The notes beneath the pieces are model-generated. The model searched no databases. It saw only the letters and a list, made by a program, of their open reading frames with translations, and had not been told where the DNA came from. Source: Levilactobacillus tongjiangensis (lineage in GTDB: Bacteria; Bacillota; Bacilli; Lactobacillales; Lactobacillaceae). From it: DNA of 64,000 bases. Of this stretch, positions 1 to 64,000 are shown piece after piece; the stretch's first letter is position 1, and each line of letters starts with the position of its first letter. Location: contig NZ_RHNY01000007.1 of the NCBI RefSeq assembly GCF_003946345.1, positions 1-64,000 of the forward strand. Direction: 5' to 3'. The position numbers were made by a program, and so were the translations under genes.

Positions 1-78
1 GAATACCGGAATGAGGCCGCTTAGAGACAACATAAAATTATATTATTTCGTATGACAACTTGACAGGGACTAGTACAG

Positions 79-118
79 ACAAAGGTCTCAGGCCTTTTTG
101 CGTTCTAAACGTCTATCG
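79..118 (+). terminator. weak terminator-like hairpin with conserved tail
   Basis: AAAGG and CCTTT arms flank a short loop and run into a T-tract. The tail TTTTTGCGTTCTAAACG recurs, in similar form, after the terminators at 6623-6661 and, inverted, before 35553-35589. It may end transcription of a gene left of the window. The stem is short, so this could be a decayed copy. Confidence 0.35.
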
Positions 119-170
119 TCGAACCGTGGTTAGGTGGTTTAACTATTAAACGACTATGCAGGGCCTTCGA

Positions 171-199
171 TTGGATTGGCTGGCGATTCAGGGTATAAA
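171..199 (+). promoter_or_regulatory. candidate sigma-A promoter of the 245-1210 hydrolase
   Basis: TTGGAT (171-176) and TATAAA (194-199) are separated by 17 bp and lie about 45 bp upstream of the start codon. An AGAGGAGGA ribosome binding site follows at 230-238. Confidence 0.45.
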
Positions 200-244
200 T
201 GAGTAACGCTAGTTTTTGGGGATTTCAAAGAGGAGGACTGTGAC

Positions 245-1210
245 ATGGGGGAACGACTTTCTTTAGAACCAGCAGCGGTAGCGGTCTGTGAGGATAATAG
301 CGCTCATTCGCGCTCATATGAATTGATTCCGGATGCCGGCCGGCAACTGTTAAGTGATTTTCAGGACCGTCCCATCGCTAAGGATGAGGTGACGATTGAA
401 GATGAACCTTGTGACACTGGTGAATGGGGCATTATTAACGTACGCTACATTCGGCCGATTGGCGCGTTTGGTCGGTTGCCCGTCATTTTTTACATTCACG
501 GCGGTGGGTGGGTCTTTGGGGACAGCCATACGCATGATAAATTAATTCGTGAATTGGCGGTCAGGACCCATTCGGTGGTCATTTTTCCAGAATATTCATT
601 GGCGCCGGAGGCTCAGTATCCCACGGCGGTTGAGCAGAACTACGCCGTTCTTTGTCAAACGGCATCCGCTCACGGCCTGTGGGATGCCAGTCACTTGATT
701 GTGGCGGGGGATGGCATCGGTGGCAATTTAGCCACCGTGATGACCTTGTTAGCCAAGCAACGGAAGGGCCCCAGGATTACCGGTCAGCTACTGTATTATC
801 CGGTAACGGATACGGACTTCGAAACGGCCTCCTATCAAGAATTTGGTGAGGGCTATGGCTTAGCTAGCGCTGGGATGCAGTGGTTCTGGGACCAGTATGC
901 GCCTGACCAAGCGGATCGCGAGAAAAGCACAGTGGCGCCGCTAAAGGCGGACCAGTCGGAGCTAGTTGAACTACCAGCTGCCATGATCCTGACGGCGGAA
1001 GCAGACGTGACACGCGATGAGGCCGAAGCCTATGCCTGTCGTCTTCGACAGGTTGGGGTGGCGGTAACGCAGGTTCGGTTCCAGGGGATGGTCCATGATT
1101 TTGTCATGCTGAACGCATTGGACAAAACCCGAGCTTGCCGGGCGGCGATGGATCTCTCAACCCAGTGGGTCATGCAGCAACAACACTTGTTGGCCAATAT
1201 TTTTGATTGA
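245..1210 (+). CDS. HSL-family alpha/beta hydrolase (acetyl esterase-like) with Ser-to-Gly nucleophile
   Basis: A 321-residue protein of the hormone-sensitive-lipase type esterase family, which normally hydrolyses short acyl esters in the cytoplasm. The oxyanion-hole motif HGGGW is at residues 85-89. The nucleophile elbow, normally GDSxGG, reads GDGIGG at 155-160, so the catalytic Ser is Gly157 (codon GGC). The later Asp (AEADVTRDE) and His (GMVHDF) of the triad are kept. ATG at 245 is preceded by AGAGGAGGA. It stands alone, with its own promoter and terminator. The fold assignment is secure; catalytic activity is doubtful because of the missing Ser. Confidence 0.85.
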   Translation: MGERLSLEPAAVAVCEDNSAHSRSYELIPDAGRQLLSDFQDRPIAKDEVTIEDEPCDTGEWGIINVRYIRPIGAFGRLPVIFYIHGGGWVFGDSHTHDKLIRELAVRTHSVVIFPEYSLAPEAQYPTAVEQNYAVLCQTASAHGLWDASHLIVAGDGIGGNLATVMTLLAKQRKGPRITGQLLYYPVTDTDFETASYQEFGEGYGLASAGMQWFWDQYAPDQADREKSTVAPLKADQSELVELPAAMILTAEADVTRDEAEAYACRLRQVGVAVTQVRFQGMVHDFVMLNALDKTRACRAAMDLSTQWVMQQQHLLANIFD

Positions 1211-1250
1211 AGTAGCGGGTGTGAATTTGCTGGCCACTTGAATTTTAGGT

Positions 1251-1301
1251 AAAAACCAGCTGAGGAGGCAGACAATCTGTCTGAAACCTCAGCTGGTTTT
1301 A
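1251..1301 (+). terminator. rho-independent terminator of the esterase gene
   Basis: The arms AACCAGCTGAGG and CCTCAGCTGGTT form a long stem followed by TTTT. It lies 40 bp after the stop codon. A short inner stem CAGAC/GTCTG extends it. Confidence 0.8.
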
Positions 1302-1413
1302 TTGGTATCTAACTGAAGATTAAAAGCATTGAAGCACTCACTATGCTTGATACAACAGGGGGTGAGCTTTGGTGTTTAGTCAGACATAGTGGGAAATTAC
1401 CGCCTTACCGTTT

Positions 1414-1558
1414 GCCAAATTTGGACTGGAACGCTGTGGGAAGGATGGGACAAGCCAAAGTGCGGTCTTGTCCCTCGCTTGAAGCCGCAAAGCACGTCTC
1501 CAAGTCGCCATTTTTAAGAAAATCACTTGAAAATCCCACGGCTGAGTCCAAATTTGGC
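1414..1558 (-). repeat. dispersed structured repeat, copy A
   Basis: Its ends are a perfect 14-bp inverted repeat, GCCAAATTTGGACT at 1414-1427 and its complement at 1545-1558. Inside are a hairpin with arms GGGACAAG/CTTGTCCC (1447-1474) and the core hairpin CTTGAAG..CTCCAAG (1478-1504). Strand is assigned from the core: the GAAGAC-type orientation used for the family reads on the minus strand here. It contains a spurious open frame of 78 codons that I do not regard as a gene. Confidence 0.75.
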
Positions 1559-1659
1559 TCACTCTCGGCTACCCAGTGACGCGCCAATACTACTGAGTAA
1601 CAGTCTCTTCCAGGTCTTTAAACTAGCTTAGTTTCCAAGAACCTGTTTAACCGGAGGAG

Positions 1660-1816
1660 GTCAGAGGTGGAGCCAGCTGTGTCGACGGTGTTAGCTGATT
1701 TTCGGCTTACAGCGTGGGACGTGTTTGAAGACTGGTGGTTTTTCCAGGCTTCAAACCGAGCCGGAGGACCGGTTTCCAGGCCGCAGGCGTTCCCCACAGC
1801 AGGCGGAATCTCTGAC
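1660..1816 (+). repeat. dispersed structured repeat, copy B
   Basis: The ends GTCAGAG (1660-1666) and CTCTGAC (1810-1816) are complementary. The core hairpin TTTGAAG (1724-1730) / CTTCAAA (1749-1755) has the family's A-G mismatch followed by the CTGG/CCAG pairs. It is inverted relative to copy A, about 100 bp away. Similarity to copies F and G is obvious, for example a shared GTCGACGGTGTTAG segment. Confidence 0.8.
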
Positions 1817-1836
1817 AGCCGTAGGTGACTGGTGAG

Positions 1837-1895
1837 ACTAATTTTAAGTCTATAACGCCGTTGGCTTGATAACGGTTTTCAACCTTTCAACCTTT
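1837..1895. repeat. 60-bp repeat, first copy (second at 35465-35532)
   Basis: Starts with ACTAATTTTAAGTC and ends with a CTTTCAACCTTT block. The same ordered blocks, including TTGATAAC and GTTTTC, recur just after the carboxypeptidase gene ending at 35470. Both copies lie at gene 3' ends. Function is unknown; it might act as a terminator for the minus-strand gene ending at 1912. Confidence 0.55.
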
Positions 1896-1911
1896 TGGCA
1901 TCTAACTGAAA

Positions 1912-2355
1912 TCAATTCAGTGGATAGTGCGCTTTAAAGTAAGCCGCCATCGTTTGGAGGTGGTGCTCCAGACTGAGTCGCTTGACCACGCCCAACCCAG
2001 GAAAGTGGTGTTGCGTGTGATAGGCTGCGAGTTCTTGGGCCGCCGGTGTTTGAACATTGGCGGGTTGCTGCGGCAACCACTCAGCCAACTTTTTAACGGC
2101 CTGAAAGAATTTTTCCTTGGGATGCTTGAAGTCTGAGCGGTCGTCAGAAACGAAGCGATGAATGCGGAGCTGTTCACCTGCAAAGTAGGTCAAATGGAGG
2201 GTGACCGCCCGAGCTGGGTAGCCGTGTTCGCTATAGTGGCTGCCGCCAATGGTGTAGTCACTGAATCCTTGATAGTGATTCAAGGTGGCTAGTTCCCAGT
2301 CGTTACTGAAGAAGCCGTCTTCAATGTCGGCGTAGCTGCGGTCGTGTTCCGGCAA
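1912..2355 (-). pseudogene. sce7725-family protein, C-terminal part after in-frame TGA
   Basis: This 147-codon stretch continues the 2356-2826 frame immediately after its TGA stop. It contains the segment DIEDGFFSNDWELA and a YFAGEQLRIHRFVSDD block that I associate with the C-terminal half of sce7725-type (phage beta-protein-like) proteins. The first codon is TTG with no ribosome binding site of its own. It is therefore more likely the severed second half of one gene of about 300 residues than an independent gene. Readthrough or re-initiation at the adjacent TTG is possible but unproven. Confidence 0.6.
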
Positions 2356-2826
2356 TCAGGCGTGATCAAAAAGACTAATGGTTGGCCGCTGTAGGAGTTG
2401 GCGAATCCGCGCTTCTGGTGGGACCAATAGGTAAGTGGCATCGGTTAAAATACCAGCATGATGGGCTGCTAAGAGTTCGTCATACTGCCGACCAATCAGT
2501 AAAGTTTGGTGACCAGCGACCGGGGGACTAGCTACCGTGGTGGGAGTCAAGATATGGCCAACGATGAGATTGGGATTATCGCGCCAAGTTTGCCAGTCGT
2601 AAAGCTTTTGTTGTGTCAGAGCGTAATCACTGACCGTAGGATTTGTGATAACGACCAGCGGCTGATCATGCTCCACGAAGGCGGCCACAGTTTGAGGGAG
2701 GGCCCGGATATCTCGAACGGGCTCAATAATGGGAATGATGTTGTGCGGCAATATCTGTTGTTCAGCAATCTTTTTCAAGGCGAGGAGGTCGTACTGTCGG
2801 CCACGAAAGTAGGGGAAGTACAACAT
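2356..2826 (-). CDS. sce7725-family protein, N-terminal part
   Basis: A 156-residue product beginning MLYFPYFRGRQYDLLAL and containing IIPIIEPVRD, both typical of the N-terminus of sce7725/beta-protein-like proteins. The biochemical role of that family is not established. It ends at TGA (2358-2356), after which the same frame continues with matching C-terminal sequence, so the gene looks interrupted by a nonsense codon. The start ATG shares one base with the TAA of the upstream nuclease-like gene (TAATG), indicating translational coupling in a three-gene operon with the helicase. Confidence 0.65.
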   Translation of the reverse strand: MLYFPYFRGRQYDLLALKKIAEQQILPHNIIPIIEPVRDIRALPQTVAAFVEHDQPLVVITNPTVSDYALTQQKLYDWQTWRDNPNLIVGHILTPTTVASPPVAGHQTLLIGRQYDELLAAHHAGILTDATYLLVPPEARIRQLLQRPTISLFDHA

Positions 2827-3515
2827 TATGAACGCTCCTTTAGTTGGTCTTGTAAGGTGTGAAGCTCTAAGTTCAAAGCATCGACCTCAGTCTGTAGGGC
2901 CGTCACAGCAGTCGATTGTGTATCTTCAATGAACTGCTCGTAAAAGTTAGCCTCGGGATCGTAGATATCATAGTGTTGGTGGCGCTTTTTGAGTTCCTGG
3001 TAGAGACGATCGGTACTGTATTGTTTGAGACCGGTGGCCGTTTGCTTGGCTTTGCCAACTTCACGGGCCTGTGAAGCAATGAACCGGGTAGTTAACTGGC
3101 TAGCCGGTACCTGCAAGTCTTGGTGTCGTGGTGGTCGCATTACAGTAAGATACCCCGGCGCAACGGGAGTCTCAGTTGCGGTGGCCAAAAGTTCCTCGGC
3201 GAACGGTCGGTAAATGAGAACCCCAATGCCCGCAGGAATTTCGTCAGCCACTTCCTGATAGAGGTCGAGTGGCAGGACAAAGTAGTTGTAATGACCGACG
3301 AAGGACAGCTTGGCTTTAGAATGAAAGTCGCTCTTGGTGACCTTGAGTTCATAGCAGCGCCATTCAATGTCGCCACTAGGTAGTTCTTGGTAACTAAGGG
3401 TGTCGACGATGCCTTGATCATCTGGCATGGTGACCTCTTCAACGGCAAAGGCACCGGCTTCTCTACAGTAATAATAGAGGGTTTGTTCCATGGAGAGGGT
3501 CAATTTAGTTTTCAT
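2826..3515 (-). CDS. PD-(D/E)XK nuclease-like protein (MmcB/sce7726-like)
   Basis: A 229-residue protein. Residues about 30-85 hold a restriction-endonuclease-like pattern: an Asp in GIVDTLSY, then YELKVTKSDF (an E-x-K motif), then a HYNYFVLPLD strand, as in MmcB-type and sce7726-type proteins. The C-terminus, about the last 25 residues, is a Leu-heptad coiled coil. Its start overlaps the end of the helicase gene by 11 bp, and its stop overlaps the next start. Nuclease activity is inferred from the motif only. The context suggests it works with the helicase on DNA. Confidence 0.6.
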   Translation of the reverse strand: MKTKLTLSMEQTLYYYCREAGAFAVEEVTMPDDQGIVDTLSYQELPSGDIEWRCYELKVTKSDFHSKAKLSFVGHYNYFVLPLDLYQEVADEIPAGIGVLIYRPFAEELLATATETPVAPGYLTVMRPPRHQDLQVPASQLTTRFIASQAREVGKAKQTATGLKQYSTDRLYQELKKRHQHYDIYDPEANFYEQFIEDTQSTAVTALQTEVDALNLELHTLQDQLKERS

Positions 3516-5874
3516 CGGATACCTCCTGATGCCAAAAATTCTGGATGGCTGTCGTTAATTGTTCCGGTCGATAGAGCCGTTGGAAATGTTGCCAGTGACG
3601 TGGATACAGGTGCGTGTAACGGGGACTAGCAAAGCGTTGATCCATTAATAGGATGACACCCACGTCCTTTGATCCCCGGATCAATCGACCGGCAGCTTGA
3701 AAGACGTTGTTGAGGCCAGGTAACTGATAGGCAAAGGCGAAACCGTGTTGGGATTGCGCATCAAAGTAGTCGCGAATCAAGTCGGTCTCAGGATTGATAC
3801 CAGGGAGCCCGACACTAACGATACCGACGCCAATCAAACGGTCGGCCTTGAGGTCGATACCTTCGGCAAAAATACCACCGAGGAGGGCGAACCCAACTAG
3901 CGTTTGCGCTGGGTTCGATACAAAATGAGCGAGAAAGGCAGTGCGATCCGCTTCCGCCATTTGGGCCTCTTGGATCACAGTTTTGACGTGCGGGTAGGCT
4001 AGCTGAAAGGCCTGACTCACATCGATCAGGTAGCTACGAGAGGGCAGAAAGATGAGGTAGTTGCCTTTCTTTCCGTCGACCATGGTTTTGATTGCCAACA
4101 AAATATTGGCGAGGTTGGCGTTACGTTGCTTGTAGGTTGTTTGAATGTAGGTGGTGACCATAATGGCTTGATGCTGCGGTTCAAAGGGCGAATCTAACCG
4201 ATAGGCCAAACTGTCAGTGTCCCCTCCCAGGACAGTTTGATAGTAGTCCATTGGTGAAAGGGTGGCCGAGAAGAGCACCGCCCCATGACCAAGTGCCAGG
4301 CTATCCGCTAGAAAGTCACTAGGGTCCAGACAGAGTTCTTTCAAGGTGATGTTGCCATCAACAATTTCCAAGCGCATGCGGTAAGTCTCATCAAAATATT
4401 CACCGATTCGCTGATAGCTGATGGCCGCGAAATAGTAGTCCAAGATAGCCTGTGTGAACGGCGTTTGTGGTTGATCGACGAGCCAATCGTGAATCGCTTC
4501 TACCAAGCGGCCAAGGTCGTGGTCGAAGTTTTCGGGTGGTGTGAGGAAGGTACTGTCCGTCTGATTTTCCGCGAGCAGAGGTGCCGCTACGTCGTCAAAG
4601 GTGGCACGCAGGTCGAGGAGGCGGCGGTGCAACTTCTTACTAGATTGGGGCAGGTCACGACTCTGGTTGATCAGGTGGTCGAGTGGTTGGCTACTGATGG
4701 CTGCAGAGTACATTTCACGGGAACGGTTGACCAAGTTGTGGGCTTCATCGATCAGAAAGAAGTTGTCAGGATCCTCGGTAGCAAAGAAACGCTGGAGGTG
4801 GACCTGGGGGTCGAAGAGGTAGTTGTAGTCACCAATAATGACGTCACAAAAAAGGCTGGCATCCAGTTGGAACTCAAATGGGTCCAGGGTGTGCTTGCGC
4901 GCGTATTTTTCGATGACGGGGCGGGTCAGTTGATCATTATTCTGAATAAGATCTAGTAACGCGGGTTTTAACCGATCATAGTAACCCAACATGTATGGAT
5001 TTTCCTCGGGTAGTAAGTCAGCTTCCTCGGGAAATTTAATTTTTTCCTTGGCGGTCAGCGTGATACTTTTTAGCTTGAGTCCTTGTGCGGCCATCATGGT
5101 GATGGCTTCTTCAGCCACTCGGCGTGTACTTTGCTTGGCGGTCAGATAAAAAATTCGTTGGATCAAGCTTTCGCCAATGGCTTTGATGCTGGGGAATAAG
5201 GTTGAAATTGTTTTACCCGTTCCAGTGGGGGCTTCAGCAAAGAGGCGTTTATTGGTTAGAATCGTTTTGTAAACAGCGACGGCTAGCTCACGTTGCCCCG
5301 GTCGATAGTGGTCGAATGGGAAGGTCAACTGATGAATCGTCGGGTCGCGCCGCGCTTGCAGATCCGAGCGAAACTTGAGCCAGGTGACGTACTCAGTGAT
5401 GACATCATCAAAGAATGTTTGGGCATCTGATTTACTAATTGTCTGAGTCTTCTGGGTGGTGGTTTCAGTATTCGTCTGAAAGTAAGTCAGGGTGAGGGTG
5501 ACTGCGTTTAAGTCAGATTCCTTTTCCATCAGCAGGTGCGCGTAGATCTTGACCTGGGCCCAGTAAAGGGTCAGGGTGTTCTCACTCAGCTGGTCAAAGA
5601 CCGTTTCGGAAGTTTTGATTTCTTCAATTTCAGCCGTGTCATCCGTGAGTATCACGCCATCGGCCCGGCCGTGAAGGAGGTATGGATTACCGTTGAGCAT
5701 TAATTCTTGTTCAAGGTAGTACTCTTTTTGATAGTTTTCGTCGCGTTGTTTCTGAAGACGACGGTGAATCTGGGCGCCTAACAGGGCGGTGTTTTGACTA
5801 CCTGAAGTGCTACTCAGGTCGCCCGTGCGTAGGGTGAATTCAACTAATTCACGAACCCCCAATTTATTTGTCAT
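3505..5874 (-). CDS. DinG/Rad3-like superfamily 2 helicase with N-terminal nuclease-like domain
   Basis: A 789-residue protein. Residues 1-180 resemble the RecB/Cas4 nuclease fold: Asp72 in HGRADGV, Glu85-Ile-Lys87, and Gln107xxxTyr111. A Rad3/DinG helicase follows, with Walker A EAPTGTGKT (214-222), DEAH box (376-379), an FSATLSP motif and the C-terminal QAAGRLIRG motif. The four Cys that bind the Fe-S cluster in XPD/DinG relatives are absent: the segment 277-332 reads KIKFPEE..ENPYM..LDPFEF without Cys. I chose ATG 5874 because GGAGGAG precedes it; an upstream ATG at 5919 lacks a site. It is the first gene of the operon with 2826-3515 and 1912-2826. Confidence 0.85.
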   Translation of the reverse strand: MTNKLGVRELVEFTLRTGDLSSTSGSQNTALLGAQIHRRLQKQRDENYQKEYYLEQELMLNGNPYLLHGRADGVILTDDTAEIEEIKTSETVFDQLSENTLTLYWAQVKIYAHLLMEKESDLNAVTLTLTYFQTNTETTTQKTQTISKSDAQTFFDDVITEYVTWLKFRSDLQARRDPTIHQLTFPFDHYRPGQRELAVAVYKTILTNKRLFAEAPTGTGKTISTLFPSIKAIGESLIQRIFYLTAKQSTRRVAEEAITMMAAQGLKLKSITLTAKEKIKFPEEADLLPEENPYMLGYYDRLKPALLDLIQNNDQLTRPVIEKYARKHTLDPFEFQLDASLFCDVIIGDYNYLFDPQVHLQRFFATEDPDNFFLIDEAHNLVNRSREMYSAAISSQPLDHLINQSRDLPQSSKKLHRRLLDLRATFDDVAAPLLAENQTDSTFLTPPENFDHDLGRLVEAIHDWLVDQPQTPFTQAILDYYFAAISYQRIGEYFDETYRMRLEIVDGNITLKELCLDPSDFLADSLALGHGAVLFSATLSPMDYYQTVLGGDTDSLAYRLDSPFEPQHQAIMVTTYIQTTYKQRNANLANILLAIKTMVDGKKGNYLIFLPSRSYLIDVSQAFQLAYPHVKTVIQEAQMAEADRTAFLAHFVSNPAQTLVGFALLGGIFAEGIDLKADRLIGVGIVSVGLPGINPETDLIRDYFDAQSQHGFAFAYQLPGLNNVFQAAGRLIRGSKDVGVILLMDQRFASPRYTHLYPRHWQHFQRLYRPEQLTTAIQNFWHQEVSDEN

Positions 5875-5901
5875 ACCGGCGTCTCCTCCATTTCTGGCAA
5901 T

Positions 5902-5930
5902 ATCATACCACACTTTCAACCTGGTTTGAA
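5902..5930 (-). promoter_or_regulatory. promoter of the helicase operon
   Basis: On the minus strand, TTCAAA (5930-5925) and TATGAT (5907-5902) are 17 bp apart and 28 bp upstream of the chosen ATG. Confidence 0.5.
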
Positions 5931-5976
5931 CGCGTGTTCGCGAAGCGGAAAGATTGTGAAAATGTTATAAAAGGTA

Positions 5977-6005
5977 TTGGCAAGTGTAAAGTAAGCGCTT
6001 ACAAT
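5977..6005 (+). promoter_or_regulatory. promoter overlapped by cre-like box
   Basis: TTGGCA (5977-5982) and TACAAT (6000-6005) have a 17-bp spacer. The palindrome AGTAAGCGCTTACA (5990-6003) overlaps the -10 box and matches the CcpA cre consensus TGWAANCGNTNNCA except at the first base. Catabolite repression of the next gene is an inference. Confidence 0.5.
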
Positions 6006-6024
6006 ATAAATAGAGGTGAGACAA

Positions 6025-6288
6025 ATGAAGACGATAGGATTTCCTCTTTACCAAAGTATCCCAACGACTGAGCAGACCGATAGCTTACAGAGAGCTTGTC
6101 AACACTATCGTGGCACGGCTATTATCAAAATCAATGATGTTGAATTGGACCCCTTGGACCCGGAACTAGGACGTGAATTGGCCCAGTATGAGGGGCAGTT
6201 CGTGCAGATCATTACGGACGGTCCGGATGAGGCCAGTCTTGCGTCAACGATTCATCAGGAACTGGTGGCCAAAAAGTTCTGTTACTGA
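6025..6288 (+). CDS. small conserved protein, faintly HPr-like
   Basis: An 87-residue cytoplasmic protein. I chose ATG 6025 because GAGGTGA (6013-6019) has ideal spacing; a GTG at 6016 overlaps that site. The C-terminal half (GQFVQIITDGPDEASLAST) resembles the strand-helix end of HPr proteins. However, the phosphorylatable His motif and the Ser46 region of HPr are not recognisable, so it is not a functional HPr. It sits behind a cre-like promoter and ahead of another small gene. Function unknown. Confidence 0.6.
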   Translation: MKTIGFPLYQSIPTTEQTDSLQRACQHYRGTAIIKINDVELDPLDPELGRELAQYEGQFVQIITDGPDEASLASTIHQELVAKKFCY

Positions 6289-6350
6289 TTATCTTGACGG
6301 CATTGCGTGATTTCGCTAAGCTCAGAGTAAATATTGAGGAGGCGTTGTAC

Positions 6351-6554
6351 GTGACGCAAGAACAAGTTGAACGGTTATGTCAGATTGCGCCTAAATATGG
6401 ACTTTACTTGGAGCATCAAGGGTCAGTCATTACCAAGGTCGATGAACAAACCACGGACCTGGACACTGCCAAATATATGCCAGATCAGTTTATTGACCTT
6501 CTCTCCCAGATGATTGCAACTAAGATGAAGGCGGATCTCTGGCAATGGCAGTAA
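6351..6554 (+). CDS. small hypothetical protein
   Basis: 67 residues, starting at GTG 6351 after GAGGAGG (6336-6342). The open frame extends upstream to 6294 but without a binding site. It has no membrane segment or Cys motif and is acidic with mixed helix and strand tendency. It is 62 bp downstream of the HPr-like gene and probably cotranscribed, since the terminator comes only at 6623-6661. I do not recognise the family. Confidence 0.55.
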   Translation: MTQEQVERLCQIAPKYGLYLEHQGSVITKVDEQTTDLDTAKYMPDQFIDLLSQMIATKMKADLWQWQ

Positions 6555-6622
6555 ATATGTCAACCAAAGAGTGTGCGTCAGAAGGCGATTAGCTGCCTTT
6601 CAGCGCACGTTTTAGAAATACA

Positions 6623-6661
6623 GCAAAAAAGGTTTGAGACTTTGTCCCAAACCTTTTTTGC
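6623..6661. terminator. bidirectional terminator
   Basis: GCAAAAAAGGTTTG and CAAACCTTTTTTGC are a near-perfect inverted repeat around a GAGACTTTGTC loop, with A- and T-tracts on both sides. It serves the small genes on its left and could also end the minus-strand gene at 6806. The following ACTCTGAACGTATATAG belongs to the recurrent tail motif. The remaining DNA to 6805 shows nothing clear. Confidence 0.8.
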
Positions 6662-6805
6662 ACTCTGAACGTATATAGTCAAAACGTGAGGCAACAGGCA
6701 GTCAACCCCGCTTAACCTCGCTAGACAAACGATTCAAGACCAAGATTATTCGTCTAAGGATGTTAATGCTTATTCACTAACCGCCTCTTGCTTCACTCTC
6801 TTTTG

Positions 6806-7156
6806 CTACGCTTCTTCCCAACGGTCGAAATCTTTAGCGTGACTGTCTAAGTAAGCCAGGGCCTCTTTGGCCAGGGCCTCGCTTGCAGCGGTAAAGTCAT
6901 GTTCAGTATCTTCGCCATCAGCGTCGGCTTCGTCACGAAGGAAGCCAGCAGCCAGGTCAACATACTTGGTTCGTCGACCAACCCCGTTGTCTTTAAATAG
7001 GTCATCTAATCCGGTTAAATCTGTTTTAGCTGCAGCTGACACCTGCTGTGCCAGGTCCTTTTTGGGACCTAACTTGCTAGCAGCGTAATCCATTAAGAAG
7101 TCGTTCATGTCAACGATAATGGCATGACGGGCTGCCCGTTCATTTTTCTTTGCCAC
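6806..7156 (-). CDS. conserved hypothetical protein
   Basis: A 116-residue, acidic, largely helical cytoplasmic protein (MAKKNERAARHAIIVDMNDF...). The start is GTG at 7156 with GAGGTGACC upstream; no earlier start is possible within the frame. There is no signal peptide, transmembrane segment or catalytic motif. It stands alone between a bidirectional terminator and the divergent pst promoter region. Function unknown. Confidence 0.6.
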   Translation of the reverse strand: MAKKNERAARHAIIVDMNDFLMDYAASKLGPKKDLAQQVSAAAKTDLTGLDDLFKDNGVGRRTKYVDLAAGFLRDEADADGEDTEHDFTAASEALAKEALAYLDSHAKDFDRWEEA

Positions 7157-7268
7157 TTTTGGTCACCTCTTAATTTCATTCTAGTCAATTCCGTTATATT
7201 ACGCAATTAATTCCCTGAAATTAAATGATTAATCGGTTATGGGGGTCAAATACCGTGATATTAGAGAA

Positions 7269-7330
7269 TTTATACAGAAACTGGCAACATTTACCGAAAA
7301 TTTACACGATTGCGACGAAGAATTTATATT
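7269..7330 (+). promoter_or_regulatory. Pho-box-like promoter of pstSCAB
   Basis: TTTACC (7290-7295) and TTTACA (7301-7306) are spaced 11 bp apart, and a TTTATAC half-site lies at 7269, resembling the TT(A/T)ACA-type repeats bound by PhoP in Bacilli. TATATT at 7325-7330 is 18 bp after the last repeat and would be the -10 box. A CACCACG/CGTG-TGGTG hairpin sits in the leader (7367-7402). Induction under phosphate limitation is inferred. Confidence 0.55.
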
Positions 7331-7438
7331 CATCGCTTAGAATCAAGGTTGTAAGTTAAGGGGAGGCACCACGAGTATTGCTGCTTAGCTTACGTGTGGT
7401 GGTTCTACTATTCTTAAAAAAGACATGGAGTGACTGAG

Positions 7439-8335
7439 ATGAATAAGGGATCAAAATTAGCAATGGGGATTGCAACAATTAGTTTACTTTTGGTAGGTTG
7501 TGGCAAGGCAACGAGCTCAACTAGTAGCAAGAGTAGCAGTAGCAGCGAGGCTTTATCGGGGAAGGTTACCGCAGTTGGTTCAACCGCGTTACAACCATTG
7601 GCAGCCAAAGCAGGTGCTAATTTCCAATCCAAGAACAGCAAGGTTAACTTGACCGTTCAAGGTGGGGGTTCTGGGACTGGGTTAAGCCAAGTGCAAGCCG
7701 GTGCCGTATCAATCGGTAACTCAGATATCTTCGCTGAAGAAAAAGACGGCATCAAGGCTGACAAGTTAACTGACCACAAGGTCGCCGTTGTTGGGATGGC
7801 TCCCGTTGTGAACAAAGATACCGGTGTTAAGAACTTGAAGATGGCGCAATTAAAGCAAATCTTCACGGGTAAAATCACGAACTGGAAAGAGGTTGGTGGT
7901 AAGGATCAAAAGATCGTTATCGTTAACCGGGCACAAGGAAGTGGGACCCGAGCAACCTTTGAAAATGCTGTCTTGAAGGGTGCAACTGCCATCAAGTCAC
8001 AAGAACAAGATTCTAACGGTGCCGTTCAAAAGATTGTTTCCTCAACTCCCGGGGCTGTTAGTTACTTGGCCTTCTCTTACTTCACGAACAAGTTACAAGC
8101 CGTTTCAATCGACAACGTAACGCCAACGGACAACAACGTTGAAAACAACAAGTGGAAGATCTGGTCTTACGAACACATGTACACGAAGGGGACACCTGAC
8201 AAGGTCACTGCTGCCTTCCTGAAGTACATGGATTCCAAGACGGTGCAAGACAGCTTAGTTAAAGACATGGGCTACATCAGTATCCACGACATGAAAGTGA
8301 CGAAGGATGCTAAGGGTACGGTTACCCAAAATTAG
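7439..8335 (+). CDS. pstS: phosphate ABC transporter substrate-binding lipoprotein PstS
   Basis: A 298-residue extracellular phosphate-binding protein of the high-affinity Pst transporter. The signal peptide ends in a lipobox LLVGC (Cys21), so it is lipid-anchored. A Ser-rich linker precedes the phosphate-binding fold: VGSTALQPL, GGGSGTGLSQV and RAQGSGTRATF carry the usual ligand-binding Ser/Thr/Arg residues. I chose ATG 7439 with GGAGTGA five bases upstream; the frame also has a GTG at 7430. It is first in pstSCAB, followed by a hairpin that probably lowers transcription of the membrane genes. Confidence 0.95.
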   Translation: MNKGSKLAMGIATISLLLVGCGKATSSTSSKSSSSSEALSGKVTAVGSTALQPLAAKAGANFQSKNSKVNLTVQGGGSGTGLSQVQAGAVSIGNSDIFAEEKDGIKADKLTDHKVAVVGMAPVVNKDTGVKNLKMAQLKQIFTGKITNWKEVGGKDQKIVIVNRAQGSGTRATFENAVLKGATAIKSQEQDSNGAVQKIVSSTPGAVSYLAFSYFTNKLQAVSIDNVTPTDNNVENNKWKIWSYEHMYTKGTPDKVTAAFLKYMDSKTVQDSLVKDMGYISIHDMKVTKDAKGTVTQN

Positions 8336-8370
8336 GCACAACTTAGATTATTAGTGGTAAGTCACAGGGT

Positions 8371-8402
8371 GGAGGTGCGGTCGTAGCACCTTCATTTTTT
8401 TT
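8371..8402 (+). terminator. attenuating terminator between pstS and pstC
   Basis: GGAGGTGC and GCACCTTC flank a GGTCGTA loop, followed by eight T. It lies between pstS and pstC inside the operon, so partial readthrough would give more binding protein than permease. Confidence 0.7.
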
Positions 8403-8418
8403 AAGGGGGAGTCAACCT

Positions 8419-9372
8419 ATGGAACAAACAAATTTTCAACTTAAGAAACAAGACGTCCAGTCCAACGAGTGGTCGGCGCGGCTACACCATGCCACCCGCG
8501 CAACGCGTGAGGATTGGCTGGGGCGTGGAATCAGTTATCTCTGTATTGGCGTCATTATTCTAGTAGTGGCTTCGATGCTTTGGTTCATCACGTCTAAGGG
8601 ATTGGCCACGTTTACTCAGAACCACGTGAACGTTTGGCAATTCTTAACGGGGACTAACTGGTCACCCGATACCGGTCACATTGGGGCTGCGCCGATGATT
8701 GTGGGGTCCTTTGCGGTAACCTTTGCGGCAGCCATCGTGGCAACACCGTTTGCAGTAGGAACGGCGATCTTCATGACGGAAATTTCGCCTAACAAGGGGC
8801 GGAAGTTGCTGCAACCAGTCATTGAATTGTTGGTGGGAATTCCTTCCGTTGTTTATGGGTTCATTGGTTTGGCAGTAGTTGTGCCATTCATGCGTCACTT
8901 GGTGGGGGGCTCCGGGTTTGGGATTATTTCAGCCACGTTTGTCCTGTTCGTCATGGTATTACCAACGATTACGTCAATGACGGTAGACAGTTTGCGGGCA
9001 GTTCCTCGTCATTACAAAGAAGCTTCACTGGCACTGGGGGCCACTCGGTGGCAAACAGTTTCACGGGTGATTTTACGTTCTGCCACGCCCGGTATTTTAA
9101 CGGCAATTATCTTTGGGATGGCGCGGGCATTCGGTGAAGCTTTAGCGGTTCAAATGGTAATTGGGAACGCCGCTGTGATGCCTAAGAACTTAATTTCCGC
9201 TGCCTCAACACTGACAAGTCAATTGACTTCGGGTATTGGGGACACGATTGACGGCACGTTGCCCAACAATGCGTTGTGGTCACTGGCGCTGATCCTGTTG
9301 CTCATGTCACTGTTCTTTAACGCATTAGTCCGGGTCATTGCTAAGAGGGGGCAACTGAAACATGAACGCTAA
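8419..9372 (+). CDS. pstC: phosphate ABC transporter permease PstC
   Basis: A 317-residue integral membrane subunit of the Pst phosphate importer. There is a hydrophilic N-terminal segment of about 40 residues, then six predicted membrane helices with the permease ATPase-contact motif EASLALGATRWQT near residue 203. The start ATG follows AAGGGGGA. Its end overlaps the pstA start by 11 bp. It pairs with PstA to form the channel energised by PstB. Confidence 0.94.
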   Translation: MEQTNFQLKKQDVQSNEWSARLHHATRATREDWLGRGISYLCIGVIILVVASMLWFITSKGLATFTQNHVNVWQFLTGTNWSPDTGHIGAAPMIVGSFAVTFAAAIVATPFAVGTAIFMTEISPNKGRKLLQPVIELLVGIPSVVYGFIGLAVVVPFMRHLVGGSGFGIISATFVLFVMVLPTITSMTVDSLRAVPRHYKEASLALGATRWQTVSRVILRSATPGILTAIIFGMARAFGEALAVQMVIGNAAVMPKNLISAASTLTSQLTSGIGDTIDGTLPNNALWSLALILLLMSLFFNALVRVIAKRGQLKHER

Positions 9373-10249
9373 ACGCAAAGATTTTGTCGCAACGGTGATG
9401 ATTAACTTGATTGTTGCCGCTGTGGTTGGTATCTTGGTTTTCCTGTTGACGTACATTTTGGTTGCCGGCTTACCGCACGTTAGTTGGACGTTCTTGACGG
9501 GAACAACGGACGCCTTTTCTGGAGCAGGTGGCATTGGGGTTCAACTATTCAATTCTTTTTATCTGCTAGTTTTGACGATGCTCATTTCAATCCCGATTTC
9601 ATTGGGTGCTGGGATTTACTTAGCCGAGTATGCCAAAGATAACTGGCGAACGAGTCTGATTCGTTCGGCCATTGAAGTGCTGAGTTCCTTGCCTTCTGTG
9701 GTGGTTGGGTTGTTTGGTTTCCTGTTATTCGTCGTGAAGTTTAAGATTGGGTTTTCTGTTATTTCAGGGGCCATTGCGCTGACCTTCTTTAACCTCCCAC
9801 TTTTGACGCGGAACATTGAAGAATCATTGAGTGCAGTCTCTAGCAGTCAACGAGAGGCTGGGCTGTCGTTAGGCTTGTCAAAATGGAAAACTGAAATTGG
9901 CATTATCCTGCCGGTTGCTTTACCCGGAATCGTGACCGGGGTCGTTCTGAGTGCCGGCCGGGTCTTTGGGGAAGCCGCAGCTTTAATTTACACGGCTGGT
10001 CAAAGTGCCCCAGTGACGAACTTTGGTGACTGGAACCCAATGAATGCGGACAGTCCGTTGAATCCATTCCGACCGGCTGAAACTTTGGCGGTTCATATTT
10101 GGAAGATCAACACGGAAGGGCTCGCGACGAATGCTGCAGCGTTGTCTGCTGCGGCCTCTGCGGTTCTGATTATTGCCGTGTTACTGTTCAACCTGAGTGC
10201 GCGGTTACTGGGAAACTACCTGTATCGTCGCGTGACGGCCAGCAAATAA
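9362..10249 (+). CDS. pstA: phosphate ABC transporter permease PstA
   Basis: 295 residues, with six predicted membrane helices and the coupling-helix motif REAGLSLGLSKWKTE. It is the second permease subunit of the Pst importer. The ATG overlaps the end of pstC, and the stop is 12 bp before pstB. Confidence 0.94.
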   Translation: MNAKRKDFVATVMINLIVAAVVGILVFLLTYILVAGLPHVSWTFLTGTTDAFSGAGGIGVQLFNSFYLLVLTMLISIPISLGAGIYLAEYAKDNWRTSLIRSAIEVLSSLPSVVVGLFGFLLFVVKFKIGFSVISGAIALTFFNLPLLTRNIEESLSAVSSSQREAGLSLGLSKWKTEIGIILPVALPGIVTGVVLSAGRVFGEAAALIYTAGQSAPVTNFGDWNPMNADSPLNPFRPAETLAVHIWKINTEGLATNAAALSAAASAVLIIAVLLFNLSARLLGNYLYRRVTASK

Positions 10250-10261
10250 GGAGGAGCTGCC

Positions 10262-11065
10262 ATGTTAAAACAATATTCATTTGAAAAGACGGCCGTGCAG
10301 ACCTTCGATGACAGTGTCTCGCTGGCCTTAAAGACGGATAACTTACAGGTGTTCTATGGTGCCAACCATGCCATGCATGACGCCAACCTAGAATTTCCGA
10401 AGAACCAGATCACGGCTTTGATTGGTGCCTCGGGTTCCGGCAAGTCCACGTACTTGCGGTCGTTGAACCGGATGAACGATGGAATCGCCACGGTAACTGG
10501 TAAGATTTGGTATCACGGGGTTGATATCAACGAACCAGATGTGAACATCTACGAGATTCGGCGGCACATTGGGATGGTGTTCCAACGACCAAATCCGTTT
10601 GCTAAATCAATTCGAGAAAATATCGTGTATGCCCTGAAAGCTAACGGTATCAAGGGTAAGGATGAACTGGCTTCTCGCGTTGAGAAGAGTCTCAAGGGGG
10701 CGGCTCTCTGGGATGAGGTTAAAGACAACCTCGAAAAGAGTGCGCTCTCCTTGTCCGGGGGTCAGCAACAGCGGTTGTGTATTGCACGCTCAATTGCCAT
10801 GGAACCCGACGTGTTGCTTTTGGATGAACCTTGTAGCGCGTTGGATTCAATTTCCACGGTGAAGGTTGAAGAAACCCTGCTGGAATTGCAGAAGAAGTAT
10901 TCAATCATTATCGTGACGCATAACATGCAACAGGCATCGCGGGTCAGCAGTCAGTGTGCGTTCTTCCATCTGGGTCATGTGATGGAGTACACGCCAACGG
11001 CCACGATGTTCAGTAATCCCCAGATTCCAGTCACACAAGATTATATTGCCGGTAGTTTCGGCTAA
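10262..11065 (+). CDS. pstB: phosphate ABC transporter ATP-binding protein PstB
   Basis: A 267-residue ATPase. Walker A GASGSGKST (residues 55-63), signature LSGGQQQR, Walker B VLLLDEPCSALD and the H-loop THNMQQA are all present. The SLNRMND and MVFQRPNPF motifs are typical of PstB rather than other importers. A 20-residue N-terminal extension precedes the fold. Only one pstB is present and no phoU follows before the terminator at 11064-11102. Confidence 0.95.
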   Translation: MLKQYSFEKTAVQTFDDSVSLALKTDNLQVFYGANHAMHDANLEFPKNQITALIGASGSGKSTYLRSLNRMNDGIATVTGKIWYHGVDINEPDVNIYEIRRHIGMVFQRPNPFAKSIRENIVYALKANGIKGKDELASRVEKSLKGAALWDEVKDNLEKSALSLSGGQQQRLCIARSIAMEPDVLLLDEPCSALDSISTVKVEETLLELQKKYSIIIVTHNMQQASRVSSQCAFFHLGHVMEYTPTATMFSNPQIPVTQDYIAGSFG

Positions 11066-11102
11066 AAAAACTCGTGAGCAACCAATGCTCACGAGTTTTT
11101 TG
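11064..11102. terminator. bidirectional terminator between pstB and potD
   Basis: AAAAAACTCGTGAGC and GCTCACGAGTTTTTT form a perfect stem with A/T tracts on both sides. The 39-bp gap serves both convergent operons. Confidence 0.9.
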
Positions 11103-11104
11103 GG

Positions 11105-12175
11105 TTAATGGTGCATTTTGAATTCTAGGTAACGGTCGTTGTAGAGCTGGACCTTGGCCGGTGAAAGGTCTTGGTAGACCTGCAGGTGTTGCAAGGTTTG
11201 CTGGTTCGGGTAGAATTGTTGGTCGTCACGAACCGAGCGGGGAAGCAACGCTTTCGCTGCCTTATTCGGCGTGGCATAGCCAATGTATTTTGCATTTTGC
11301 GCGGCATTTTGTGGTTCACTCATAAAGTTGAGGAAGGCGTAAATGGCTTTGGTATGCGTTGCGGTCTTAGGAATCACGAGGTTATCGAACCACAGGTTAC
11401 TGCCTTCGCTAGGAACAATGTAGTGGAGGTGGGGATTGTTGGCTAACATTTCGGCTGCTTCTCCCGACCAGTCAACGGCCAGCGGGGCTTCGTTTTGAAT
11501 CATGTACATTTTGATTTCATCAGCGACGACGGCCTTTACGTTAGGAGCTAGGTTGTTCAACTTCTTTTCAGCGGCCGACAACGTTGCTGGATCAGTTGAA
11601 TTCATGGATTGGCCTTGTGTAATCAATGCCATCCCCATGATGTCGCGAGCGGAGTCGATGAGCATGATTTTATCGTGGAACTTTGGGGACCACAGGTCTT
11701 GCCAGTGTTGGACCTCATTAGCTCGAACGTACTTGTCGTTATAAATGATGCCTAGCGTGCCCCAGAAATAGGGCATGGAGTAACGATTTCCGCGGTCAAA
11801 TGATTGATTTAAAAAGCGTGGGTCGTAGTTGTGCCAACCGGTTAATTTCCGCTGATCTAGTGGTTTTAGTAGGTGAGCCCGTTTCATTTTGGCCACCATG
11901 TATTCACTGGGAATGGCCAGGTCGTACTGGGTGCCGCCTTGTTTGATCTTGGTATACATGGCTTCGTTACTGTCAAAGGTTTCCACGTTAACGTGGTAGC
12001 CCGTTTCTTTTTGAAATTTTGTCAGGAGGCCGGGATCGATGTAATCCCCCCAGTTGTAGAGGTTGAGCACGTGACTACCGGTGCTCCCACTCGAAGCCTG
12101 CAGGCGGTCGCTGGAATAACCCAGTAGTCCACAGATGGCAAGTAGGGCCACGATAATACTAATTAGACGTTTCAT
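11105..12175 (-). CDS. potD: spermidine/putrescine-binding protein PotD
   Basis: The 356-residue extracellular solute-binding subunit of the polyamine importer. The N-terminal hydrophobic segment is a signal sequence (residues 1-25); its Cys16 lacks a canonical lipobox. LNLYNWGDYIDPGLL and FDSNEAMYTKI are characteristic of PotD/PotF, including the Trp and Asp used for polyamine binding. It is last in the minus-strand potABCD operon; its start overlaps the potC stop by 4 bp. Confidence 0.93.
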   Translation of the reverse strand: MKRLISIIVALLAICGLLGYSSDRLQASSGSTGSHVLNLYNWGDYIDPGLLTKFQKETGYHVNVETFDSNEAMYTKIKQGGTQYDLAIPSEYMVAKMKRAHLLKPLDQRKLTGWHNYDPRFLNQSFDRGNRYSMPYFWGTLGIIYNDKYVRANEVQHWQDLWSPKFHDKIMLIDSARDIMGMALITQGQSMNSTDPATLSAAEKKLNNLAPNVKAVVADEIKMYMIQNEAPLAVDWSGEAAEMLANNPHLHYIVPSEGSNLWFDNLVIPKTATHTKAIYAFLNFMSEPQNAAQNAKYIGYATPNKAAKALLPRSVRDDQQFYPNQQTLQHLQVYQDLSPAKVQLYNDRYLEFKMHH

Positions 12176-12975
12176 GAGGTCACCCCCCGTTTACGTTGCT
12201 TGTGACGGTGGCTGGCCTGTTGAATCCAGTAGTAACCACCCACGAGTAGCAATGAGAATAAGAACATGACACCGGATAGGGCGTTGATTTCGAGGTTGAT
12301 GCCTTGCCGCGCCCGTGAATAGATTTCTACAGATAGGGTTGAGAACCCATTACCGGTTACGAAGAAGGTGACGGCAAAGTCATCAAGTGAATAGGTGAGG
12401 GCCATGAAGAATCCCGCAAAAATTCCCGGTGAGATGAACGGAATGACGACTCGTGATAACAGTTGGCGCATCGTTGCCCCCAAATCTTGGGCTGCATCCA
12501 GCATGGAGGAGGACATTTCCCGCAGACGGGGCAGCACCATCAGCACAACAATGGGAATCTCAAAGGCAATGTGACTCATCAGTACGGAACCGAATCCCAG
12601 TGGAATTCCCAGCATCGTGAAGAAGATTAGGAAGCTGGCCCCAATGATAACATCGGGGGAGACCATTAGAACGTTGTTCATGGTCAACAATGCTTCGCGG
12701 GTAACCCGTTTCGTGGTGCGGTTAATACCAAGTGCTCCGAGAGTTCCCACCAGCGTGGCAATCAGTGAGGAGAGCAGTGCAACTAACAAGGTGTTGGCCA
12801 CAATAGCCAGCATCCGGGGATCAGTAAATAGCGTGTGGTAGTGACTCCACGTGAAGCCGTGGAAGTTGGTCATCGTTTCGCCTTCACTGAAGGAATAGAC
12901 GATCAGGAAAATGATAGGCGCGTACAAAATAATAAAGACCAAAATTAGGTAAAGGTTAGCCAATTTTCGTTTCAT
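12172..12975 (-). CDS. potC: spermidine/putrescine ABC transporter permease PotC
   Basis: 267 residues, with six predicted membrane helices and the ATPase-contact motif DAAQDLGATMRQL. It is the second permease subunit of the polyamine importer. It overlaps potB and potD by 4 bp each, so the operon is translationally coupled. Confidence 0.93.
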   Translation of the reverse strand: MKRKLANLYLILVFIILYAPIIFLIVYSFSEGETMTNFHGFTWSHYHTLFTDPRMLAIVANTLLVALLSSLIATLVGTLGALGINRTTKRVTREALLTMNNVLMVSPDVIIGASFLIFFTMLGIPLGFGSVLMSHIAFEIPIVVLMVLPRLREMSSSMLDAAQDLGATMRQLLSRVVIPFISPGIFAGFFMALTYSLDDFAVTFFVTGNGFSTLSVEIYSRARQGINLEINALSGVMFLFSLLLVGGYYWIQQASHRHKQRKRGVTS

Positions 12976-13787
12976 CGTGGCGTCCCTCCCTTCGGCTTCT
13001 GGTCACCGGTCAGGAGCATGACGACGACCATGGCAATAATCAGGACCACACCAATCGTTGAACCCATTCCCCAGTTCATCGTCGTCAGGAAATGTTCTTC
13101 AATCGCCGTCCCTAAGGTAATAACCTTATTCCCACCAATCAGACGTGTCAGCATGAAGAGTGAGAGTGAAGGAATGAAGACGGCTTGAACACCGGCCTTG
13201 ACGCCGGGAAGGGTCAACGGAAAGACGACTTTGCTAAACGTCTGCCAGCCACTGGCACCTAGGTCTTGACTAGCATTGATGAATGCCGGATTCAAATCGT
13301 CGAGTGCGTTAAAGATGGGTAGAATCATGAACGGAATCTGGATATAGGTTGCCACGAAAATAAAGCTCGCGTTGGTAAACAGAATCTGTTGCGGTCCAAT
13401 GCCAATAAAGCTGAGAAATTGGTTGGCCAGTCCGGCCTGACTGAAGATACCAATGAATGCGTAGGCCTTCAGTAGAATGTTGATCCAGGTGGGCAGAATG
13501 ACCAACAACAGCCACAGTTGGCGGTGCTTCAGTCCGTGTAAGAAGTAAGCGGTCGGGTAGCTGATCAAGCCCGTGAAGAGGGTAATCAGGAAGGCATACC
13601 AAACCGAGTTGAGGGTCATTTTTAAGTAGGTTGCTGATTGGAAGTAAGCGCTGTAGTTTCCCAGCGTGAAATGATGGCCAAGATCAAAGAATGACTGGTA
13701 AATAATCAACGCAACCGGCGCAATGACGAAGAGGGCTAACCACAGGCCATAGGGGATGAAGTAGAGCCACGTTCTACGTTTCGTCAA
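12972..13787 (-). CDS. potB: spermidine/putrescine ABC transporter permease PotB
   Basis: A 271-residue membrane subunit with about six helices and the motif [17 protein letters not shown] that docks PotA. The start overlaps the potA end by 14 bp. The C-terminus is short and basic. Confidence 0.93.
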
Positions 13788-14886
13788 TGGTCTCGTCCTC
13801 CGTTTCCTCGTAGGTTTCTAGCCGCGCGTCAAATTCGGCTTCCTTTTCACCAAAACGCATGACGTGTAGGTCCTGTGGTCGGAAAGTGATGCCCACATTT
13901 TCACCATCTTCAGCCGGATTGACGGAGTGAATCTGCCAATCGTTGCCTAGATTGTCGGTAGCGGCAATTTCGTAATAGTTGCCCCGGAAAAGCTGGGTAT
14001 CGATGGTGACGGTCAGCTTGGCCTCTTCGGGCGTGGTGAGGTTCAGGTCTTCTGGGCGAATCACGATTTCGACGGGCTCACCGGCTGGAATCCCAGCGTC
14101 TGAACATTCAAACTCGTGGCCACCGAAGGCAACCTGAAAGTCTCCCAGCATTTTGCCTTGAAGAATGTTACTTTCGCCAATAAAGTCGGCGACAAAGTGG
14201 TTGATGGGTTCGTCGTAGATGTCCTCCGGGGTGCCGCTCTGTAGGACCTCACCTTGGTTCATGACGAAAATCTCGTCACTCATAGCCAGGGCTTCTTCTT
14301 GGTCATGCGTCACGAAGAGAAAGGTAATGCCGAGTCGTTGCTGCAGGTCACGCAGTTCGTACTGCATCTCTCGACGGAGCTTGGCGTCTAAGGCCGATAG
14401 GGGCTCGTCTAAGAGCAGAACTTTGGGCTGCATGACAATGGCCCGGGCAATGGCAATTCGTTGCTGTTGGCCACCGGAAAGGGCACTGATGTCGCGATCA
14501 CCGTAGTCGGCCAGCTGGACCAGCTTTAGAGCCTTGGCGACTCGCTCGGCAATTTCTGCCTTGGGCATCTTTTTCAGGGTCAGTCCGAAGGCCACGTTTT
14601 CCGCCACGGTCATGTGGGGGAAGAGCGCGTATTCTTGAAAGACCGTATTAATGTTTCGTTGGTTGGCAGGGACTTTGTTCAGGCGCTTCCCCGCAAAGAG
14701 CACGTCCCCTTCAGTGGCGTCACTGAAACCGGCAATAATCCTTAAAATCGTTGTTTTGCCGCAGCCTGACGGTCCGAGAAGCGTGTAAAACGTCCCGGGC
14801 TCAAGCGTTAGGTCAACGTTCTTTAGAATGGTGTTGGTTCCGTATCGCTTGGTGACATGTTTCAGCTCAATAATTGGTTGGGTCAT
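13774..14886 (-). CDS. potA: spermidine/putrescine ABC transporter ATPase PotA
   Basis: 370 residues. The ABC domain carries Walker [10 protein letters not shown], signature [14 protein letters not shown] and Walker [15 protein letters not shown]-terminal TOBE-like regulatory domain follows (about 240-350), with an acidic tail rich in Glu/Thr. I chose ATG 14886 because GAGGTAGCC precedes it. First gene of potABCD; it powers polyamine uptake. Confidence 0.94.
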
Positions 14887-14942
14887 CAGGCTACCTCCTC
14901 TGGTAAATGAATTTTGGTTGGGAAAAACCCGCAACCTCTTTG

Positions 14943-15128
14943 ATTATATCGAGTTTACCGTGAAAAAGATATGAAAAAAGCAGGACCGCCCCGCTGATAA
15001 TTAAGGGAGGAAATAAACAGGGTGGTCGATTGGTTTGATGGGGGTAAGTCAAGCTAGGCTGATAAGGGGATGAGAGCGGCGGTTTCATGAAAATTGCTAC
15101 TAATATCGGGCCATAGTAAACGCTTGCA
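14943..15128 (-). promoter_or_regulatory. upstream region of potABCD with -10 and cre-like box
   Basis: TATAAT on the minus strand (14948-14943) is a likely -10 box; its -35 is weak. Further upstream, TGCAAGCGTTTACT (15128-15115) matches the cre consensus except for the last base. Catabolite control of polyamine uptake would be an inference. Confidence 0.35.
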
Positions 15129-15157
15129 AGGCTGTCGAAAAATCTCTGAAAATGAAA

Positions 15158-15194
15158 ACGTGCGACTCTCGTTAAGCAACGGGAGTCGCACGCT
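15158..15194 (-). terminator. terminator of the glycerol facilitator gene
   Basis: CGTGCGACTC and GAGTCGCACG flank an internal TCGTTAAGCAACGG. On the minus strand the stem is followed by TTTTC. It lies just past the stop at 15217. Confidence 0.75.
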
Positions 15195-15216
15195 TAGTTT
15201 TAAGCTATTAGTTAGT

Positions 15217-15936
15217 TTAGAAAATGCCCTTGTATAGGAGTGTAGCTGCGGTTGCACCAGCAATTGGCGCGACGATAGGCACCCAACTGTAGGCAAATTG
15301 TGAACTACCCTTGTGGGGAAATGGCCAGATGGCGTGGAGTAGACGAGGACCAATATCTCGAGCAGGGTTCAGAGCTGGACCAGTCGCACCACCAAGGGAG
15401 ACGACCAGACACATAACCAAGAAACCTAATCCAATAAAATCAGCGCGGGGGTCGACTTTGTCGGCGGTCATGGCGACGGCTCCGAGAACTAACAGGAAAG
15501 TTCCCAAGAATTCGTTAATGAATCCGTTCAATTGGCTGTTGGCTGCGTCAATCGTAGAGAAGGTTCCCAGGATTGCTTCCGTATCCGTTGTCCGGTCGTA
15601 GAAGGGTTTGTAGGCCAAGACCACTGCTAGTTGGCCGAAAATGGCGCCTAGTAGTTGAGCGACCACGTATGGCAGCACCTCTTGCCAGGGGAAACTACCG
15701 GCAACGGCACTGGCAATCGTCATTGCGGGATTGATCTGGGCACCGGAAATCGTGGCGAACATTAGGGCTGGAATCATGACCCCAATACCATAACCAAACC
15801 CAATCAGGACCCACCCACCGTGGTAACCTTTGGTATTTTTTAACTCGACGTTGGCAACGGATCCGTTACCGAGGGCAACCATGATGGCCGTCCCAATGAA
15901 TTCGGCAATGCACCGAACCAATAAAGAATAATGCAT
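15217..15936 (-). CDS. glpF: glycerol facilitator-type aquaporin (MIP family)
   Basis: A 239-residue channel with six membrane helices and two half-helices. The NPA boxes are INPAMTI (Asn69) and LNPARDIGPR. The Asp after the second box (NPARD) marks the aquaglyceroporin branch, which passes glycerol and other small solutes. It is monocistronic with its own terminator. The exact substrate cannot be read from the sequence. Confidence 0.88.
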   Translation of the reverse strand: MHYSLLVRCIAEFIGTAIMVALGNGSVANVELKNTKGYHGGWVLIGFGYGIGVMIPALMFATISGAQINPAMTIASAVAGSFPWQEVLPYVVAQLLGAIFGQLAVVLAYKPFYDRTTDTEAILGTFSTIDAANSQLNGFINEFLGTFLLVLGAVAMTADKVDPRADFIGLGFLVMCLVVSLGGATGPALNPARDIGPRLLHAIWPFPHKGSSQFAYSWVPIVAPIAGATAATLLYKGIF

Positions 15937-16175
15937 GATTTCAACTCCACATAATATTTTTCTTACCGTTCATGTCAGCGCCCACCGACCACCGGTGATG
16001 GCTAAAAGACAGCAGTATTTCTATAATACGCTACGGACAGGTTGTTTTCATCATTATTTTCAATTTAAATAATAATTGATGGAAACCATCAGAAAATGGA
16101 GATGGTTTGGCGGCAGTTAAGAAAAGGCGCCCGAAGAAGTTGGTCAGCCTTCTCCATGAAGGCGATACACAAGTA
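15937..16175. other. intergenic region without a gene
   Basis: It contains the glpF upstream region, with AT-rich stretches around 16040-16075 and an inverted repeat GATGG-AAACCATC near 16079-16090. I see no coding frame with a ribosome binding site. Confidence 0.4.
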
Positions 16176-16219
16176 CCAAAAAGCTCCCGACTTGGTGTGA
16201 TAGTCGAGAGCTGATTTTT
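16176..16219 (-). terminator. terminator of the 16303 hydrolase
   Basis: AGCTCCCGACT and AGTCGAGAGCT pair with one mismatch around a short loop. On the minus strand it is followed by TTTTT. It is about 85 bp past the stop. Confidence 0.65.
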
Positions 16220-16302
16220 AAAAATAGTCAGGTGAGCCGTTTCAAGGTGGGCCCATGAATTAAGAGGGGGGACCATTCAGGGCATTCAGAACGTGTGGGT
16301 GA

Positions 16303-17139
16303 TTATTTTAGAAACTGGTTAGCTTGTTTAACGAAGTCGGCACTAAATTGGAAGACGCCCGCGTGGCCGGCATCTGGATAGATGACGAGTTTACTGTTGG
16401 GGAAGGCTTTGGCCAGGTCATAACTATTTGGTTTCGTGGGGACCATTGCATCATGATCACCGTTTGCGACCAGCACTGGAATTTCCAGTTTGGAAAAATC
16501 AATTGGTTGCTCAGAGCCCCATTGGTTGATGGCTTTCAGTTGTGTTCGGTAAGCGGGCCAACCGATTGAACGGTCCCGGTTCGTCTGTCGGGTCTTGATA
16601 CGCTTTAAGAATTCGGCAGCTTCGTGCTTACCATTATTGGTGCGGGTGAAGAACAGGTAGGTTTTCACATCAGTGAAGGTGAAGATGGCCTTCGCTAGGG
16701 ATTTGTCAGAAATTTTAGTTACGTTTCGAATCCCCTGACCGCCGCGGGGGCCGGTTCCGGTCAACAGAGCTCGACGAATCAACGTTGGTTCTTGATTGAT
16801 GACTTCTTGCGCAACGAAGCCGCCCATTGAAAAGCCAAATAAGTCAATTTGTTTGAAGCCAAGTGCATGGATGAATTCACGAATCTCTTTGGCCATTCCT
16901 TGAATCGTTGGCGCTGCTTTACCACCTGAACCACCAACGCCCTGGTAATCGGGCAGAATCAAGTGGTGTTCCTGGGCAAGGCCATCGATGACGGTAGGAT
17001 CCCAGTTATCGAGATTACCGGAAAGGTGAATCAACCCAATTACTGGCACCTCGGAGCTCACGCCAATCTCACGGTAGGCAAAAGTTTTGTTCGTCGGGGT
17101 AACCAGAGTTTTAGTTGGTACGTCAATGTATGAAGTCAT
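16303..17139 (-). CDS. alpha/beta hydrolase
   Basis: A 278-residue cytoplasmic hydrolase of the broad haloperoxidase/lipase-like group. The oxyanion region is IGLIHLSGNLDNWDP, the nucleophile elbow is GFSMGGFVAQ (about residues 104-113), the acid lies in VANGDHDAMVP and the His in DAGHAGVFQ, so the triad is complete. It stands alone. The substrate is unknown; it is not one of the cell-wall DUF915 hydrolases seen elsewhere in the window. Confidence 0.82.
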   Translation of the reverse strand: MTSYIDVPTKTLVTPTNKTFAYREIGVSSEVPVIGLIHLSGNLDNWDPTVIDGLAQEHHLILPDYQGVGGSGGKAAPTIQGMAKEIREFIHALGFKQIDLFGFSMGGFVAQEVINQEPTLIRRALLTGTGPRGGQGIRNVTKISDKSLAKAIFTFTDVKTYLFFTRTNNGKHEAAEFLKRIKTRQTNRDRSIGWPAYRTQLKAINQWGSEQPIDFSKLEIPVLVANGDHDAMVPTKPNSYDLAKAFPNSKLVIYPDAGHAGVFQFSADFVKQANQFLK

Positions 17140-17480
17140 TAGAATAGGTCCTTTCCAGCAAAGTCAGTGGGGTGCTTTGCACTTGGGGGTATTGGTTGTG
17201 GATAAATAATTCCACTGTCTGTTTCAGTAATTTTTTTGATTAAGGTCATTCTACACTTAGAAGTGACAAAAATCAATAATTGTTACTTTTGGATTTGTAA
17301 CATGGTTTTGAGGATGGGGTTGGTTTGTGGGCAATCGTACAGATTGGCCGTAATTACAAAGTGTAGCCTTGTTGGGCTATTTTTGTACAAATCTAATCAA
17401 CTAGCACCAAGCATAACCTAATAGTTTTTCATAACTGGTACACAATTTGACTATTTTTATTCGAATCGTTTCCCCTCGTT
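17140..17480. other. AT-rich intergenic region with inverted repeat
   Basis: AAGTGACA and TGTTACTT (17261-17288) form an imperfect inverted repeat upstream of the minus-strand hydrolase and could be an operator. TAGCC..GGGCTATTTTT near 17363-17385 is a weak terminator-like hairpin. No gene is evident. Confidence 0.35.
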
Positions 17481-17485
17481 ACCAG

Positions 17486-17494
17486 TGGTATACT
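17486..17494 (+). promoter_or_regulatory. extended -10 promoter of the secreted protein gene
   Basis: TGGTATACT fits an extended -10 element, 26 bp before the ATG at 17521. There is no clear -35 box. Confidence 0.45.
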
Positions 17495-17520
17495 TTTACT
17501 ATTGCGAGGAGGATTTACCT

Positions 17521-17970
17521 ATGAAAAAGTTCAAGCTAGTTTTACTGCTACTACTAGCAACGTTGACCCTAACCGTGCTGTCCCCCACGACGGCCAGTGC
17601 CGCCCGTCAAGCGCCGACAATTCCTAGTGCACTGCGGGGAACCTGGTACCTCTGGAATAAGAAGAACCATCAGCGACTGAAGATCAATCGCCACAGCTTT
17701 CGGTTATCCACCTACCGCCGCGGTAAATACAAAACGGTCGTTGCCGTCAACGGTAATAAGTGGCTTTCGAAAACAACTAGTTACTTAACGTTTTCCGCAC
17801 CTAGCAGTAAGCATGGCTTTTGGTATCTCGGTCAAAACTCTGGTGGGGCCAATCTGTATCTGAAACGGACCACTCACAAGCACCACACTGCGATTGCCCG
17901 GCAGATTAATGTCGTTGATAATGACGTAAAAACTTCCGCCCATATCGTGTATTACACCCATAAGAAATAG
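17521..17970 (+). CDS. small secreted basic protein
   Basis: 149 residues, starting at ATG 17521 after GCGAGGAGGA. The N-terminus is a classic signal peptide (MKKFKLVLLLLLATLTLTVL) with a probable cut after TASA. The mature part is rich in Lys, Arg, His and Tyr, beta-rich and without Cys. Such proteins in lactobacilli are usually cell-surface associated. Function unknown. Confidence 0.75.
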   Translation: MKKFKLVLLLLLATLTLTVLSPTTASAARQAPTIPSALRGTWYLWNKKNHQRLKINRHSFRLSTYRRGKYKTVVAVNGNKWLSKTTSYLTFSAPSSKHGFWYLGQNSGGANLYLKRTTHKHHTAIARQINVVDNDVKTSAHIVYYTHKK

Positions 17971-17984
17971 AGGTGAAAAGAAAA

Positions 17985-18596
17985 ATGTGGAAGCTAGCTG
18001 TAGATATTTTTAGTCAAATGAGCCCTTTTCTATGGTTTACTACTATTTGTGGGGGAATTTGGACTATAGCCAAACAACATGATGCAGAACAATCAAGAAA
18101 AAATACTGAGAAAGAATTGGAATCGTTGAAGCATAAATTGAATGATAAGTCCCACGTTAGTCAAAAACGATTTGATTTGGAATTAGAGATTTATAGAGAA
18201 CTATCCAAAAGCTTAGTTGAAGCATACGATACTTCGAACTTATTACAGCCAATTATGGATAATTTGCCAGAAAAAACAGATGAAAAGTTAAAAATTATGA
18301 AGAAAAGGGATAGGGAGTTTGCTCAAGCGTTTAACAATTTTTCTAAAATTAGACGCGAAGACGCTCCATTTTACTCTAAAGATGTCAACAGTGAATTAGA
18401 AATGATTTCTAAAAGCATGAGTGAGTTGCATGATCTTTTTACATATAGATGGTTTATGGAATCTATGAAGGATTTTGCTACAAGTTTGAAGGGAATAGAG
18501 CGGAATTTTGAGTTACATAAGACTATAAAAAATAAAACAGATCAAGTTACGAACAAAATACGAGATAGATTAGACAATTTAAGTAATCAAATTTAA
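17985..18596 (+). CDS. AT-rich membrane-anchored coiled-coil protein
   Basis: 203 residues. ATG 17985 is preceded by GAGGTGA. One hydrophobic segment (about residues 10-28, MSPFLWFTTICGGIWTIA) is followed by a long charged, Lys/Glu-rich coiled coil. Base composition is clearly more AT-rich than in the neighbours and the codons favour A/T endings, so it was probably acquired horizontally. It starts 14 bp after the secreted protein but differs so much in composition that the join looks recent. I do not recognise the family. Confidence 0.65.
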   Translation: MWKLAVDIFSQMSPFLWFTTICGGIWTIAKQHDAEQSRKNTEKELESLKHKLNDKSHVSQKRFDLELEIYRELSKSLVEAYDTSNLLQPIMDNLPEKTDEKLKIMKKRDREFAQAFNNFSKIRREDAPFYSKDVNSELEMISKSMSELHDLFTYRWFMESMKDFATSLKGIERNFELHKTIKNKTDQVTNKIRDRLDNLSNQI

Positions 18597-18674
18597 GCTC
18601 AAAAGTGAGGCCCTTGTCGGTTAGTAATTTACCAATTTTCGAGATTAGTCGTCGATTGAAATGGGTAAAATGAA

Positions 18675-18965
18675 TTGACATTTCATATGGCACACTTTGA
18701 TATAATTCAAATAGTCAACTATCTATATTTAAAACTAACTTTTACGGTTAATAGAAAAAGCAAAGGTAATAAGGTTCAGTGGCAAGGGGAGCAGTATGAA
18801 ATCAATGAACTCTTAGATGCTGCCAAGGGTGATCGTCGAATCATTACTTTGCTAATACTGAATACTTATAGTGTCCTGCTATCTAGGGCAACGAAGTCAA
18901 TGGGGATATGGTTTAAGGACGATGCTACAAGGAAACATGTTGCGGAATGTTTGAAAATAAATTAA
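18675..18965 (+). pseudogene. C-terminal remnant of a DUF2075/helicase-type protein
   Basis: A 96-codon open frame whose end, NTYSVLLSRATKSMGIWFKDD, matches the conserved end motif (YRVLLTRA.KG..) of DUF2075-type DNA/RNA helicases and related superfamily 1 enzymes. All ATPase motifs are missing, so only a tail of about 60 residues is left of a protein normally several hundred residues long. The frame begins with TTG or an ATG at 18687 without a good ribosome binding site. The AT-rich composition is shared with the gene before it. Confidence 0.5.
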
Positions 18966-18978
18966 TAGTATCAGTATC

Positions 18979-19017
18979 TAAAAGCTCTCGGCCTCAATTG
19001 ATGGTCGGGGGCTTTTG
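18979..19017 (+). terminator. terminator after the AT-rich island
   Basis: AAGCTCTCGGCC and GGTCGGGGGCTT form an imperfect stem followed by TTTTG. Confidence 0.6.
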
Positions 19018-19193
19018 TACGGCTATGCATTCGGAAGAAGTGAAATAAAAAACTGCTAGCCATTAAGCTAACAGTTCCCACCGCCCTTGCATGATGATTC
19101 TTGTGTGCCGGTTACCAGTAAAAATAGTAAAAATTGAGAATGCATTAATACCGCTGTTTACAAGCTGTATTTTACTTCCTGAAACTCACGCAA

Positions 19194-19266
19194 TGGACCC
19201 TACCGGATTTGAACCGACGACCTCCTGCATGCGAAGCAGGCGCTCTCCCAGCTGAGCTAAGGGCCC
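19194..19266 (-). tRNA. tRNA-Ala (anticodon CGC)
   Basis: It folds as a complete 73-nt cloverleaf: acceptor GGGCCCT/AGGGTCC with the Ala identity pair G3-U70, D-arm with AGCTCAGCTGGGAGAGC, anticodon stem CCTGC/GCAGG around TTCGCAT (anticodon CGC), and T-arm with GGTTCAAATCC. Discriminator A73; the CCA is not encoded. It reads GCG codons. The 5' end is only a few bases after the terminator of the upstream ABC exporter operon. Confidence 0.95.
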
Positions 19267-19267
19267 A

Positions 19268-19320
19268 AAAAAACTACCCACTTATTATAGCACTCTAGTG
19301 CCAAAAGTTAATGGGTAGTT
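19268..19320 (-). terminator. terminator of the ABC exporter operon, with nested tRNA promoter
   Basis: AACTACCCA (19272-19280) and TGGGTAGTT (19312-19320) form the stem; on the minus strand a run of T follows. The long loop contains an extended -10 box, TGCTATAAT (19292-19284, minus), correctly placed to start the tRNA-Ala transcript about 10 bases before its 5' end. Confidence 0.7.
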
Positions 19321-19326
19321 CGTGGT

Positions 19327-20556
19327 TTAACGGTGGCGAATGCTGTGGAACAGGTGTTGCCAGAGACTTTGACTATCCGTCTGTAGCATCAAACGTTGGT
19401 ATTGCTTCCCAATGTAGACAGAAAATAGGGCAATCGCGACAATCAAAACAGCCAGCGATGAGAGTTGCTCGCCTAGGCCAACGTGACCGTTAATGATTCG
19501 CATCGGCATAAAGTATGACGAGAAGAATGGCACGTAGGAGAGAATTTTTACCAGGAACGCGTCCATGTTATTTTGGAAGGGGAAGGTGGCAAAGAAGCCA
19601 AACATCCCCAACATAATGACGGGTTGAGCCGCCTTGGAAGCATCCTCGGCCCGAGCCACCAGAGCACCTGAGTAGGCCGCGAGAATCGTGTAGATAATGA
19701 CCCCTAAGAACAGATACAGGAGGTTCAGACCCAACAGGTTGTGAATCACCGTATCGATCAATGATTGATTTTGTGTAATCAAGGGACTGACTGTCGCATT
19801 TCTCGTAGCAATCGCGTAACCGGCCCAACCACCGCACAGGTAGATAATAATCTGGGTGGCAATCACCAACAGAATCCCTAATATCTTACCCACAAAGTAG
19901 CTCGTTGCCGTGGTACTGGAGAAGATGATTTCCATAATCTTCGTCCCTTTTTCTGACGCAATTTCTTGCGCCGTGATGGACGAGTACGTAATCAAGATAA
20001 TGTAAATCAAAGTGACCAGAACCCAGAAGGAAATAATCTTAGCTAAGTTGGCCGTCCCATTCTTCGAGACGATGTGGGTCTTGAGTACCGGTGTGCGAGC
20101 TAGTAATTTCTGCTGTTTAGGCGTCAGCTTAGCTTGTTGGTAGTTCTGGGCTTGTTGGTAACCAGTTAAAAAGTTCTGGACCTGGGCCTTGAGTCCCGTC
20201 CCCATCGCGTTATTACCGTGGTAGTCGCCCTGAACGGGTTGCCCGGACGTTTTAAATGTTAGATAACCCGCCAATTGGTTGTCAGCCATGGCAGCCTTGG
20301 CCGCTTTGGTAGTTTGAATTTTACGATTAACGTTGTTGGAATTCTGTTGCAGATAAGCCTGACGCATTGGCCGTGAATCACTAATGACGGCGATTTCGCG
20401 GCTCTTCGAGGTACTGTTAGCACTTACGTAACTGATACCAATGGTTAGGCCAACCATCAGGAAGGGGCCGAGGATCATGAATAGGAAGCTCCAGGATTTA
20501 ATCTGGCGGAGGTACGTTTCAAAGGTGACAATCCAGGTTTTAGACATTCGTTTCAC
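19327..20556 (-). CDS. ABC-2 type exporter permease (NatB/YhaP-like)
   Basis: A 409-residue membrane subunit. One N-terminal helix is followed by an extracellular domain of about 130 residues, then five or six helices (from about residue 175), with TAQEIASEKGTKIMEIIFSS, the hallmark of the NatB/YhaP group. It is encoded after its ATPase, overlapping it by 17 bp. Members export Na+ or drugs, or affect lipid or peptide efflux; the substrate here is unknown. The downstream terminator is at 19268-19320. Confidence 0.85.
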   Translation of the reverse strand: MKRMSKTWIVTFETYLRQIKSWSFLFMILGPFLMVGLTIGISYVSANSTSKSREIAVISDSRPMRQAYLQQNSNNVNRKIQTTKAAKAAMADNQLAGYLTFKTSGQPVQGDYHGNNAMGTGLKAQVQNFLTGYQQAQNYQQAKLTPKQQKLLARTPVLKTHIVSKNGTANLAKIISFWVLVTLIYIILITYSSITAQEIASEKGTKIMEIIFSSTTATSYFVGKILGILLVIATQIIIYLCGGWAGYAIATRNATVSPLITQNQSLIDTVIHNLLGLNLLYLFLGVIIYTILAAYSGALVARAEDASKAAQPVIMLGMFGFFATFPFQNNMDAFLVKILSYVPFFSSYFMPMRIINGHVGLGEQLSSLAVLIVAIALFSVYIGKQYQRLMLQTDSQSLWQHLFHSIRHR

Positions 20557-21436
20557 CCACTTTCATACGGAAGATAGCGTCCAGCGAAGGTGGTTGTTGA
20601 CTGAATTCTTCAATGTAGTGGCCCTGGGTCAGCGCATCAAAGATGGCTGGACCTGCAGCGGGATCGTCCAGGTGTAAGAGGTAGTGACGACCATGCCGGG
20701 ACTCAACGGTTTGCACGTGAGGAAGGTCGGCCAATTGAGACTGTGACCAGTCCGTGGTGACGTAAAGTTCAGACTTACCGAATTGATTGCGGACTTCATC
20801 CAACGTTCCGTGCAGAACCACGTCGCCCTTACGAAGCATAACCAGTTGGTCACATAACGCAGAGACGTTTTCCATATCGTGACTGGAAAAAATGATTGCT
20901 GCGCCGCGGTCCTTAGCTGCCAAGATGGCTTGTTTAAGTAGGTCTGCATTGACAGGATCCAAACCACTGAAGGGCTCATCCAAAATCAGCAGACTGGGTT
21001 CATGGATCAGGGTACAGATCAACTGAACCTTTTGCTGATTACCTTTGGAGAGATCCTTGATTTTGCTTTTTCTAGTGCCTTTAACGGCGAAACGAGTTAG
21101 CCAATCATCAATCTGGGGACGAATCTCTTTGGCTGAGCGCCCTTTGAGCCGGGCCAAGTAAATAATTTGCTGTTCAATCGTCAACTTGGTCATGAGACTC
21201 CGTTCCTCAGGCAGGTAACCAATCTGATTGAAATCGTCGGCGGAAAGGGAGTGGCCTTGCCATTGAATTTGGCCCTCGTATTGAATGAAGTTGAGGATAC
21301 TGTGAAACGTGGTTGATTTACCGGCACCGTTTTGGCCGATCAAACCCAAAATTTGACCGTTGGGGACGTCAAAGCTCACGTCGTTTAGCGCTTTAACGGT
21401 CTCAAAGTGTTTACTGATATGTTGAATGCTTAGCAT
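20540..21436 (-). CDS. ABC transporter ATP-binding protein (NatA/YhaQ-like)
   Basis: 298 residues. Walker A GQNGAGKSTT, signature DLSKGNQQKVQL, Walker B LLILDEPFSGLDP and the H-loop SSHDMENVS are present. The C-terminal domain of about 80 residues (from about 215) is typical of the ABC-2 exporter ATPases. I chose ATG 21436, preceded by AGGAG; the open frame reaches 21529 without a ribosome binding site. Confidence 0.9.
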   Translation of the reverse strand: MLSIQHISKHFETVKALNDVSFDVPNGQILGLIGQNGAGKSTTFHSILNFIQYEGQIQWQGHSLSADDFNQIGYLPEERSLMTKLTIEQQIIYLARLKGRSAKEIRPQIDDWLTRFAVKGTRKSKIKDLSKGNQQKVQLICTLIHEPSLLILDEPFSGLDPVNADLLKQAILAAKDRGAAIIFSSHDMENVSALCDQLVMLRKGDVVLHGTLDEVRNQFGKSELYVTTDWSQSQLADLPHVQTVESRHGRHYLLHLDDPAAGPAIFDALTQGHYIEEFSQQPPSLDAIFRMKVGETNV

Positions 21437-21690
21437 GGGCAATACTCCTATCCGAATTAATATCCTCATTATACGCGCAGATACTCGCGAAACTAAGAAG
21501 ATGGGCGCGCTTGGTAAGGTTGTTGTCACGTGGCGACTAGCTGAGACACGGGTAGCTTGCCCGTCGATGAATATAACTAGTTTACCATGAAAAAACTGGC
21601 GAACAAAGTCGTTTCTACGATGAATAAGATATAATGTTAATCATAAAATTGCATGGTGGAATTGCTGGTGATGGGGGCTTTCTGAAATTA

Positions 21691-21724
21691 AAAACTGGTC
21701 AAGCTTTTTGGCTTGACCAGCTTC
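21691..21724 (-). terminator. terminator of the xanthine permease gene
   Basis: CTGGTCAAGC and GCTTGACCAG form a perfect stem; on the minus strand TTTTTAATTT follows. The DNA from here to 21436 holds only the ABC operon promoter region. Confidence 0.85.
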
Positions 21725-21735
21725 TTGTAAGGAAT

Positions 21736-23109
21736 CTATTTATTCTGTAGTTGGGCCTCGCTGTTGACCTGTACTTGGGCCGGCGCAGTTGCCCGGTGTG
21801 GTCGCATATTGAAGATGATGTTTAAGAGGACGGCCGAGAAACTCCCGATGACGACGCCGTTATTAAGAACAATCTGTAAGGATTGCGGCATCGCTTGAAA
21901 GATTTGTGGGTAGACGGTTACGCCTAGGCCCAGACCAATTGAAATGGCAGAGACTAACAGATTGTTGTTGTCCTTGAAATCCACTTGCTGGAGCATCCGA
22001 ATGCCTTGGACCCCGACCATCCCAAACATCACGATCATGGCGCCACCTAACACGGCATCGGGGATAACCGTGGCCAGTGCGCCAATCTTAGGGAGCAGAC
22101 CCAGCAACATGAGAAACGCTGCTGAAAAATACAGAGGCTGCCGCGTTTTGACACCGGATAGCTGAACAACCCCCACGTTTTCGGAGAAAGTTGAGTAGGG
22201 GAATGTGTTGAAGAGGCCGCCTAGAATTACGGCGAGACCTTCAGCGCGGTAGCCCCGTTTTAGGTCCTGAGAGCCAATCTTGTGGCCGGTTAGATCGCCC
22301 AGTGCAAAGAACACGCCGGTTGACTCTACCATGGTGGTCAGGGAAACTAGAATCATGGTTAAAATTGAGGACCACTCAAATTTGGGCGTTCCAAAGTAGA
22401 AAAATTGGGGCAGGTGGAACCAGCTAGCCTGGCCAACTGCCTTTAAGGAAACCATTCCCATTGCTCCAGCAATGAAGGTTCCAATCAGGATGCCGGCAAG
22501 GATGGCAAGGGACTTTAAAAAGCCCTTAGCAAATGCGTTCAACCCGAGGATGATCCCCATTGTCAGAAAACCAACTAGGAGCATCTTGGGGTCGCCAAAG
22601 TTCTTAGCTGTCGCGTCCCCGCCACCGAGGTCCTGGAACCCAACTGGAATCAACGTGAACCCAATGATAGTGATCAGCGAACCCGTGACGACTGGTGGAA
22701 AGAAATTTTTGATTTTAGAAAACCAACCGGAAATCAGGAGGATGAAGATGCCGGCACTGATAATGGCGCCGTACATGACGCCCACACCATACTGATTACC
22801 AATAGCGCTGAGGGGCGTGACGGCCTGAACGGCACATCCTAAGACAACGGGTAACCCAATTCCCGTTAAGGGGGTCCGTTTCAGTTGGAGAAGGGTTGCA
22901 ACCCCACACATAAAGATATCCGCACTGATTAAGTAGGCCATTTGCATGGCGTTAAAGTGGAGCGCACCACCAATCAGTAAGGGAACGATGACGTCACCAG
23001 AATACATCGCTAATAAGTGCTGGAAACCTAGAATGGCGGCCCGCCACATGGAAAGTGGCTGGGTATTGGCTGATGACGGAGTGGTTGAAGCGGATTTTGT
23101 GGACTGCAA
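21736..23109 (-). CDS. pbuX: xanthine/uracil permease (NCS2 family), riboswitch-controlled
   Basis: A 457-residue transporter with about 12-14 membrane helices. FQHLLAMYSGDVIVPLL near the N-terminus and GDLTGHKIG, FNTFPYSTFSENVGVVQLSGV are signatures of the xanthine branch of nucleobase:cation symporter-2. I prefer the TTG start at 23109, which has AAGGAGGA seven bases upstream; an in-frame ATG at 23154 lies against the leader terminator with no binding site. A guanine-class purine riboswitch in the leader indicates repression by guanine or hypoxanthine. Guanine-class control fits a xanthine or guanine transporter. Confidence 0.88.
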   Translation of the reverse strand: MQSTKSASTTPSSANTQPLSMWRAAILGFQHLLAMYSGDVIVPLLIGGALHFNAMQMAYLISADIFMCGVATLLQLKRTPLTGIGLPVVLGCAVQAVTPLSAIGNQYGVGVMYGAIISAGIFILLISGWFSKIKNFFPPVVTGSLITIIGFTLIPVGFQDLGGGDATAKNFGDPKMLLVGFLTMGIILGLNAFAKGFLKSLAILAGILIGTFIAGAMGMVSLKAVGQASWFHLPQFFYFGTPKFEWSSILTMILVSLTTMVESTGVFFALGDLTGHKIGSQDLKRGYRAEGLAVILGGLFNTFPYSTFSENVGVVQLSGVKTRQPLYFSAAFLMLLGLLPKIGALATVIPDAVLGGAMIVMFGMVGVQGIRMLQQVDFKDNNNLLVSAISIGLGLGVTVYPQIFQAMPQSLQIVLNNGVVIGSFSAVLLNIIFNMRPHRATAPAQVQVNSEAQLQNK

Positions 23110-23162
23110 GAATGTTTCCTCCTTCTCGTGATGTCCATACGCCGCCAAGGTCATTTTGGAAA

Positions 23163-23193
23163 CAAAAAAAGCTCCCTTGCAAAAAGGGGGCTA
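23163..23193 (-). terminator. leader terminator of the purine riboswitch
   Basis: On the minus strand AGCCCCCTT and AAGGGAGCT pair, followed by seven T. A competing hairpin, AAACTCT..AGAGTTT with GCCGA/TCGGC (23198-23238), lies between it and the aptamer and completes the expression platform. Confidence 0.8.
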
Positions 23194-23248
23194 AATGAAA
23201 ACTCTGCCGACGAACTCTTTCATCGGCAAAAAGAGTTTCGTCCTCAAT

Positions 23249-23318
23249 TTGCTTATAGTCCAGAGTTTACGGCTCTGGGTAGAAACTCGCCAACCTTATT
23301 TTGGCATTATATAGGCAA
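23249..23318 (-). promoter_or_regulatory. purine riboswitch, guanine class
   Basis: The minus strand carries TATATAATGCC, GCGAGTTTCTACC, GAGCCGTAAACTC and GGACTATA in the order and spacing of the purine aptamer. The specificity pyrimidine in GGACTATA is C, which pairs with guanine-type ligands rather than adenine. It lies upstream of the xanthine permease. Confidence 0.92.
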
Positions 23319-23385
23319 TCACTTATTTTTTTAATAGAATGTCATTTACCTTACCACGCGCAATTCAAAATAACAACCTGCGGCA

Positions 23386-23541
23386 TTACTTTTTTAATTT
23401 TTGCCAGAGCTTTTTGAAAACGTCACCAAACCAAGTCAGTAGGGGGCCCCAGTCGGCTAAACCGCCGGAAGAACTATATTTTTTGGGATGAACGTGGGGA
23501 CCTGGTTTGTAATATTTGTCGGAATCATTATCTTTTAGCAT
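23386..23541 (-). CDS. 51-residue hypothetical protein with amphipathic basic C-terminus
   Basis: The minus-strand frame starts at ATG 23541 with GGTGA upstream and ends in TAA. The N-terminal half is polar with a PGPHVHPKK stretch, and the C-terminus LLTWFGDVFKKLWQKLKK would form a cationic amphipathic helix, reminiscent of membrane-active peptides. It lies upstream of the riboswitch leader. Coding status rests on start, binding site and composition only; I do not recognise it. Confidence 0.45.
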   Translation of the reverse strand: MLKDNDSDKYYKPGPHVHPKKYSSSGGLADWGPLLTWFGDVFKKLWQKLKK

Positions 23542-23653
23542 TTTTCACCAGCATCCTTTCTAAATTCTAACTAAATTGTAGCGCAGATGCGGTACAATGT
23601 GGGTAACGAATTAGTTATAGTAACAAACTAAATTTAGAAAGAAGTTGACTGTT

Positions 23654-24628
23654 GTGAAGAAAATCTTAGCTATCCATACAGGTGGTACCATCTCTATGTC
23701 GCAAAACGAGAAGGGCGAGGTCGTTCCAAACGCGCAGAATCCTATTGCGCAGCAGGAAACGATTATGGAAGGTCGTGTGCAATTACACACGGACGAATTA
23801 TTTAACCTGCCTTCTCCGCACATGACTCCGGTGGAAATGTTAAAGATCAAGGAGCGCATCATGGCGGCCGAAGCGGATGGTATTGACGGGGTAGTTGTCA
23901 CCCACGGGACCGATACGCTTGAAGAAACAGCTTATTTCTTGGATTTGACGTTGCCTAGCACGATTCCAGTTGTGGTTACTGGGGCAATGCGTTCCTCCAA
24001 TCAAGTTGGTTCTGATGGCTTACATAATTTCCAGACGGCCATTGAAGTGGCAGCTGATGATGCTTCACGGGACAACGGTGTCATGGTCGTCATGAACGAT
24101 GAAATTCATACCGCGCGTTACGTGACGAAGACCCATACTACCAACGTGGCTACCTTCCGGACCCCAACCTTTGGCCCAATCGGCCTGGTTGCTAATGGGC
24201 ATCCGATTTACTTCCAACAATTAATTCAAAAAACTACGTGTGATATTGACCACGTTATTGATCACGTTTACTTGATCAAGGCATACGCGGGGATGGATAC
24301 GGCTTTGTTTGATTGCTTAGACAATGATCAAACGGCAGGTTTAGTGATTGAAGGCTTAGGTGCCGGGAATGTACCCCCAGTGACCTTACCAGCCATTCAA
24401 CGTTTGCTTGACCGGCATATTCCTTTAGTTTTGGTTTCTCGGTGCTATAATGGCGTCGCTGAAGACATCTATGGATACGAGGGTGGCGGAATCGGCCTGC
24501 GCAAGATGGGCATGATGCTTTGCCAAGGCCTGAACGGTCAAAAGGCGCGGATCAAGCTCTTAGTTGGCCTTAGCGCTGGCATGAAGGGTGAACAGCTGGA
24601 AAAGTTTTTAAGCACAGCTGTGTCATAA
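23654..24628 (+). CDS. ansA: L-asparaginase (type I, AnsA-like)
   Basis: 324 residues. It converts L-asparagine to aspartate and ammonia in the cytoplasm. The N-terminal catalytic Thr motif is IHTGGTISM and the second active-site block is VVTHGTDTLEETA. MRSSNQVGSDG and the AGMDTALFD region are conserved further on. There is no signal peptide, which fits the cytosolic type I enzyme. The likely start is GTG 23654; a TTG at 23645 is possible. Confidence 0.9.
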   Translation: MKKILAIHTGGTISMSQNEKGEVVPNAQNPIAQQETIMEGRVQLHTDELFNLPSPHMTPVEMLKIKERIMAAEADGIDGVVVTHGTDTLEETAYFLDLTLPSTIPVVVTGAMRSSNQVGSDGLHNFQTAIEVAADDASRDNGVMVVMNDEIHTARYVTKTHTTNVATFRTPTFGPIGLVANGHPIYFQQLIQKTTCDIDHVIDHVYLIKAYAGMDTALFDCLDNDQTAGLVIEGLGAGNVPPVTLPAIQRLLDRHIPLVLVSRCYNGVAEDIYGYEGGGIGLRKMGMMLCQGLNGQKARIKLLVGLSAGMKGEQLEKFLSTAVS

Positions 24629-24704
24629 AACAAGTCTTTTAAACGGGCTATTTTGCGCAGAATATGGTAAGATTTTCAGAATAATATTTAGAGGGGGTCG
24701 TCAT

Positions 24705-25868
24705 GTGAATTCAATCGTAAATGACTTAAACCGTGCGTTAGCTCAGCGATTACTGGTTAACGTTTATCAAACGACCCAGGACGTCGTGTACACGGGTTAT
24801 GTGACTGCCGTAGGGGAAACTGGTATTGCTTTAGCAACCTACGATGATTATGGATTAGCGGATGGTGCGGTCTTCTTAGATTTGAAAATCGTTGATGAGG
24901 TTGAATTTGCCAGCGACGACCTGGATAACATGGCTTTTCGAATTCAGACGGCGCAGATCGAACACTTTAATCAAGTGGGTGGCCAAACGCTAAAGTTGGA
25001 CGCTCGCCGGGATATTCGGGGACAGATTCTCAGTCAGGCTTGGGTTGATCAGCTGGTCCTCATGCTGGTATTGCGCAATGACAATCGTTTCTACGAAGGC
25101 CAGGTCACTAGTGTTGTGACGGATCAGGTCACGATTAAGTTGTTAAATAAATTTGACTACAGTGACCAGTCCACTTTACACGTCAACCCCGAGGATATCG
25201 AAGTTATCGAGTTCCAAGGGCAAGAGTTATCCTTGCAAGGGGCGGCGTTACCCCAGCTTAAAAAAATGCAGCACGTTGCGCAAGTGGCACTGACTGATGA
25301 GGACGTTTTCCGTCCCCAGCTCCAAGAACTCGCAGAAAAGGATAAGTTGGTGGCACTGATTCCCCAACATAATCATGACATGTTTTTTGTTGGTCGGATC
25401 AATGTGGTCGCTGGGGATTCTGTGATTATGAACCTGGTCGACATGACCGGTCAGTTTGGCGGGTACACGTTAACCAGAATTGATGCGCTGCACGCCATCG
25501 TGCTGGAATCGGACTATCTACAAACGGTCAGCCTATTCACTAAAATCAATCAGAGCAGTAAGCAACACATTCAGCCGGTTTTAAACGACGAGCGGCTGTT
25601 TGACCCGACGGAAGAACAGTTCAGTTCACGACTGACGCAAGCCGCAGCTTTTCAAACGGTTATTCGGGTGAAGGCCCACAAAGGTGACAGTATGTTGGGT
25701 TATCCGAGCGACGTGGGTGCCGAGCGGTTCATCTTCCATGAATTAGAGGATAATCAATTGGACCAGGTTGGGAAGGCCCTGCGGATCGCCGACATTGAAG
25801 AAATTGATTTTGGCTATCTCGATGCGTATCTGGTGGAACACCAGTTGCGAGTTGAAGGCGAGATTTAA
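24705..25868 (+). CDS. four-repeat beta-rich protein of unknown function
   Basis: 387 residues with GTG start at 24705 after AGAGGGGG. Four degenerate repeats of roughly 70-100 residues are visible. Each has a strand ending in a G, as in VYTGYVTAV, FYEGQVTSV, FFVGRINVV and SMLGYPSDV, then a hydrophobic strand, and ends with an IxEIEF-like block (IVDEVEF, DIEVIEF, ALHAIVLES, DIEEIDF). The pattern suggests tandem small beta-barrels of Sm/SH3 type. It is acidic, has no signal or membrane segment, and lies between asparaginase and a membrane protein. No function is known to me. Confidence 0.65.
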   Translation: MNSIVNDLNRALAQRLLVNVYQTTQDVVYTGYVTAVGETGIALATYDDYGLADGAVFLDLKIVDEVEFASDDLDNMAFRIQTAQIEHFNQVGGQTLKLDARRDIRGQILSQAWVDQLVLMLVLRNDNRFYEGQVTSVVTDQVTIKLLNKFDYSDQSTLHVNPEDIEVIEFQGQELSLQGAALPQLKKMQHVAQVALTDEDVFRPQLQELAEKDKLVALIPQHNHDMFFVGRINVVAGDSVIMNLVDMTGQFGGYTLTRIDALHAIVLESDYLQTVSLFTKINQSSKQHIQPVLNDERLFDPTEEQFSSRLTQAAAFQTVIRVKAHKGDSMLGYPSDVGAERFIFHELEDNQLDQVGKALRIADIEEIDFGYLDAYLVEHQLRVEGEI

Positions 25869-25923
25869 CGTCGTTATCAGGTGTCGTCAGTCTTGGCGAC
25901 ACCCTACATAAGGAGCTTACAAG

Positions 25924-26265
25924 ATGAAATGGCGACAGATACCCCGGTGGTTGCGCGACACGTGTTCCGTTGTTGGGGCCATGTCAGTGCTACTGATCAT
26001 CTATGATTTGTGGTTTGCCAAGCACGTTAATTGGGCGATGGTGCCTTTGCAAATTATCGTAGCCTTCTTAGCGGTCGGTGCGTGGAGCTACTTCAGCGCT
26101 CGCAGTCAAGCTAAACGGCGGGTTGCTGAGCAACGGAAAGCGGCCGCGGAAAAACAACGGCAAGCCGCGGCGGAACAGCGACAACGTGAAGCTGAAAAGA
26201 ATGCCGCTGCGACGAGAGAACGTAACGCAGCACGTAATCGTGCGCACAAACAACGGCGAAAGTAG
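25924..26265 (+). CDS. small membrane protein with charged helical tail
   Basis: 113 residues. Two membrane helices (about 14-32 and 38-58) are followed by a 50-residue Arg/Lys/Gln/Ala-rich coiled tail (AEKQRQAAAEQRQREAEK). AAGGAG precedes the ATG. It ends ten bases before the zinc-ribbon gene, so the two are probably cotranscribed. Function unknown. Confidence 0.65.
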   Translation: MKWRQIPRWLRDTCSVVGAMSVLLIIYDLWFAKHVNWAMVPLQIIVAFLAVGAWSYFSARSQAKRRVAEQRKAAAEKQRQAAAEQRQREAEKNAAATRERNAARNRAHKQRRK

Positions 26266-26275
26266 GAGGCAATGC

Positions 26276-26524
26276 ATGGCTGAAGAATTAAAGTTTTGCC
26301 CGCATTGTGGCGCGGCCGTCACGGTAACCGATGATGTCTGTCCGCAATGTCAGACAGATCTGCGACCGTATCGTCAGTCCAGTGAGTCGCAACCGGCATC
26401 GGCAAAGCTCAATTTGAATTCACTCTACGCCAATCCGTACCGTGAGGGTATGAAACGATTAGAGAAACGGGACGGGACTAGTGCTAAGAAGAAACGGTGG
26501 CATTGGCCCTGGTCAAAGGAGTGA
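26276..26524 (+). CDS. zinc-ribbon protein
   Basis: 82 residues. The N-terminal zinc ribbon FCPHCGAAV...CPQC has four Cys. A linker and a Lys/Trp-rich C-terminus ([12 protein letters not shown]) follow. The start ATG 26276 has AGGAGG upstream; the frame is open further upstream only as a shadow of the previous gene. It ends a few bases before the macrodomain gene. Such ribbons often serve in protein or nucleic-acid contacts; the role here is unknown. Confidence 0.7.
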
Positions 26525-26529
26525 GCAGT

Positions 26530-27045
26530 GTGGCAGATTTTACGGTGATTCAAGGAGACATTACGTTGAGCCAGGTAGATGCGATTGTGAACGCCGCGAA
26601 TACGACTTTGTTAGGCGGTGGCGGCGTGGACGGTGCAATTCATCGCGCAGCCGGTCCTGAGCTGTTTGCGGCCTGTGCGCCACTCGACGGTTGTCTAACC
26701 GGTGAGGCAAAGATCACACCGGGATTCAAGTTACCCGCTAAATGGGTAATTCACACGCCGGGCCCCGTTTGGCGGGGCGGCGATCATCAGGAGGCCACGT
26801 TATTGGCCAGCTGTTATCGCAATAGCCTGAAGTTAGCAGCCGCCCACGATTGCCAGACGGTGGACTTTCCGTCTATTAGTACTGGTGTGTATGGTTATCC
26901 GGTAGAGGAGGCCGCGGCGGTGGCCGGTGAGGCCATTGCTGATTTCTTGGCGCACACGTCGACAATTCAACGCGTGCGGTTGGTGGCTTTTGATGAAAAC
27001 ACGGCTGCCACGTACCGAACGGTTTGGTCCAAACTTAATTCATGA
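26530..27045 (+). CDS. macrodomain protein (O-acetyl-ADP-ribose deacetylase-like)
   Basis: A 171-residue single macrodomain. [21 protein letters not shown], then [16 protein letters not shown] and the later STGVYGYP loop are the ADP-ribose-binding elements of the YmdB/MacroD group, which removes acetyl or ADP-ribosyl groups. GTG 26530 is favoured, with AAAGGAG eight bases upstream. It is last of a run of three genes with the zinc ribbon and the small membrane protein. Confidence 0.88.
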
Positions 27046-27169
27046 TTGAAGAATGATGTTGTCCTCTTCTGGCTGATGTTGTTTTCTTTCACAATGAAGT
27101 GTTGCAAGGATTTATCTGAGCATGGGGCAGTTTTGTCATTCTGAATTTTTAAAGAATTGATGAGTGTCC

Positions 27170-27205
27170 AAAAAAGGCGCCGAGACATAGTCTCGACGCC
27201 TTTGA
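27170..27205. terminator. bidirectional terminator
   Basis: AAAGGCG..GAGAC and GTCTCGACGCCTTT form a stem between the convergent macrodomain gene and the 27209 gene; the A/T tracts suit mainly the minus strand. Confidence 0.75.
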
Positions 27206-27208
27206 TAA

Positions 27209-27403
27209 TTAACGTGGTTTTGCTGTGATGAAACTCTTTAGCGATTTTTGTTCATCACTAGTGGGTTGCAGTTCGCCGGATTTGATTGCGTGGAACTTCT
27301 CAACAGAAATTCGTGACCCGAAGGCCATCTCGCCGTCCGTTTTATCGTATTTCTTTTGGTAGGCAATGATTGCTTCGGCCAGATCGTTCAATTCTTGACT
27401 CAT
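27209..27403 (-). CDS. small conserved protein (LBP_cg2779-like)
   Basis: A 64-residue helical protein, MSQELNDLAEAIIAYQKKY..., resembling the LBP_cg2779 family of lactobacilli. The helix pattern with FGSRISVEKFHAIKSG suggests a compact helix-turn-helix-like fold. A GGAGGG site precedes the ATG. It is alone, with a terminator directly after it. Role unknown. Confidence 0.65.
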   Translation of the reverse strand: MSQELNDLAEAIIAYQKKYDKTDGEMAFGSRISVEKFHAIKSGELQPTSDEQKSLKSFITAKPR

Positions 27404-27690
27404 AGAATCCCTCCAAATGATAATCGTAATGACTGCACATGTTCATTATACTAAAGTTTTCAAAAAGCGGCGAAATAAGTCCCAGTTTCTGGAAGTTTTT
27501 TTGTAATTCACTTGATGAACTGTCCAAAGTTGCGTAAACTAGTACACAATATGATAATCGGTGAAGTAGCGCTTAAAGGAACCTTCATCGAATTGTTAAC
27601 AGAACTTCGTCAGCCTGTCATGGGTTTGTGACATTGAGTCGTTAAGCTAGTTGATAGATTTAAACCGCTAACAACTAGCGAGGTGACGGA
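27404..27690. other. divergent intergenic region
   Basis: It holds the start signals of the 27209 gene and of the small gene at 27691. I see no further coding frame or repeat. Confidence 0.35.
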
Positions 27691-27861
27691 ATGAATCTAA
27701 AACGCGTGATTACAGGCTTAATCATGGCAGTGGTGCTCTTAGCGATTACCATAGGTCTGTCATGGGCCACAATGGGGAAACGAACGGTTACGCAGGTAAA
27801 CGTGCATTCCGCCATTGAACAACCAGTGCGGCCACGCATTCCTAAAGTGGTTAGCGATTAA
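27691..27861 (+). CDS. 56-residue single-pass membrane protein
   Basis: ATG 27691 has GAGGTGA (27680-27686) upstream. The product has one hydrophobic helix (residues 6-27, VITGLIMAVVLLAITIGLSW) and a short basic external tail. It stands alone, before a hairpin at about 27880-27905. It could be a small membrane regulator or secreted peptide; no family is recognised. Confidence 0.5.
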   Translation: MNLKRVITGLIMAVVLLAITIGLSWATMGKRTVTQVNVHSAIEQPVRPRIPKVVSD

Positions 27862-27970
27862 TGCGGTAGGATACCGCCCCGGGGCCGGAATTATTCCGGC
27901 TGTTTCATCTTAATCTACGGTAATCATAATGATTACATGACTACAGTCACTTGTAGTTTATCAAGCAGGG

Positions 27971-28006
27971 AACCAGGTCAACCTTCGGGTTGGCCTGGTT
28001 CTTTTT
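27971..28006 (+). terminator. terminator upstream of repeat cluster C/D
   Basis: AACCAGGTCAACC and GGTTGGCCTGGTT pair around a TTCG tetraloop, followed by CTTTTT. It separates the small membrane gene from the repeats. Confidence 0.85.
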
Positions 28007-28060
28007 GTGGTGAATTTCTGTTGAAACAAATTGGTATTTCGAAATTAGTCGCACTCCGAA

Positions 28061-28218
28061 GACCAGAGATGTAGCCAGCTGTGGGGACGCTTCAGCCAAA
28101 GAACGGGCTTCTCGCTCGATTTGAAGCCACGAAGACCCCGTGTCTTCAAAGTCGCCTGTGCTGTAAGCTGGAAGAGCACCAGCAAACACCACTTTCACGG
28201 CTGGCTACATATCTGGCC
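28061..28218 (-). repeat. dispersed structured repeat, copy C
   Basis: The ends GACCAGAGATGTAGCC and GGCTACATATCTGGCC are complementary at 14 of 16 positions. The core hairpin TTTGAAGCCACG / CGTGTCTTCAAA (28120-28150) has the family mismatch. The side hairpin GCTGG/CCAGC is at 28167-28183. It is nearly identical over its inner half to copies H (reversed) and I. Confidence 0.8.
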
Positions 28219-28333
28219 TTCTCTGGTTACGATTGTGGTGTAACATGATTCTCACCAAAAGGGCTTAGTGAGAATCATGATAGTTTCACTGAAGGCAGAC
28301 AGAGCTGATAGTAAAATGCTGTGTGAGCCGAGA

Positions 28334-28479
28334 GGTCGCCAGATATGGGCTCAGGCGCGTCGTTTTGCTTTGTCAGTAGGCGATTTTCCTACTGGCTTAG
28401 CAGAAGACCAAGCTTGAAGACTCGGTACTTTCGAGGCTTCAAGTTGTGTCCGCACCGCTCCAGCCCATATCTGGCGACC
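28334..28479 (+). repeat. dispersed structured repeat, copy D
   Basis: The ends are a perfect 18-bp inverted repeat, GGTCGCCAGATATGGGCT (28334-28351) and its complement (28462-28479). The core hairpin CTTGAAG (28413-28419) / CTTCAAG (28437-28443) has the A-G mismatch and CTCG/CGAG pairs; the side hairpin CAGTAGG/CCTACTG is at 28374-28395. The same arms occur in the short copy J. Confidence 0.82.
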
Positions 28480-28545
28480 GGTAAGGCGATAGGGGAATAC
28501 TAAGTTGCTTAACCGGCATTTAAAATCGTTCGAACTTTAGTTGAA

Positions 28546-28580
28546 AACAAAAAAGGACCGAGACGTTTGTCTCAATCCTA
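28546..28580 (-). terminator. terminator of the thiamine operon
   Basis: On the minus strand AGGATTGAGAC and GTCTCGGTCCT pair around AAAC and run into TTTTTTG. Confidence 0.8.
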
Positions 28581-28622
28581 ATGAAGATTTGTGGTCAAGA
28601 GATTATACAGTCAGTTGCCAAT

Positions 28623-28985
28623 CTAAAAGTGAAACCACTCGCTTTGTCGCCGGCGAACGTCGTTGCGGATGCCAAAAAAGTAAATCAAGAACGCTGCCAC
28701 GGCAATTGCCAGAATAATCGTCCAGAGCCAACTGTGAGTATGGATAAACGTGAAGTCAGCAAAACCGAGGGTACTGAGGGTAATTAAGATTAGGTTGAAG
28801 GGTAGGTGTGGGCTGTGGATGAAGGCAACCGCGATTCCTAAAACCACGGCTCCCCCAAACATATCATCGCCACTAACGCGACTACCGGGATTATCGAATA
28901 AGGCGTATAACTCAATCAATAGGCCTAGCACCAATGCTAAGTAGCCAAAAAATTGCAGGAACGTTAACTCTCGTACACGTTTCAT
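28623..28985 (-). CDS. small integral membrane protein
   Basis: 120 residues, ATG 28985 with AGAGGTG upstream. It has three or four membrane helices and a basic C-terminus (RNDVRRRQSEW). It follows tenA by about 50 bp and precedes the operon terminator, so it is probably cotranscribed with the thiamine genes. Function unknown. Confidence 0.6.
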   Translation of the reverse strand: MKRVRELTFLQFFGYLALVLGLLIELYALFDNPGSRVSGDDMFGGAVVLGIAVAFIHSPHLPFNLILITLSTLGFADFTFIHTHSWLWTIILAIAVAAFLIYFFGIRNDVRRRQSEWFHF

Positions 28986-29038
28986 AGACGACACCTCTTT
29001 CTCTGTTGCGGTGTCTACATTATAGCCTATGAAGACGT

Positions 29039-29719
29039 TTATGAAAATGGGGTGGCTTGTGATGGCGTCGTTAGTGACCAATCTTCATGATTTAACGCCA
29101 TTTGCCAGAACTTGAGTTCATACCAACTACTCTTAGCAAAGATATCGAGTAATTGGTCCGTGTTAGCTGGGGTGGCAACCGCATTGGCCAGACCCAACTG
29201 GTCAGTCATTGAGTTGGTGTAATCGTCAGCGTTGTAGGTATCGATCCAAGCCTGAAAAATTGGAACGGGTGACCCGGTTCCGGCAAGGCTGGCACCAATC
29301 TCTGCATAGAGCCAGTAGCAGGGGAGTAACCCTACCACAGCGCCAGCAGTCCCGGCGGTCGCTAACGCGCGGTAGAGATGGCTGGTGTATGCGTAGCTAG
29401 TAGGTGCAACCGGAGTGGCAGCAATGTCAGCCGGAGTAATGTTTAACCGGTCAAAGAAGGTTTGGCGAATGGCAATCTCTCCCTGACGGAGGTGCTCTGC
29501 GCCTACCCGCAGTTGTTGAGCAATCTGTGCGTCCGTGCTTTGGTCAGCGGCAAGGTCGTGGACCTTACCGAATTCGTGTAGGTAGTAGTGATCTTGAATC
29601 AGGTAATAACGGAAGGTGTCCATCGGCAGAGTCCCTGCCTGTAGCTGTTGGATGAAGGGATGATGTTTGGACGCTGCCCAACTGGCCAATGTTTGTTCAT
29701 GTGCTTGATCAGTAAACAT
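29039..29719 (-). CDS. tenA: TenA-family aminopyrimidine aminohydrolase (thiaminase II)
   Basis: 226 residues. TenA hydrolyses amino-HMP and related thiamine breakdown products, for pyrimidine salvage. QDHYYLHEF near residue 42 carries the substrate-binding Asp, and LLPCYWLYAEIG carries the catalytic Cys at 134. A C-terminal YELKFWQMAL motif provides the usual acidic residue region. It is fourth after the TPP riboswitch, downstream of the HMP importer genes ykoEDC, which matches its role. Confidence 0.88.
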   Translation of the reverse strand: MFTDQAHEQTLASWAASKHHPFIQQLQAGTLPMDTFRYYLIQDHYYLHEFGKVHDLAADQSTDAQIAQQLRVGAEHLRQGEIAIRQTFFDRLNITPADIAATPVAPTSYAYTSHLYRALATAGTAGAVVGLLPCYWLYAEIGASLAGTGSPVPIFQAWIDTYNADDYTNSMTDQLGLANAVATPANTDQLLDIFAKSSWYELKFWQMALNHEDWSLTTPSQATPFS

Positions 29720-29743
29720 TAAAAAACTCCTTTGTTAAGTTGG

Positions 29744-30397
29744 TTAAGGTAGTCCCAAGAAAAGGCCCAGTTGGACAGCTAACAGACTCACGGCACAGGC
29801 CCACCAATTCCACGTGGGTAAGGGGACCCTAACGGCGTGGGTGCGTGGGGCCCCTTCAACAAAGCCGTGAGAAGCCATGGCTGATGCCAGTTGGTCGGAC
29901 CAGTTCATGGCCACCAGGATAACTTTAAAGTATAGCTGCGGCGACCATACGTGGAGAACTTGGCCCCGCATCAACGCAGCTGCACGGATAGTGGCCACTT
30001 CTGTCCGAATTTTGGGCATCAGATTGAAAGCCGCCAAAAATCCGTAGGCAAATTTACTGGGAAGTTTGGCGTTTTGTTCTAGTGAACGCGTCAGCATTAA
30101 AGGTTCAGTTGTTTGGGTGAAAACGCCGCCCATGTAGACGTACACAAACATTCGGGTGAAAATCACAATGAGAAAATGGGCGCTAGCCGACCCCTGGAGA
30201 CTCAGTGACCAAACTAAGGCTGTTGCAAAGAATAAGGGGACTAGGGTTAGCCATAGCAGGCGTTTTATTTTAACTCGGTAAGCAATCATTAAGATAAAAC
30301 AAACGACCAGTAGGACAACGTTTACGGTCCAAACCTGTGTGAAGGAAATTTCTAGTGCAATAATTAAGACGAGCGCTAATTTTAATGTCGGATTCAT
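29744..30397 (-). CDS. ykoC: ECF transporter T component (YkoC-like)
   Basis: A 217-residue membrane protein with about five helices and the T-component motif AAALMRGQV. It is the coupling subunit of the hydroxymethylpyrimidine/thiamine importer. The start overlaps the ATPase stop by 4 bp. Confidence 0.82.
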   Translation of the reverse strand: MNPTLKLALVLIIALEISFTQVWTVNVVLLVVCFILMIAYRVKIKRLLWLTLVPLFFATALVWSLSLQGSASAHFLIVIFTRMFVYVYMGGVFTQTTEPLMLTRSLEQNAKLPSKFAYGFLAAFNLMPKIRTEVATIRAAALMRGQVLHVWSPQLYFKVILVAMNWSDQLASAMASHGFVEGAPRTHAVRVPLPTWNWWACAVSLLAVQLGLFLGLP

Positions 30398-31806
30398 TCA
30401 GTCACCCCCTCATAAAGTAAGCGGTGATCCATCAGTCGTAGATGGTGGGTCACGAGGCCGTCTAACCCGCTTAGCTGATGGCTGATCAGAATCAGGGTGA
30501 GACCTAGATCTCGCTGGACTGATGTCAGAATGTGCATCGTGGTTTGAATGGAAGCTAGATCCAAGCCCTTGAGGGGTTCGTCTAACAATAAGACTTGAGG
30601 CGCCATGATTAACATGCAGAGTAGTTGGGCCTTCTTTTGTTGCCCACTACTCAGTGAGTAGATGACTTGGTTCCGGTGCTGGGTCAGACCCAACTGGTCC
30701 AAGAGTTGCGTCACCCGTTCCGGTGTAAAGTAGGCGCGATTGCCGTTCTTTTGTGAGAGGGTCAGCTCTTCATCCAAGGTCACATTGAGAAATTGAGCCA
30801 TGGCGGATTGAAACATGAGTCCCACTTGGCGCGCGTATGACTTACGTGAAATTTTTTGAATGTCTTGTCCTTGATACGTCAATGTGCCTTGGTAGTGGCT
30901 CAGACGAACCAGCGCCCGAAAAAGCGTCGACTTGCCGCTCCCATTTGGCCCGGTGATTAACGTGGCTTGCCCCGCAAAGAAGGCGAGGTCTTGGGGATGA
31001 ATGAGTTCTCGTTCGCCGCTGAACAGGCCCAGTTGCGTTCCTTGAAGGCACACGGTTTCAGTATCTTGCGGTGGGGTCACCCGTGTCAGTTGTAAGCGGT
31101 CTGGTGTGAATGCCGCAAACCGTTCCTGTGTTTCTTCCGTTGACAGTAAAGTGAGGTGACCGGCGTCTAGAACGGCTAGGTGGTCGACCCAGTGGGCGTA
31201 GCCACTCAGGTCGTGGTCTGCCAAAATGACGGTCTTATGTTGCTGGGTGCAGAGCGTCATCAACTTTTGAAGAAGCGTCAACCGCGTGGGCGGATCGATA
31301 CTGGCAAAGGGTTCATCCAGCAAAATCACGTCACTATTCATGGCGACGATGATTGCCAGGGCGACCTTCTGCTGTTCGCCCCCAGAAAGTTGCATCAGAA
31401 TGCGGTGTTTCAACTGAGCAATACCCACAAAATTGAGGGCTTCATCAATGGCGGCGGGGATGTCGGTAGCAGCCACCCGTTGATTCTCTAAGGCAAACCG
31501 GAGCTCATTTTCCACGGTATCCATCGTGAACTGCGTGCTAGGTTCTTGAAACATCATCGCCACAGTATTGGCACGCTTGGTTGCAGGAATCTCGGCTAGG
31601 GGGTGACCGTCAAATCGGATGGCGCCGGGAGCTGGTAGCGGCGTGAGACCTGCAATTAAATTTAAAAGAGTTGACTTGCCACCACCTGAAACCCCAGTCA
31701 GCAGTGAGAATTTTCCTGCTGGAAAGGTAACGGCTAAATCATCCAATACTGGATGTGTCCGCTTAGGGTAGGTGAAAGTCAGTGAGTCAATCGTGACAGT
31801 AGCCAA
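30394..31806 (-). CDS. ykoD: ECF transporter fused double ATPase (YkoD-like)
   Basis: 470 residues with two complete ABC domains. First: Walker A GVSGGGKST, signature QLSGGEQQKVAL and LLDEPFASID. Second: GPNGSGKSTLF, SLSSGQQKKAQ and LLDEPLKGLD. The fused form is typical of YkoD. TTG 31806 with GGAGG upstream is the apparent start. It energises YkoE/YkoC. Confidence 0.87.
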   Translation of the reverse strand: MATVTIDSLTFTYPKRTHPVLDDLAVTFPAGKFSLLTGVSGGGKSTLLNLIAGLTPLPAPGAIRFDGHPLAEIPATKRANTVAMMFQEPSTQFTMDTVENELRFALENQRVAATDIPAAIDEALNFVGIAQLKHRILMQLSGGEQQKVALAIIVAMNSDVILLDEPFASIDPPTRLTLLQKLMTLCTQQHKTVILADHDLSGYAHWVDHLAVLDAGHLTLLSTEETQERFAAFTPDRLQLTRVTPPQDTETVCLQGTQLGLFSGERELIHPQDLAFFAGQATLITGPNGSGKSTLFRALVRLSHYQGTLTYQGQDIQKISRKSYARQVGLMFQSAMAQFLNVTLDEELTLSQKNGNRAYFTPERVTQLLDQLGLTQHRNQVIYSLSSGQQKKAQLLCMLIMAPQVLLLDEPLKGLDLASIQTTMHILTSVQRDLGLTLILISHQLSGLDGLVTHHLRLMDHRLLYEGVTE

Positions 31807-31826
31807 ACAAATTCCTCCAATAACAA

Positions 31827-32390
31827 TTAGTGCGCGGCACTAGGTAACACGTGAGCACGAACTAACAGGTTTGCAATCAACTTGGTGAGGACGCCACCAA
31901 AGAAGAAAATCGAGAGTAGCCGGACAACGAAGAGCAGTGCCATGAAGCCTAGATGATAGGAGGCGTAGCCATTCTTGATCATGTCCCAGCCAAAGGTGAC
32001 AATGGCGGTGGTCAGTGAACTGAGGGCTAGCGTGAACCAGCCGTAGTGCTTGTAACCAGTGAGGGCAAAGCCTAGCTCGGAACCAATTCCCTGGAGCGCA
32101 CCGGAGATCAAGGTACTAGCCCCCCAGATACCGCCGAAAAACATTTCGACGACGGCACCCAAAAATTCCCCTAAAGTGGCTGAGCCTGGAATCCGGATGA
32201 TAAATCCAGCCAATGGACCTGCCATGACCCAAATGCCAAGGAGTAATTCATTGGCTAGGGGTTGTAATCCAGCAGGTGCTAATGCCGCTGCCAGAACGGT
32301 ATAGAGTGGGCCAGTGACGAAGAAGATGGTCCCCATAAAGATTGCTAAGATAGTGACGAAAATAATGTCGCGAACGTGCCAGCCTTTCAT
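31827..32390 (-). CDS. ykoE: YkoE: HMP/thiamine ECF substrate-specific component
   Basis: A 187-residue S component with five or six membrane helices. The sequences IIRIPGSATLGEF and GALQGIGSELGFALTGYKHYGW are typical of YkoE, which binds thiamine precursors. It is first in the operon and follows the TPP riboswitch. GGAGGC precedes the ATG. Confidence 0.87.
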   Translation of the reverse strand: MKGWHVRDIIFVTILAIFMGTIFFVTGPLYTVLAAALAPAGLQPLANELLLGIWVMAGPLAGFIIRIPGSATLGEFLGAVVEMFFGGIWGASTLISGALQGIGSELGFALTGYKHYGWFTLALSSLTTAIVTFGWDMIKNGYASYHLGFMALLFVVRLLSIFFFGGVLTKLIANLLVRAHVLPSAAH

Positions 32391-32433
32391 GATATGTAGC
32401 CTCCTAAAAGTGTACGCTGGAGTACCCTTTAGC

Positions 32434-32467
32434 TAAAAAAAGCCCCACTAAATCTCGTTAGTGGGGG
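32434..32467 (-). terminator. leader terminator of the TPP riboswitch
   Basis: CCCACTAACGAG and the complement TTTAGTGGGG form a hairpin; on the minus strand TTTTTTT follows. It is the expression platform. Confidence 0.85.
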
Positions 32468-32484
32468 TCATTGAATAGCTTTAT

Positions 32485-32560
32485 GGTACGCGTTCCCTTC
32501 GCTGGTACTAACCAGATCAGGTTCAATGGGTTTGTTCTCAGCCGCGATGGCACCCCAGTC
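32485..32560 (-). promoter_or_regulatory. TPP riboswitch (THI box)
   Basis: The minus strand contains GGGGTGCC, GGCTGAGA, ACCCATTGAACCTGATCTGG and TAGTACCAGCGAAGGGAA, the hallmark parts of the TPP aptamer in order. It turns off ykoEDC-tenA when TPP is abundant. Confidence 0.96.
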
Positions 32561-32567
32561 GTATTTG

Positions 32568-32789
32568 AATGACTTAAGCGTAACCAATTTATCTGTGAAT
32601 TGCAACCATTCGTCGTAGCAACCTGGTCTAGGGCATTAGTGGTTCAAAGCTGAAAAGGTTCTTTACAAGAACATTACGGGATAAACAAGGCGGTTACAAA
32701 GCAGTAGCGCCTCTGTTCCTTCACCTAAAATAGTGCTAATGTAATAGTTAGTTGCATTAATTATTTAAAGAACGGAAAGGACCAATGAC
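32568..32789. other. intergenic region upstream of the first carboxypeptidase
   Basis: It holds the upstream signals of the divergent thiamine operon and carboxypeptidase gene. GGAAAGGACC near 32777 is a possible binding site for the latter. No gene seen. Confidence 0.35.
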
Positions 32790-33959
32790 ATGACAAGTTT
32801 ACGTATTCGGCGGGGCATGGTGGTGCTCCTGGCCGCCGTCACAGTTGGCGGAGTCGTCAGTCAGGAAGTACCTGCTGACGCTGCTAGCTATCAGACGGTT
32901 TCAACCAAGAAAATTAAGAAGACGGCTTACCATAAGAAGAGTAGTAAGGGAGCCATCTTTAACAAGAAGCACACCAAGAAGGTCAGCAACTTAAAGGCCC
33001 ATCCCAACACGACTTGGTATGCCACCAAGCAAGCGACGTTGAAGCACGGCAAGACCAAGGGGATTTACCTGTACGTGAACAACAGTAAGAAGAGCGTCAA
33101 AGGCTGGGTTTGGCACAGCTATTTGAAGAAGGGAAAGGCGCCATTTGTCTTAAAAAAGGCGAAGGCTGCGGTAGCTATGGACGCCAAGACTGGGAAAGTT
33201 GTTTGGTCCAAACATGCCAACACGGCCCGGCCAATTGCATCTGTCTCCAAAATTATGACGCTTTACCTGACCTTGAAGAAGGTCGACGGTAAGAGTAGCA
33301 ACTGGAACAAAAAGATTAAAATCAAGAGTAAAGGTCTTGTTCGGATGAGTCGGACCTCTGCCTACGGTGGCTTTCACTTTAAGCTGAACCACAGCTACAC
33401 GGTCAAGCAACTCTACGACGCGGCCTTCCTGGATTCTTCGAACAACTCCGCGATTGCTTTGGGCCAATGGGTGGCCGGTAGTAATGGCAAGTTCATTAAG
33501 AAGATGAACGCACAGGCCAAGGCTTGGAAGTTGGGTCACGCTCACTTCGTTTCCGCCTCTGGTTTGGAAAATAGTGACCTTCGTCAATTTGGGTATAAAT
33601 ATGGTTCCGCCAATGCCAACAAGGTTTCTGCTAAGGACGTTGCCTTGATGGCCCGCCACTTGATGACGGACTTCCCTCGCGTTCTGAAGGACGGTAAAGT
33701 TGGTTCCAAGCGGGTCAATGGACAACTCTGCTACAACTACAACAATATGTTGAAGGGTCGGAAGTACTACCAAGCTTCACTGAAGGTTGATGGGCTGAAG
33801 ACCGGGTACACCCCATTGGCTGGTTACTGCTTTGTCGGGACTGGTCAGAAATCTGGCAAGCACCGGGTAATTACGGTGGTTCTGCATGATGAAAACGAGT
33901 TCTCTGAAACGCGTTCACTGATGAATCACGTGTATGGCTTCAGTAGCATGGCTAACTAA
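32790..33959 (+). CDS. D-alanyl-D-alanine carboxypeptidase (S11 family), first paralog
   Basis: A 389-residue exported enzyme that trims the terminal D-Ala of peptidoglycan. The signal peptide covers about 1-32. An SH3-like, Lys-rich wall-binding region follows (about 33-120). The penicillin-binding catalytic domain has SxxK as SVSK (Ser151, Lys154), SxN within DSSNNSAIAL, and KTG in DGLKTGYTPL. The next gene encodes an equally long paralog. Basic residues are very abundant. Confidence 0.9.
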   Translation: MTSLRIRRGMVVLLAAVTVGGVVSQEVPADAASYQTVSTKKIKKTAYHKKSSKGAIFNKKHTKKVSNLKAHPNTTWYATKQATLKHGKTKGIYLYVNNSKKSVKGWVWHSYLKKGKAPFVLKKAKAAVAMDAKTGKVVWSKHANTARPIASVSKIMTLYLTLKKVDGKSSNWNKKIKIKSKGLVRMSRTSAYGGFHFKLNHSYTVKQLYDAAFLDSSNNSAIALGQWVAGSNGKFIKKMNAQAKAWKLGHAHFVSASGLENSDLRQFGYKYGSANANKVSAKDVALMARHLMTDFPRVLKDGKVGSKRVNGQLCYNYNNMLKGRKYYQASLKVDGLKTGYTPLAGYCFVGTGQKSGKHRVITVVLHDENEFSETRSLMNHVYGFSSMAN

Positions 33960-34058
33960 ACGGCGAATAAAGCAGTTAGCTAATGAGTCTTTTAGAACCG
34001 ATTTCAGCAGGATAAATTTGTAAATGAAATAGGGGACTGAACGTTGTCCTACAATTCA

Positions 34059-34097
34059 AAATCGCGCCAACCATCACTGTGGTTGACGCGATTTTTT
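34059..34097. terminator. terminator between the carboxypeptidase paralogs
   Basis: AATCGCGCCAACC and GGTTGACGCGATT pair around ATCACTGT, followed by TTTT. Each paralog therefore has its own transcript. The rest of 33960-34300 shows no gene. Confidence 0.85.
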
Positions 34098-34300
34098 GGT
34101 TGAACTGTCTAACGATTAGGTGGGTGATTTGAGTTGCTTAGTAAATTAATTAGTTCAGTCCCTGACCGGTGGATTACGAAATAGTTACGACCCCAACAAG
34201 CAGATTACAAAACGATTGAAGAGCTTGTGAGACGGCCCTGCCACGTGCTAAGCTGACCTTTGGATAATTTACACGATTATAATCGGAAAGAGGAATAGTT

Positions 34301-35470
34301 ATGGGAATGTCTAAGTTTAAAGGGGTCGTTTTGGCCGTGTTGTTCACGGTGACCCTGGGTGGGGCCGTAGCCACGGGGACAACGGCACACGCCGCTACAT
34401 ATACCACGGTTTCCACGACCAACGTGACGAAAGCTGCTTATCACAAGAAGAGTACCGCGGGGGCCATTTATAATAAGGCACACAATCGTCGGATCGCCAC
34501 GATGAAGGGCTATCCGAACACGACTTGGTACGTGACGCAACACGCGACGTTGAAGCACGCAAATTCCAAGGGGATTTACTACTACGTTCAGAACAAGGCT
34601 GGGTCCGTTAAGGGCTGGATCTGGCACGGATACCTGACTAAGGGGAAAGCACCATTTGGCTTGAAGTACTCTAAGAATGCCATCGCCATGGACTATACGA
34701 CGGGGAAGGCCGTTTGGTCAAAGAGTGCTAATACTGCGCGGCCAATTGCTTCCGTCTCAAAGTTAATGACGTTATACCTGGTTCTCCAAAAAGTCGATGG
34801 TAGTTCCAGCAAGTGGAATGAAGTTGTTGATACCAGTAGCAAGGGCTTGATTTCCATGAGTCAAAGTTCGTCGTGTGGCGGGTTCCTGTTCAAGACCGGT
34901 CATAAGTACACGGTTAAGGACCTTTACGACGCAGCACTATTGGATTCGTCAAACAATGCCGCTATCGCACTGGGGCAATGGGTGGCCGGTTCTAACGCGA
35001 AGTTCATTCAACAAATGAACGCGCAAGCTAAGACTTGGAATTTGGATAAGGCCAGCTTTGTATCCGCCTCAGGTTTGGAAAACAGTGATTTAAAGGTCTT
35101 TGGCTACGCGTACGGGAGTGCGAACGCCAACATGGTTTCGGCCAAGGATGTGGCCTTGATTGCGCGCCACTTGATTCAGGACTATCCACGAATCTTGACT
35201 GACGGTTCCGTTGGGTCTAAAACGGTGGATGGCCAATTGACCTACAACTACAACAACCTGTTAAAGGGGCGGAAGTACTATCAGGCTGCCCTTAACGTTG
35301 ATGGGTTGAAGACAGGATACACGCCATTGGCTGGTTACTGTTTCGTTGGGACTGGTCAAAAGACCGGTAAGCACCGGGTCATCACGGTCGTTCTGCACGA
35401 TGAGAACGAGTTCACGGAGACTCGTTCGTTGATGAATCAGGCGTACAGTTACAGCAGCATGTCAGACTAA
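34301..35470 (+). CDS. D-alanyl-D-alanine carboxypeptidase (S11 family), second paralog
   Basis: 389 residues, the same length and order as its neighbour: signal peptide to about residue 31, wall-binding region, then SVSK (Ser151), DSSNNAAIAL and DGLKTGYTPL. The mature regions are closely similar to the first paralog; the SH3-like part and signal differ more. The codons differ even where residues agree, so the duplication is not recent. GAGGA precedes the ATG. Confidence 0.9.
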   Translation: MGMSKFKGVVLAVLFTVTLGGAVATGTTAHAATYTTVSTTNVTKAAYHKKSTAGAIYNKAHNRRIATMKGYPNTTWYVTQHATLKHANSKGIYYYVQNKAGSVKGWIWHGYLTKGKAPFGLKYSKNAIAMDYTTGKAVWSKSANTARPIASVSKLMTLYLVLQKVDGSSSKWNEVVDTSSKGLISMSQSSSCGGFLFKTGHKYTVKDLYDAALLDSSNNAAIALGQWVAGSNAKFIQQMNAQAKTWNLDKASFVSASGLENSDLKVFGYAYGSANANMVSAKDVALIARHLIQDYPRILTDGSVGSKTVDGQLTYNYNNLLKGRKYYQAALNVDGLKTGYTPLAGYCFVGTGQKTGKHRVITVVLHDENEFTETRSLMNQAYSYSSMSD

Positions 35471-35532
35471 TTTTAAGTCGATAATGCTTTACTATTCTTG
35501 GTTTGATAACAGTTTTCGAACTTTCAACCTTT
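35465..35532. repeat. 60-bp repeat, second copy
   Basis: It begins within the stop region of the carboxypeptidase gene. It has GACTAATTTTAAGTC, TTGATAAC, GTTTTC and CTTTCAACCTTT in the same order as at 1837-1895. Confidence 0.55.
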
Positions 35533-35552
35533 AGCTATATATGTTTAGAACG

Positions 35553-35589
35553 CAAAAAGGAGTTGAGACAAAAGTCTCAACTCTTTTTT
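35553..35589. terminator. bidirectional terminator
   Basis: AAAAAGGAGTTGAGAC and GTCTCAACTCTTTTTT form a strong stem between convergent genes. TATATATGTTTAGAACGC just before it is the inverted form of the recurrent terminator tail. Confidence 0.88.
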
Positions 35590-35613
35590 ATGTTCTAGTT
35601 TAGTTTGAAGTAA

Positions 35614-36285
35614 TTAGTCAGTCGTTAACCAAGCCTCAGGTTGGGCCATGGCATCCCGTAAATCCTGATAGAACTGGCTGACATGATAGCCATCGGCAAC
35701 GGCATGGTGAATGGTAAATGAGAGCGGCATAGTGGTCTTACCGCCTTTTGTCGTATATTGCCCAGCCTGGATGACCGGGAAGTACGTATTGAGTGGCGTG
35801 AATGGTAGCGGCGTGTAACTGGTGAAGTCCAGCCAGGGAATACTACCGATCATGTAGAGGTTAGCGCTTTGTGGTGCTTTAGGCATGGGCGTGTGTTGGG
35901 ACCCAAAACGCTTAATATCCTGCAAGTAGTCTTGATAGAATTGGGAAAAGTTAGGGCTGTATGCCGTCCAGAGGCTAGAAATACTGTGATCATCTTCATG
36001 CAGGACACTGTATGAGGGATGGACGACGTCGAATTCAACCAGTTGATCGTCGACCATGCCGACGCGAAATTCTGGATGGCGCGTCAGCACCTGGCTAACT
36101 AGAAAAAGGTAGGCGGCGTTGAACTTGACTTCGTGACGATGAGCCCAGTCTAAAGTTGCTGTGATATCAATCGTGGCGTTGACGGTGAAACCGGTGGGCA
36201 TCATTTTAGTAAAGTAATAGAAATACTCGCGGCGCGGCCAAGTTGTTTGGTTGATTGGGTGGTAGTTGGTATTAATGGTTGTCAT
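35614..36285 (-). CDS. chloramphenicol acetyltransferase-like protein (CatA fold)
   Basis: A 223-residue protein. The active-site pattern HHAVADGYH (near residue 193-201) and the PWLDFTSY block match the CatA family, and the N-terminal WPRREYFYYF is typical. Lactobacilli often carry such chromosomal genes without proven resistance, so acetyl transfer to chloramphenicol is not established. It is last of a three-gene minus-strand operon with a GIY-YIG-like protein and a DUF2087 regulator; the gap is 9 bp. Confidence 0.78.
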   Translation of the reverse strand: MTTINTNYHPINQTTWPRREYFYYFTKMMPTGFTVNATIDITATLDWAHRHEVKFNAAYLFLVSQVLTRHPEFRVGMVDDQLVEFDVVHPSYSVLHEDDHSISSLWTAYSPNFSQFYQDYLQDIKRFGSQHTPMPKAPQSANLYMIGSIPWLDFTSYTPLPFTPLNTYFPVIQAGQYTTKGGKTTMPLSFTIHHAVADGYHVSQFYQDLRDAMAQPEAWLTTD

Positions 36286-36294
36286 GAAAACTCC

Positions 36295-36624
36295 TTATTT
36301 TTGGTTATAGGCAGGCTGACATTTAGCGAGCCAAGTTTGTTTGAGGTCCTTGAGTGTTTGTCTGAGATTCGTCACCTCGGTGGTTTCCTCTTCCCACAGG
36401 ACTTCGTAGGTGAAGGCAGACTCGCCAAAGGTGTTCCAGTCGGCTTGCAGCGGACTGGTCCGGTAGAAATTTTTGTTGAGGTTGAGGCGATAATATCCCC
36501 AACGATTATGCGTGTTGGCAACGGTGTCGATGAAGGTTTTACCATTCTTGGTGTTTTTGATTTGAATGACGCCGTACTTGGTCGGGGTCGCTTTGTATTG
36601 TCGAATGCGTTCTTTTTTGTCCAT
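36295..36624 (-). CDS. GIY-YIG-like small protein, degenerate
   Basis: 109 residues. YGVIQIKNTKNGKTFIDTV aligns with the first two strands of GIY-YIG domains, and LQADWNTFGESAFTYEVL with the later helix-strand. The defining Tyr of GIY is Ile here, and YIG is FID, so nuclease activity is unlikely. The two-base gap from the upstream regulator gene shows cotranscription. Confidence 0.6.
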   Translation of the reverse strand: MDKKERIRQYKATPTKYGVIQIKNTKNGKTFIDTVANTHNRWGYYRLNLNKNFYRTSPLQADWNTFGESAFTYEVLWEEETTEVTNLRQTLKDLKQTWLAKCQPAYNQK

Positions 36625-36626
36625 GA

Positions 36627-37370
36627 TTACTCCTTAAAAGTGAGGCGCCAATAGTCCTGACCATCCGCGGTCCGTGCCAGAAATCCGTAGTCGATAAGGT
36701 AGCGGCGTAACCGGACGTAATCGTCAAAGATTGGGACTAACAGGTCGTTCATGGTGCGCTCAGTAAAATGCTGGGTCGTTGGAATTTCTAAGCTCACCCG
36801 CTTTAATACCGCTAAGATGGCCTTGTGTTGCTTAGGCCAGCGTTTGAGCCGCAACTTATCGCCAGGCTCGAAATACTTTTGAAGGATCTGATGATAGTCA
36901 CGCTGTGTAATAGCAATGGGGCCGTTAGCTTGGGTTGCTAGTGGCAGTGCGATGGGGGTATCTCGTTCAGGGTTATTGAAGACTTGATTATAAATAGCGA
37001 GGTAGAGCTTGGCCTGCTTGGCCTTTTCGCGGAACGTAAATTTTTGGTGACGAATGGTGGCGGCTGCCACGTGGTTGTCCTGAGCAATTGTGGCATCCTT
37101 GACACCTTGACTAAATGCAACGAGTAAATCACGTTGCTTGGTGGTCAACGTGTTGTATTTGGATGACGATTGAATGAGTTGGTTGATGGCGTCCGGATGG
37201 GCTGATTGAATATGGTGATTGATCATTTCAGCGGCCGGGTAAAAGGCATCGTGTAGGTGGAAGACCTGATCTTGTTGAAAGTCTTGACCACAATAATTGC
37301 AAATATAAGCGGTAGCAGTGGTGTGCCACCCCTGTTCAATTTCAGATAGTGTTAATGTTGCGAGATCCAT
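36627..37370 (-). CDS. DUF2087-containing transcriptional regulator with zinc finger
   Basis: 247 residues; ATG 37370 has GGAGGG upstream. A CNYCGQDF...H..H metal-binding motif lies at about 23-55. A LuxR-like helical region (SKYNTLTTKQRDLLVAFSQG) follows, then the C-terminal DUF2087 domain ending in DDYVRLRRYLIDYGFLAR..YWRL. It is first of the operon with the GIY-YIG-like and CAT-like genes and probably regulates them. The ligand is unknown. Confidence 0.78.
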   Translation of the reverse strand: MDLATLTLSEIEQGWHTTATAYICNYCGQDFQQDQVFHLHDAFYPAAEMINHHIQSAHPDAINQLIQSSSKYNTLTTKQRDLLVAFSQGVKDATIAQDNHVAAATIRHQKFTFREKAKQAKLYLAIYNQVFNNPERDTPIALPLATQANGPIAITQRDYHQILQKYFEPGDKLRLKRWPKQHKAILAVLKRVSLEIPTTQHFTERTMNDLLVPIFDDYVRLRRYLIDYGFLARTADGQDYWRLTFKE

Positions 37371-37593
37371 AGGTATCCCTCCAATAGCCATAATCATACA
37401 GATGTTTATTGAATCTGTCAACACAATCTACAAAAGTGGCCAAAATAATTACAATTCCGATGGAAATCATGCTACCGTTGGTTGGCCCAAGGGGTTAGGT
37501 TAGTATGATTTTATTTGTAAGCGGCCTGCCTTGCTTGGTTTCGATGGGCCAGGTATGATTGGGTCATGTTATTTTGACGGAGGGGTTGAGTAG

Positions 37594-38403
37594 ATGCTAC
37601 CAAGACTGATTGCCACGGACTTAGATGGCACCTTTTTAGATGTAAATGGGGCGTATAATCGTCAGAAGTTTGATGCCATATTGGGCGAAATGAAGGCTCG
37701 GGGCAGCCGATTTGTTGTGACGACTGGCGATCCCTTGGACCATGTGCAGGCGCTCTTTGCCCCGTTGCGGAACCGAGAACAGTTAACCTACGTGGTTGAG
37801 GATGGCGCCTTGATCACCACCGCCAGTGGTAGTCAGCTTCAGATGACGACCTTACCCCAGTTACATTGGCAGACGGCCGTCTCTTGGCTGGAAATGACGC
37901 CCATTATGGCGGGCTGCTTCATCATTGTTTGCGGTGCGGAGCGGGCATATACGACGTTGCCGGCCGACAGTCAGCGGTTTGCAGAGTCCCGCGAATTTTA
38001 TCCCAGTCTGACTTCGGTGGTAGATTTAACGACAGTGAGCGCGGCTATTTTGAAGCTTGATATTACGTGGCTGAGGACGGACGTCGTGGCGCAAGTTGCA
38101 GCGTTCAATACACGTTTTGCCGGCGAATTAGTCGGTGTTAGCAGTGGCTTGGGGGGGATGAACGTCTCACTCCCCCAGGTTAGTAAGGCCGCAGGATTGG
38201 CCTTTCTTGGCCAGCAGTGGGGCATCACGCCAGCAGAAATGGCTGCTTTTGGCGATTCTGGAAATGACCTGACCATGTTACAGCTGGTGGGTCAGGGATT
38301 CGCAGTGGCCAACGCTGCACCTGAACTGGCAACACAGCCGCATTTGAAAGGAACAAATGAGCAGGGCGCGGTCATGGCGCAGATTGCTGAATGGCTAGTT
38401 TGA
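37594..38403 (+). CDS. HAD-superfamily Cof-type phosphatase
   Basis: 269 residues. Motif I DLDGTFLD (Asp8, Asp10), a C2-type cap, and motif IV GDSGNDLTM are intact, as in sugar-phosphate phosphatases of the Cof/YidA group. It is first in a run of four same-strand genes with gaps of 85 bp or less. The substrate is unknown. Confidence 0.85.
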   Translation: MLPRLIATDLDGTFLDVNGAYNRQKFDAILGEMKARGSRFVVTTGDPLDHVQALFAPLRNREQLTYVVEDGALITTASGSQLQMTTLPQLHWQTAVSWLEMTPIMAGCFIIVCGAERAYTTLPADSQRFAESREFYPSLTSVVDLTTVSAAILKLDITWLRTDVVAQVAAFNTRFAGELVGVSSGLGGMNVSLPQVSKAAGLAFLGQQWGITPAEMAAFGDSGNDLTMLQLVGQGFAVANAAPELATQPHLKGTNEQGAVMAQIAEWLV

Positions 38404-38488
38404 GTGGCTAGTTTCCGTATCAAATAAAAGTTGGCGCCCTGAGTCACGGGTAGGGGGTACACTCGCTGGGAGTAGGGGGCGAGTAGCG

Positions 38489-39775
38489 ATGACGGATAGG
38501 ATAGCACAACTGGGGATGAGGCTGGTCAATGGTGAGGTGCGTTTTTACCGTAACCGGCAGATCAGTGCCATTCGCCAAGCGTTACGGTTGATATTCCCCA
38601 TTATTTTATTGGGGAGTCTGGCGGATTTCTTGGAGCAGTCCTGGTTACGAACGGATGGCTATTACTATCAAACACTGCACGTGGCGCGGTGGCTGTTTCA
38701 AGTGAAAATTCTACGGCAGTATTTGCGATTGATCGGCGCGGGTACCCTGGGATTGGCCGGAATCTTAATGGCATTTGCGGTGAGCTTTTACCTGGTGGTA
38801 CCAGTGACCCGGCACATGACGGATCGCCTGATGGCCGGAACGATTGCCGTGATTAGTCTGAAATTTTTTAACGTGACTCGGACCTCAGTTCTGGGTGGTC
38901 ACACGATCAAATGGGTGGCGACTGACCTGGGGATTCAGGGAATTCTAGTCGGTATTTTGGTGGGAGTACTCGTGGGAAATGGTTACCGTTGGGCACTCGG
39001 TCATCGTTCACCAGACTTGGAACAGATTCCAAGTACGCTGGTCATCACCTGCACTTGGTTAGTTGTGATGGCAGCTTTAGGTTTGCTTTGGGTCAGCACA
39101 CAGACGGTTAGTCTCAATTCTGCTTTTGCCAGCATCATTCGGTGGCCGTTTCGCTTGCCCCATTTCATTCTGGGCTTGCTGGGATATTGCGTTTTAAATG
39201 GGGCCTTTGAGTGGTTGGGGGTTCTAGGGCCGTTGTCAGCAAGCAGCGGGCAATCAATTGAATCTGCCCAGAATTTAGCAGCCGTGTTGGCACATCGTGG
39301 CTGGCAGTTGCCGCATCCGCTAACGCTGCATACGGTCGTCAGCGTTTATGCCAACGTTGGTGGAACGGGCATGATGCTCGCACTATTGTTGGCACTATTT
39401 TTGAGCCGCCCCACGGCGTGGCAACGGCGAATCGGTTGGCTGAGTCTGGTTCCAACCTTGGGAAACTTTAATGCCCCCATGATGGTCGGCTTACCTGTCA
39501 TTTTAAGCCCCCTGATGAGTATTCCATTCATTCTGGCTCCAAGTGCCTGTATTACACTTAGCTGGCTCTGTATCCGGCTTAAATGGGTTCCTACGGTGGC
39601 ATATCCATTATTGACTGGGACGCCGGGACCGTTGCAGGCCTATCTGGGAACTGGTGGTAGTTGGACCGCACTGGCTTTATCGTTGGCCGACTTAATCTTA
39701 AGTACGGCAATTTATTATCCCTTTGTTAAATTGGTGCAAGCGGCTCACCGGCAATTAGACGGGGAGGTGGCTTAA
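38489..39775 (+). CDS. PTS EIIC-like membrane protein (Lac/cellobiose family), degenerate
   Basis: 428 residues with about ten membrane helices. FNAPMMVGLPVILSPLMSIPFILAP aligns with the NxNEPVxFGLP region of EIIC. The conserved Glu of that motif is Ala here, and the usual His-containing loop before it cannot be recognised. No EIIA or EIIB gene is nearby. It may be an orphan permease with a different role. GGGGGCGAG precedes the ATG; the stop is 1 bp before the next start. Confidence 0.7.
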   Translation: MTDRIAQLGMRLVNGEVRFYRNRQISAIRQALRLIFPIILLGSLADFLEQSWLRTDGYYYQTLHVARWLFQVKILRQYLRLIGAGTLGLAGILMAFAVSFYLVVPVTRHMTDRLMAGTIAVISLKFFNVTRTSVLGGHTIKWVATDLGIQGILVGILVGVLVGNGYRWALGHRSPDLEQIPSTLVITCTWLVVMAALGLLWVSTQTVSLNSAFASIIRWPFRLPHFILGLLGYCVLNGAFEWLGVLGPLSASSGQSIESAQNLAAVLAHRGWQLPHPLTLHTVVSVYANVGGTGMMLALLLALFLSRPTAWQRRIGWLSLVPTLGNFNAPMMVGLPVILSPLMSIPFILAPSACITLSWLCIRLKWVPTVAYPLLTGTPGPLQAYLGTGGSWTALALSLADLILSTAIYYPFVKLVQAAHRQLDGEVA

Positions 39776-39776
39776 G

Positions 39777-40589
39777 ATGCGGCATACAAATTTGCACCGA
39801 CTTTGGGCAGTCTTATTGTTGTTGGTAGTGCTGTGCTTACCGGGATTTTGGTGGCAACCACATCAGGAGAAAATCGTGCGGGCTAACTATCAAAGCCTAA
39901 TGGCACCGGTGTTCTTCGTCCCCGGTTCAAGTGCGACCCAGAATCGGTTCAATGCGTTAGTTAAGGAGTTGAACCGGGAATCACCAACGACCCATAGTCT
40001 ATTACGGGTTGAGGTCATGACAAATGGTCGCTTGGAATACAGTGGAAATTTGAAGCAAGGGGACGAGCGGCCGTTCATCGTGGTGGGGTTTCAAAATCAT
40101 CGAGATGGTCCCGTCAACGTTCGCAAGCAGGCGGTCTGGTTTGCGACGGCCTTTCAGGCTTTAGAAAAGACGTATCATTTCACACACTTCTCGGCTATGG
40201 GCCACTCTAATGGTGGCCTGGTTCTGACATTGTTTATGGAACATGACCTGGCAAAGACTAAGACCAAAATTGATCGGTTAATGACCATTGCCACACCATT
40301 TAATTTGGAAGAGCAGGATGCTGCGGTCGACACTGACCTGTTCAAGGAGCTGAGTGGCGACCGCACCAACTTACCACGCAATGCAACGGTCTACTCCATT
40401 GCTGGGAGCAAAACATTTGCGAGCGATGGTATCGTCCCGTTCGACAGTGTGAATCGCGGGAAGTATATATTTCAAGATCAGGTGAAGCATTTTACGCAAA
40501 TTACGGTGACTGGAGCAAACGCTAATCATGCTGACCTGCCGGAAAATCAGCAGATTGTCGCACTTATTCGTCAAGACCTTTTATCCTAA
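39777..40589 (+). CDS. DUF915 alpha/beta hydrolase, first
   Basis: 270 residues. An N-terminal membrane anchor (about 10-25) precedes an extracytoplasmic hydrolase with nucleophile elbow MGHSNGG, a late Asp in IAGSKTFASDGIV and a His near the end (NHADLPEN). VFFVPGSSATQNRF is the typical DUF915 start. It follows the EIIC-like gene at once. A second DUF915 gene is at 44767-45534. Confidence 0.8.
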   Translation: MRHTNLHRLWAVLLLLVVLCLPGFWWQPHQEKIVRANYQSLMAPVFFVPGSSATQNRFNALVKELNRESPTTHSLLRVEVMTNGRLEYSGNLKQGDERPFIVVGFQNHRDGPVNVRKQAVWFATAFQALEKTYHFTHFSAMGHSNGGLVLTLFMEHDLAKTKTKIDRLMTIATPFNLEEQDAAVDTDLFKELSGDRTNLPRNATVYSIAGSKTFASDGIVPFDSVNRGKYIFQDQVKHFTQITVTGANANHADLPENQQIVALIRQDLLS

Positions 40590-40650
40590 TTGCGGTTTAT
40601 TTCACAACCTATTACGTGTAAACTGGAAGGTAAATGGAGGCCAAAGACGA

Positions 40651-41466
40651 ATGATTAAAATGATTGCGCTCGACCTAGACGAGACGTTACTGAATACAGA
40701 TAAAACAATCAGCGAAGAAAACGTGACAACGTTGCGTAAGCTGCATACGGCAGGTATCAAGGTGGTTCTCTGCACTGGCCGACCAATCAATGCAATCTGG
40801 GATTACCTGGAACAATTGGGGTTGACCACGGAAGAGGACTTTACGATTACGTTTAACGGGGCACTGGTTATTCAAAATACGACCAAAGATGAGCTGGCAC
40901 AGAGTGGGTTAAGTCGGACTGATTTTGAACCCCTCCACGCGTTTGCCCAAGAGAATGGGTACCCTCTGGATATTTTGGATTTTGAACAGGTTTATCCGGT
41001 AGCTGACTTGAAACCTTCCATCTATCAAAAGATGTTGAAGGCGCCGATGACTTTTACGCCCACAAAATTTGACGATTTACCTGATCATTTATTTAGTAAG
41101 GCGGTTATGGCTACGGACCCTGAAACCTTGGATCACGTGGTTGCCACCATTGGTGAGGGCCTGCGTCAGGAATATCACGTGGTTCGGTCACAGCCCAAAA
41201 TTCTGGAATTCTTGGCAGCTGGCATGGATAAGGCGGTTGGTTTAGGCCAATTGTTAACTCACTTTGGTTGGGACTTCGATGACCTGATGGCGTTTGGTGA
41301 TGCTGAAAATGACTTGGGCATGATTAAGGCAGCAGGTGATGGTGTCGCGATGTTAAACGGTCAGCCGGAGGTCAAATCCGCTGCAAACCATATCACACCA
41401 AAATCAAATAATGAGGCAGGAATTGCGGCTTACCTACAGGAGAAGTTCCCGGAATTATTAGGTTAA
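40651..41466 (+). CDS. HAD-superfamily Cof-type phosphatase (YidA-like)
   Basis: 271 residues. ATG 40651 has GGAGG upstream. DLDETLLN (Asp8, Asp10), TGRP, Lys in MDKAVG and GDAENDLGM are the HAD motifs. The cap is of C2b type as in YidA sugar phosphatases. It is about 60 bp downstream of the DUF915 gene. Confidence 0.87.
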   Translation: MIKMIALDLDETLLNTDKTISEENVTTLRKLHTAGIKVVLCTGRPINAIWDYLEQLGLTTEEDFTITFNGALVIQNTTKDELAQSGLSRTDFEPLHAFAQENGYPLDILDFEQVYPVADLKPSIYQKMLKAPMTFTPTKFDDLPDHLFSKAVMATDPETLDHVVATIGEGLRQEYHVVRSQPKILEFLAAGMDKAVGLGQLLTHFGWDFDDLMAFGDAENDLGMIKAAGDGVAMLNGQPEVKSAANHITPKSNNEAGIAAYLQEKFPELLG

Positions 41467-41543
41467 GTGAAACGCTTGCAATTTAGTTAATGAAGTGGCA
41501 CTATAAATGATGTATAGGATGAATATTAAGGAGGACAAGGGTT

Positions 41544-42191
41544 ATGAAACGTTTTATGGCTAAGCTAGGATTAGTGGCAGTGGCGCTGGGTACCCTCGGT
41601 GGGGTAGTTGCACCAACCGTTGCTAGTGCTAAAACCAAGCCAACTTTCACGAATACCGACTTGAAACGTTACTATAAGAATGCGACGTCCAAGACGGCGT
41701 TTTACTTCAAGACCTACAAGTCTGGTAAAAAGACTGGTGAAATGTTGATCTTTGGTGACTTTAACGGTAAGAACGCGAACGTGAAATACGGTGTGCCAAC
41801 TTCCGTGAAGTTCAGTAAGAACCGGCGAACGATGACCACTAAGTACAAGTTGATTGAGTTCAAGACCACGAAGGGTAAGACCACAACGTCACTGGCGAAA
41901 AAGGCCTATACTTTTAAGCTGACTAAGAAGAGTTCCACGAAGTTCTCTGCTAAGTTAACTGGGTCCAAGTTTAACCGGCGTTTAGGAACTACCGGGAAGA
42001 CATACAGCTACACGAAGACTAAGACTAGTCCAGCTAAGAGCTACGCAAACAAGTATGTGAAGCCAGCAATGAAGAAGGCTTACACGGAAGCATTCGACTC
42101 CTTACCAGCTGCTGATAAACAAGCTGCGGTAACGAAGTATACGAATAACGCCGTGAACACTATGATCAAGAACTTTAACTACAAGAGCTAA
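41544..42191 (+). CDS. secreted Lys/Thr-rich protein
   Basis: 215 residues. The signal peptide ends near VASA. The mature chain is extremely basic (Lys, Thr, Ser, Tyr) and beta-rich, and ends in a helical segment KYVKPAMKKAYTEAF. AAGGAGGA precedes the ATG. An imperfect cre-like stretch, GAAACGCTTGCA, lies at about 41469-41480. Probably surface-exposed; function unknown. Confidence 0.72.
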   Translation: MKRFMAKLGLVAVALGTLGGVVAPTVASAKTKPTFTNTDLKRYYKNATSKTAFYFKTYKSGKKTGEMLIFGDFNGKNANVKYGVPTSVKFSKNRRTMTTKYKLIEFKTTKGKTTTSLAKKAYTFKLTKKSSTKFSAKLTGSKFNRRLGTTGKTYSYTKTKTSPAKSYANKYVKPAMKKAYTEAFDSLPAADKQAAVTKYTNNAVNTMIKNFNYKS

Positions 42192-42208
42192 TTAGATGAA
42201 TCTGTTTG

Positions 42209-42239
42209 GTGACTGAAATTATTTCAGTCACCTTTTTTT
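42209..42239 (+). terminator. terminator of the secreted protein gene
   Basis: GGTGACTGAAA and TTTCAGTCACC form a perfect stem around TTA, followed by TTTTTTT. Confidence 0.9.
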
Positions 42240-42360
42240 GTGCTTAAGCCATTTCGGCCTGGCTAAGTTAACGTTGATGAGCTATTGAAAAGGTCGGTTA
42301 GTAGGATTACCTGGAACATAGAGGCTACGGACCGCTTTTGTTTAGGTCAACGTAGCCGAA

Positions 42361-42532
42361 GGTTGTCAGGGTGGCGGCCTGCTGTGTCGGTGTTACTGGT
42401 CTGGGCGAGCCCAGGTCAGTAACAGGGGACGAGCTTGAAGACCCACATGGGTTTTGGTGGGGCTTCAAGTCGAGCCGGAAGCCCGAACTTTGGCTGAAGG
42501 CGGCCCCACAGCAGGCACCCACCCTGACAACC
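42361..42532 (+). repeat. dispersed structured repeat, copy E
   Basis: The 26-bp arms at 42361-42386 and 42507-42532 pair at about 24 positions. Inside are the hairpin GTTACTG..CTGGG/CCCAG..CAGTAAC and the core CTTGAAG (42434-42440) / CTTCAAG (42463-42469), with the A-G mismatch and CCCAC/GTGGG pairs. Single copy between the secreted-protein and nucleoside-hydrolase terminators. Open frames across it on both strands are products of the repeat. Confidence 0.85.
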
Positions 42533-42554
42533 GGAACCGGCATTAGAACCGAAC

Positions 42555-42586
42555 AACAAAAAAGTCCCGGACAAATATCCAGGACT
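42555..42586 (-). terminator. terminator of the nucleoside hydrolase gene
   Basis: On the minus strand GTCCTGGA and TCCGGGAC pair around TATTTG and run into TTTTTTG. Confidence 0.85.
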
Positions 42587-42615
42587 CTCAGTGAAATAAG
42601 TATTTGGGATAAAGC

Positions 42616-43572
42616 TTAGTTTTGCTTGAACAGGTTCGTCAGGTATTCCATGAAGGTCTTCAGGTAACGATCCTTGTCGACCATGACAGAAACCTTAACG
42701 TTAGTAGGTTCGTTTAACCGGTTATCATCACCGATAGTCCGACCGTAAGTTTCCTTGTTGTAGTTGACCACCATGTTTAAGTCAATCGTGGTAACGAAGC
42801 TAGGATCCAACGCAACCCCAACAGCCAGTGGGTCATGCAAAGCACAGCCACCCAGGTTGTCGTTAACGTCAACGTAGGCTTGGATGTAGTAGTCCACGAT
42901 GTCAGCAAATTTTTCACCGGCAACGGTCCCCAAGTCACGCCATTGTTGTGTTTCCTTCTTAGTCAACAGGGTCCGCAGGGTAACATCCAGGCCAACCATC
43001 GTTGAGTGCAATGGGCTCGTCAAAACAGCGTTAGCAGCTTCGGCATCTTGGTTGATGTTCGCTTCGGCATAAGCGGTAACGTTACCAGGAACGGTTAAAG
43101 CACCACCCATGAAGGTGACGTTGCCAATTTCCGTAGCGATTTCTGGGGCCTTCTTGATGGCAGCAGCCAAGTTGGTCATTGGACCAGTAGGAACTAACGT
43201 CAAGTCTTTGCCGTACTTGTGAACGGCGTCAATCAGGAAGTCCACACCGGATTCCTTTTCAATCGACCGTTGTGGATCTGGTAAGTCGACTTGGCCAATT
43301 CCGTTTTCACCGTGAATGTCTGCACTAACTTGCATCCGATCAAAGTGATCACTGGTTGAGGAATGACTTTCACCCAGATATACAGGGATATCAGTGTGTC
43401 CAAGCAGTTCCAAAATCTTCAAAGAGTTTTGGCCACCGGCTTCGACGAGCACGTTCCCGTAAGAACCGATAATCCCAATCAAATCTACATCAGGAGCACC
43501 CAATGCGTAAGCAATTGCGAGTGAATCATCGATACCAGTATCTAAGTCTAAAATCAGTTTACGTTTTGCCAT
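42616..43572 (-). CDS. inosine/uridine-preferring nucleoside hydrolase
   Basis: 318 residues. The N-terminal calcium-binding motif DLDTGIDDSLA (Asp9, Asp11, Asp15, Asp16) and the late CALHDPLA motif mark the family. It splits ribonucleosides into base and ribose for salvage. Closest in appearance to the pyrimidine-preferring RihA/RihB type. A perfect 18-bp palindrome lies upstream. Confidence 0.9.
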   Translation of the reverse strand: MAKRKLILDLDTGIDDSLAIAYALGAPDVDLIGIIGSYGNVLVEAGGQNSLKILELLGHTDIPVYLGESHSSTSDHFDRMQVSADIHGENGIGQVDLPDPQRSIEKESGVDFLIDAVHKYGKDLTLVPTGPMTNLAAAIKKAPEIATEIGNVTFMGGALTVPGNVTAYAEANINQDAEAANAVLTSPLHSTMVGLDVTLRTLLTKKETQQWRDLGTVAGEKFADIVDYYIQAYVDVNDNLGGCALHDPLAVGVALDPSFVTTIDLNMVVNYNKETYGRTIGDDNRLNEPTNVKVSVMVDKDRYLKTFMEYLTNLFKQN

Positions 43573-43627
43573 GATATAATTGTCTCCCCTTTGATCCTAT
43601 ATTAGCTAAAAAGCCTACTCTAAGTGT

Positions 43628-43645
43628 AATGTAACTGGTTACATT
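43628..43645. promoter_or_regulatory. 18-bp palindromic operator-like site
   Basis: AATGTAACTGGTTACATT is symmetric apart from the central two bases. It lies in the divergent gap between the nucleoside hydrolase and PrsW-like genes. The TGTAAC-N2-GTTACA form resembles LacI-family operators, such as ribose or nucleoside repressors. Confidence 0.6.
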
Positions 43646-43738
43646 TATCAAGCTCACGAAGTCACCAAGTTGAAGCAATTGGCCGTTCACGGTAAGATAG
43701 AAACCAGGTTAGATTTACCATTGAGGGGGAATTCGGTC

Positions 43739-44782
43739 ATGGCCGATAAACAGTCTGTAAAACCGGTAAAGCGGCATTTTGAGTACCACAATCATTTGCT
43801 GGATGATGCAACGAAGGAAATGAATGAGTGGACTGGAGAGAATAAGGTTGTTGAAATCCACCTATTTCAAATGTTCTCAGAAGTTTTTAAGCATCACGAT
43901 TTAGACGATTCAGAAGCTTTATTTATCGTCGGCACCAAAGAAACCACGCCATCCTTAGAAGCCGTATCGGCGGCACCAGTCAAGCCGTGGTTATTCTCAC
44001 GAGTTTTTGCATTACTCGGAGCCAGTTTCGTGTTGCTAGCGCTGCTATTTCTAGTTTTCCGAAGTAATAACGCTGTACCGGGGATGATTTTCATTGGTTC
44101 GTTGACGGTGCCATTTTCCTTGTTGATCATGTTTTTTGAAATCAATGTTTTTCGGAATATCTCAGTCTATCAATTGATGACCGTCTTTCTAGTCGGTGGA
44201 ATTTTGTCGCTGATTGCGACCATGATTTTGTATTCTCTGATTCCATCGGGAAACGGGACATCCTGGGAGTCTGCATTGGTTGTTGGTTTCATTGAAGAAA
44301 CAGCCAAGATGTTAGTCATCGCTTACTTTATTAACCAATTTAGACTGAATTATATCTTTAACGGTCTGCTGACTGGTGCTGCTATTGGTGCCGGGTTTGC
44401 GGTCTTTGAGACGGCAGGGTATACCGGACAATATGGTCTGGTCACGCTGCTGATGCGCAGTTGGCAAGCAATTGGGACGCATACGATTTGGTCTGCCATC
44501 ATGGGGGCGGCCATTATTCTGGCCAAGGAGCGTCACCAGCCAATTACTGGGAGTAACATGGTGGCCCCGAAATTTCTGCGGTTCTACTTGTTGGCGATTG
44601 CCCTCCATGCGTTATGGGATTGGAACGCGCCCTTTGCCCTGTTAGATATTCTCTACCTGCAACAGTGGGTCTTGATTGCAGTTGGTTGGGTCGCGATTTT
44701 TGTCCTGATTAATGCGGGCTTACGTGAGGCACGAACCTTACAGGGCCAACGGATCCTCAAGAATACTCAGCTCGGTGGATAG
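43739..44782 (+). CDS. PrsW-family intramembrane protease-like protein
   Basis: 347 residues. A cytoplasmic N-terminus of about 90 residues is followed by eight or so membrane helices. The motifs EETAKM (EExxK), HTIWSAIMGA and LHALWDW match PrsW-type membrane proteases, which cut membrane proteins such as anti-sigma factors. ATG 43739 has GAGGGGG upstream; the frame extends to 43670 without a site. Its 3' end overlaps the convergent DUF915 gene by 16 bp. The substrate is unknown. Confidence 0.82.
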   Translation: MADKQSVKPVKRHFEYHNHLLDDATKEMNEWTGENKVVEIHLFQMFSEVFKHHDLDDSEALFIVGTKETTPSLEAVSAAPVKPWLFSRVFALLGASFVLLALLFLVFRSNNAVPGMIFIGSLTVPFSLLIMFFEINVFRNISVYQLMTVFLVGGILSLIATMILYSLIPSGNGTSWESALVVGFIEETAKMLVIAYFINQFRLNYIFNGLLTGAAIGAGFAVFETAGYTGQYGLVTLLMRSWQAIGTHTIWSAIMGAAIILAKERHQPITGSNMVAPKFLRFYLLAIALHALWDWNAPFALLDILYLQQWVLIAVGWVAIFVLINAGLREARTLQGQRILKNTQLGG

Positions 44783-45534
44783 AGAAAAGTAATCATCTTG
44801 CGATCCAATGCCGGATTTTCATGTAACAGGGAATGCTGCATTTGCCAAATAGGACCGTGTAGTGGTTCATAACGGTAGCTCCCCACGTGACCTTGAACCA
44901 GTCTGGCCAGTGGGGTAACCGTGTTGTCGGGAACTTCACTGTCGTTGTCTGTGCGACCAATGTTGCCGGCTAAATTTAGGATGTGTAACTGGGGTTCAGC
45001 TGTTCTGAGCCCCGTTCTTTCTGGAAAATCTGCCCCAATACAGATCCAGCGATTGACCGTAACGGGGGCCTGGGATTGATGATTCAGATAGTCGTAGGCA
45101 ATCGTTCCGCCGGAGGAATGGCCCACGAAGTTGACGTGGGTCACGCCATACCGTTGATGCAACTGCTGCAAGACCGTTCGTAACTGGCGAGCTTGTTTTT
45201 GAGGATGTGTGTTGTCCTTAAAAATGACGGGAACGAGCGGGTTGTTGGCGGCGACTGGTGCGTGCTGTTGCCAGGAGACGTGACCAGCGTAACTGACCCG
45301 GGCGGTTAGGCTAAATGTGGCGAGCTCCGGACGATTCAAGCTGACGACCATACTGCGAACGGAGAGCCAAGCACCACTATTTCCTGGCAAGAAGAGGGTG
45401 GCCGTACGGGTCTGAGGGACCCGTGTGGTGGCCAATGCAGACCAGCGACTGTTCCACCAACCGATTAGACCAGTTAAGACAAGCAAGGTTGTGACGATAA
45501 CGGTTAATCCACGTTGATGCTTCATGAAAGTCAC
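44767..45534 (-). CDS. DUF915 alpha/beta hydrolase, second
   Basis: 255 residues. An N-terminal membrane anchor, then TATLFLPGNSGAWLS, nucleophile elbow VGHSSGG, the late Asp in NIGRTDNDSEV and the closing His region HGPIWQMQHS. It is anchored outside the cell like its relative at 39777. GGAGGTGA precedes the ATG. It is divergent from the reductase gene at 45578. Confidence 0.8.
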   Translation of the reverse strand: MTFMKHQRGLTVIVTTLLVLTGLIGWWNSRWSALATTRVPQTRTATLFLPGNSGAWLSVRSMVVSLNRPELATFSLTARVSYAGHVSWQQHAPVAANNPLVPVIFKDNTHPQKQARQLRTVLQQLHQRYGVTHVNFVGHSSGGTIAYDYLNHQSQAPVTVNRWICIGADFPERTGLRTAEPQLHILNLAGNIGRTDNDSEVPDNTVTPLARLVQGHVGSYRYEPLHGPIWQMQHSLLHENPALDRKMITFLYPPS

Positions 45535-45577
45535 CTCCTTGATACGATAAGAGATAGAGAGAACGGAGATCAGTTAA

Positions 45578-46573
45578 ATGATAGAGTCTTATGACATTAC
45601 CATCATTGGGGGAGGTCCCGCCGGCATGTTTGCCGCCTTTTACGCCGGGATGCACAACGCCAAGACGCAGGTGGTCGAGAGCCTAGCTGAATTAGGTGGT
45701 CAGGTGAATGCGTTGTACCCTGAGAAAACAATCTTAGACGTTGCTGGATTACCCGCCATTAGGGGGCGCGAGCTGATTGCTGGGCAACGGCAACAGTTAG
45801 AGCAATTTCCGTTAACCATCAAGACGGGGCAGGCGGTGACTAACGTTTCCCAGAATGAAAACGGGTTTACGGTGACGACGGCCCAGGAGACGACTCAGAC
45901 CCGGGCCGTCATTGTGGCGGTCGGTAACGGGGCCTTTACCCCGCGTAAATTGAATGTTGAAAACGCCGAGCAATTTACCAATCATCAGCTATTTTACAGT
46001 GCCCGGAATCTTGAAAAGTTTCGCAATCAGGAGGTTATGGTCGCGGGTGGCGGCGATGCGGCCATTGACCAAGCCCTGATGTTGGCGCCCGTGGCCAAGG
46101 CCGTGACCCTGTTACATCGGCGCAGCCAATTCCGGGGCTTGGCCCACATGGTGGATCTGCTCGAGCAATCACCTGTGAAAGTGGTGACCCCCTTCTTAAT
46201 CAGTGGCTTGCAGGAAACGGCCAACGGCGCCTTAGATGTGACACTGAAGACCGTGGGTGGCTCAGGGGAATTAGCCCATCAGACGGTGGATAAATTGGTG
46301 GTCAGTTATGGATTTACGGCAGACCACCAGGCACTGGATGCTTGGGACGTCGACTTGGCGGAGGATCACCGGTTGATTGCGGTGGATTCGACTATGGCCA
46401 CCAGCGTTGCGGGAATCTATGCCATTGGGGATGGCGTCATGTATCGGGGGAAACAACCATTGATTGCGACTGGTTACGGGGAAGCACCAGTGGCAGTTCA
46501 GGCCATTATGACCAACTTTTTCCCTGACCGCCGGGGGCCGGTTCACAGTACATCGTTGACCCCTAAACAATAA
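45578..46573 (+). CDS. ferredoxin/flavodoxin-NADP reductase (thioredoxin-reductase-like type)
   Basis: 331 residues. The FAD site IIGGGPAGM is at the N-terminus; an NADPH site AGGGDAAIDQAL lies near residue 150; AIGDGVMYRG near 285 closes the FAD domain. The redox CxxC of thioredoxin reductases is missing, which defines the YumC-type ferredoxin-NADP reductases. A strong terminator follows. Confidence 0.9.
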   Translation: MIESYDITIIGGGPAGMFAAFYAGMHNAKTQVVESLAELGGQVNALYPEKTILDVAGLPAIRGRELIAGQRQQLEQFPLTIKTGQAVTNVSQNENGFTVTTAQETTQTRAVIVAVGNGAFTPRKLNVENAEQFTNHQLFYSARNLEKFRNQEVMVAGGGDAAIDQALMLAPVAKAVTLLHRRSQFRGLAHMVDLLEQSPVKVVTPFLISGLQETANGALDVTLKTVGGSGELAHQTVDKLVVSYGFTADHQALDAWDVDLAEDHRLIAVDSTMATSVAGIYAIGDGVMYRGKQPLIATGYGEAPVAVQAIMTNFFPDRRGPVHSTSLTPKQ

Positions 46574-46593
46574 ACGTGTTTATTCTAAACGAC

Positions 46594-46640
46594 AAAGAAG
46601 CTGTCCGCACGATCATAAGATCGAACGGACAGCTTCTTTT
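46594..46640. terminator. bidirectional terminator
   Basis: GAAGCTGTCCG and CGGACAGCTTC form a perfect outer stem with a second stem GATC/GATC inside; A- and T-tracts lie on both sides. It serves the reductase and LTA synthase genes. Confidence 0.88.
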
Positions 46641-46657
46641 CGTTGCTCGAGCAGCAG

Positions 46658-48790
46658 TTATTTGCCGCTGGTGTCATCTTGATTGGTAATCTTGATTCGA
46701 TTAGAATCGGTGGACTTATGATGGATCTCCGGCGCGTCCGTCTTGTAGAACGGTTGCGTGGACTTGTCACCATTTCTGGAGAAGAGACTCGTGGACTTTA
46801 AGCCCAGTTTCTTTTCCAGCTTTTCCGCTTTTTGTAGACCATCGGAATAGTTATAGTCCTGAGGATCAACCGTCTTGAAGCCCTTAGGATGGTAGAAGCG
46901 TAAGAGGTTCTTCTGGTTAAGGGAGTCGGAATAGTTCAGCCCAGTAGTCACGTGTTTCTGAATGGCTTCGATTTTTTCCTGCTGCTTACCAGTTGGATGA
47001 ATCTCCTGCTGGGTCTTGTTACTATAAATGGTCCCGTCGATCGATGTGTAATCAGCGCTGACCCAATCGCGGTTACGGAAGGCGACGACGGGGTAGTGGC
47101 CAGGGGAGAGTAAGTCCGTCCCAAATTGCAGGTACTTCTTACTATTGATTCCCATCAGGTGCAACAGGGTCGGTAAGACGTCAACTTCGCCACCATAGGT
47201 GTGTTCGATCTTACCCTTCTTGTAGCCAGGCATATTGAACATCATTGGTACCCGTTGGAGTTGAGCGTTGTCATAGTCGTTCCAATCGTCCGGATCGACT
47301 CCCAGCAACTTGGCAAGGCTCTTATTGGATGAATTGGAAATACCATAGTGGTCCCCGTAAATCATAACTAGTGAGTTTTTGTCCAAGCCAGACTTATGCA
47401 AGTAGCTGTAGAATTCCTTGATGGACTGATCGAGGTAGTGGGCCGTCTTGAAGTAGTTATCAACGGTCTTATCGCCAGTATTCGGTGTCTTGAACGTTGA
47501 ATCTTCCTTGTCCAGAGTGAACGGGAAGTGGTTCGTGACGGTCAGGTACTTCACGTAAAATGGTTGTTGCAGGTGTTGGAGGTATTTGACGGAGTCGTTG
47601 AATAATAACTTATCTTTCAACCCATAACCCAACGATTTATCGCCGGAAGTGTCGTAGTAACTGGCATCGAAGAAGTACTGATAACCGAGGTTCTTGTACG
47701 TGTTGTTCCGGTTCCAGAAGCTCCCCACGTTTCCGTGGAAGACGGCGGTGGTGTATCCCGACTGGTCGAAGATGGCAGGGGCGGCTTGGAAAGTGTTGTC
47801 GCTTCCTAGTTGCGTAAACAGCGATCCCTGAGGAAGGCCGTAAGTTCCAGTCTCCAACATAGTCTCCGCGTCGGACGTCTTACCTTGGCCGACTTCGTGG
47901 AAGAAGTTGTCAAAGCTATAGGTTGCTTTACTCTTATAGAGTTTGTTGAGAAACGGTGTCACTTCTTGGCCGTTGACTTTTTTGTTAATTAAAAACTGTT
48001 GGAAGCTCTCCAAGTGAATGACGATGACGTTCTTTTTCTTCGCCACACCATACAGGCTCTTATCGGGCGCCGCGTAGTTTTTGTGGACGTACTTAAGAAT
48101 TCCAGTTAACTCGGACTTCTTCGCGTGAGAGCGCAATTCACTGGTATGACCGGACTTGATACCATCGTAAACGGTAAAGGCATCCAGGCCTAAGTATTTC
48201 ACAACATAGGTTCTGTCGAACGTCCGGGTCAGCAGTTGTGGCCGGTCCATTTCGCCTAAAGTTAGGTTGACCCCAAAGAGGAGAATAGCAACGGAAGTTA
48301 CGGCAAAACCGACCCGTTTATTCAGTGGCCGCGGGTCGATATAGATGCGGCGAGTCGCCAGTAACAGGAGCACTATCACGAGGTCTAACCAGTACAGAAT
48401 ATCGTGGGGTGAGGTCAGGGCTAAGGAACTTCCTGACAGGCCTTGGTCGACCTTGGAGTACCCCAGCATGGTGCTTACCGTCATGAAGTCGGTAAATTCT
48501 CGGAAATAGATGACGTTGATGTAGAGTAGCAGGGTATTCAGAATATCGATTAAAAATAAAAAGGGATAGAAGAATCGTGCCCGTTTAAAGTATAGCGCCA
48601 ACCCAAATACCAATAGGGTGGCAGCAATGGGGTTGATCAGTACAATTAGAAATTGAAACGGATCACTCAGATTTAAGTTGAAGTCGACGAAGTAGGCGAC
48701 TAGGGTCTTCGCCCAAAACAGGACGACCATCAGGGTAACAAACCCCATGCGGGTCCCTGTTCTGGCCCATATTTTTTTGAAACGTTCCAC
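46658..48790 (-). CDS. ltaS: lipoteichoic acid synthase (LtaS-like)
   Basis: A 710-residue polytopic enzyme. Five membrane helices (to about residue 180) precede an extracellular sulfatase-fold domain. Glu261 in VIHLESFQ, the nucleophile Thr305 in GQGKTSDAET, then MIYGDHYG for metal binding are all present. It polymerises glycerol phosphate from phosphatidylglycerol onto lipoteichoic acid. The C-terminal tail of about 60 residues is highly charged. Monocistronic. Confidence 0.9.
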   Translation of the reverse strand: MERFKKIWARTGTRMGFVTLMVVLFWAKTLVAYFVDFNLNLSDPFQFLIVLINPIAATLLVFGLALYFKRARFFYPFLFLIDILNTLLLYINVIYFREFTDFMTVSTMLGYSKVDQGLSGSSLALTSPHDILYWLDLVIVLLLLATRRIYIDPRPLNKRVGFAVTSVAILLFGVNLTLGEMDRPQLLTRTFDRTYVVKYLGLDAFTVYDGIKSGHTSELRSHAKKSELTGILKYVHKNYAAPDKSLYGVAKKKNVIVIHLESFQQFLINKKVNGQEVTPFLNKLYKSKATYSFDNFFHEVGQGKTSDAETMLETGTYGLPQGSLFTQLGSDNTFQAAPAIFDQSGYTTAVFHGNVGSFWNRNNTYKNLGYQYFFDASYYDTSGDKSLGYGLKDKLLFNDSVKYLQHLQQPFYVKYLTVTNHFPFTLDKEDSTFKTPNTGDKTVDNYFKTAHYLDQSIKEFYSYLHKSGLDKNSLVMIYGDHYGISNSSNKSLAKLLGVDPDDWNDYDNAQLQRVPMMFNMPGYKKGKIEHTYGGEVDVLPTLLHLMGINSKKYLQFGTDLLSPGHYPVVAFRNRDWVSADYTSIDGTIYSNKTQQEIHPTGKQQEKIEAIQKHVTTGLNYSDSLNQKNLLRFYHPKGFKTVDPQDYNYSDGLQKAEKLEKKLGLKSTSLFSRNGDKSTQPFYKTDAPEIHHKSTDSNRIKITNQDDTSGK

Positions 48791-49023
48791 GTAATTTCGC
48801 TCCTTCGTTTACGGATAAGTAGTCCTATTTTACCATAGTTACGGGTGTTATAGGTTGCCCTCCGTTTTTGGCACATTTTCATCATCGTAGCAAATTGGGA
48901 CGGGCCTTGACGCTTTCGGGAGGAAGTTTAGGAAAATTTTAAGTGGGTTGCGAAATTGTAACCGCTATCGCAGAATAATTTGGTACACTAGAGGTAATTC
49001 AGACGGAAAGGTGTGGAAACGTT

Positions 49024-49689
49024 ATGAACAAGCAAATCACGCTTTATTTGGTTCGGCACGGCCAAACTTATTTCAACATCTATAACAAATTACAGGGTTG
49101 GAGCAATTCTCCGCTGACGGATGCGGGAATCGCGGACGCCAAGGGGGCCGGTGAACGGCTCAAGGATGTCCAGTTTGCCGCAGCTTACTGTAGTGACACC
49201 ACGCGGGCTGAGCAAACGGCTCGGACCATCTTAGCGGCGAACCTGTCGCAACCATCCGCTGATCTAACGTCTTCCCATTTCTTCAGAGAAGAGTTTTACG
49301 GTTATTACGAGGGAACTGACATGGCTCAGGCGTGGTACGTTGCTGGGGCCCCACACGGTGTTCCGTCGTTTAAAGCAATTGAAGAAAAGTATTCAATTGG
49401 TCAGGCGAAAGACTTCTTGAAGGAGGCCGATCCTTTCCGTCAGGCCGAAAATAACGAGGAGTATTGGGCGCGGGTCGACCAGGGGTTTAACATGATTCGG
49501 CAGAATCCCATTCTAAAGGATGGCGATAATGTTCTGGTAATCAGTCACGGCAATACGTTGCTTAGTCTGATGGAACGTTATGGTCAGGGGAAGTATGACC
49601 TGAGTGTTCGGCCAGCTAACGGGAGTGTGACCAAGCTCTCCTTAACGCCCGATGACATTAAAGTATTGAGTTATAATCAGAAAGATTAG
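49024..49689 (+). CDS. histidine phosphatase (phosphoglycerate mutase-like)
   Basis: 221 residues. LVRHGQTYFN (Arg11, His12) starts the fold; a second His in ISHGNTL and the acid in FFREEFYGYYEG complete the site. A family of varied phosphatases; substrate unknown. It is followed by a GNAT gene after 16 bp. Confidence 0.85.
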   Translation: MNKQITLYLVRHGQTYFNIYNKLQGWSNSPLTDAGIADAKGAGERLKDVQFAAAYCSDTTRAEQTARTILAANLSQPSADLTSSHFFREEFYGYYEGTDMAQAWYVAGAPHGVPSFKAIEEKYSIGQAKDFLKEADPFRQAENNEEYWARVDQGFNMIRQNPILKDGDNVLVISHGNTLLSLMERYGQGKYDLSVRPANGSVTKLSLTPDDIKVLSYNQKD

Positions 49690-49705
49690 GAGCGAGGACG
49701 ATTTG

Positions 49706-50140
49706 ATGGAATGTAGAATGGCTTGGGGTAAAATGAACCCCGTCTATGATGATGCCTTAGGTATCCGTAAGGACGTTTTTATTGAAGAACAGGGGATTGA
49801 CCCCCGCGACGAGTTAGATGGCGCTGACGAGGATAAGATGCACTACGTGGGCTACGTGGATGATAAACCAGTCACGACGGCCAGAATTGATATGCTGGCT
49901 GGGAATCGTGTCAAGATTCAACGAGTGGCTACGGTGGCTGACGAACGCCAACACGGGTATGCTGGAGAACTCATTAAGCAGATCATCAGCGATGCCAAGA
50001 AGTCTGATGTCAGTCGGATCGAGCTGGATGCCCAATTGACTGCGCTAAATTTCTACCAGCAACTGGGATTTGAACCAGTGAGCGAGCCATTTGAAGAAGC
50101 TGGTATTCAACACCGGACGGTTCAGTATCAAGTTAAATAG
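49706..50140 (+). CDS. GNAT-family N-acetyltransferase
   Basis: 144 residues. IRKDVFIEEQGIDPRDELDGADEDKMHYVGYV starts a fold typical of the ElaA/YjcF type; the acetyl-CoA loop is in VATVADERQHGYAGELI. ATG 49706 lies behind AGGAGCGAGG. It is cotranscribed with the phosphatase and followed by a terminator. Acceptor unknown. Confidence 0.85.
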   Translation: MECRMAWGKMNPVYDDALGIRKDVFIEEQGIDPRDELDGADEDKMHYVGYVDDKPVTTARIDMLAGNRVKIQRVATVADERQHGYAGELIKQIISDAKKSDVSRIELDAQLTALNFYQQLGFEPVSEPFEEAGIQHRTVQYQVK

Positions 50141-50156
50141 GTTTTGTAAATTGATG

Positions 50157-50192
50157 AAGGATGCGTGATCGGATTGATTGCGCATCCTTTTT
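50157..50192 (+). terminator. terminator of the GNAT gene
   Basis: AAGGATGCG and CGCATCCTT form a stem around TGATCGGATTGATTG, followed by TTT. Confidence 0.8.
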
Positions 50193-50235
50193 ACTGTTGT
50201 GAGTTGTGATGTAATTGCCGCCTCCGGCAGCCAGA

Positions 50236-50389
50236 ACTGGGGCTCAGCCGTGGGGACCGGATAAAGCCATAGGGCGGTCTTTATCCTCGGTTTGAAGCCT
50301 CGAAAAACCCACCGAGTCTTCAAACACGTTCCACGCTGTGAGTCCGAAAAAAACGCGAACTAACACCGTCGACACCGCTGAGCTCCAGT
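50236..50389 (-). repeat. dispersed structured repeat, copy F
   Basis: The arms ACTGGGGCTCAGC (50236-50248) and GCTGAGCTCCAGT (50377-50389) pair at 12 of 13. The inner hairpin is GGATAAAG/CTTTATCC. The core is TTTGAAG (50291-50297) / CTTCAAA (50318-50324). It is tandemly followed by copy G with a period of 186 bp. Confidence 0.85.
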
Positions 50390-50420
50390 CATTTACAATA
50401 ATTGCCACCTCCGGCAGCCA

Positions 50421-50576
50421 GGACTAGGGCTCAGCGTGGGGACCGGATAAAGCCAAAGGGCGGTCTTTATCCTCGATTTGAAGCCTCGGAAACCCCACCG
50501 AGTCTTCAAACGCGTCCCACGCTGTAAGTCCGCAAAAACGCGAACTAACACCGTCGACACCGCTGAGCCCCAGTCC
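50421..50576 (-). repeat. dispersed structured repeat, copy G
   Basis: The arms GGACTAGGGCTCAGCG (50421-50436) and CGCTGAGCCCCAGTCC (50561-50576) pair at 15 of 16. The hairpin GGATAAAG/CTTTATCC and core TTTGAAG (50477-50483) / CTTCAAA (50504-50510) match copy F almost exactly. Open frames here are repeat-derived. Confidence 0.85.
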
Positions 50577-50864
50577 AGACTACCTCCGGCTCCAATGGTT
50601 GTGAAGGACGGAGTCAATCTTGTGAGTTTAACTAGCAGTTAGCTTAATGTTACTGAGGTTGGGCGATCGTCCTAGGTATTGATATTGATGATAGTCTGGT
50701 CAGTCAGTCAGTCTGTTACGGTTGTTAGACGAGTATTGAACGGTTGCTCTTAATTAAATAAGAGATAGCAATTGATCAGCTATGGTGCCATGTTTACGTG
50801 AGCATACACCAACCGCCAATTATCATATTTTTCGGTTACATTTAAGACAGTCTAAGCCGGAGGT
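50577..50864. other. intergenic spacer between repeats G and H
   Basis: I see no gene with a ribosome binding site and no further copy of the repeat core in these 290 bp. Confidence 0.4.
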
Positions 50865-51020
50865 GGACAGGGTGGGCCAGCCGTGAAAATAGCGTTAGCT
50901 AGCGTTCCTTGCTAGGTTAGGCTATGGGCGACTTTGAAGACACGGGTTTATCGTGGCTTCAAATCGAGCGAGAAGCCCAGTCTTTGGTTGAAGTGTCCCC
51001 ACAGTGGGCTTACTCTGTCC
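50865..51020 (+). repeat. dispersed structured repeat, copy H
   Basis: The ends GGACAG (50865-50870) and CTGTCC (51015-51020) pair, with further weaker pairing inside. The hairpin GTTAGCTAGC..GCTAGGTTAGGC and core TTTGAAG (50933-50939) / CTTCAAA (50957-50963) with CACG/CGTG pairs are present. It is inverted relative to F and G; its reverse complement is closely similar to copy C. Confidence 0.8.
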
Positions 51021-51053
51021 CCCGGAGCGCGCCAATAGTAAACTGATTTTGAA

Positions 51054-51102
51054 TAAAAAAATCGCGTTGCCATAAGCCAAATGCTTATGCGCAACGCGAT
51101 AA
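51054..51102 (-). terminator. terminator of the NlpC/P60 gene
   Basis: ATCGCGTTG and CAACGCGAT with an inner CATAAGC/GCTTATG pair form a very long stem; on the minus strand a T run follows. Confidence 0.9.
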
Positions 51103-51158
51103 TACTTTAACGTTCAGTTGATTTCATGAGGTGTTTGTTTACTGAACTATGAAACGGG

Positions 51159-51650
51159 TTAATCGGCGTCAGTAGCAACCGGCGTGTTAACACGTGCGTA
51201 ACCAACAGCGTGCCACCATGGGGCATGAACGGCTTCGCGAACGACACCACGGTTTTGAGCATCGATCATCTTACCCTTGCCAATGTACATCCCAACGTGG
51301 GAGATAGAGTACGTGCTACCACCGAAGAAGACTAAGTCACCCTTCTTGATATTCTTGTAAGTGACGTGCTTCAACGAGTTGTATTGTGCTTGAGCGGTCC
51401 GTGGCAACGTAACCTTGGCACCCTTTTTGTAGATGTAACCAGTAAAACCTGAGCAATCAAATGATGAAGGACCAGTAGCACCGTAGACGTAACGTGCGCC
51501 TAAGTGAGACTTAGCAACCTTGTACACTGAGCTGAAGCTAGTCGTACTCTTGGTAGCTGCGGAAGCGGACGTTGTCGTACCGGCGTTAAATGCAAAGAAA
51601 CCTGCGAAAACTAATGCTGCTGTTGCAATTGTTTTAATAACTTTCTTCAT
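51159..51650 (-). CDS. secreted NlpC/P60 endopeptidase
   Basis: 163 residues. The signal peptide ends near SASA. The NlpC/P60 domain has Cys66 in FDCSGFTGY, His in ISHVGMYIG and a third polar residue near DAQNRG. It cuts peptide stems of peptidoglycan. There is no separate binding domain, so it is a minimal form. I chose ATG 51650, with AGGGGTG upstream. Confidence 0.9.
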   Translation of the reverse strand: MKKVIKTIATAALVFAGFFAFNAGTTTSASAATKSTTSFSSVYKVAKSHLGARYVYGATGPSSFDCSGFTGYIYKKGAKVTLPRTAQAQYNSLKHVTYKNIKKGDLVFFGGSTYSISHVGMYIGKGKMIDAQNRGVVREAVHAPWWHAVGYARVNTPVATDAD

Positions 51651-51851
51651 TGTTATAAACACCCCTCATGAAATTTACATCTATAAGAGTACCAATGTAA
51701 TGTGACAATCATGTAACAGCGCAATTGCAAAGCCGTTAAATGTCTTAAACAAATCGTTACTTTTCGCAATAAACTTGCAATTTAAGCGGTTTACTTGGTA
51801 AAATCTAACATAATTGGTAAGCAAGTTTACAAGCATGAGGAGGAGAACATC

Positions 51852-52328
51852 GTGGCTAAATTTACGGAGGAAGTACGGGAATTTTTTGATATTCGTCGGT
51901 TGGTTTTTCGAATTGGGGAACTGGCTGCGATGACCGATGTATCAGCTAGACAGTTGCGCTACTGGGAAAAGAAGGGACTCATTGCGTCGGAAGAACGTGA
52001 AGATGGCCAACAGGCTCGGGTCTACACCTTCAAAACGTTCGTTCGGGTTTCGATGATTAAGTACTACTTGGACACCGGTTATACACTCGCCGCAGCTGGG
52101 AAATTAGCTGCTGAACGGCAAGACCGGGTGCAATACATTCATCGCTTTATTACAAGGGGCATGCGGGGAATGGCTCAGGTGGATGGCCAAATGGCGATTA
52201 ATCTTGGCCCGTTTGATGAGACAAAAACGTTGATGGCACTGATTCCGGAGGCTGATACTGACGCCGTTCATTACAAGTTGTTACCAAATGAAGAGGCACA
52301 ACGGGTCACACAAAACACACCGGCATAA
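51852..52328 (+). CDS. MerR-family transcriptional regulator
   Basis: 158 residues. GTG 51852 has GAGGAGGAG upstream. The winged helix RIGELAAMTDVSARQLRYWEKKGLI is at about 22-46, followed by RVYTFKTFVRV and a short C-terminal effector region. There is no Cys cluster for metals, so the ligand is unknown. Closely followed by a terminator; the PadR gene is next. Confidence 0.85.
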   Translation: MAKFTEEVREFFDIRRLVFRIGELAAMTDVSARQLRYWEKKGLIASEEREDGQQARVYTFKTFVRVSMIKYYLDTGYTLAAAGKLAAERQDRVQYIHRFITRGMRGMAQVDGQMAINLGPFDETKTLMALIPEADTDAVHYKLLPNEEAQRVTQNTPA

Positions 52329-52381
52329 ATCAAAAATTACAACGTAAGTTACTTATGTTACAAATGAAATATTTCTTCAGC

Positions 52382-52415
52382 AGGTTCTGGGATGAAAGTC
52401 TCAGAACCTTTTTTA
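52382..52415 (+). terminator. terminator of the merR-family gene
   Basis: AGGTTCTGGGA and TCTCAGAACCT form a stem around TGAAAG, followed by TTTTT. Confidence 0.85.
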
Positions 52416-52505
52416 TGGCCACGTTTAGTTAACTGAATTTCTACAAAATTCCCTTGGCATGTATCTGGCCGATATATTATACTTTAGGTCGAGGAGTTGA
52501 AGAGC

Positions 52506-53042
52506 ATGTATGATTTATTTGTTTTGGGCCAATTAATGGATCAAGACATGACGGGCTATCAGCTACGGAAGGCGTTGAAAGCGGTCGTTGGTACTGAACA
52601 AACGATGAGCTATGGGGTGCTGTATCCGTTGCTGGAACGTTTAGCCATGGCAGGGTCTTTGCAGCTGACTACTGAACAGACGGCAGCACGGACAAAAAAA
52701 TGGGCAGCCATTACGGAAGCTGGCCGCCGTTCTTTTCATCAGCTGGTTCTGACACCAGTCGTCATTAATAAGCAAGCCCAGTTGATGTTTCAAATAAAAT
52801 GCAGCTGTTTACACCTATTAAGGACTGCGGAAAAGGTGACCATTTTACAGGATTTTCACGCATTTACGCAGGGGCAATTGGTGCAGCTGCGTGAGATTCA
52901 AGCGTATTTCAAGGACCGACCACGGATGCAACCCAATGATGTGGTCGATGAATTACAGATCAATCAGTTACAACAATTAAGAGCACAGGCGCAGGCGGAT
53001 TGGATAACCAGCCGGCTAGCGTCTCTGACTGAGGGAGAGTAA
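52506..53042 (+). CDS. PadR-family transcriptional regulator
   Basis: 178 residues. The winged helix domain includes MTGYQLRKALK and SYGVLYPLLERLA, followed by a C-terminal helical dimerisation region. ATG 52506 follows GAGGAG. It is only 2 bp from the MFS exporter, so it very likely represses that gene, as PadR-type repressors commonly do. Confidence 0.85.
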   Translation: MYDLFVLGQLMDQDMTGYQLRKALKAVVGTEQTMSYGVLYPLLERLAMAGSLQLTTEQTAARTKKWAAITEAGRRSFHQLVLTPVVINKQAQLMFQIKCSCLHLLRTAEKVTILQDFHAFTQGQLVQLREIQAYFKDRPRMQPNDVVDELQINQLQQLRAQAQADWITSRLASLTEGE

Positions 53043-53044
53043 GC

Positions 53045-54490
53045 ATGGCAAGAAAGAATTTTACGGATGATCCACAAATCCAACAACATCGCTGGTGGAT
53101 TTTGGTGGCAGTATGCTTGTTTATTTTTATGTCAACGTTGGATGGTAGTATTGTTAACATTGCCTTACCCGTAATGAGTAAGGACATGGCGATTCCCATG
53201 AATCAAGCGGAGTGGGTGGTTTCCATCTACTTAATTATCATTTGTGCACTACTGCTATTATTTGGGAAGTTGGGAGATACTCGTGGGAAGATCCGTATCT
53301 TTAAGCTGGGGTCTATCCTCTTTACCGTGGGGTCATTGCTCTGTGGATTCAGTGTTAGCTTGCCGTTCCTATTGGGTGGTCGAGCAGTTCAAGCCGTAGG
53401 GGCGGCGATGACCATGGCGACCAGTAACGGGATTATTACAGAAGTTTTTCCTTTTAGTGAACGCGGACGGGCTTTAGGGATGATTGGCTCGTTTGTTGCC
53501 TTGGGGAGTATTGCTGGTCCTGGAATTGGTGGAATTATCCTGGCCCACCTCAGTTGGGGATATATTTTTTGGATTAACGTGCCTGTCGGAATCGTAGCCC
53601 TTTTGCTAGGACAACGAATCTTGCCCCGTGATTTGATTGTGACCAAAGAGGCCATCGATATTCCTGGTGCAAGCTCGTTTGCTGTATTGATGGTGAGCCT
53701 GTTTGCCGGCGTCTTTATTGGTCAGGAGGTTGGATTTGGGCGACCAATGATTCTTGGTCTATTTGTCATTGCCGAGTTTGCCTTGATTTTCTTCATTCGC
53801 GTTGAGTTGCGAGTGGCCGACCCAATCTTGGCATTACATTTGTTTCAGAACAGAGAGTTTTCTATCAGTATTCTCTGTGCCTTCCTAATTTTTGTGGCGA
53901 ACTTTTTCTTCAACGTCATTGCACCGTTCTACCTAGAAAATGCGCGGGGCATGGCCGCCAATTACGCGGGGTATGCGCTGATGACTTTTCCCATTGTGCA
54001 AGTAGTCGTGGCACCGATTGCCGGTGCTGTTTCGGATAAGATTGGGCCTGAGCGATTGACGTTTGTCGGCCTGATTCTCATTTCTATCAGTCAAGTTGGG
54101 TACATGTTAGCCAATCTCGTGACGCCGTTGTGGGTCTTCATGTTCTTCATCGGTCTGGTTGGCTTGGGTAACGGGATCTTCATGTCACCCAATAACTCGA
54201 TTGTCATGAGTTCGGTGCCGGTTCAAAACTTGGGGGTTGCTGGGAGTATCAACGCTCTAGCCCGAGAACTGGGCATGGTTATTGGTATTTCCATTGCCAC
54301 GACGGTCCTCTTCTCGGCGATGGGCCACTATGCAGGCCATCACGTGACCGCCTATTTACCTAGCCATCCTGAGATTTTCATCGCTGGTATGCGGGTGGCG
54401 TTCATGGTATCTTTGGCCATTTGCCTGGTTGCCACGGTTGTTACGGGCTGGCGAATGTTTAGCCACCGGTCGGGCAAACTAGCTGACTAA
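53045..54490 (+). CDS. MFS drug exporter, DHA2 (EmrB/QacA) family
   Basis: 481 residues with 14 membrane helices. LDGSIVNIALPVMSKDM (motif D1) and the GKLGDTRGKIRIFKLGS loop (motif A) mark DHA2 proton antiporters. SIAGPGIGG is motif C. It exports drugs or related compounds; the substrate is unknown. It is cotranscribed with the PadR gene. Confidence 0.9.
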   Translation: MARKNFTDDPQIQQHRWWILVAVCLFIFMSTLDGSIVNIALPVMSKDMAIPMNQAEWVVSIYLIIICALLLLFGKLGDTRGKIRIFKLGSILFTVGSLLCGFSVSLPFLLGGRAVQAVGAAMTMATSNGIITEVFPFSERGRALGMIGSFVALGSIAGPGIGGIILAHLSWGYIFWINVPVGIVALLLGQRILPRDLIVTKEAIDIPGASSFAVLMVSLFAGVFIGQEVGFGRPMILGLFVIAEFALIFFIRVELRVADPILALHLFQNREFSISILCAFLIFVANFFFNVIAPFYLENARGMAANYAGYALMTFPIVQVVVAPIAGAVSDKIGPERLTFVGLILISISQVGYMLANLVTPLWVFMFFIGLVGLGNGIFMSPNNSIVMSSVPVQNLGVAGSINALARELGMVIGISIATTVLFSAMGHYAGHHVTAYLPSHPEIFIAGMRVAFMVSLAICLVATVVTGWRMFSHRSGKLAD

Positions 54491-54542
54491 GACACAATCG
54501 CAACAGGATAAGTCACTTTAGTTGGGCGGATTAGCACACGTC

Positions 54543-54580
54543 AAAAAAGGCTCACCACAATTTCTGCGGTGAGCCTTTTA
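54543..54580. terminator. bidirectional terminator
   Basis: AAAAGGCTCACC and GGTGAGCCTTTT form the stem between convergent genes, with A- and T-tracts on both sides. Confidence 0.88.
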
Positions 54581-54592
54581 GGTTACTTAAGC

Positions 54593-57346
54593 TTATTTAG
54601 TTTCTTTGTCTTTCTTAGTAGGCCGGTCAGCGCGTCGTTGCCGACGGAACTGATGAGGCTTTTGAGCGGGAATGATAACTGACAGTTTCCCGAATGAGGA
54701 TGCCATCAGTGGCAGTGCCAAGTTGAAGATGATTGCCGTAAAGATGGTAATCAGGGTAACCGCCGTTAACGTTTGTGATTCAGCAGCTAAGAGCCCGAGT
54801 ACCCCGGCAATGATGATAAACAGGGAGTGTCGCATCGTTTGGCCAACTTCATGAATACCAGGAAGTAACCAATCAAGCAACGGTGCATCATTTAGTCGGT
54901 AACTCAACGCTAACTGGGTCAGTTCCACAACTGCGAGAACCGTCAGTGGGACGAATGCCAGCAGGGGAACCTGCCAGTTGAAGTCGCCATCGCCGGTCAA
55001 CCACTTCATAATGAGGTGGGTCAGTTGGTAACTAGCCAATGTTGATGCCAGGAACGTTAAGAACCAGTAGCTGGCTTGCAAGAGGGACCGACTGAAGATG
55101 ATCAGCAAGAGTAACGTAATGCCGAAGACTAACAGGAGCACTCTTGGTAGGTCGTGCTGGTATTGATTTTGGATGGTGGCCATCGTGACTGGTTGGCCAG
55201 TGAAGGTCAACGTTGAGCCTGCCAGGACGGTTCCACGTAATTGACTGGTAGCTACCTGACGTAGTTGGTCCAGAGTTTTGGCCGTGTTCTTAGCGTTAGG
55301 TTCTTGCTTCAACGTAATCGTCAGGTACGTGGACTTCACATTTTGGTTCGTGAAGTTAGCCATGGATTGCTGGAAGTCACCGCTAGCCAATTGAGTTGGT
55401 GTGAGGTAGAGGGCCTTAGCAGCTTCAGACGTTTGCAAGCCACCTAGATAGGTGTACATCTTGTTCAACGTCTTTTGCATGCTAACAACTTGCTTCCGAG
55501 AACTCTTCAGGCTATCGTTAACGGCCTTCAAAGTATCGGCGTAGTTACTCAAGTTGGAGTGGGCGGTCGTTGCATCGGTATTTGACGTATTAACGCCCGT
55601 AGACAGGGTGGTCAACGTACTCAATGCTGAGTTTAACTCGGTGTTGACAGCGTTCAATTGGGCAATGTAGCTGGTAACCTTCTTGGAGGCACTGCTACTG
55701 CCGGAAGCATTTGAACGGGATAAAGCACTTTGTAAGGATGTTTGTAACGTGCTGCTGTCGCTGACCAAGCCATTGGTCTTGGTGGTCAGTGATTGAAGTC
55801 GTTTAACTTCCTTATTCAAGTCCTTTTGACGGAGGTTGGAGCTGTCAGACTTCAGATCGTTACGAACGGTCCCAAGCTGGCCAACAACACCAGTCAAGTC
55901 TTCGTTCAACGTGCTCAACTGATTGGAAACGTAGTACTGGGTGATTGGCTGACCACCGGGTTGCGTGACCGACGTAACGGAAGCAACACCAGGTTGGGCC
56001 CGCAACTTTTTGGTTAAATTATCTAATTGGAACAGTTGATTTTGATTGTCCAAGCGCTTGTTGGTTTGCAGGTAGAGGGTCACAGGAGTGGCCTTTCCTT
56101 GACCAAAGTGTGCGCTTAATACCCGAGCACCCTGCACGGCTTGATTATTCGGAATATCTTGCGAGTTGTTGTAACTTAATTGATTACGGTAACCATAGGC
56201 AAATGGACCGGCAAGGTAGAGGACTGCCAGAACGGCAATCCAAGGTTGCCAAAGACCAAAGCGGGCAAGACTATGCCAAAGCTTGTGGTCCTTGAGTGCT
56301 GGCCGCGTTTTCTTTGGCCAGAACAGGCTGTTACCCAGCATTCCAGTAAAGACAGGAATCAGAGTGACACTGGCGATCCCAGTAATGGCAAAACCAATCC
56401 CGAGTAAGCCAAAGGCCCGAATGGTTGAGAAGTCGAAGAGCATTAAGCTCCCAAATGCTAAGGTTAATGTCAGGGTACTGATCAGAATCCGGTAACCCAG
56501 GTTCTGAACAACTTCTGTCGTAGCAACCTGACTTGCTTCACCATCGTCAACGCGGTTCCGTAGTTCGCGGAAGAACCAGAAGCTCGTCAAAAGGGTGAAG
56601 AGGCTGATGCCCATCAACAGGAAAATCGGCGTAAATTCAGAGTACGCAAAGTTCCAGTGGTAAGCCAGGTTAGTTGCCAAGCTCAGTGTGGAGATATAAC
56701 TGATTAAAATGGCTAGGAACGTGATGATAGGGGCAATGATTGAGGCGAATAAAATCCCCATGGCAACTAAGGCAATCAGTAACGTCATCAGGATAACAAT
56801 TAACGTGTATGATGCAATGTGTTCATTGGCTGCGTCACTAACGATTTCAGGACTTGTTACGTAGGTGTTCAAGCCAATGGTCGAAATCTGACTGGAAAGT
56901 TGATCGGTGATTTGCCGAACAGTTCCCTGATTATGACTGACCTCTAGCTGAACAACTTCGGTCGACTGGTCCTTAGAGAAAAGTTGCGGTCTTGCGGTTG
57001 GTGTATTCGTCATCGTGGTAACTTTCTTGACGCCGTAATACGTCGAACGCTTTTGCAATTCCGTTACAGACTTGTCAATTGCACTAAGTTGCTTAGCGGT
57101 TAACTTGCCGTCCGGGTTATTGTAGACCGCATTCACGGTGTAGGTCCCGTTTAAATTACGCCCCCAAGTGTTCTTGATCTGGGTCGCTTTTACGGGTTGA
57201 CTCGTATTTGCCAATTGTGGCTGGCCATCATACTGAATGATGGTGCTGACGTTTGGTAGGGTAATAATGGCCGCGAAGACCACGATCAACCAGAATACGA
57301 GTGCAAAGATTCGGTTGTGGTGAAGCTTTCTTATCCGTTCTTGCAT
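54593..57346 (-). CDS. MMPL-family RND transporter
   Basis: 917 residues. An N-terminal helix and external loop of about 150 residues are followed by five to six helices, then a long external segment (about 380-690) rich in Ser/Thr/Asn/Gln with coiled-coil character, then the second set of helices, and a basic cytoplasmic tail. The layout is that of MMPL/YdfJ-type exporters of lipids or drugs. Substrate unknown. Monocistronic. Confidence 0.85.
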   Translation of the reverse strand: MQERIRKLHHNRIFALVFWLIVVFAAIITLPNVSTIIQYDGQPQLANTSQPVKATQIKNTWGRNLNGTYTVNAVYNNPDGKLTAKQLSAIDKSVTELQKRSTYYGVKKVTTMTNTPTARPQLFSKDQSTEVVQLEVSHNQGTVRQITDQLSSQISTIGLNTYVTSPEIVSDAANEHIASYTLIVILMTLLIALVAMGILFASIIAPIITFLAILISYISTLSLATNLAYHWNFAYSEFTPIFLLMGISLFTLLTSFWFFRELRNRVDDGEASQVATTEVVQNLGYRILISTLTLTLAFGSLMLFDFSTIRAFGLLGIGFAITGIASVTLIPVFTGMLGNSLFWPKKTRPALKDHKLWHSLARFGLWQPWIAVLAVLYLAGPFAYGYRNQLSYNNSQDIPNNQAVQGARVLSAHFGQGKATPVTLYLQTNKRLDNQNQLFQLDNLTKKLRAQPGVASVTSVTQPGGQPITQYYVSNQLSTLNEDLTGVVGQLGTVRNDLKSDSSNLRQKDLNKEVKRLQSLTTKTNGLVSDSSTLQTSLQSALSRSNASGSSSASKKVTSYIAQLNAVNTELNSALSTLTTLSTGVNTSNTDATTAHSNLSNYADTLKAVNDSLKSSRKQVVSMQKTLNKMYTYLGGLQTSEAAKALYLTPTQLASGDFQQSMANFTNQNVKSTYLTITLKQEPNAKNTAKTLDQLRQVATSQLRGTVLAGSTLTFTGQPVTMATIQNQYQHDLPRVLLLVFGITLLLLIIFSRSLLQASYWFLTFLASTLASYQLTHLIMKWLTGDGDFNWQVPLLAFVPLTVLAVVELTQLALSYRLNDAPLLDWLLPGIHEVGQTMRHSLFIIIAGVLGLLAAESQTLTAVTLITIFTAIIFNLALPLMASSFGKLSVIIPAQKPHQFRRQRRADRPTKKDKETK

Positions 57347-57546
57347 ATGTAGTCTGAGTCCTCTCTATGTAATCAATTTCCCGCCGTGCAAGCAGGGTGT
57401 AGTCCATGTTTAATTTTACCATAATAGGAAAAATTGGGGCTGTTTTCAGGTGGATTTAAGAAAAGTTAAGAAACTCTTTAGTTGACTTAAAATTCTCAAC
57501 CGGTAAAGTAGGGAATCGCGAATTCAATTAGAAAGAAGCGAACACC

Positions 57547-57789
57547 ATGTCAAAACACCATCAATCTTATCAAAGTCCGTTCGCAGCAATGTTGACGGAA
57601 CAACGTTTTCCCTTTGCCAGTCAATTGGCAGCTAAGGCCCACCTTGACCCCAGCCAAGTTATGTTCGCTTACTTACAGATCACAGCAAACGTGCCCACGA
57701 CGTTAGCAGCCGTTCCCCGCCAAAAAGAAATTGACCGACGGTTCCAGCAATTTTTGACGGACGCTGCTAAGCCGGTGACTGACGATTAA
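57547..57789 (+). CDS. small hypothetical protein
   Basis: 80 residues with ATG 57547 behind AGAAAGAAG. Neutral to basic, helical, no Cys, no signal. Alone, upstream of the choloylglycine hydrolase by 140 bp. Not recognised. Confidence 0.55.
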   Translation: MSKHHQSYQSPFAAMLTEQRFPFASQLAAKAHLDPSQVMFAYLQITANVPTTLAAVPRQKEIDRRFQQFLTDAAKPVTDD

Positions 57790-57931
57790 CTAGAGGCGAA
57801 ATGGTTGAAGCGGTCCGTTGATTCGCGTAAACTGGATTAACCATTAAAAAGTTACTTAACAAACTAGGCCAGCTGATCAAATAATTGTGAGCTTATCGAA
57901 GTTCGGGTAGCCATGAAGGAGGAAGATACCT

Positions 57932-58909
57932 GTGTGTACCAGCATTTTACAGATTGCGAAGGACGGTAGCCACATTTTGGCGCGAACCATGGACTGGCAC
58001 GCATTGTACGTGCAGCCGCTGTTTGTTCCGCGGGATTATCAGTGGGAGAGTGTGTACGATAATCACGTACACACCAACAAATACGCCATGATTGGTGGCG
58101 GTGGCGCCCACCATCACGAAATTGATGTGTCCGATGGCGTCAACGAGATGGGGTTGAGCGTGCAAAAGTTAACGTTCGCTAATGGCTCCAACTTAGTTGA
58201 TAAACCCACTTACGGCCAAGTTCACTTGGCACCTTACGAATTTTCCTTCTACTTGCTGGGACATTACGCTTCCGTTGCTGACATTGAGGAACACATTGAT
58301 GAAATTCAATTGATGAGCGGCAAATACGCTGTCAATGAGATTGGTGATTCCGAACTCCATTTTGCAGTGGTCGACCGGACGGGCCGGACCGTGGTTATTG
58401 AACCGACCCATTTTCCCATGCGTGTGCGGGAGAATCCGTTAGGCGTGGTGACCAACAGTAAAGACTTTGAGCTTCAACTTGAGCGCCTCGGTCAGTACGT
58501 TAACTATACCGATGACTTTGAAGCCGGGACGTTACCGCTTAACGCGACGCGGGTCTCCACTGGGCGTTTTTCTGGCAAGCCAGTTCCCAGCGGGTCCTTT
58601 ACGCCGGGTGGCCGGTTTGTCCGGGCGGCTTATTATAAAGAACGTGCCGACTTACCAACCGATGAACCAGGAGCAATCGTCAGCGCGTGGCACCTCTTGA
58701 ACAGTGTCACGGTACCGAAGAGTCATCAATACCGGCCAACCTACTCGGTTTATCGAGCGGCAACTTGTTGTGAGTCATTGACGTATTACTTTCAACCATA
58801 CAATCGACTCGGTTTAGTTCAGTTAAAATTGACCCCAGAGATGTTGACTTGGACGGAGCCTAAGTTCTACAAAGTTGCCAATCAACTGACGGTCACACCG
58901 CTCAACTGA
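57932..58909 (+). CDS. choloylglycine hydrolase family protein (bile salt hydrolase / penicillin V acylase)
   Basis: 325 residues; GTG 57932 follows GAAGGAGGA. The N-terminal nucleophile is Cys2, exposed after Met removal. Arg18, Asp21, Asn175 and Arg228 stand at exactly the positions of the family's catalytic residues. The bile-salt Asn at about 82 is not evident (FANGSN, with Asn84), so choosing between bile salt hydrolase and penicillin acylase is not possible. Its stop overlaps the YdcF gene on the other strand by 8 bp. Confidence 0.9.
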   Translation: MCTSILQIAKDGSHILARTMDWHALYVQPLFVPRDYQWESVYDNHVHTNKYAMIGGGGAHHHEIDVSDGVNEMGLSVQKLTFANGSNLVDKPTYGQVHLAPYEFSFYLLGHYASVADIEEHIDEIQLMSGKYAVNEIGDSELHFAVVDRTGRTVVIEPTHFPMRVRENPLGVVTNSKDFELQLERLGQYVNYTDDFEAGTLPLNATRVSTGRFSGKPVPSGSFTPGGRFVRAAYYKERADLPTDEPGAIVSAWHLLNSVTVPKSHQYRPTYSVYRAATCCESLTYYFQPYNRLGLVQLKLTPEMLTWTEPKFYKVANQLTVTPLN

Positions 58910-59894
58910 TCAGTAGGAGCCACAGCACATTAGCAGTCAAGAAACCTACCAACACTCCCCGATGTAAGCGAGGATGCAACATGATGATGGCTAAAAATTC
59001 ACGAGCCCAGGCACCCGGTAAATAAGACCAGCGGACGTGGGCTGGGTAGCCACCAATTCGAAGGCCGAGTTCACTAGCCAGATGTTCTGCACGGAATAAG
59101 TGATAGTTACTGGTGACGATGATGACTTTCCCACCGCCATCGGGTAATTGGGACCATAGCCGCTGACTGTACAAGACATTGGACAGGGTGTTCGTGGCTT
59201 GTTTTTCTTCGATAATGTCCTTGGCATCCCAGCCACGGGCGACTAGATAGGCTGCCATCGCCGTTGACTCGGGACACGTTTCATCAGGACCCTGCCCACC
59301 AGAAACAATCATGGTGGGCTTTTTGGTTTGACGTTGAGCAAACGCTAGTGCCGTATCCAAGCGACTGCCGAGCACCCGGCCAATCTGGTCACCATGCTGG
59401 AGGCCGGCTCCTAAGACGAGCAGGGTATCCGCCCGTTTAGCCCGCCACCAATCAGCGCGCAAGGCGCCCAAGACGCTAGCGGCGAAGAGAATTCCCAGGT
59501 AGGTACTGAAGGCGGGGATGAAGGTTAACCACGGCCAGAATGAGGAGCCAAAGTGGCCGCTGTTTAGGCTGTACCCCCAACCCACTGCAAGAATTACCCA
59601 TAGCCAGATGCCAGCAATTAGACCGTACGTGAGGTGTTCTTGTTTGCGGAAGACCAGGTGTGGGGCATTGAGAATCAAAAGTAGGGTGAAGATTCCCAGA
59701 CCACCGACCAGCGCGATTAATGTCCAGCCGACGTGCGCCAATACCTGTGCCCAGAGATGCTTCGAAAAACTGGCAACGATGATGATCAGCGCGCAACTGA
59801 CCGTGGTGACCACAGCACTGGTTAAGCCGCGGGGTTGCCAAAAGGTAAAGAGCGCGGTGAGACAGACTAGCAAAACGATGGTACTAAGAACCAT
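58902..59894 (-). CDS. YdcF-family membrane protein (DUF218)
   Basis: 330 residues. Four or five N-terminal helices precede the DUF218 domain, which begins DTLLVLGAGLQHGDQIG (about 160) and has VSGGQGPDETCPESTAMA and TSNYHLFRAEHLA; a final helix closes it. The domain is thought to act on envelope or nucleotide-like substrates, but the reaction is not settled. GGGGGTG precedes the ATG. Confidence 0.85.
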   Translation of the reverse strand: MVLSTIVLLVCLTALFTFWQPRGLTSAVVTTVSCALIIIVASFSKHLWAQVLAHVGWTLIALVGGLGIFTLLLILNAPHLVFRKQEHLTYGLIAGIWLWVILAVGWGYSLNSGHFGSSFWPWLTFIPAFSTYLGILFAASVLGALRADWWRAKRADTLLVLGAGLQHGDQIGRVLGSRLDTALAFAQRQTKKPTMIVSGGQGPDETCPESTAMAAYLVARGWDAKDIIEEKQATNTLSNVLYSQRLWSQLPDGGGKVIIVTSNYHLFRAEHLASELGLRIGGYPAHVRWSYLPGAWAREFLAIIMLHPRLHRGVLVGFLTANVLWLLLIS

Positions 59895-60047
59895 TTTGAC
59901 ACCCCCTTAAAGGTTAAGATTTATTGACACTTTCAGATTCTTCTATTTCTGGTGAGAATCTTGTTATAATGAGAAATACTGGCCTGCGTTCGCTGAATGC
60001 AGGGCAGACACAATTAAGTCTATTATAACGGAATTGGAGGGACCAAG

Positions 60048-60683
60048 GTGGCTAAACGGCGAAGAAAACCTAGGAATGCAAGAAAACGACGACCAAGCTC
60101 TGCTAGAGCAACCTGGATTTTTGTCCTGGTCCTGCTGGTCTTGGGTGGTGGCATGTTGATGAAGGACCACATTCAAGCGGTGGTACAGCCACAACCAACC
60201 GCTCATCAAGTGACGGTTAAACCGGTTTCTGGTGAGACGCCAGCGCAACAAGCGTTTATTCAGAAGGTCGCCACGCCGGCCGTAAAGGTTTATCGCAAAA
60301 ATGGCCAGGTCCTGCCCAGCATCGTGATTGCCCAGAGCATTCTGGAGTCGAGTTGGGGAACGTCCAAAATCTTTCAGCAGGCGAATAATCCCTTTGGTAT
60401 CAAGGGAAGTTATCATGGTAAGACCGGGTCGTTCGTGACACACGAGTACGTGAATGGGGAACGGATCAAGATTCACGCTAACTTCCGAATTTATCCCAAT
60501 CTAACGGTTGCCATCCAGGATCACGACAATGTCTTAAAAAGCCGCTATCTACCGCAACCAGCGAAGAATTATCAAGAAGCTTCGCAGAAATTGCAGGCCG
60601 GTGGGTACGCCACTGATCCCGATTACGCGCAAAAGCTCAATAGCTTGATTGTCAGCTATAAATTAAATCAATTTGATAAATGA
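60048..60683 (+). CDS. membrane-anchored glucosaminidase-like peptidoglycan hydrolase
   Basis: 211 residues; GTG 60048 behind GGAGGG. A basic N-terminus and one membrane helix (about 23-40) precede a glucosaminidase/FlgJ-like domain: IAQSILESSWGTS with the catalytic Glu, then NNPFGIKGSY and a late YATDPDYAQKL. It cuts glycan strands. Alone, with a terminator after it. Confidence 0.88.
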   Translation: MAKRRRKPRNARKRRPSSARATWIFVLVLLVLGGGMLMKDHIQAVVQPQPTAHQVTVKPVSGETPAQQAFIQKVATPAVKVYRKNGQVLPSIVIAQSILESSWGTSKIFQQANNPFGIKGSYHGKTGSFVTHEYVNGERIKIHANFRIYPNLTVAIQDHDNVLKSRYLPQPAKNYQEASQKLQAGGYATDPDYAQKLNSLIVSYKLNQFDK

Positions 60684-60715
60684 TGCGGCGTTGTTTGCCG
60701 CTTAGCTTAACTAAG

Positions 60716-60751
60716 AAGGACCTGAGATACGTATGTATCCCAGGTCCTTTT
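60716..60751 (+). terminator. terminator of the glucosaminidase gene
   Basis: AAGGACCTGAGATAC and GTATCCCAGGTCCTT pair with few mismatches around GTAT, and the T-tract follows. It separates the gene from repeat I. Confidence 0.82.
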
Positions 60752-60782
60752 GAACTTTAGTATGGTTTGACGCTCTCCGGAC

Positions 60783-60940
60783 GCCAGGGATTCCGCCAGC
60801 TGTGGGGACGCTTCAGCCAAAAAGCGAGCTTCTCGCTCGATTTGAAGCTACGAAGAACCCGTATCTTCAAATGCGTCCGTGGTGTAAACTGGCAAAAATC
60901 ACCAGTTACCGCCACTTTCACAGCTGACTATATCCCTGGC
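60783..60940 (-). repeat. dispersed structured repeat, copy I
   Basis: The arms GCCAGGGA (60783-60790) / TCCCTGGC (60933-60940) and CAGCTGTG (60797-60804) / CACAGCTG (60919-60926) pair. The core is TTTGAAG (60841-60847) / CTTCAAA (60865-60871) with TACG/CGTA pairs, and the side hairpin is AACTGG/CCAGTT. Very similar to copy C. Confidence 0.82.
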
Positions 60941-61046
60941 CTCCTCCGGCTTCGATTGCGTTTAACACGGTAGCTGCTGAAAATTTTACACGCACTGTTT
61001 TATTTACAAACCAATCGATGGTAGCGGAATACCGTGTAAGCCGAGA

Positions 61047-61103
61047 GGTCGCCAGATATGGGCTCAGGCGCGTCCGCACCGTTCCAGCCCATATCTGGCG
61101 ACC
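61047..61103. repeat. dispersed structured repeat, copy J (internal deletion)
   Basis: The 18-bp arms are identical to those of copy D and perfectly complementary (61047-61064, 61086-61103), but the core is missing. The 57-bp copy is explained by an 89-bp deletion from a D-like unit between two GTC triplets. No other terminator is evident after the minus-strand gene at 61132. Confidence 0.82.
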
Positions 61104-61131
61104 GGTAAGGTGGGAGGGTACACACAGTTTC

Positions 61132-62454
61132 TTAATTCTCGTTGTAGTACCGGGCCAAATCATAGAGGGTGGTGGCCAACGTGTTGATTGACTTAGTTGG
61201 GCCCTGGTTGGCAAAGAGAATCACACCAGACTTATTGCCTTCTGAACCGTAGAGAATAGTGTTGTAGCCGGAACCACTGAGAGCGCCGCGGACACGCTTG
61301 ATACCACCACTGTAGTGGTACAGGCCGCCGGCGTAACTTAATTTGTAGTTGTCCGAGAGGGCGTAATATTGGCTCTTGGTTAAGATTTTGCCATTACGGA
61401 GACCCTTTTGAATCTTGTAGTAATCCTCTGTCGTTGAGTAATAGTTACCCGCACCCAACAGTGAGGACATGAGTTTTTGTGAGACACCATTGGCAACATT
61501 GTTTTGGCCATTGGTGTAGCTGTATCCGCTGGCAACAACACTCGCACTAGGTAAGTTATCCCAGGCAAAGGTATGCTTGAGCTTTAAGGGTTGAATAATC
61601 CTTTTTTGAACTAATGTATCGTAGTTCTGACCGGTGACCTTGGAAGCCACGCCAGCTAACAGGGTGTAGTTGGCGTTGGTGTAGTTAAAGCCTTGGGTTC
61701 CGGTGACTTTGAGCTGCCCCAACGTATAGTTGATTTCTGAAGCTTGGGTAGTGAGTAGCGAACCAGGTGTCGATTCGTCCATGTCGATGCCGGAACGGTG
61801 ATTTAAAAGTTGGCGTAATGTGATACTGCCGCTGCTTCGAACGCTGGGGTAGTATTTACTGAGCTTGTCATTGAGGGAAAGCTTACCACTTGCCGCCAAT
61901 TGTTCGATGATGGCCCCCGTCATGACTTTCTGAAGGGAGGCAATTGGGAACAAAGTATTGGCGTTATTGGCGAGCTTACTAGTGGCGTCGGCATAACCCA
62001 CGCTGACGTGACTGGCCCCACTCGAGTAGTTGTTAAAGAGCATCGCGCGCCCTTGAACATGGTAATTCTGCAGCAAAGCCGCTGCGTTTTGCGAACGACT
62101 GTACTTTTGGAGGGCCTTTTGATTGACCCAACCAATCGTTTTGCCGTACCAGGCAAACTTGACGTAAGTACTCCCATCGGATAGCTTGGCGGTCTGGGTC
62201 ACCTTGACGAACCGGTGCTGCCAGTTCTTACCACTAGCATCGCGGGTCTTTGCAGACCGTTGCGTGTAATAAGGCGCGTAGTAATAAATACCGTCATTCC
62301 GGCTACCTTGATTGACGAACCGGGCGTTATAACTGGTCTTGGTCGTCGCTGTAATCTGTAAGTAGCTCTTCGCAAATACTGATTGGGCGGGTAAGCAGCC
62401 AGCAACCAGTAAGATTGTCCCGATAAGTAATACAAGCTTTTTCAAAGTAATCAT
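61132..62454 (-). CDS. serine hydrolase, beta-lactamase/class C-like, secreted
   Basis: 440 residues. The signal has a lipobox-like VAGC (Cys20) and could be a lipoprotein anchor. An SH3-like wall-binding domain lies at about 45-118 (YYAPYYTQRSAKT..IGWVNQ). The beta-lactamase fold has SLQK (Ser173, Lys176), YTN (Tyr258) and a late HYSGG-like motif. It probably acts on D-amino acid or wall substrates rather than antibiotics. Confidence 0.85.
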   Translation of the reverse strand: MITLKKLVLLIGTILLVAGCLPAQSVFAKSYLQITATTKTSYNARFVNQGSRNDGIYYYAPYYTQRSAKTRDASGKNWQHRFVKVTQTAKLSDGSTYVKFAWYGKTIGWVNQKALQKYSRSQNAAALLQNYHVQGRAMLFNNYSSGASHVSVGYADATSKLANNANTLFPIASLQKVMTGAIIEQLAASGKLSLNDKLSKYYPSVRSSGSITLRQLLNHRSGIDMDESTPGSLLTTQASEINYTLGQLKVTGTQGFNYTNANYTLLAGVASKVTGQNYDTLVQKRIIQPLKLKHTFAWDNLPSASVVASGYSYTNGQNNVANGVSQKLMSSLLGAGNYYSTTEDYYKIQKGLRNGKILTKSQYYALSDNYKLSYAGGLYHYSGGIKRVRGALSGSGYNTILYGSEGNKSGVILFANQGPTKSINTLATTLYDLARYYNEN

Positions 62455-62658
62455 CCATTTCCCCTTAGAGTATCTTTCATCTTACCGCGATTTAGTTGCG
62501 GTTGCGTAACAGATACGTAGCGGTTTGGTAACATTTTGAACGTTTTAAGCTATATATGAGTAAATTCAACTTACTAATAGGGCAAGTTAGTTTGCGAATG
62601 ATTGACTTAATGTGTCGCATGTTAACGGAGAGTGTGGTAAACTAATGCAAAATAATTT

Positions 62659-63477
62659 ATGCAGTTTAAGGAGCTGACGCAAGCGTTGCTACATTTTCTT
62701 GGCCAATTGTACGGGCCATTCTTTGATATTCACAATTGGGAAACAGTGATTACTTCGGGAAACGACTGGCTCATCATCTTTTCATTGGTGTTGATCGAGT
62801 GTTTGTTGTCCGTGGACAATGCTGTGGTCCTTGCCGCGCAGACACAGTCCTTGCCTACCAAAAAGGAGCAGGAAGAATCCCTGTTCTATGGGATTTGGGG
62901 GGCATATATCTTCCGGTTCATCATCATTGGACTGGGAACTTACCTGATTAATTTCTGGGAAATCAAGGTCATCGGGGCTTTGTACCTAGTCTTCCTAGTC
63001 TTCCAGTACTTCACTAAGACGCGGGTAAAACATACGCGCAAATTAGTGAAGGATAAAAAACGTCGATTACTACCACTGTTTTGGTCGGTAGTCTTACAGA
63101 TTGAAATGATGGATATTATTTTCTCCGTCGATTCTGTCTTGGCCTCACTGGCCATCTCGAATAACCCGGTTATTGTCTTAATTGGGGGCTTGATTGGAAT
63201 CCTAGCGATGCGGGGTGTGGCTGAGGTCATCATGAAGTTGATGCGCCGGATTCCTGAGCTGGAACCCATGGCCTACATTTTAATCGGCATCATTGCTGTG
63301 AAGTTGTTTGTGTCCATTCCGGCAATTGATATTGAGATTCCCGCCACGCTGTTTGGTATCATCGTCTTGGGAGCCATCGTGTTGACGCTATTGATCCACG
63401 TGATTCGCAAGCGGCGGCATCCACAGACACAGACCAGTAAGCCAACTAAGAAGACGTCCAATTCAACTGAATCGTAA
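62659..63477 (+). CDS. TerC-family membrane protein
   Basis: 272 residues with seven or eight membrane helices. ECLLSVDNAVVLA and IIFSVDSVLASLA are the two Asp-containing signature helices of TerC/YkoY-type proteins, linked to Mn2+ or metal export in relatives. The C-terminal tail is basic. No yybP-ykoY-type riboswitch is visible in the leader. The ATG at 62659 has no strong ribosome binding site, so the start is moderately certain. Confidence 0.87.
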   Translation: MQFKELTQALLHFLGQLYGPFFDIHNWETVITSGNDWLIIFSLVLIECLLSVDNAVVLAAQTQSLPTKKEQEESLFYGIWGAYIFRFIIIGLGTYLINFWEIKVIGALYLVFLVFQYFTKTRVKHTRKLVKDKKRRLLPLFWSVVLQIEMMDIIFSVDSVLASLAISNNPVIVLIGGLIGILAMRGVAEVIMKLMRRIPELEPMAYILIGIIAVKLFVSIPAIDIEIPATLFGIIVLGAIVLTLLIHVIRKRRHPQTQTSKPTKKTSNSTES

Positions 63478-63483
63478 GTAATT

Positions 63484-63513
63484 GAGGTGGCCTTGCGGGG
63501 CCTCCTTTTTTTT
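63484..63513 (+). terminator. terminator of the terC-family gene
   Basis: GAGGTGGCC and GGGGCCTC pair around TTGC, and eight T follow. Confidence 0.82.
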
Positions 63514-63573
63514 CGCGGATAAGTGGATTCAGGGGTATACTATAGAAAAAATAATAAAATGGGGTTGGTGGCT

Positions 63574-64000
63574 ATGAGTAAGAAATGGCGTAGTTGGTGG
63601 TTATTATTGGGCGTGATGGCTCTCGGAATTGCTGGGTTCACAGTGACAGGACAGGCGGCAACCACGGGGAAAGTGGTCGTGACCTATAAAGTGGCTGATG
63701 GGACCGTATTGGCACGGAAGACGCTGAAGGGTAAGGTTGGTCATCAGTATAAAACCTCTAAGAAGAACCGGTGGGTGAATCCCCAAATGTACGCGTGGAA
63801 TCAAAAGCAGCCGCGGCATTATCGGGGGAAGTTTACCAAGAAGACAATACGGGTAACGTATAAATTTCTGACACCAACGGCCTTCTTCCGGCTCTGGGGT
63901 GGGGATGGCACACAGATGACCAATATTCAGATGGATGGCAATCATTTGATTTTTGACGTCTCAACCAGTCTGAAGGGCGCCCATTTCTTGCGGGCAACGA
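63574..64000 (+). CDS. secreted MucBP-like repeat protein, partial
   Basis: The window cuts off the C-terminus. ATG 63574 follows GGTGG. The visible 142 residues begin with a signal peptide that ends near GQAA, followed by VVVTYKVADGTVLARKTL, a MucBP-like strand pattern with GKVGHQYKTS. This is typical of secreted or surface adhesins. Its full length is unknown. Confidence 0.65.
   Translation, partial: MSKKWRSWWLLLGVMALGIAGFTVTGQAATTGKVVVTYKVADGTVLARKTLKGKVGHQYKTSKKNRWVNPQMYAWNQKQPRHYRGKFTKKTIRVTYKFLTPTAFFRLWGGDGTQMTNIQMDGNHLIFDVSTSLKGAHFLRAT

Follow-up and report, generated by a model that had tools for sequence, protein, structure and literature searches.

Both attC sites and the terminal repeats of parvoviruses are recognised as single-stranded structures, and the bcr1 repeat of the Bacillus cereus group, which is about 155 bp long and present in many copies, has been proposed to be mobile and structured. 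REPINs or BIMEs, i.e., inverted doublets of REP sequences, occur in hundreds of copies between genes, mostly in convergent or tandem gaps, with compensatory changes and without a gene of their own (PMC3116915, PMC3733652); convergent placement is usual for mobile repeats (PMC3049150). The repeats considered here were found in a stretch of 64,000 nucleotides (the window) of Levilactobacillus tongjiangensis (contig NZ_RHNY01000007.1, positions 1 to 64,000). We give a slightly better than even chance to the reading that they are non-autonomous mobile repeats which work like REPINs or MITEs, with the single-stranded cloverleaf as the selected feature and with a putative enzyme acting on it.

Copies in the window and facing pairs

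Ten copies (A to J) had been listed in an earlier note on this DNA, and all of them exist, with coordinates right to within a few bases. Folding yielded a cloverleaf of 160–180 nt with an outer stem (P1) and hairpins P2, P3 and P4, long complementary ends enclosing the inner hairpins; the folds were stable for both strands. The single layout which the note had given to all copies stands as far as complementary ends around hairpins are concerned, but D has no third hairpin and J no inner hairpins at all.

A covariance model (R1) was built from ten seed copies, seven of them from the window: B (1660–1817, plus strand, 157-bp class, E 1.1e-43), C (28061–28218, minus, 5.6e-43), E (42361–42532, plus, 6e-37, no partner detected), F (50229–50394, minus, 5.7e-41), G (50416–50579, minus, 3.3e-41), H (50866–51022, plus, 2.6e-37) and I (60782–60940, minus, 1.9e-42). 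Since these seven are seed members, their matches (E 1e-43 to 6e-37, filters off) arise by construction, and the independent test is that of the copies outside the seed, i.e., D (28334–28479, plus; matched at 28338–28476, E 2.1e-15), A (1414–1558, minus, 140-bp class; matched at 1418–1558, E 1.4e-11) and J (61047–61103, plus; E 0.096). Copy J is real in spite of its weak value, since it shares its outer arms with D, having lost the inner hairpins by an internal deletion of a D-type copy, and its syntenic counterpart in the sister genome G010 is of full length. Copies F and G seem to have arisen by tandem duplication in this lineage; G010 has one copy at this place and the sister genome G028 has none.

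The pairs A-B, C-D, G-H and I-J face each other, the minus-strand copy lying to the left. This arrangement was absent from the earlier description, as were the terminal inverted repeats of the A/B unit (see below). In the sample from the organism's own genome, minus-strand copies lay left of plus-strand copies in all 20 multi-copy clusters (17 of the order "-+", one "--+", two "-++", none "+-"), while 31 of the 51 clusters held a single detected copy. From other genomes 20 loci were fetched, three of whose 38 matches were dropped as mirror images at places already counted; the facing order was seen in 13 of 13 multi-copy loci, ten of these being from other genera, although L118 and L119, both among the ten, seem to be one locus seen in two species. 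The outer ends of the pairs read GCCGGAGGCGGC. For none of the 42 copies in 21 chosen two-copy units was the own partner the nearest relative; the pairing of left and right lineages thus looks random, and a cloverleaf may be able to move, or to undergo conversion, without its partner.

Pairing and sequence change

Different copies share only 41% identity in their 5′ arms; since pairing is retained in spite of this, the repeats are an exceptionally clear example of a fold, and not a sequence, being under selection. When arms were permuted among 59 chosen copies, 43 of them paired better with their own 3′ arm than with that of any other copy, and the mean pairing energy was -35.9 kcal/mol with the own arm versus -17.0 kcal/mol (sd 0.67) with permuted arms. 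Both sides change in 31 of 35 pairs; covariation amounted to 0.541, far above the values for shuffled (0.189) and slid (0.04–0.10) controls. Between sister species, paired bases differ by 4.3%, unpaired bases by 12.3% and alignable flanks by 10.6%, the last figure being lowered by the exclusion of flanks with less than 70% identity. This comparison comprised 23 orthologous pairs, each counted in both directions; three mis-assigned G028 pairs (63% identity), copy J, several weaker copies and copy C versus its truncated G010 counterpart were left out. The proposal that the fold rather than the sequence is kept is supported by the permuted arms, by the covariation and by the slower change of paired bases.

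The conservation of paired bases at orthologous sites speaks against a purely selfish reading, since an inserted selfish copy would not need it, and the host may derive some role from the repeats. Conservation after insertion would suit a transcribed structured RNA, i.e., an antisense or 3′-end regulator read outward from the spacer, which we regard as quite unlikely. Orthologous stems contain 77 G-T versus 48 A-C, a strand asymmetry of wobble pairs, and the terminator of a neighbouring gene points at the 3′ end of the copy in 25 of 65 chosen copies, versus 4, 2 and 2 of 65 at three control positions. Sigma-70-like promoters, however, are not in excess before the copies (with up to three mismatches, 7 of 64 versus 9.8 expected; with up to four, 41 of 64 versus 38.4 expected, in chosen copies), and copies were lost or have decayed at several sites in sister species. 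Other kinds of mismatches are purine-skewed too, so that wobble counts are no clean test for RNA; a count of 139 G-T versus 40 A-C was rejected as proof because of the P1 control, which gave 47 A-G versus 4 C-T and 20 A-A versus 6 T-T. In young copies, distinct wobble changes numbered 39 versus 29, with a B consensus lacking the cloverleaf fold being used there. The notion that the copies are terminators themselves was also rejected, since many neighbours own ordinary terminators (at 25 of the 65 copies).

Abundance, placement and mobility

The sampled 464 kb of the own genome held 76 copies (13 of 89 matches having been dropped as mirror images at places already counted), which extrapolates to about 450 per genome; stretches taken at regular intervals and totalling 400 kb contained 67 copies, and the density of one per 6 kb noted earlier for the window is therefore typical. 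The search with R1 extended well beyond the window: at least 150 matches were obtained in the own genome, the worst E-value among those listed being 4e-20. Of 301 Lactobacillaceae genomes, for each of which up to nine candidates were scored, 90 gave a match, as did 13 of 40 genera. Matches are mostly 120–170 bp long, the copies of the own genome have 48–70% G+C, and 75 of the 76 sampled copies are intergenic. The window copies belong to one genome-wide family in Levilactobacillus, with matches in other genera.

A cluster is present in 18 of 64 intergenic regions between convergent genes, in 29 of 258 between tandem genes and in 4 of 64 between divergent genes. This preference, together with the stable folding of both strands, could be taken to indicate DNA cruciforms between convergent genes, which would relieve supercoiling or insulate transcription, as was proposed for REP/BIME sequences. 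We consider such a function very unlikely, since the same convergent bias of pneumococcal repeats and IS elements is read as insertion tolerance in PMC3049150, and at one locus, on the 3′ side of the nucleoside hydrolase gene, no more than about 8 of the 30 genomes fetched had a match.

The A/B subfamily was shown to have inserted in the manner of a MITE, with short duplications of the target. Copies A and B are enclosed by a 585-bp unit with 14-bp terminal inverted repeats, the left one (1313–1326, plus strand) being a variant of CTAAAGGTTGAAAG in an alignment of 18 units and the right one (1884–1897, minus) having one mismatch; the flanking 8-bp target duplications at 1305–1312 and 1898–1905, as read from the sequence, are identical in 7 of 8 positions. 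The terminal repeat gave 73 matches with at most one mismatch versus one for the reversed control. Target duplications of A/B-type units measure 7–9 bp and are clear at loci L033, L049 and L116 and at two insertions in G010, being degraded elsewhere, and an empty site was found. A tentative end resembling the A/B terminal repeat lies at 28527–28540 (minus) in the C/D unit, and a remnant of the right end of an A/B-type unit at about 35461–35534; G028 contains the same remnant and G010 the full unit. The presence or form of E, F/G, I/J and this 35461 unit differs between sister species.

One might thus think of ordinary MITEs, whose short terminal repeats are recognised by a DDE transposase, the cloverleafs being carried along as cargo. 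The A/B class agrees with this, having inverted repeats, duplications and nearly identical copies at scattered places, among them one in another genus (L116); still, we think it unlikely for the repeats as a whole, since facing pairs without terminal repeats exist whose arms pair equally well, compensatory change would be needless for cargo, and a matching transposase was not found (ISL3 and IS256 in four genomes; Y1). Pairs without terminal repeats showed no target duplication, the longest direct match outside their ends being 4.31 versus 4.44 when permuted (29 chosen units).

At three sites, i.e., A/B in G010, C/D in G028 and C41:84626-85015 in G010, the unit is reversed relative to its flanks. 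Inversion in situ was tested for one reversed G010 unit and rejected: at 82% identity it is scarcely nearer to its positional counterparts than to paralogous units (79–81%), and for its halves there are single relatives that are closer (91–92%). Exchange with another copy therefore fits better. Plasmids, searched with copy G and with an A/B-type unit, and phages, searched with positions 1400–1830 of the window, gave no match, and in IMG/VR one of two patterns hit a single contig; horizontal movement was thus not seen.

The families examined for a partner role were ISL3, IS256 and Y1. The earlier observation that no transposase is near agrees with a scan of 16 window proteins, ten of them from the open reading frames flanking the five clusters. 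A Y1 (RAYT) transposase as driver was rejected, since its distribution among 24 Levilactobacillus genomes does not track the repeats: PF01797 had no match in seven of them, all repeat carriers (G002, G005, G006, G012, G016, G017, G023), while G022 possesses PF01797 and no repeat copies. Searches of four genomes did not support ISL3 or IS256 as driver of the terminal repeat; neither family had a match in G343, a carrier of an A/B-type unit, and 24 fetched ISL3/IS256-type loci contained only two terminal-repeat-like matches, imperfect and unpaired.

Our preferred reading, that of mobile repeats selected for their cloverleaf, would be as follows. Non-coding repeats of Lactobacillaceae would have multiplied as facing pairs of 160–180-nt cloverleafs, and an enzyme acting in trans would recognise a single strand, be it ssDNA or RNA, by its fold and not by its sequence, as proposed for REPINs. 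On this view, an active copy can change its letters only as long as its arms remain complementary. Copies would persist mainly downstream of genes, where insertion is presumably least harmful, and would later decay by deletion or undergo exchange with paralogous copies. A further reading, which at present seems doubtful, is that of a distinct class of Gram-positive mobile elements, with two ends folded as four-way-junction cloverleafs, read single-stranded by a putative enzyme and perhaps making up about 2–3 per cent of the genome by extrapolation. It has become testable which enzyme or process in these chromosomes recognises a single-stranded fold of such size; also, paired copies may confuse assembly, gene calling and surveys of small RNAs.

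Comparison with known systems

The family seems to be without an existing name, as had been suspected from the window. None of 4227 Rfam models matched over the copies in the window at the gathering score, a search of eight loci at E ≤ 1 gave only two tRNAs, and no paper describing the repeats was found in the literature within reach, most subscription journals lying beyond it. The apparent lack of a name is of some consequence for repeats at one copy per 6 kb which have matches in 13 of the 40 genera sampled from this family of industrial importance.

The bcr1 repeats are similar by description only, in size, copy number and proposed mobility and structure. Pneumococcal BOX elements are likewise structured repeats with convergent bias and a predicted RNA fold (PMC3049150); by description they are set apart from the facing cloverleaf pairs found here in another host family. 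The A/B class resembles MITEs such as RUP or Nezha in its terminal inverted repeats, short duplications, lack of coding capacity and many copies, whereas the pairs without terminal repeats, the lack of a partner IS among those searched and the G+C content, instead of AT-richness, are different. The REPINs or BIMEs are alike in inverted doublets, hundreds of copies, intergenic position with most copies in convergent or tandem gaps, compensatory changes and lack of an own gene. REPs, however, are palindromes of 20–40 bp and not cloverleafs of 160–180 nt; the arms of the present repeats vary strongly between copies; GTAG, one of the two tags (GTAG or CGTC) expected of REPINs, adjoins the 5′ arm of no more than 29 of 67 chosen copies; and REPINs are proposed to be mobilised by RAYTs, whereas Y1 transposases do not follow the repeats described here.

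Layout and facing order of the copies

The reading direction was set by the core hairpin, taken as TTTGAAGAC..GGCTTCAAA. A full copy consists of an outer stem (P1) of ~20 bp ending GTG/CAC, followed by hairpin P2, the core hairpin P3, hairpin P4 (AAGACCG..GGCTT) and GTCCCCAC; in 67 copies, about a dozen conserved bases preceded the arms (GTAGCCGGAGG) and about fifteen followed them (GCCGGAGGCGGCCATT), fading further out. The ten copies A-J, for which the earlier note had proposed one layout, were confirmed on reading and folding. The covariance model R1 was seeded with ten sequences (seven window copies and three others of the own genome) and contains 35 consensus pairs, with both sides changed in 17. 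The seven seed copies match R1 by construction. Independent tests were the other three: with filters off, R1 detected D (E 2.1e-15) and A (E 1.4e-11), and its match to J was weak (0.096). Copy J has the outer arms in common with D and its inner hairpins are gone; the syntenic copy in G010, a sister-species genome, is full length.

Within the own-genome sample, minus copies stood before plus copies in 20/20 multi-copy clusters, and thus the copies face each other; 31 further clusters held a single copy only. Of 20 loci fetched from other genomes, 13 held several copies, and all 13 (ten of them in other genera) had this order. Spacer length varied between about 65 and more than 500 bases. At one locus of G028, the other sister-species genome (L213:2342-2500 and 2621-2778), adjacent copies had the same orientation, and no facing partner was detected.

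The units fall into two classes. In an alignment of 18 A/B- and C/D-type units, the A/B type is bounded by a 14-bp terminal inverted repeat (73 hits at ≤1 mismatch vs. 1 for the reversed control), which is also present at the ends of a unit from a different genus (L116). Target duplications of 7-9 bp flank the A/B type; some of them are clear, whereas others have degraded. One insertion specific to G010 is flanked on each side by TTAATGA, where the own genome and G028 have a single TAATGA. Among 29 units of pairs such as G-H, neither A/B-type ends nor a duplication was found. None of 42 copies in 21 chosen units had its unit partner as closest relative, left/right pairing being about random.

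Abundance and turnover

When the own genome (2.72 Mb) was searched with copy G alone, 47 matches were obtained, and the genome-wide search with a model built from the copies, as proposed earlier, gave at least 150 (R1). A 464-kb sample, made up of the window and 20 stretches of 20 kb taken at regular distances, contained 76 copies, 75 of them intergenic; the stretches (400 kb) accounted for 67, and extrapolation suggests about 450 copies in total. Copies beyond the window and in other Lactobacillaceae, for which the earlier note had proposed a search, were found: the pattern is present in named Levilactobacillus records and, among the matches listed, also in Lactiplantibacillus, Secundilactobacillus and Companilactobacillus. 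Matches were obtained in 90/301 Lactobacillaceae genomes (13/40 genera) and, in a survey of 58 relatives, in 33/34 other Levilactobacillus genomes (exception G022) and in 0/23 genomes of other families (17 genera); absences in both surveys are soft, because filters were stricter and few candidates were scored. No named family fitted: Rfam had no match for the repeats, and a full-text literature search, outside which most subscription journals lie, yielded no paper describing them by title or start of abstract. Other features of the window are a tRNA-Ala (anticodon CGC, 19193-19267, minus strand) and riboswitch aptamers for purine (23236-23334, minus) and TPP (32476-32567, minus).

Between the sister species, copy E is absent from G028; F/G correspond to a single copy in G010, and G028 lacks both but has kept H; I was lost in G010, and I and J are both decayed in G028. 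A right-end remnant of an A/B-type unit (35461-35534) is kept in the own genome and G028, and G010 has a complete unit at the site. Two tandem paralogous D-alanyl-D-alanine carboxypeptidase genes are located at 32790-33959 and 34301-35470. At three sites a unit was reversed between species; at the one site tested, a paralogous unit seems to have been exchanged for the original, and inversion fits less well. L205 (own contig C41:84626-85015) and L214:18700-19130 represent the same site in two species, with paralogous cloverleaf pairs in opposite orientation and CGCCTTACCGG/CCGGTAAGGCG-like outer flanks common to both. Behind the nucleoside hydrolase gene (42616-43572, minus; orthologs L166-L195) the cloverleaf units differ by species; close to the 3' end, matches with E≤0.01 were obtained in about 8/30 fetched loci.

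Conservation of pairing

The earlier view that the fold, not the sequence, is kept was supported by three comparisons. Among 59 copies the 5' arms had a mean identity of 41%; pairing of the 3' arm with its own 5' arm averaged -35.9 kcal/mol vs. -17.0 (sd 0.67) for permuted arms, and the own partner was the best of all 59 for 43/59 copies. In the 59-copy alignment 97.1% of cells were paired, both sides had changed in 31/35 pairs, and covariation was 0.541 vs. 0.189 (shuffled) and 0.04-0.10 (slid); the arm test is the stronger one, since this alignment was fitted to the model and the arm test uses mostly unmodelled bases. Across 23 orthologous copy pairs from sister species, each counted in both directions, paired bases differed by 4.3% (247/5738), unpaired bases by 12.3% (357/2911) and alignable flanks by 10.6% (242/2281). 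The scarcity of both-sides Watson-Crick changes in orthologous stems (26 vs. 181 single changes) argues for selection on pairing and against mere copying from arm to arm. A host function is possible, since paired bases are conserved after insertion. Wobble strand asymmetry is only suggestive of an RNA, and a promoter search in front of the copies gave no support for outward transcription.

Genomic setting and kind of element

With genes called by a simple longest-ORF rule, clusters were most frequent in convergent intergenic regions (18/64), followed by tandem (29/258) and divergent ones (4/64). An intrinsic terminator of the neighbouring gene was aimed at the 3' end of the copy within 100 nt for 25/65 copies vs. 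4, 2 and 2/65 at control positions. The ten ORFs flanking the window clusters contained ordinary Pfam domains (seven) or none (three). The same convergent bias was described for pneumococcal repeats and IS elements and interpreted as tolerance, according to an excerpt of PMC3049150; for REPs, an excerpt of PMC3733652 gives convergent or unidirectional genes as the main neighbours. As REPINs are portrayed in an excerpt of PMC3116915, the repeat resembles them in consisting of inverted doublets which are dispersed, show compensatory change and carry no gene of their own, yet it departs from them in size, tag and transposase; by this comparison, we would call it a variant of the interspersed mobile-repeat kind, distinct from REPINs, with a putative enzyme.
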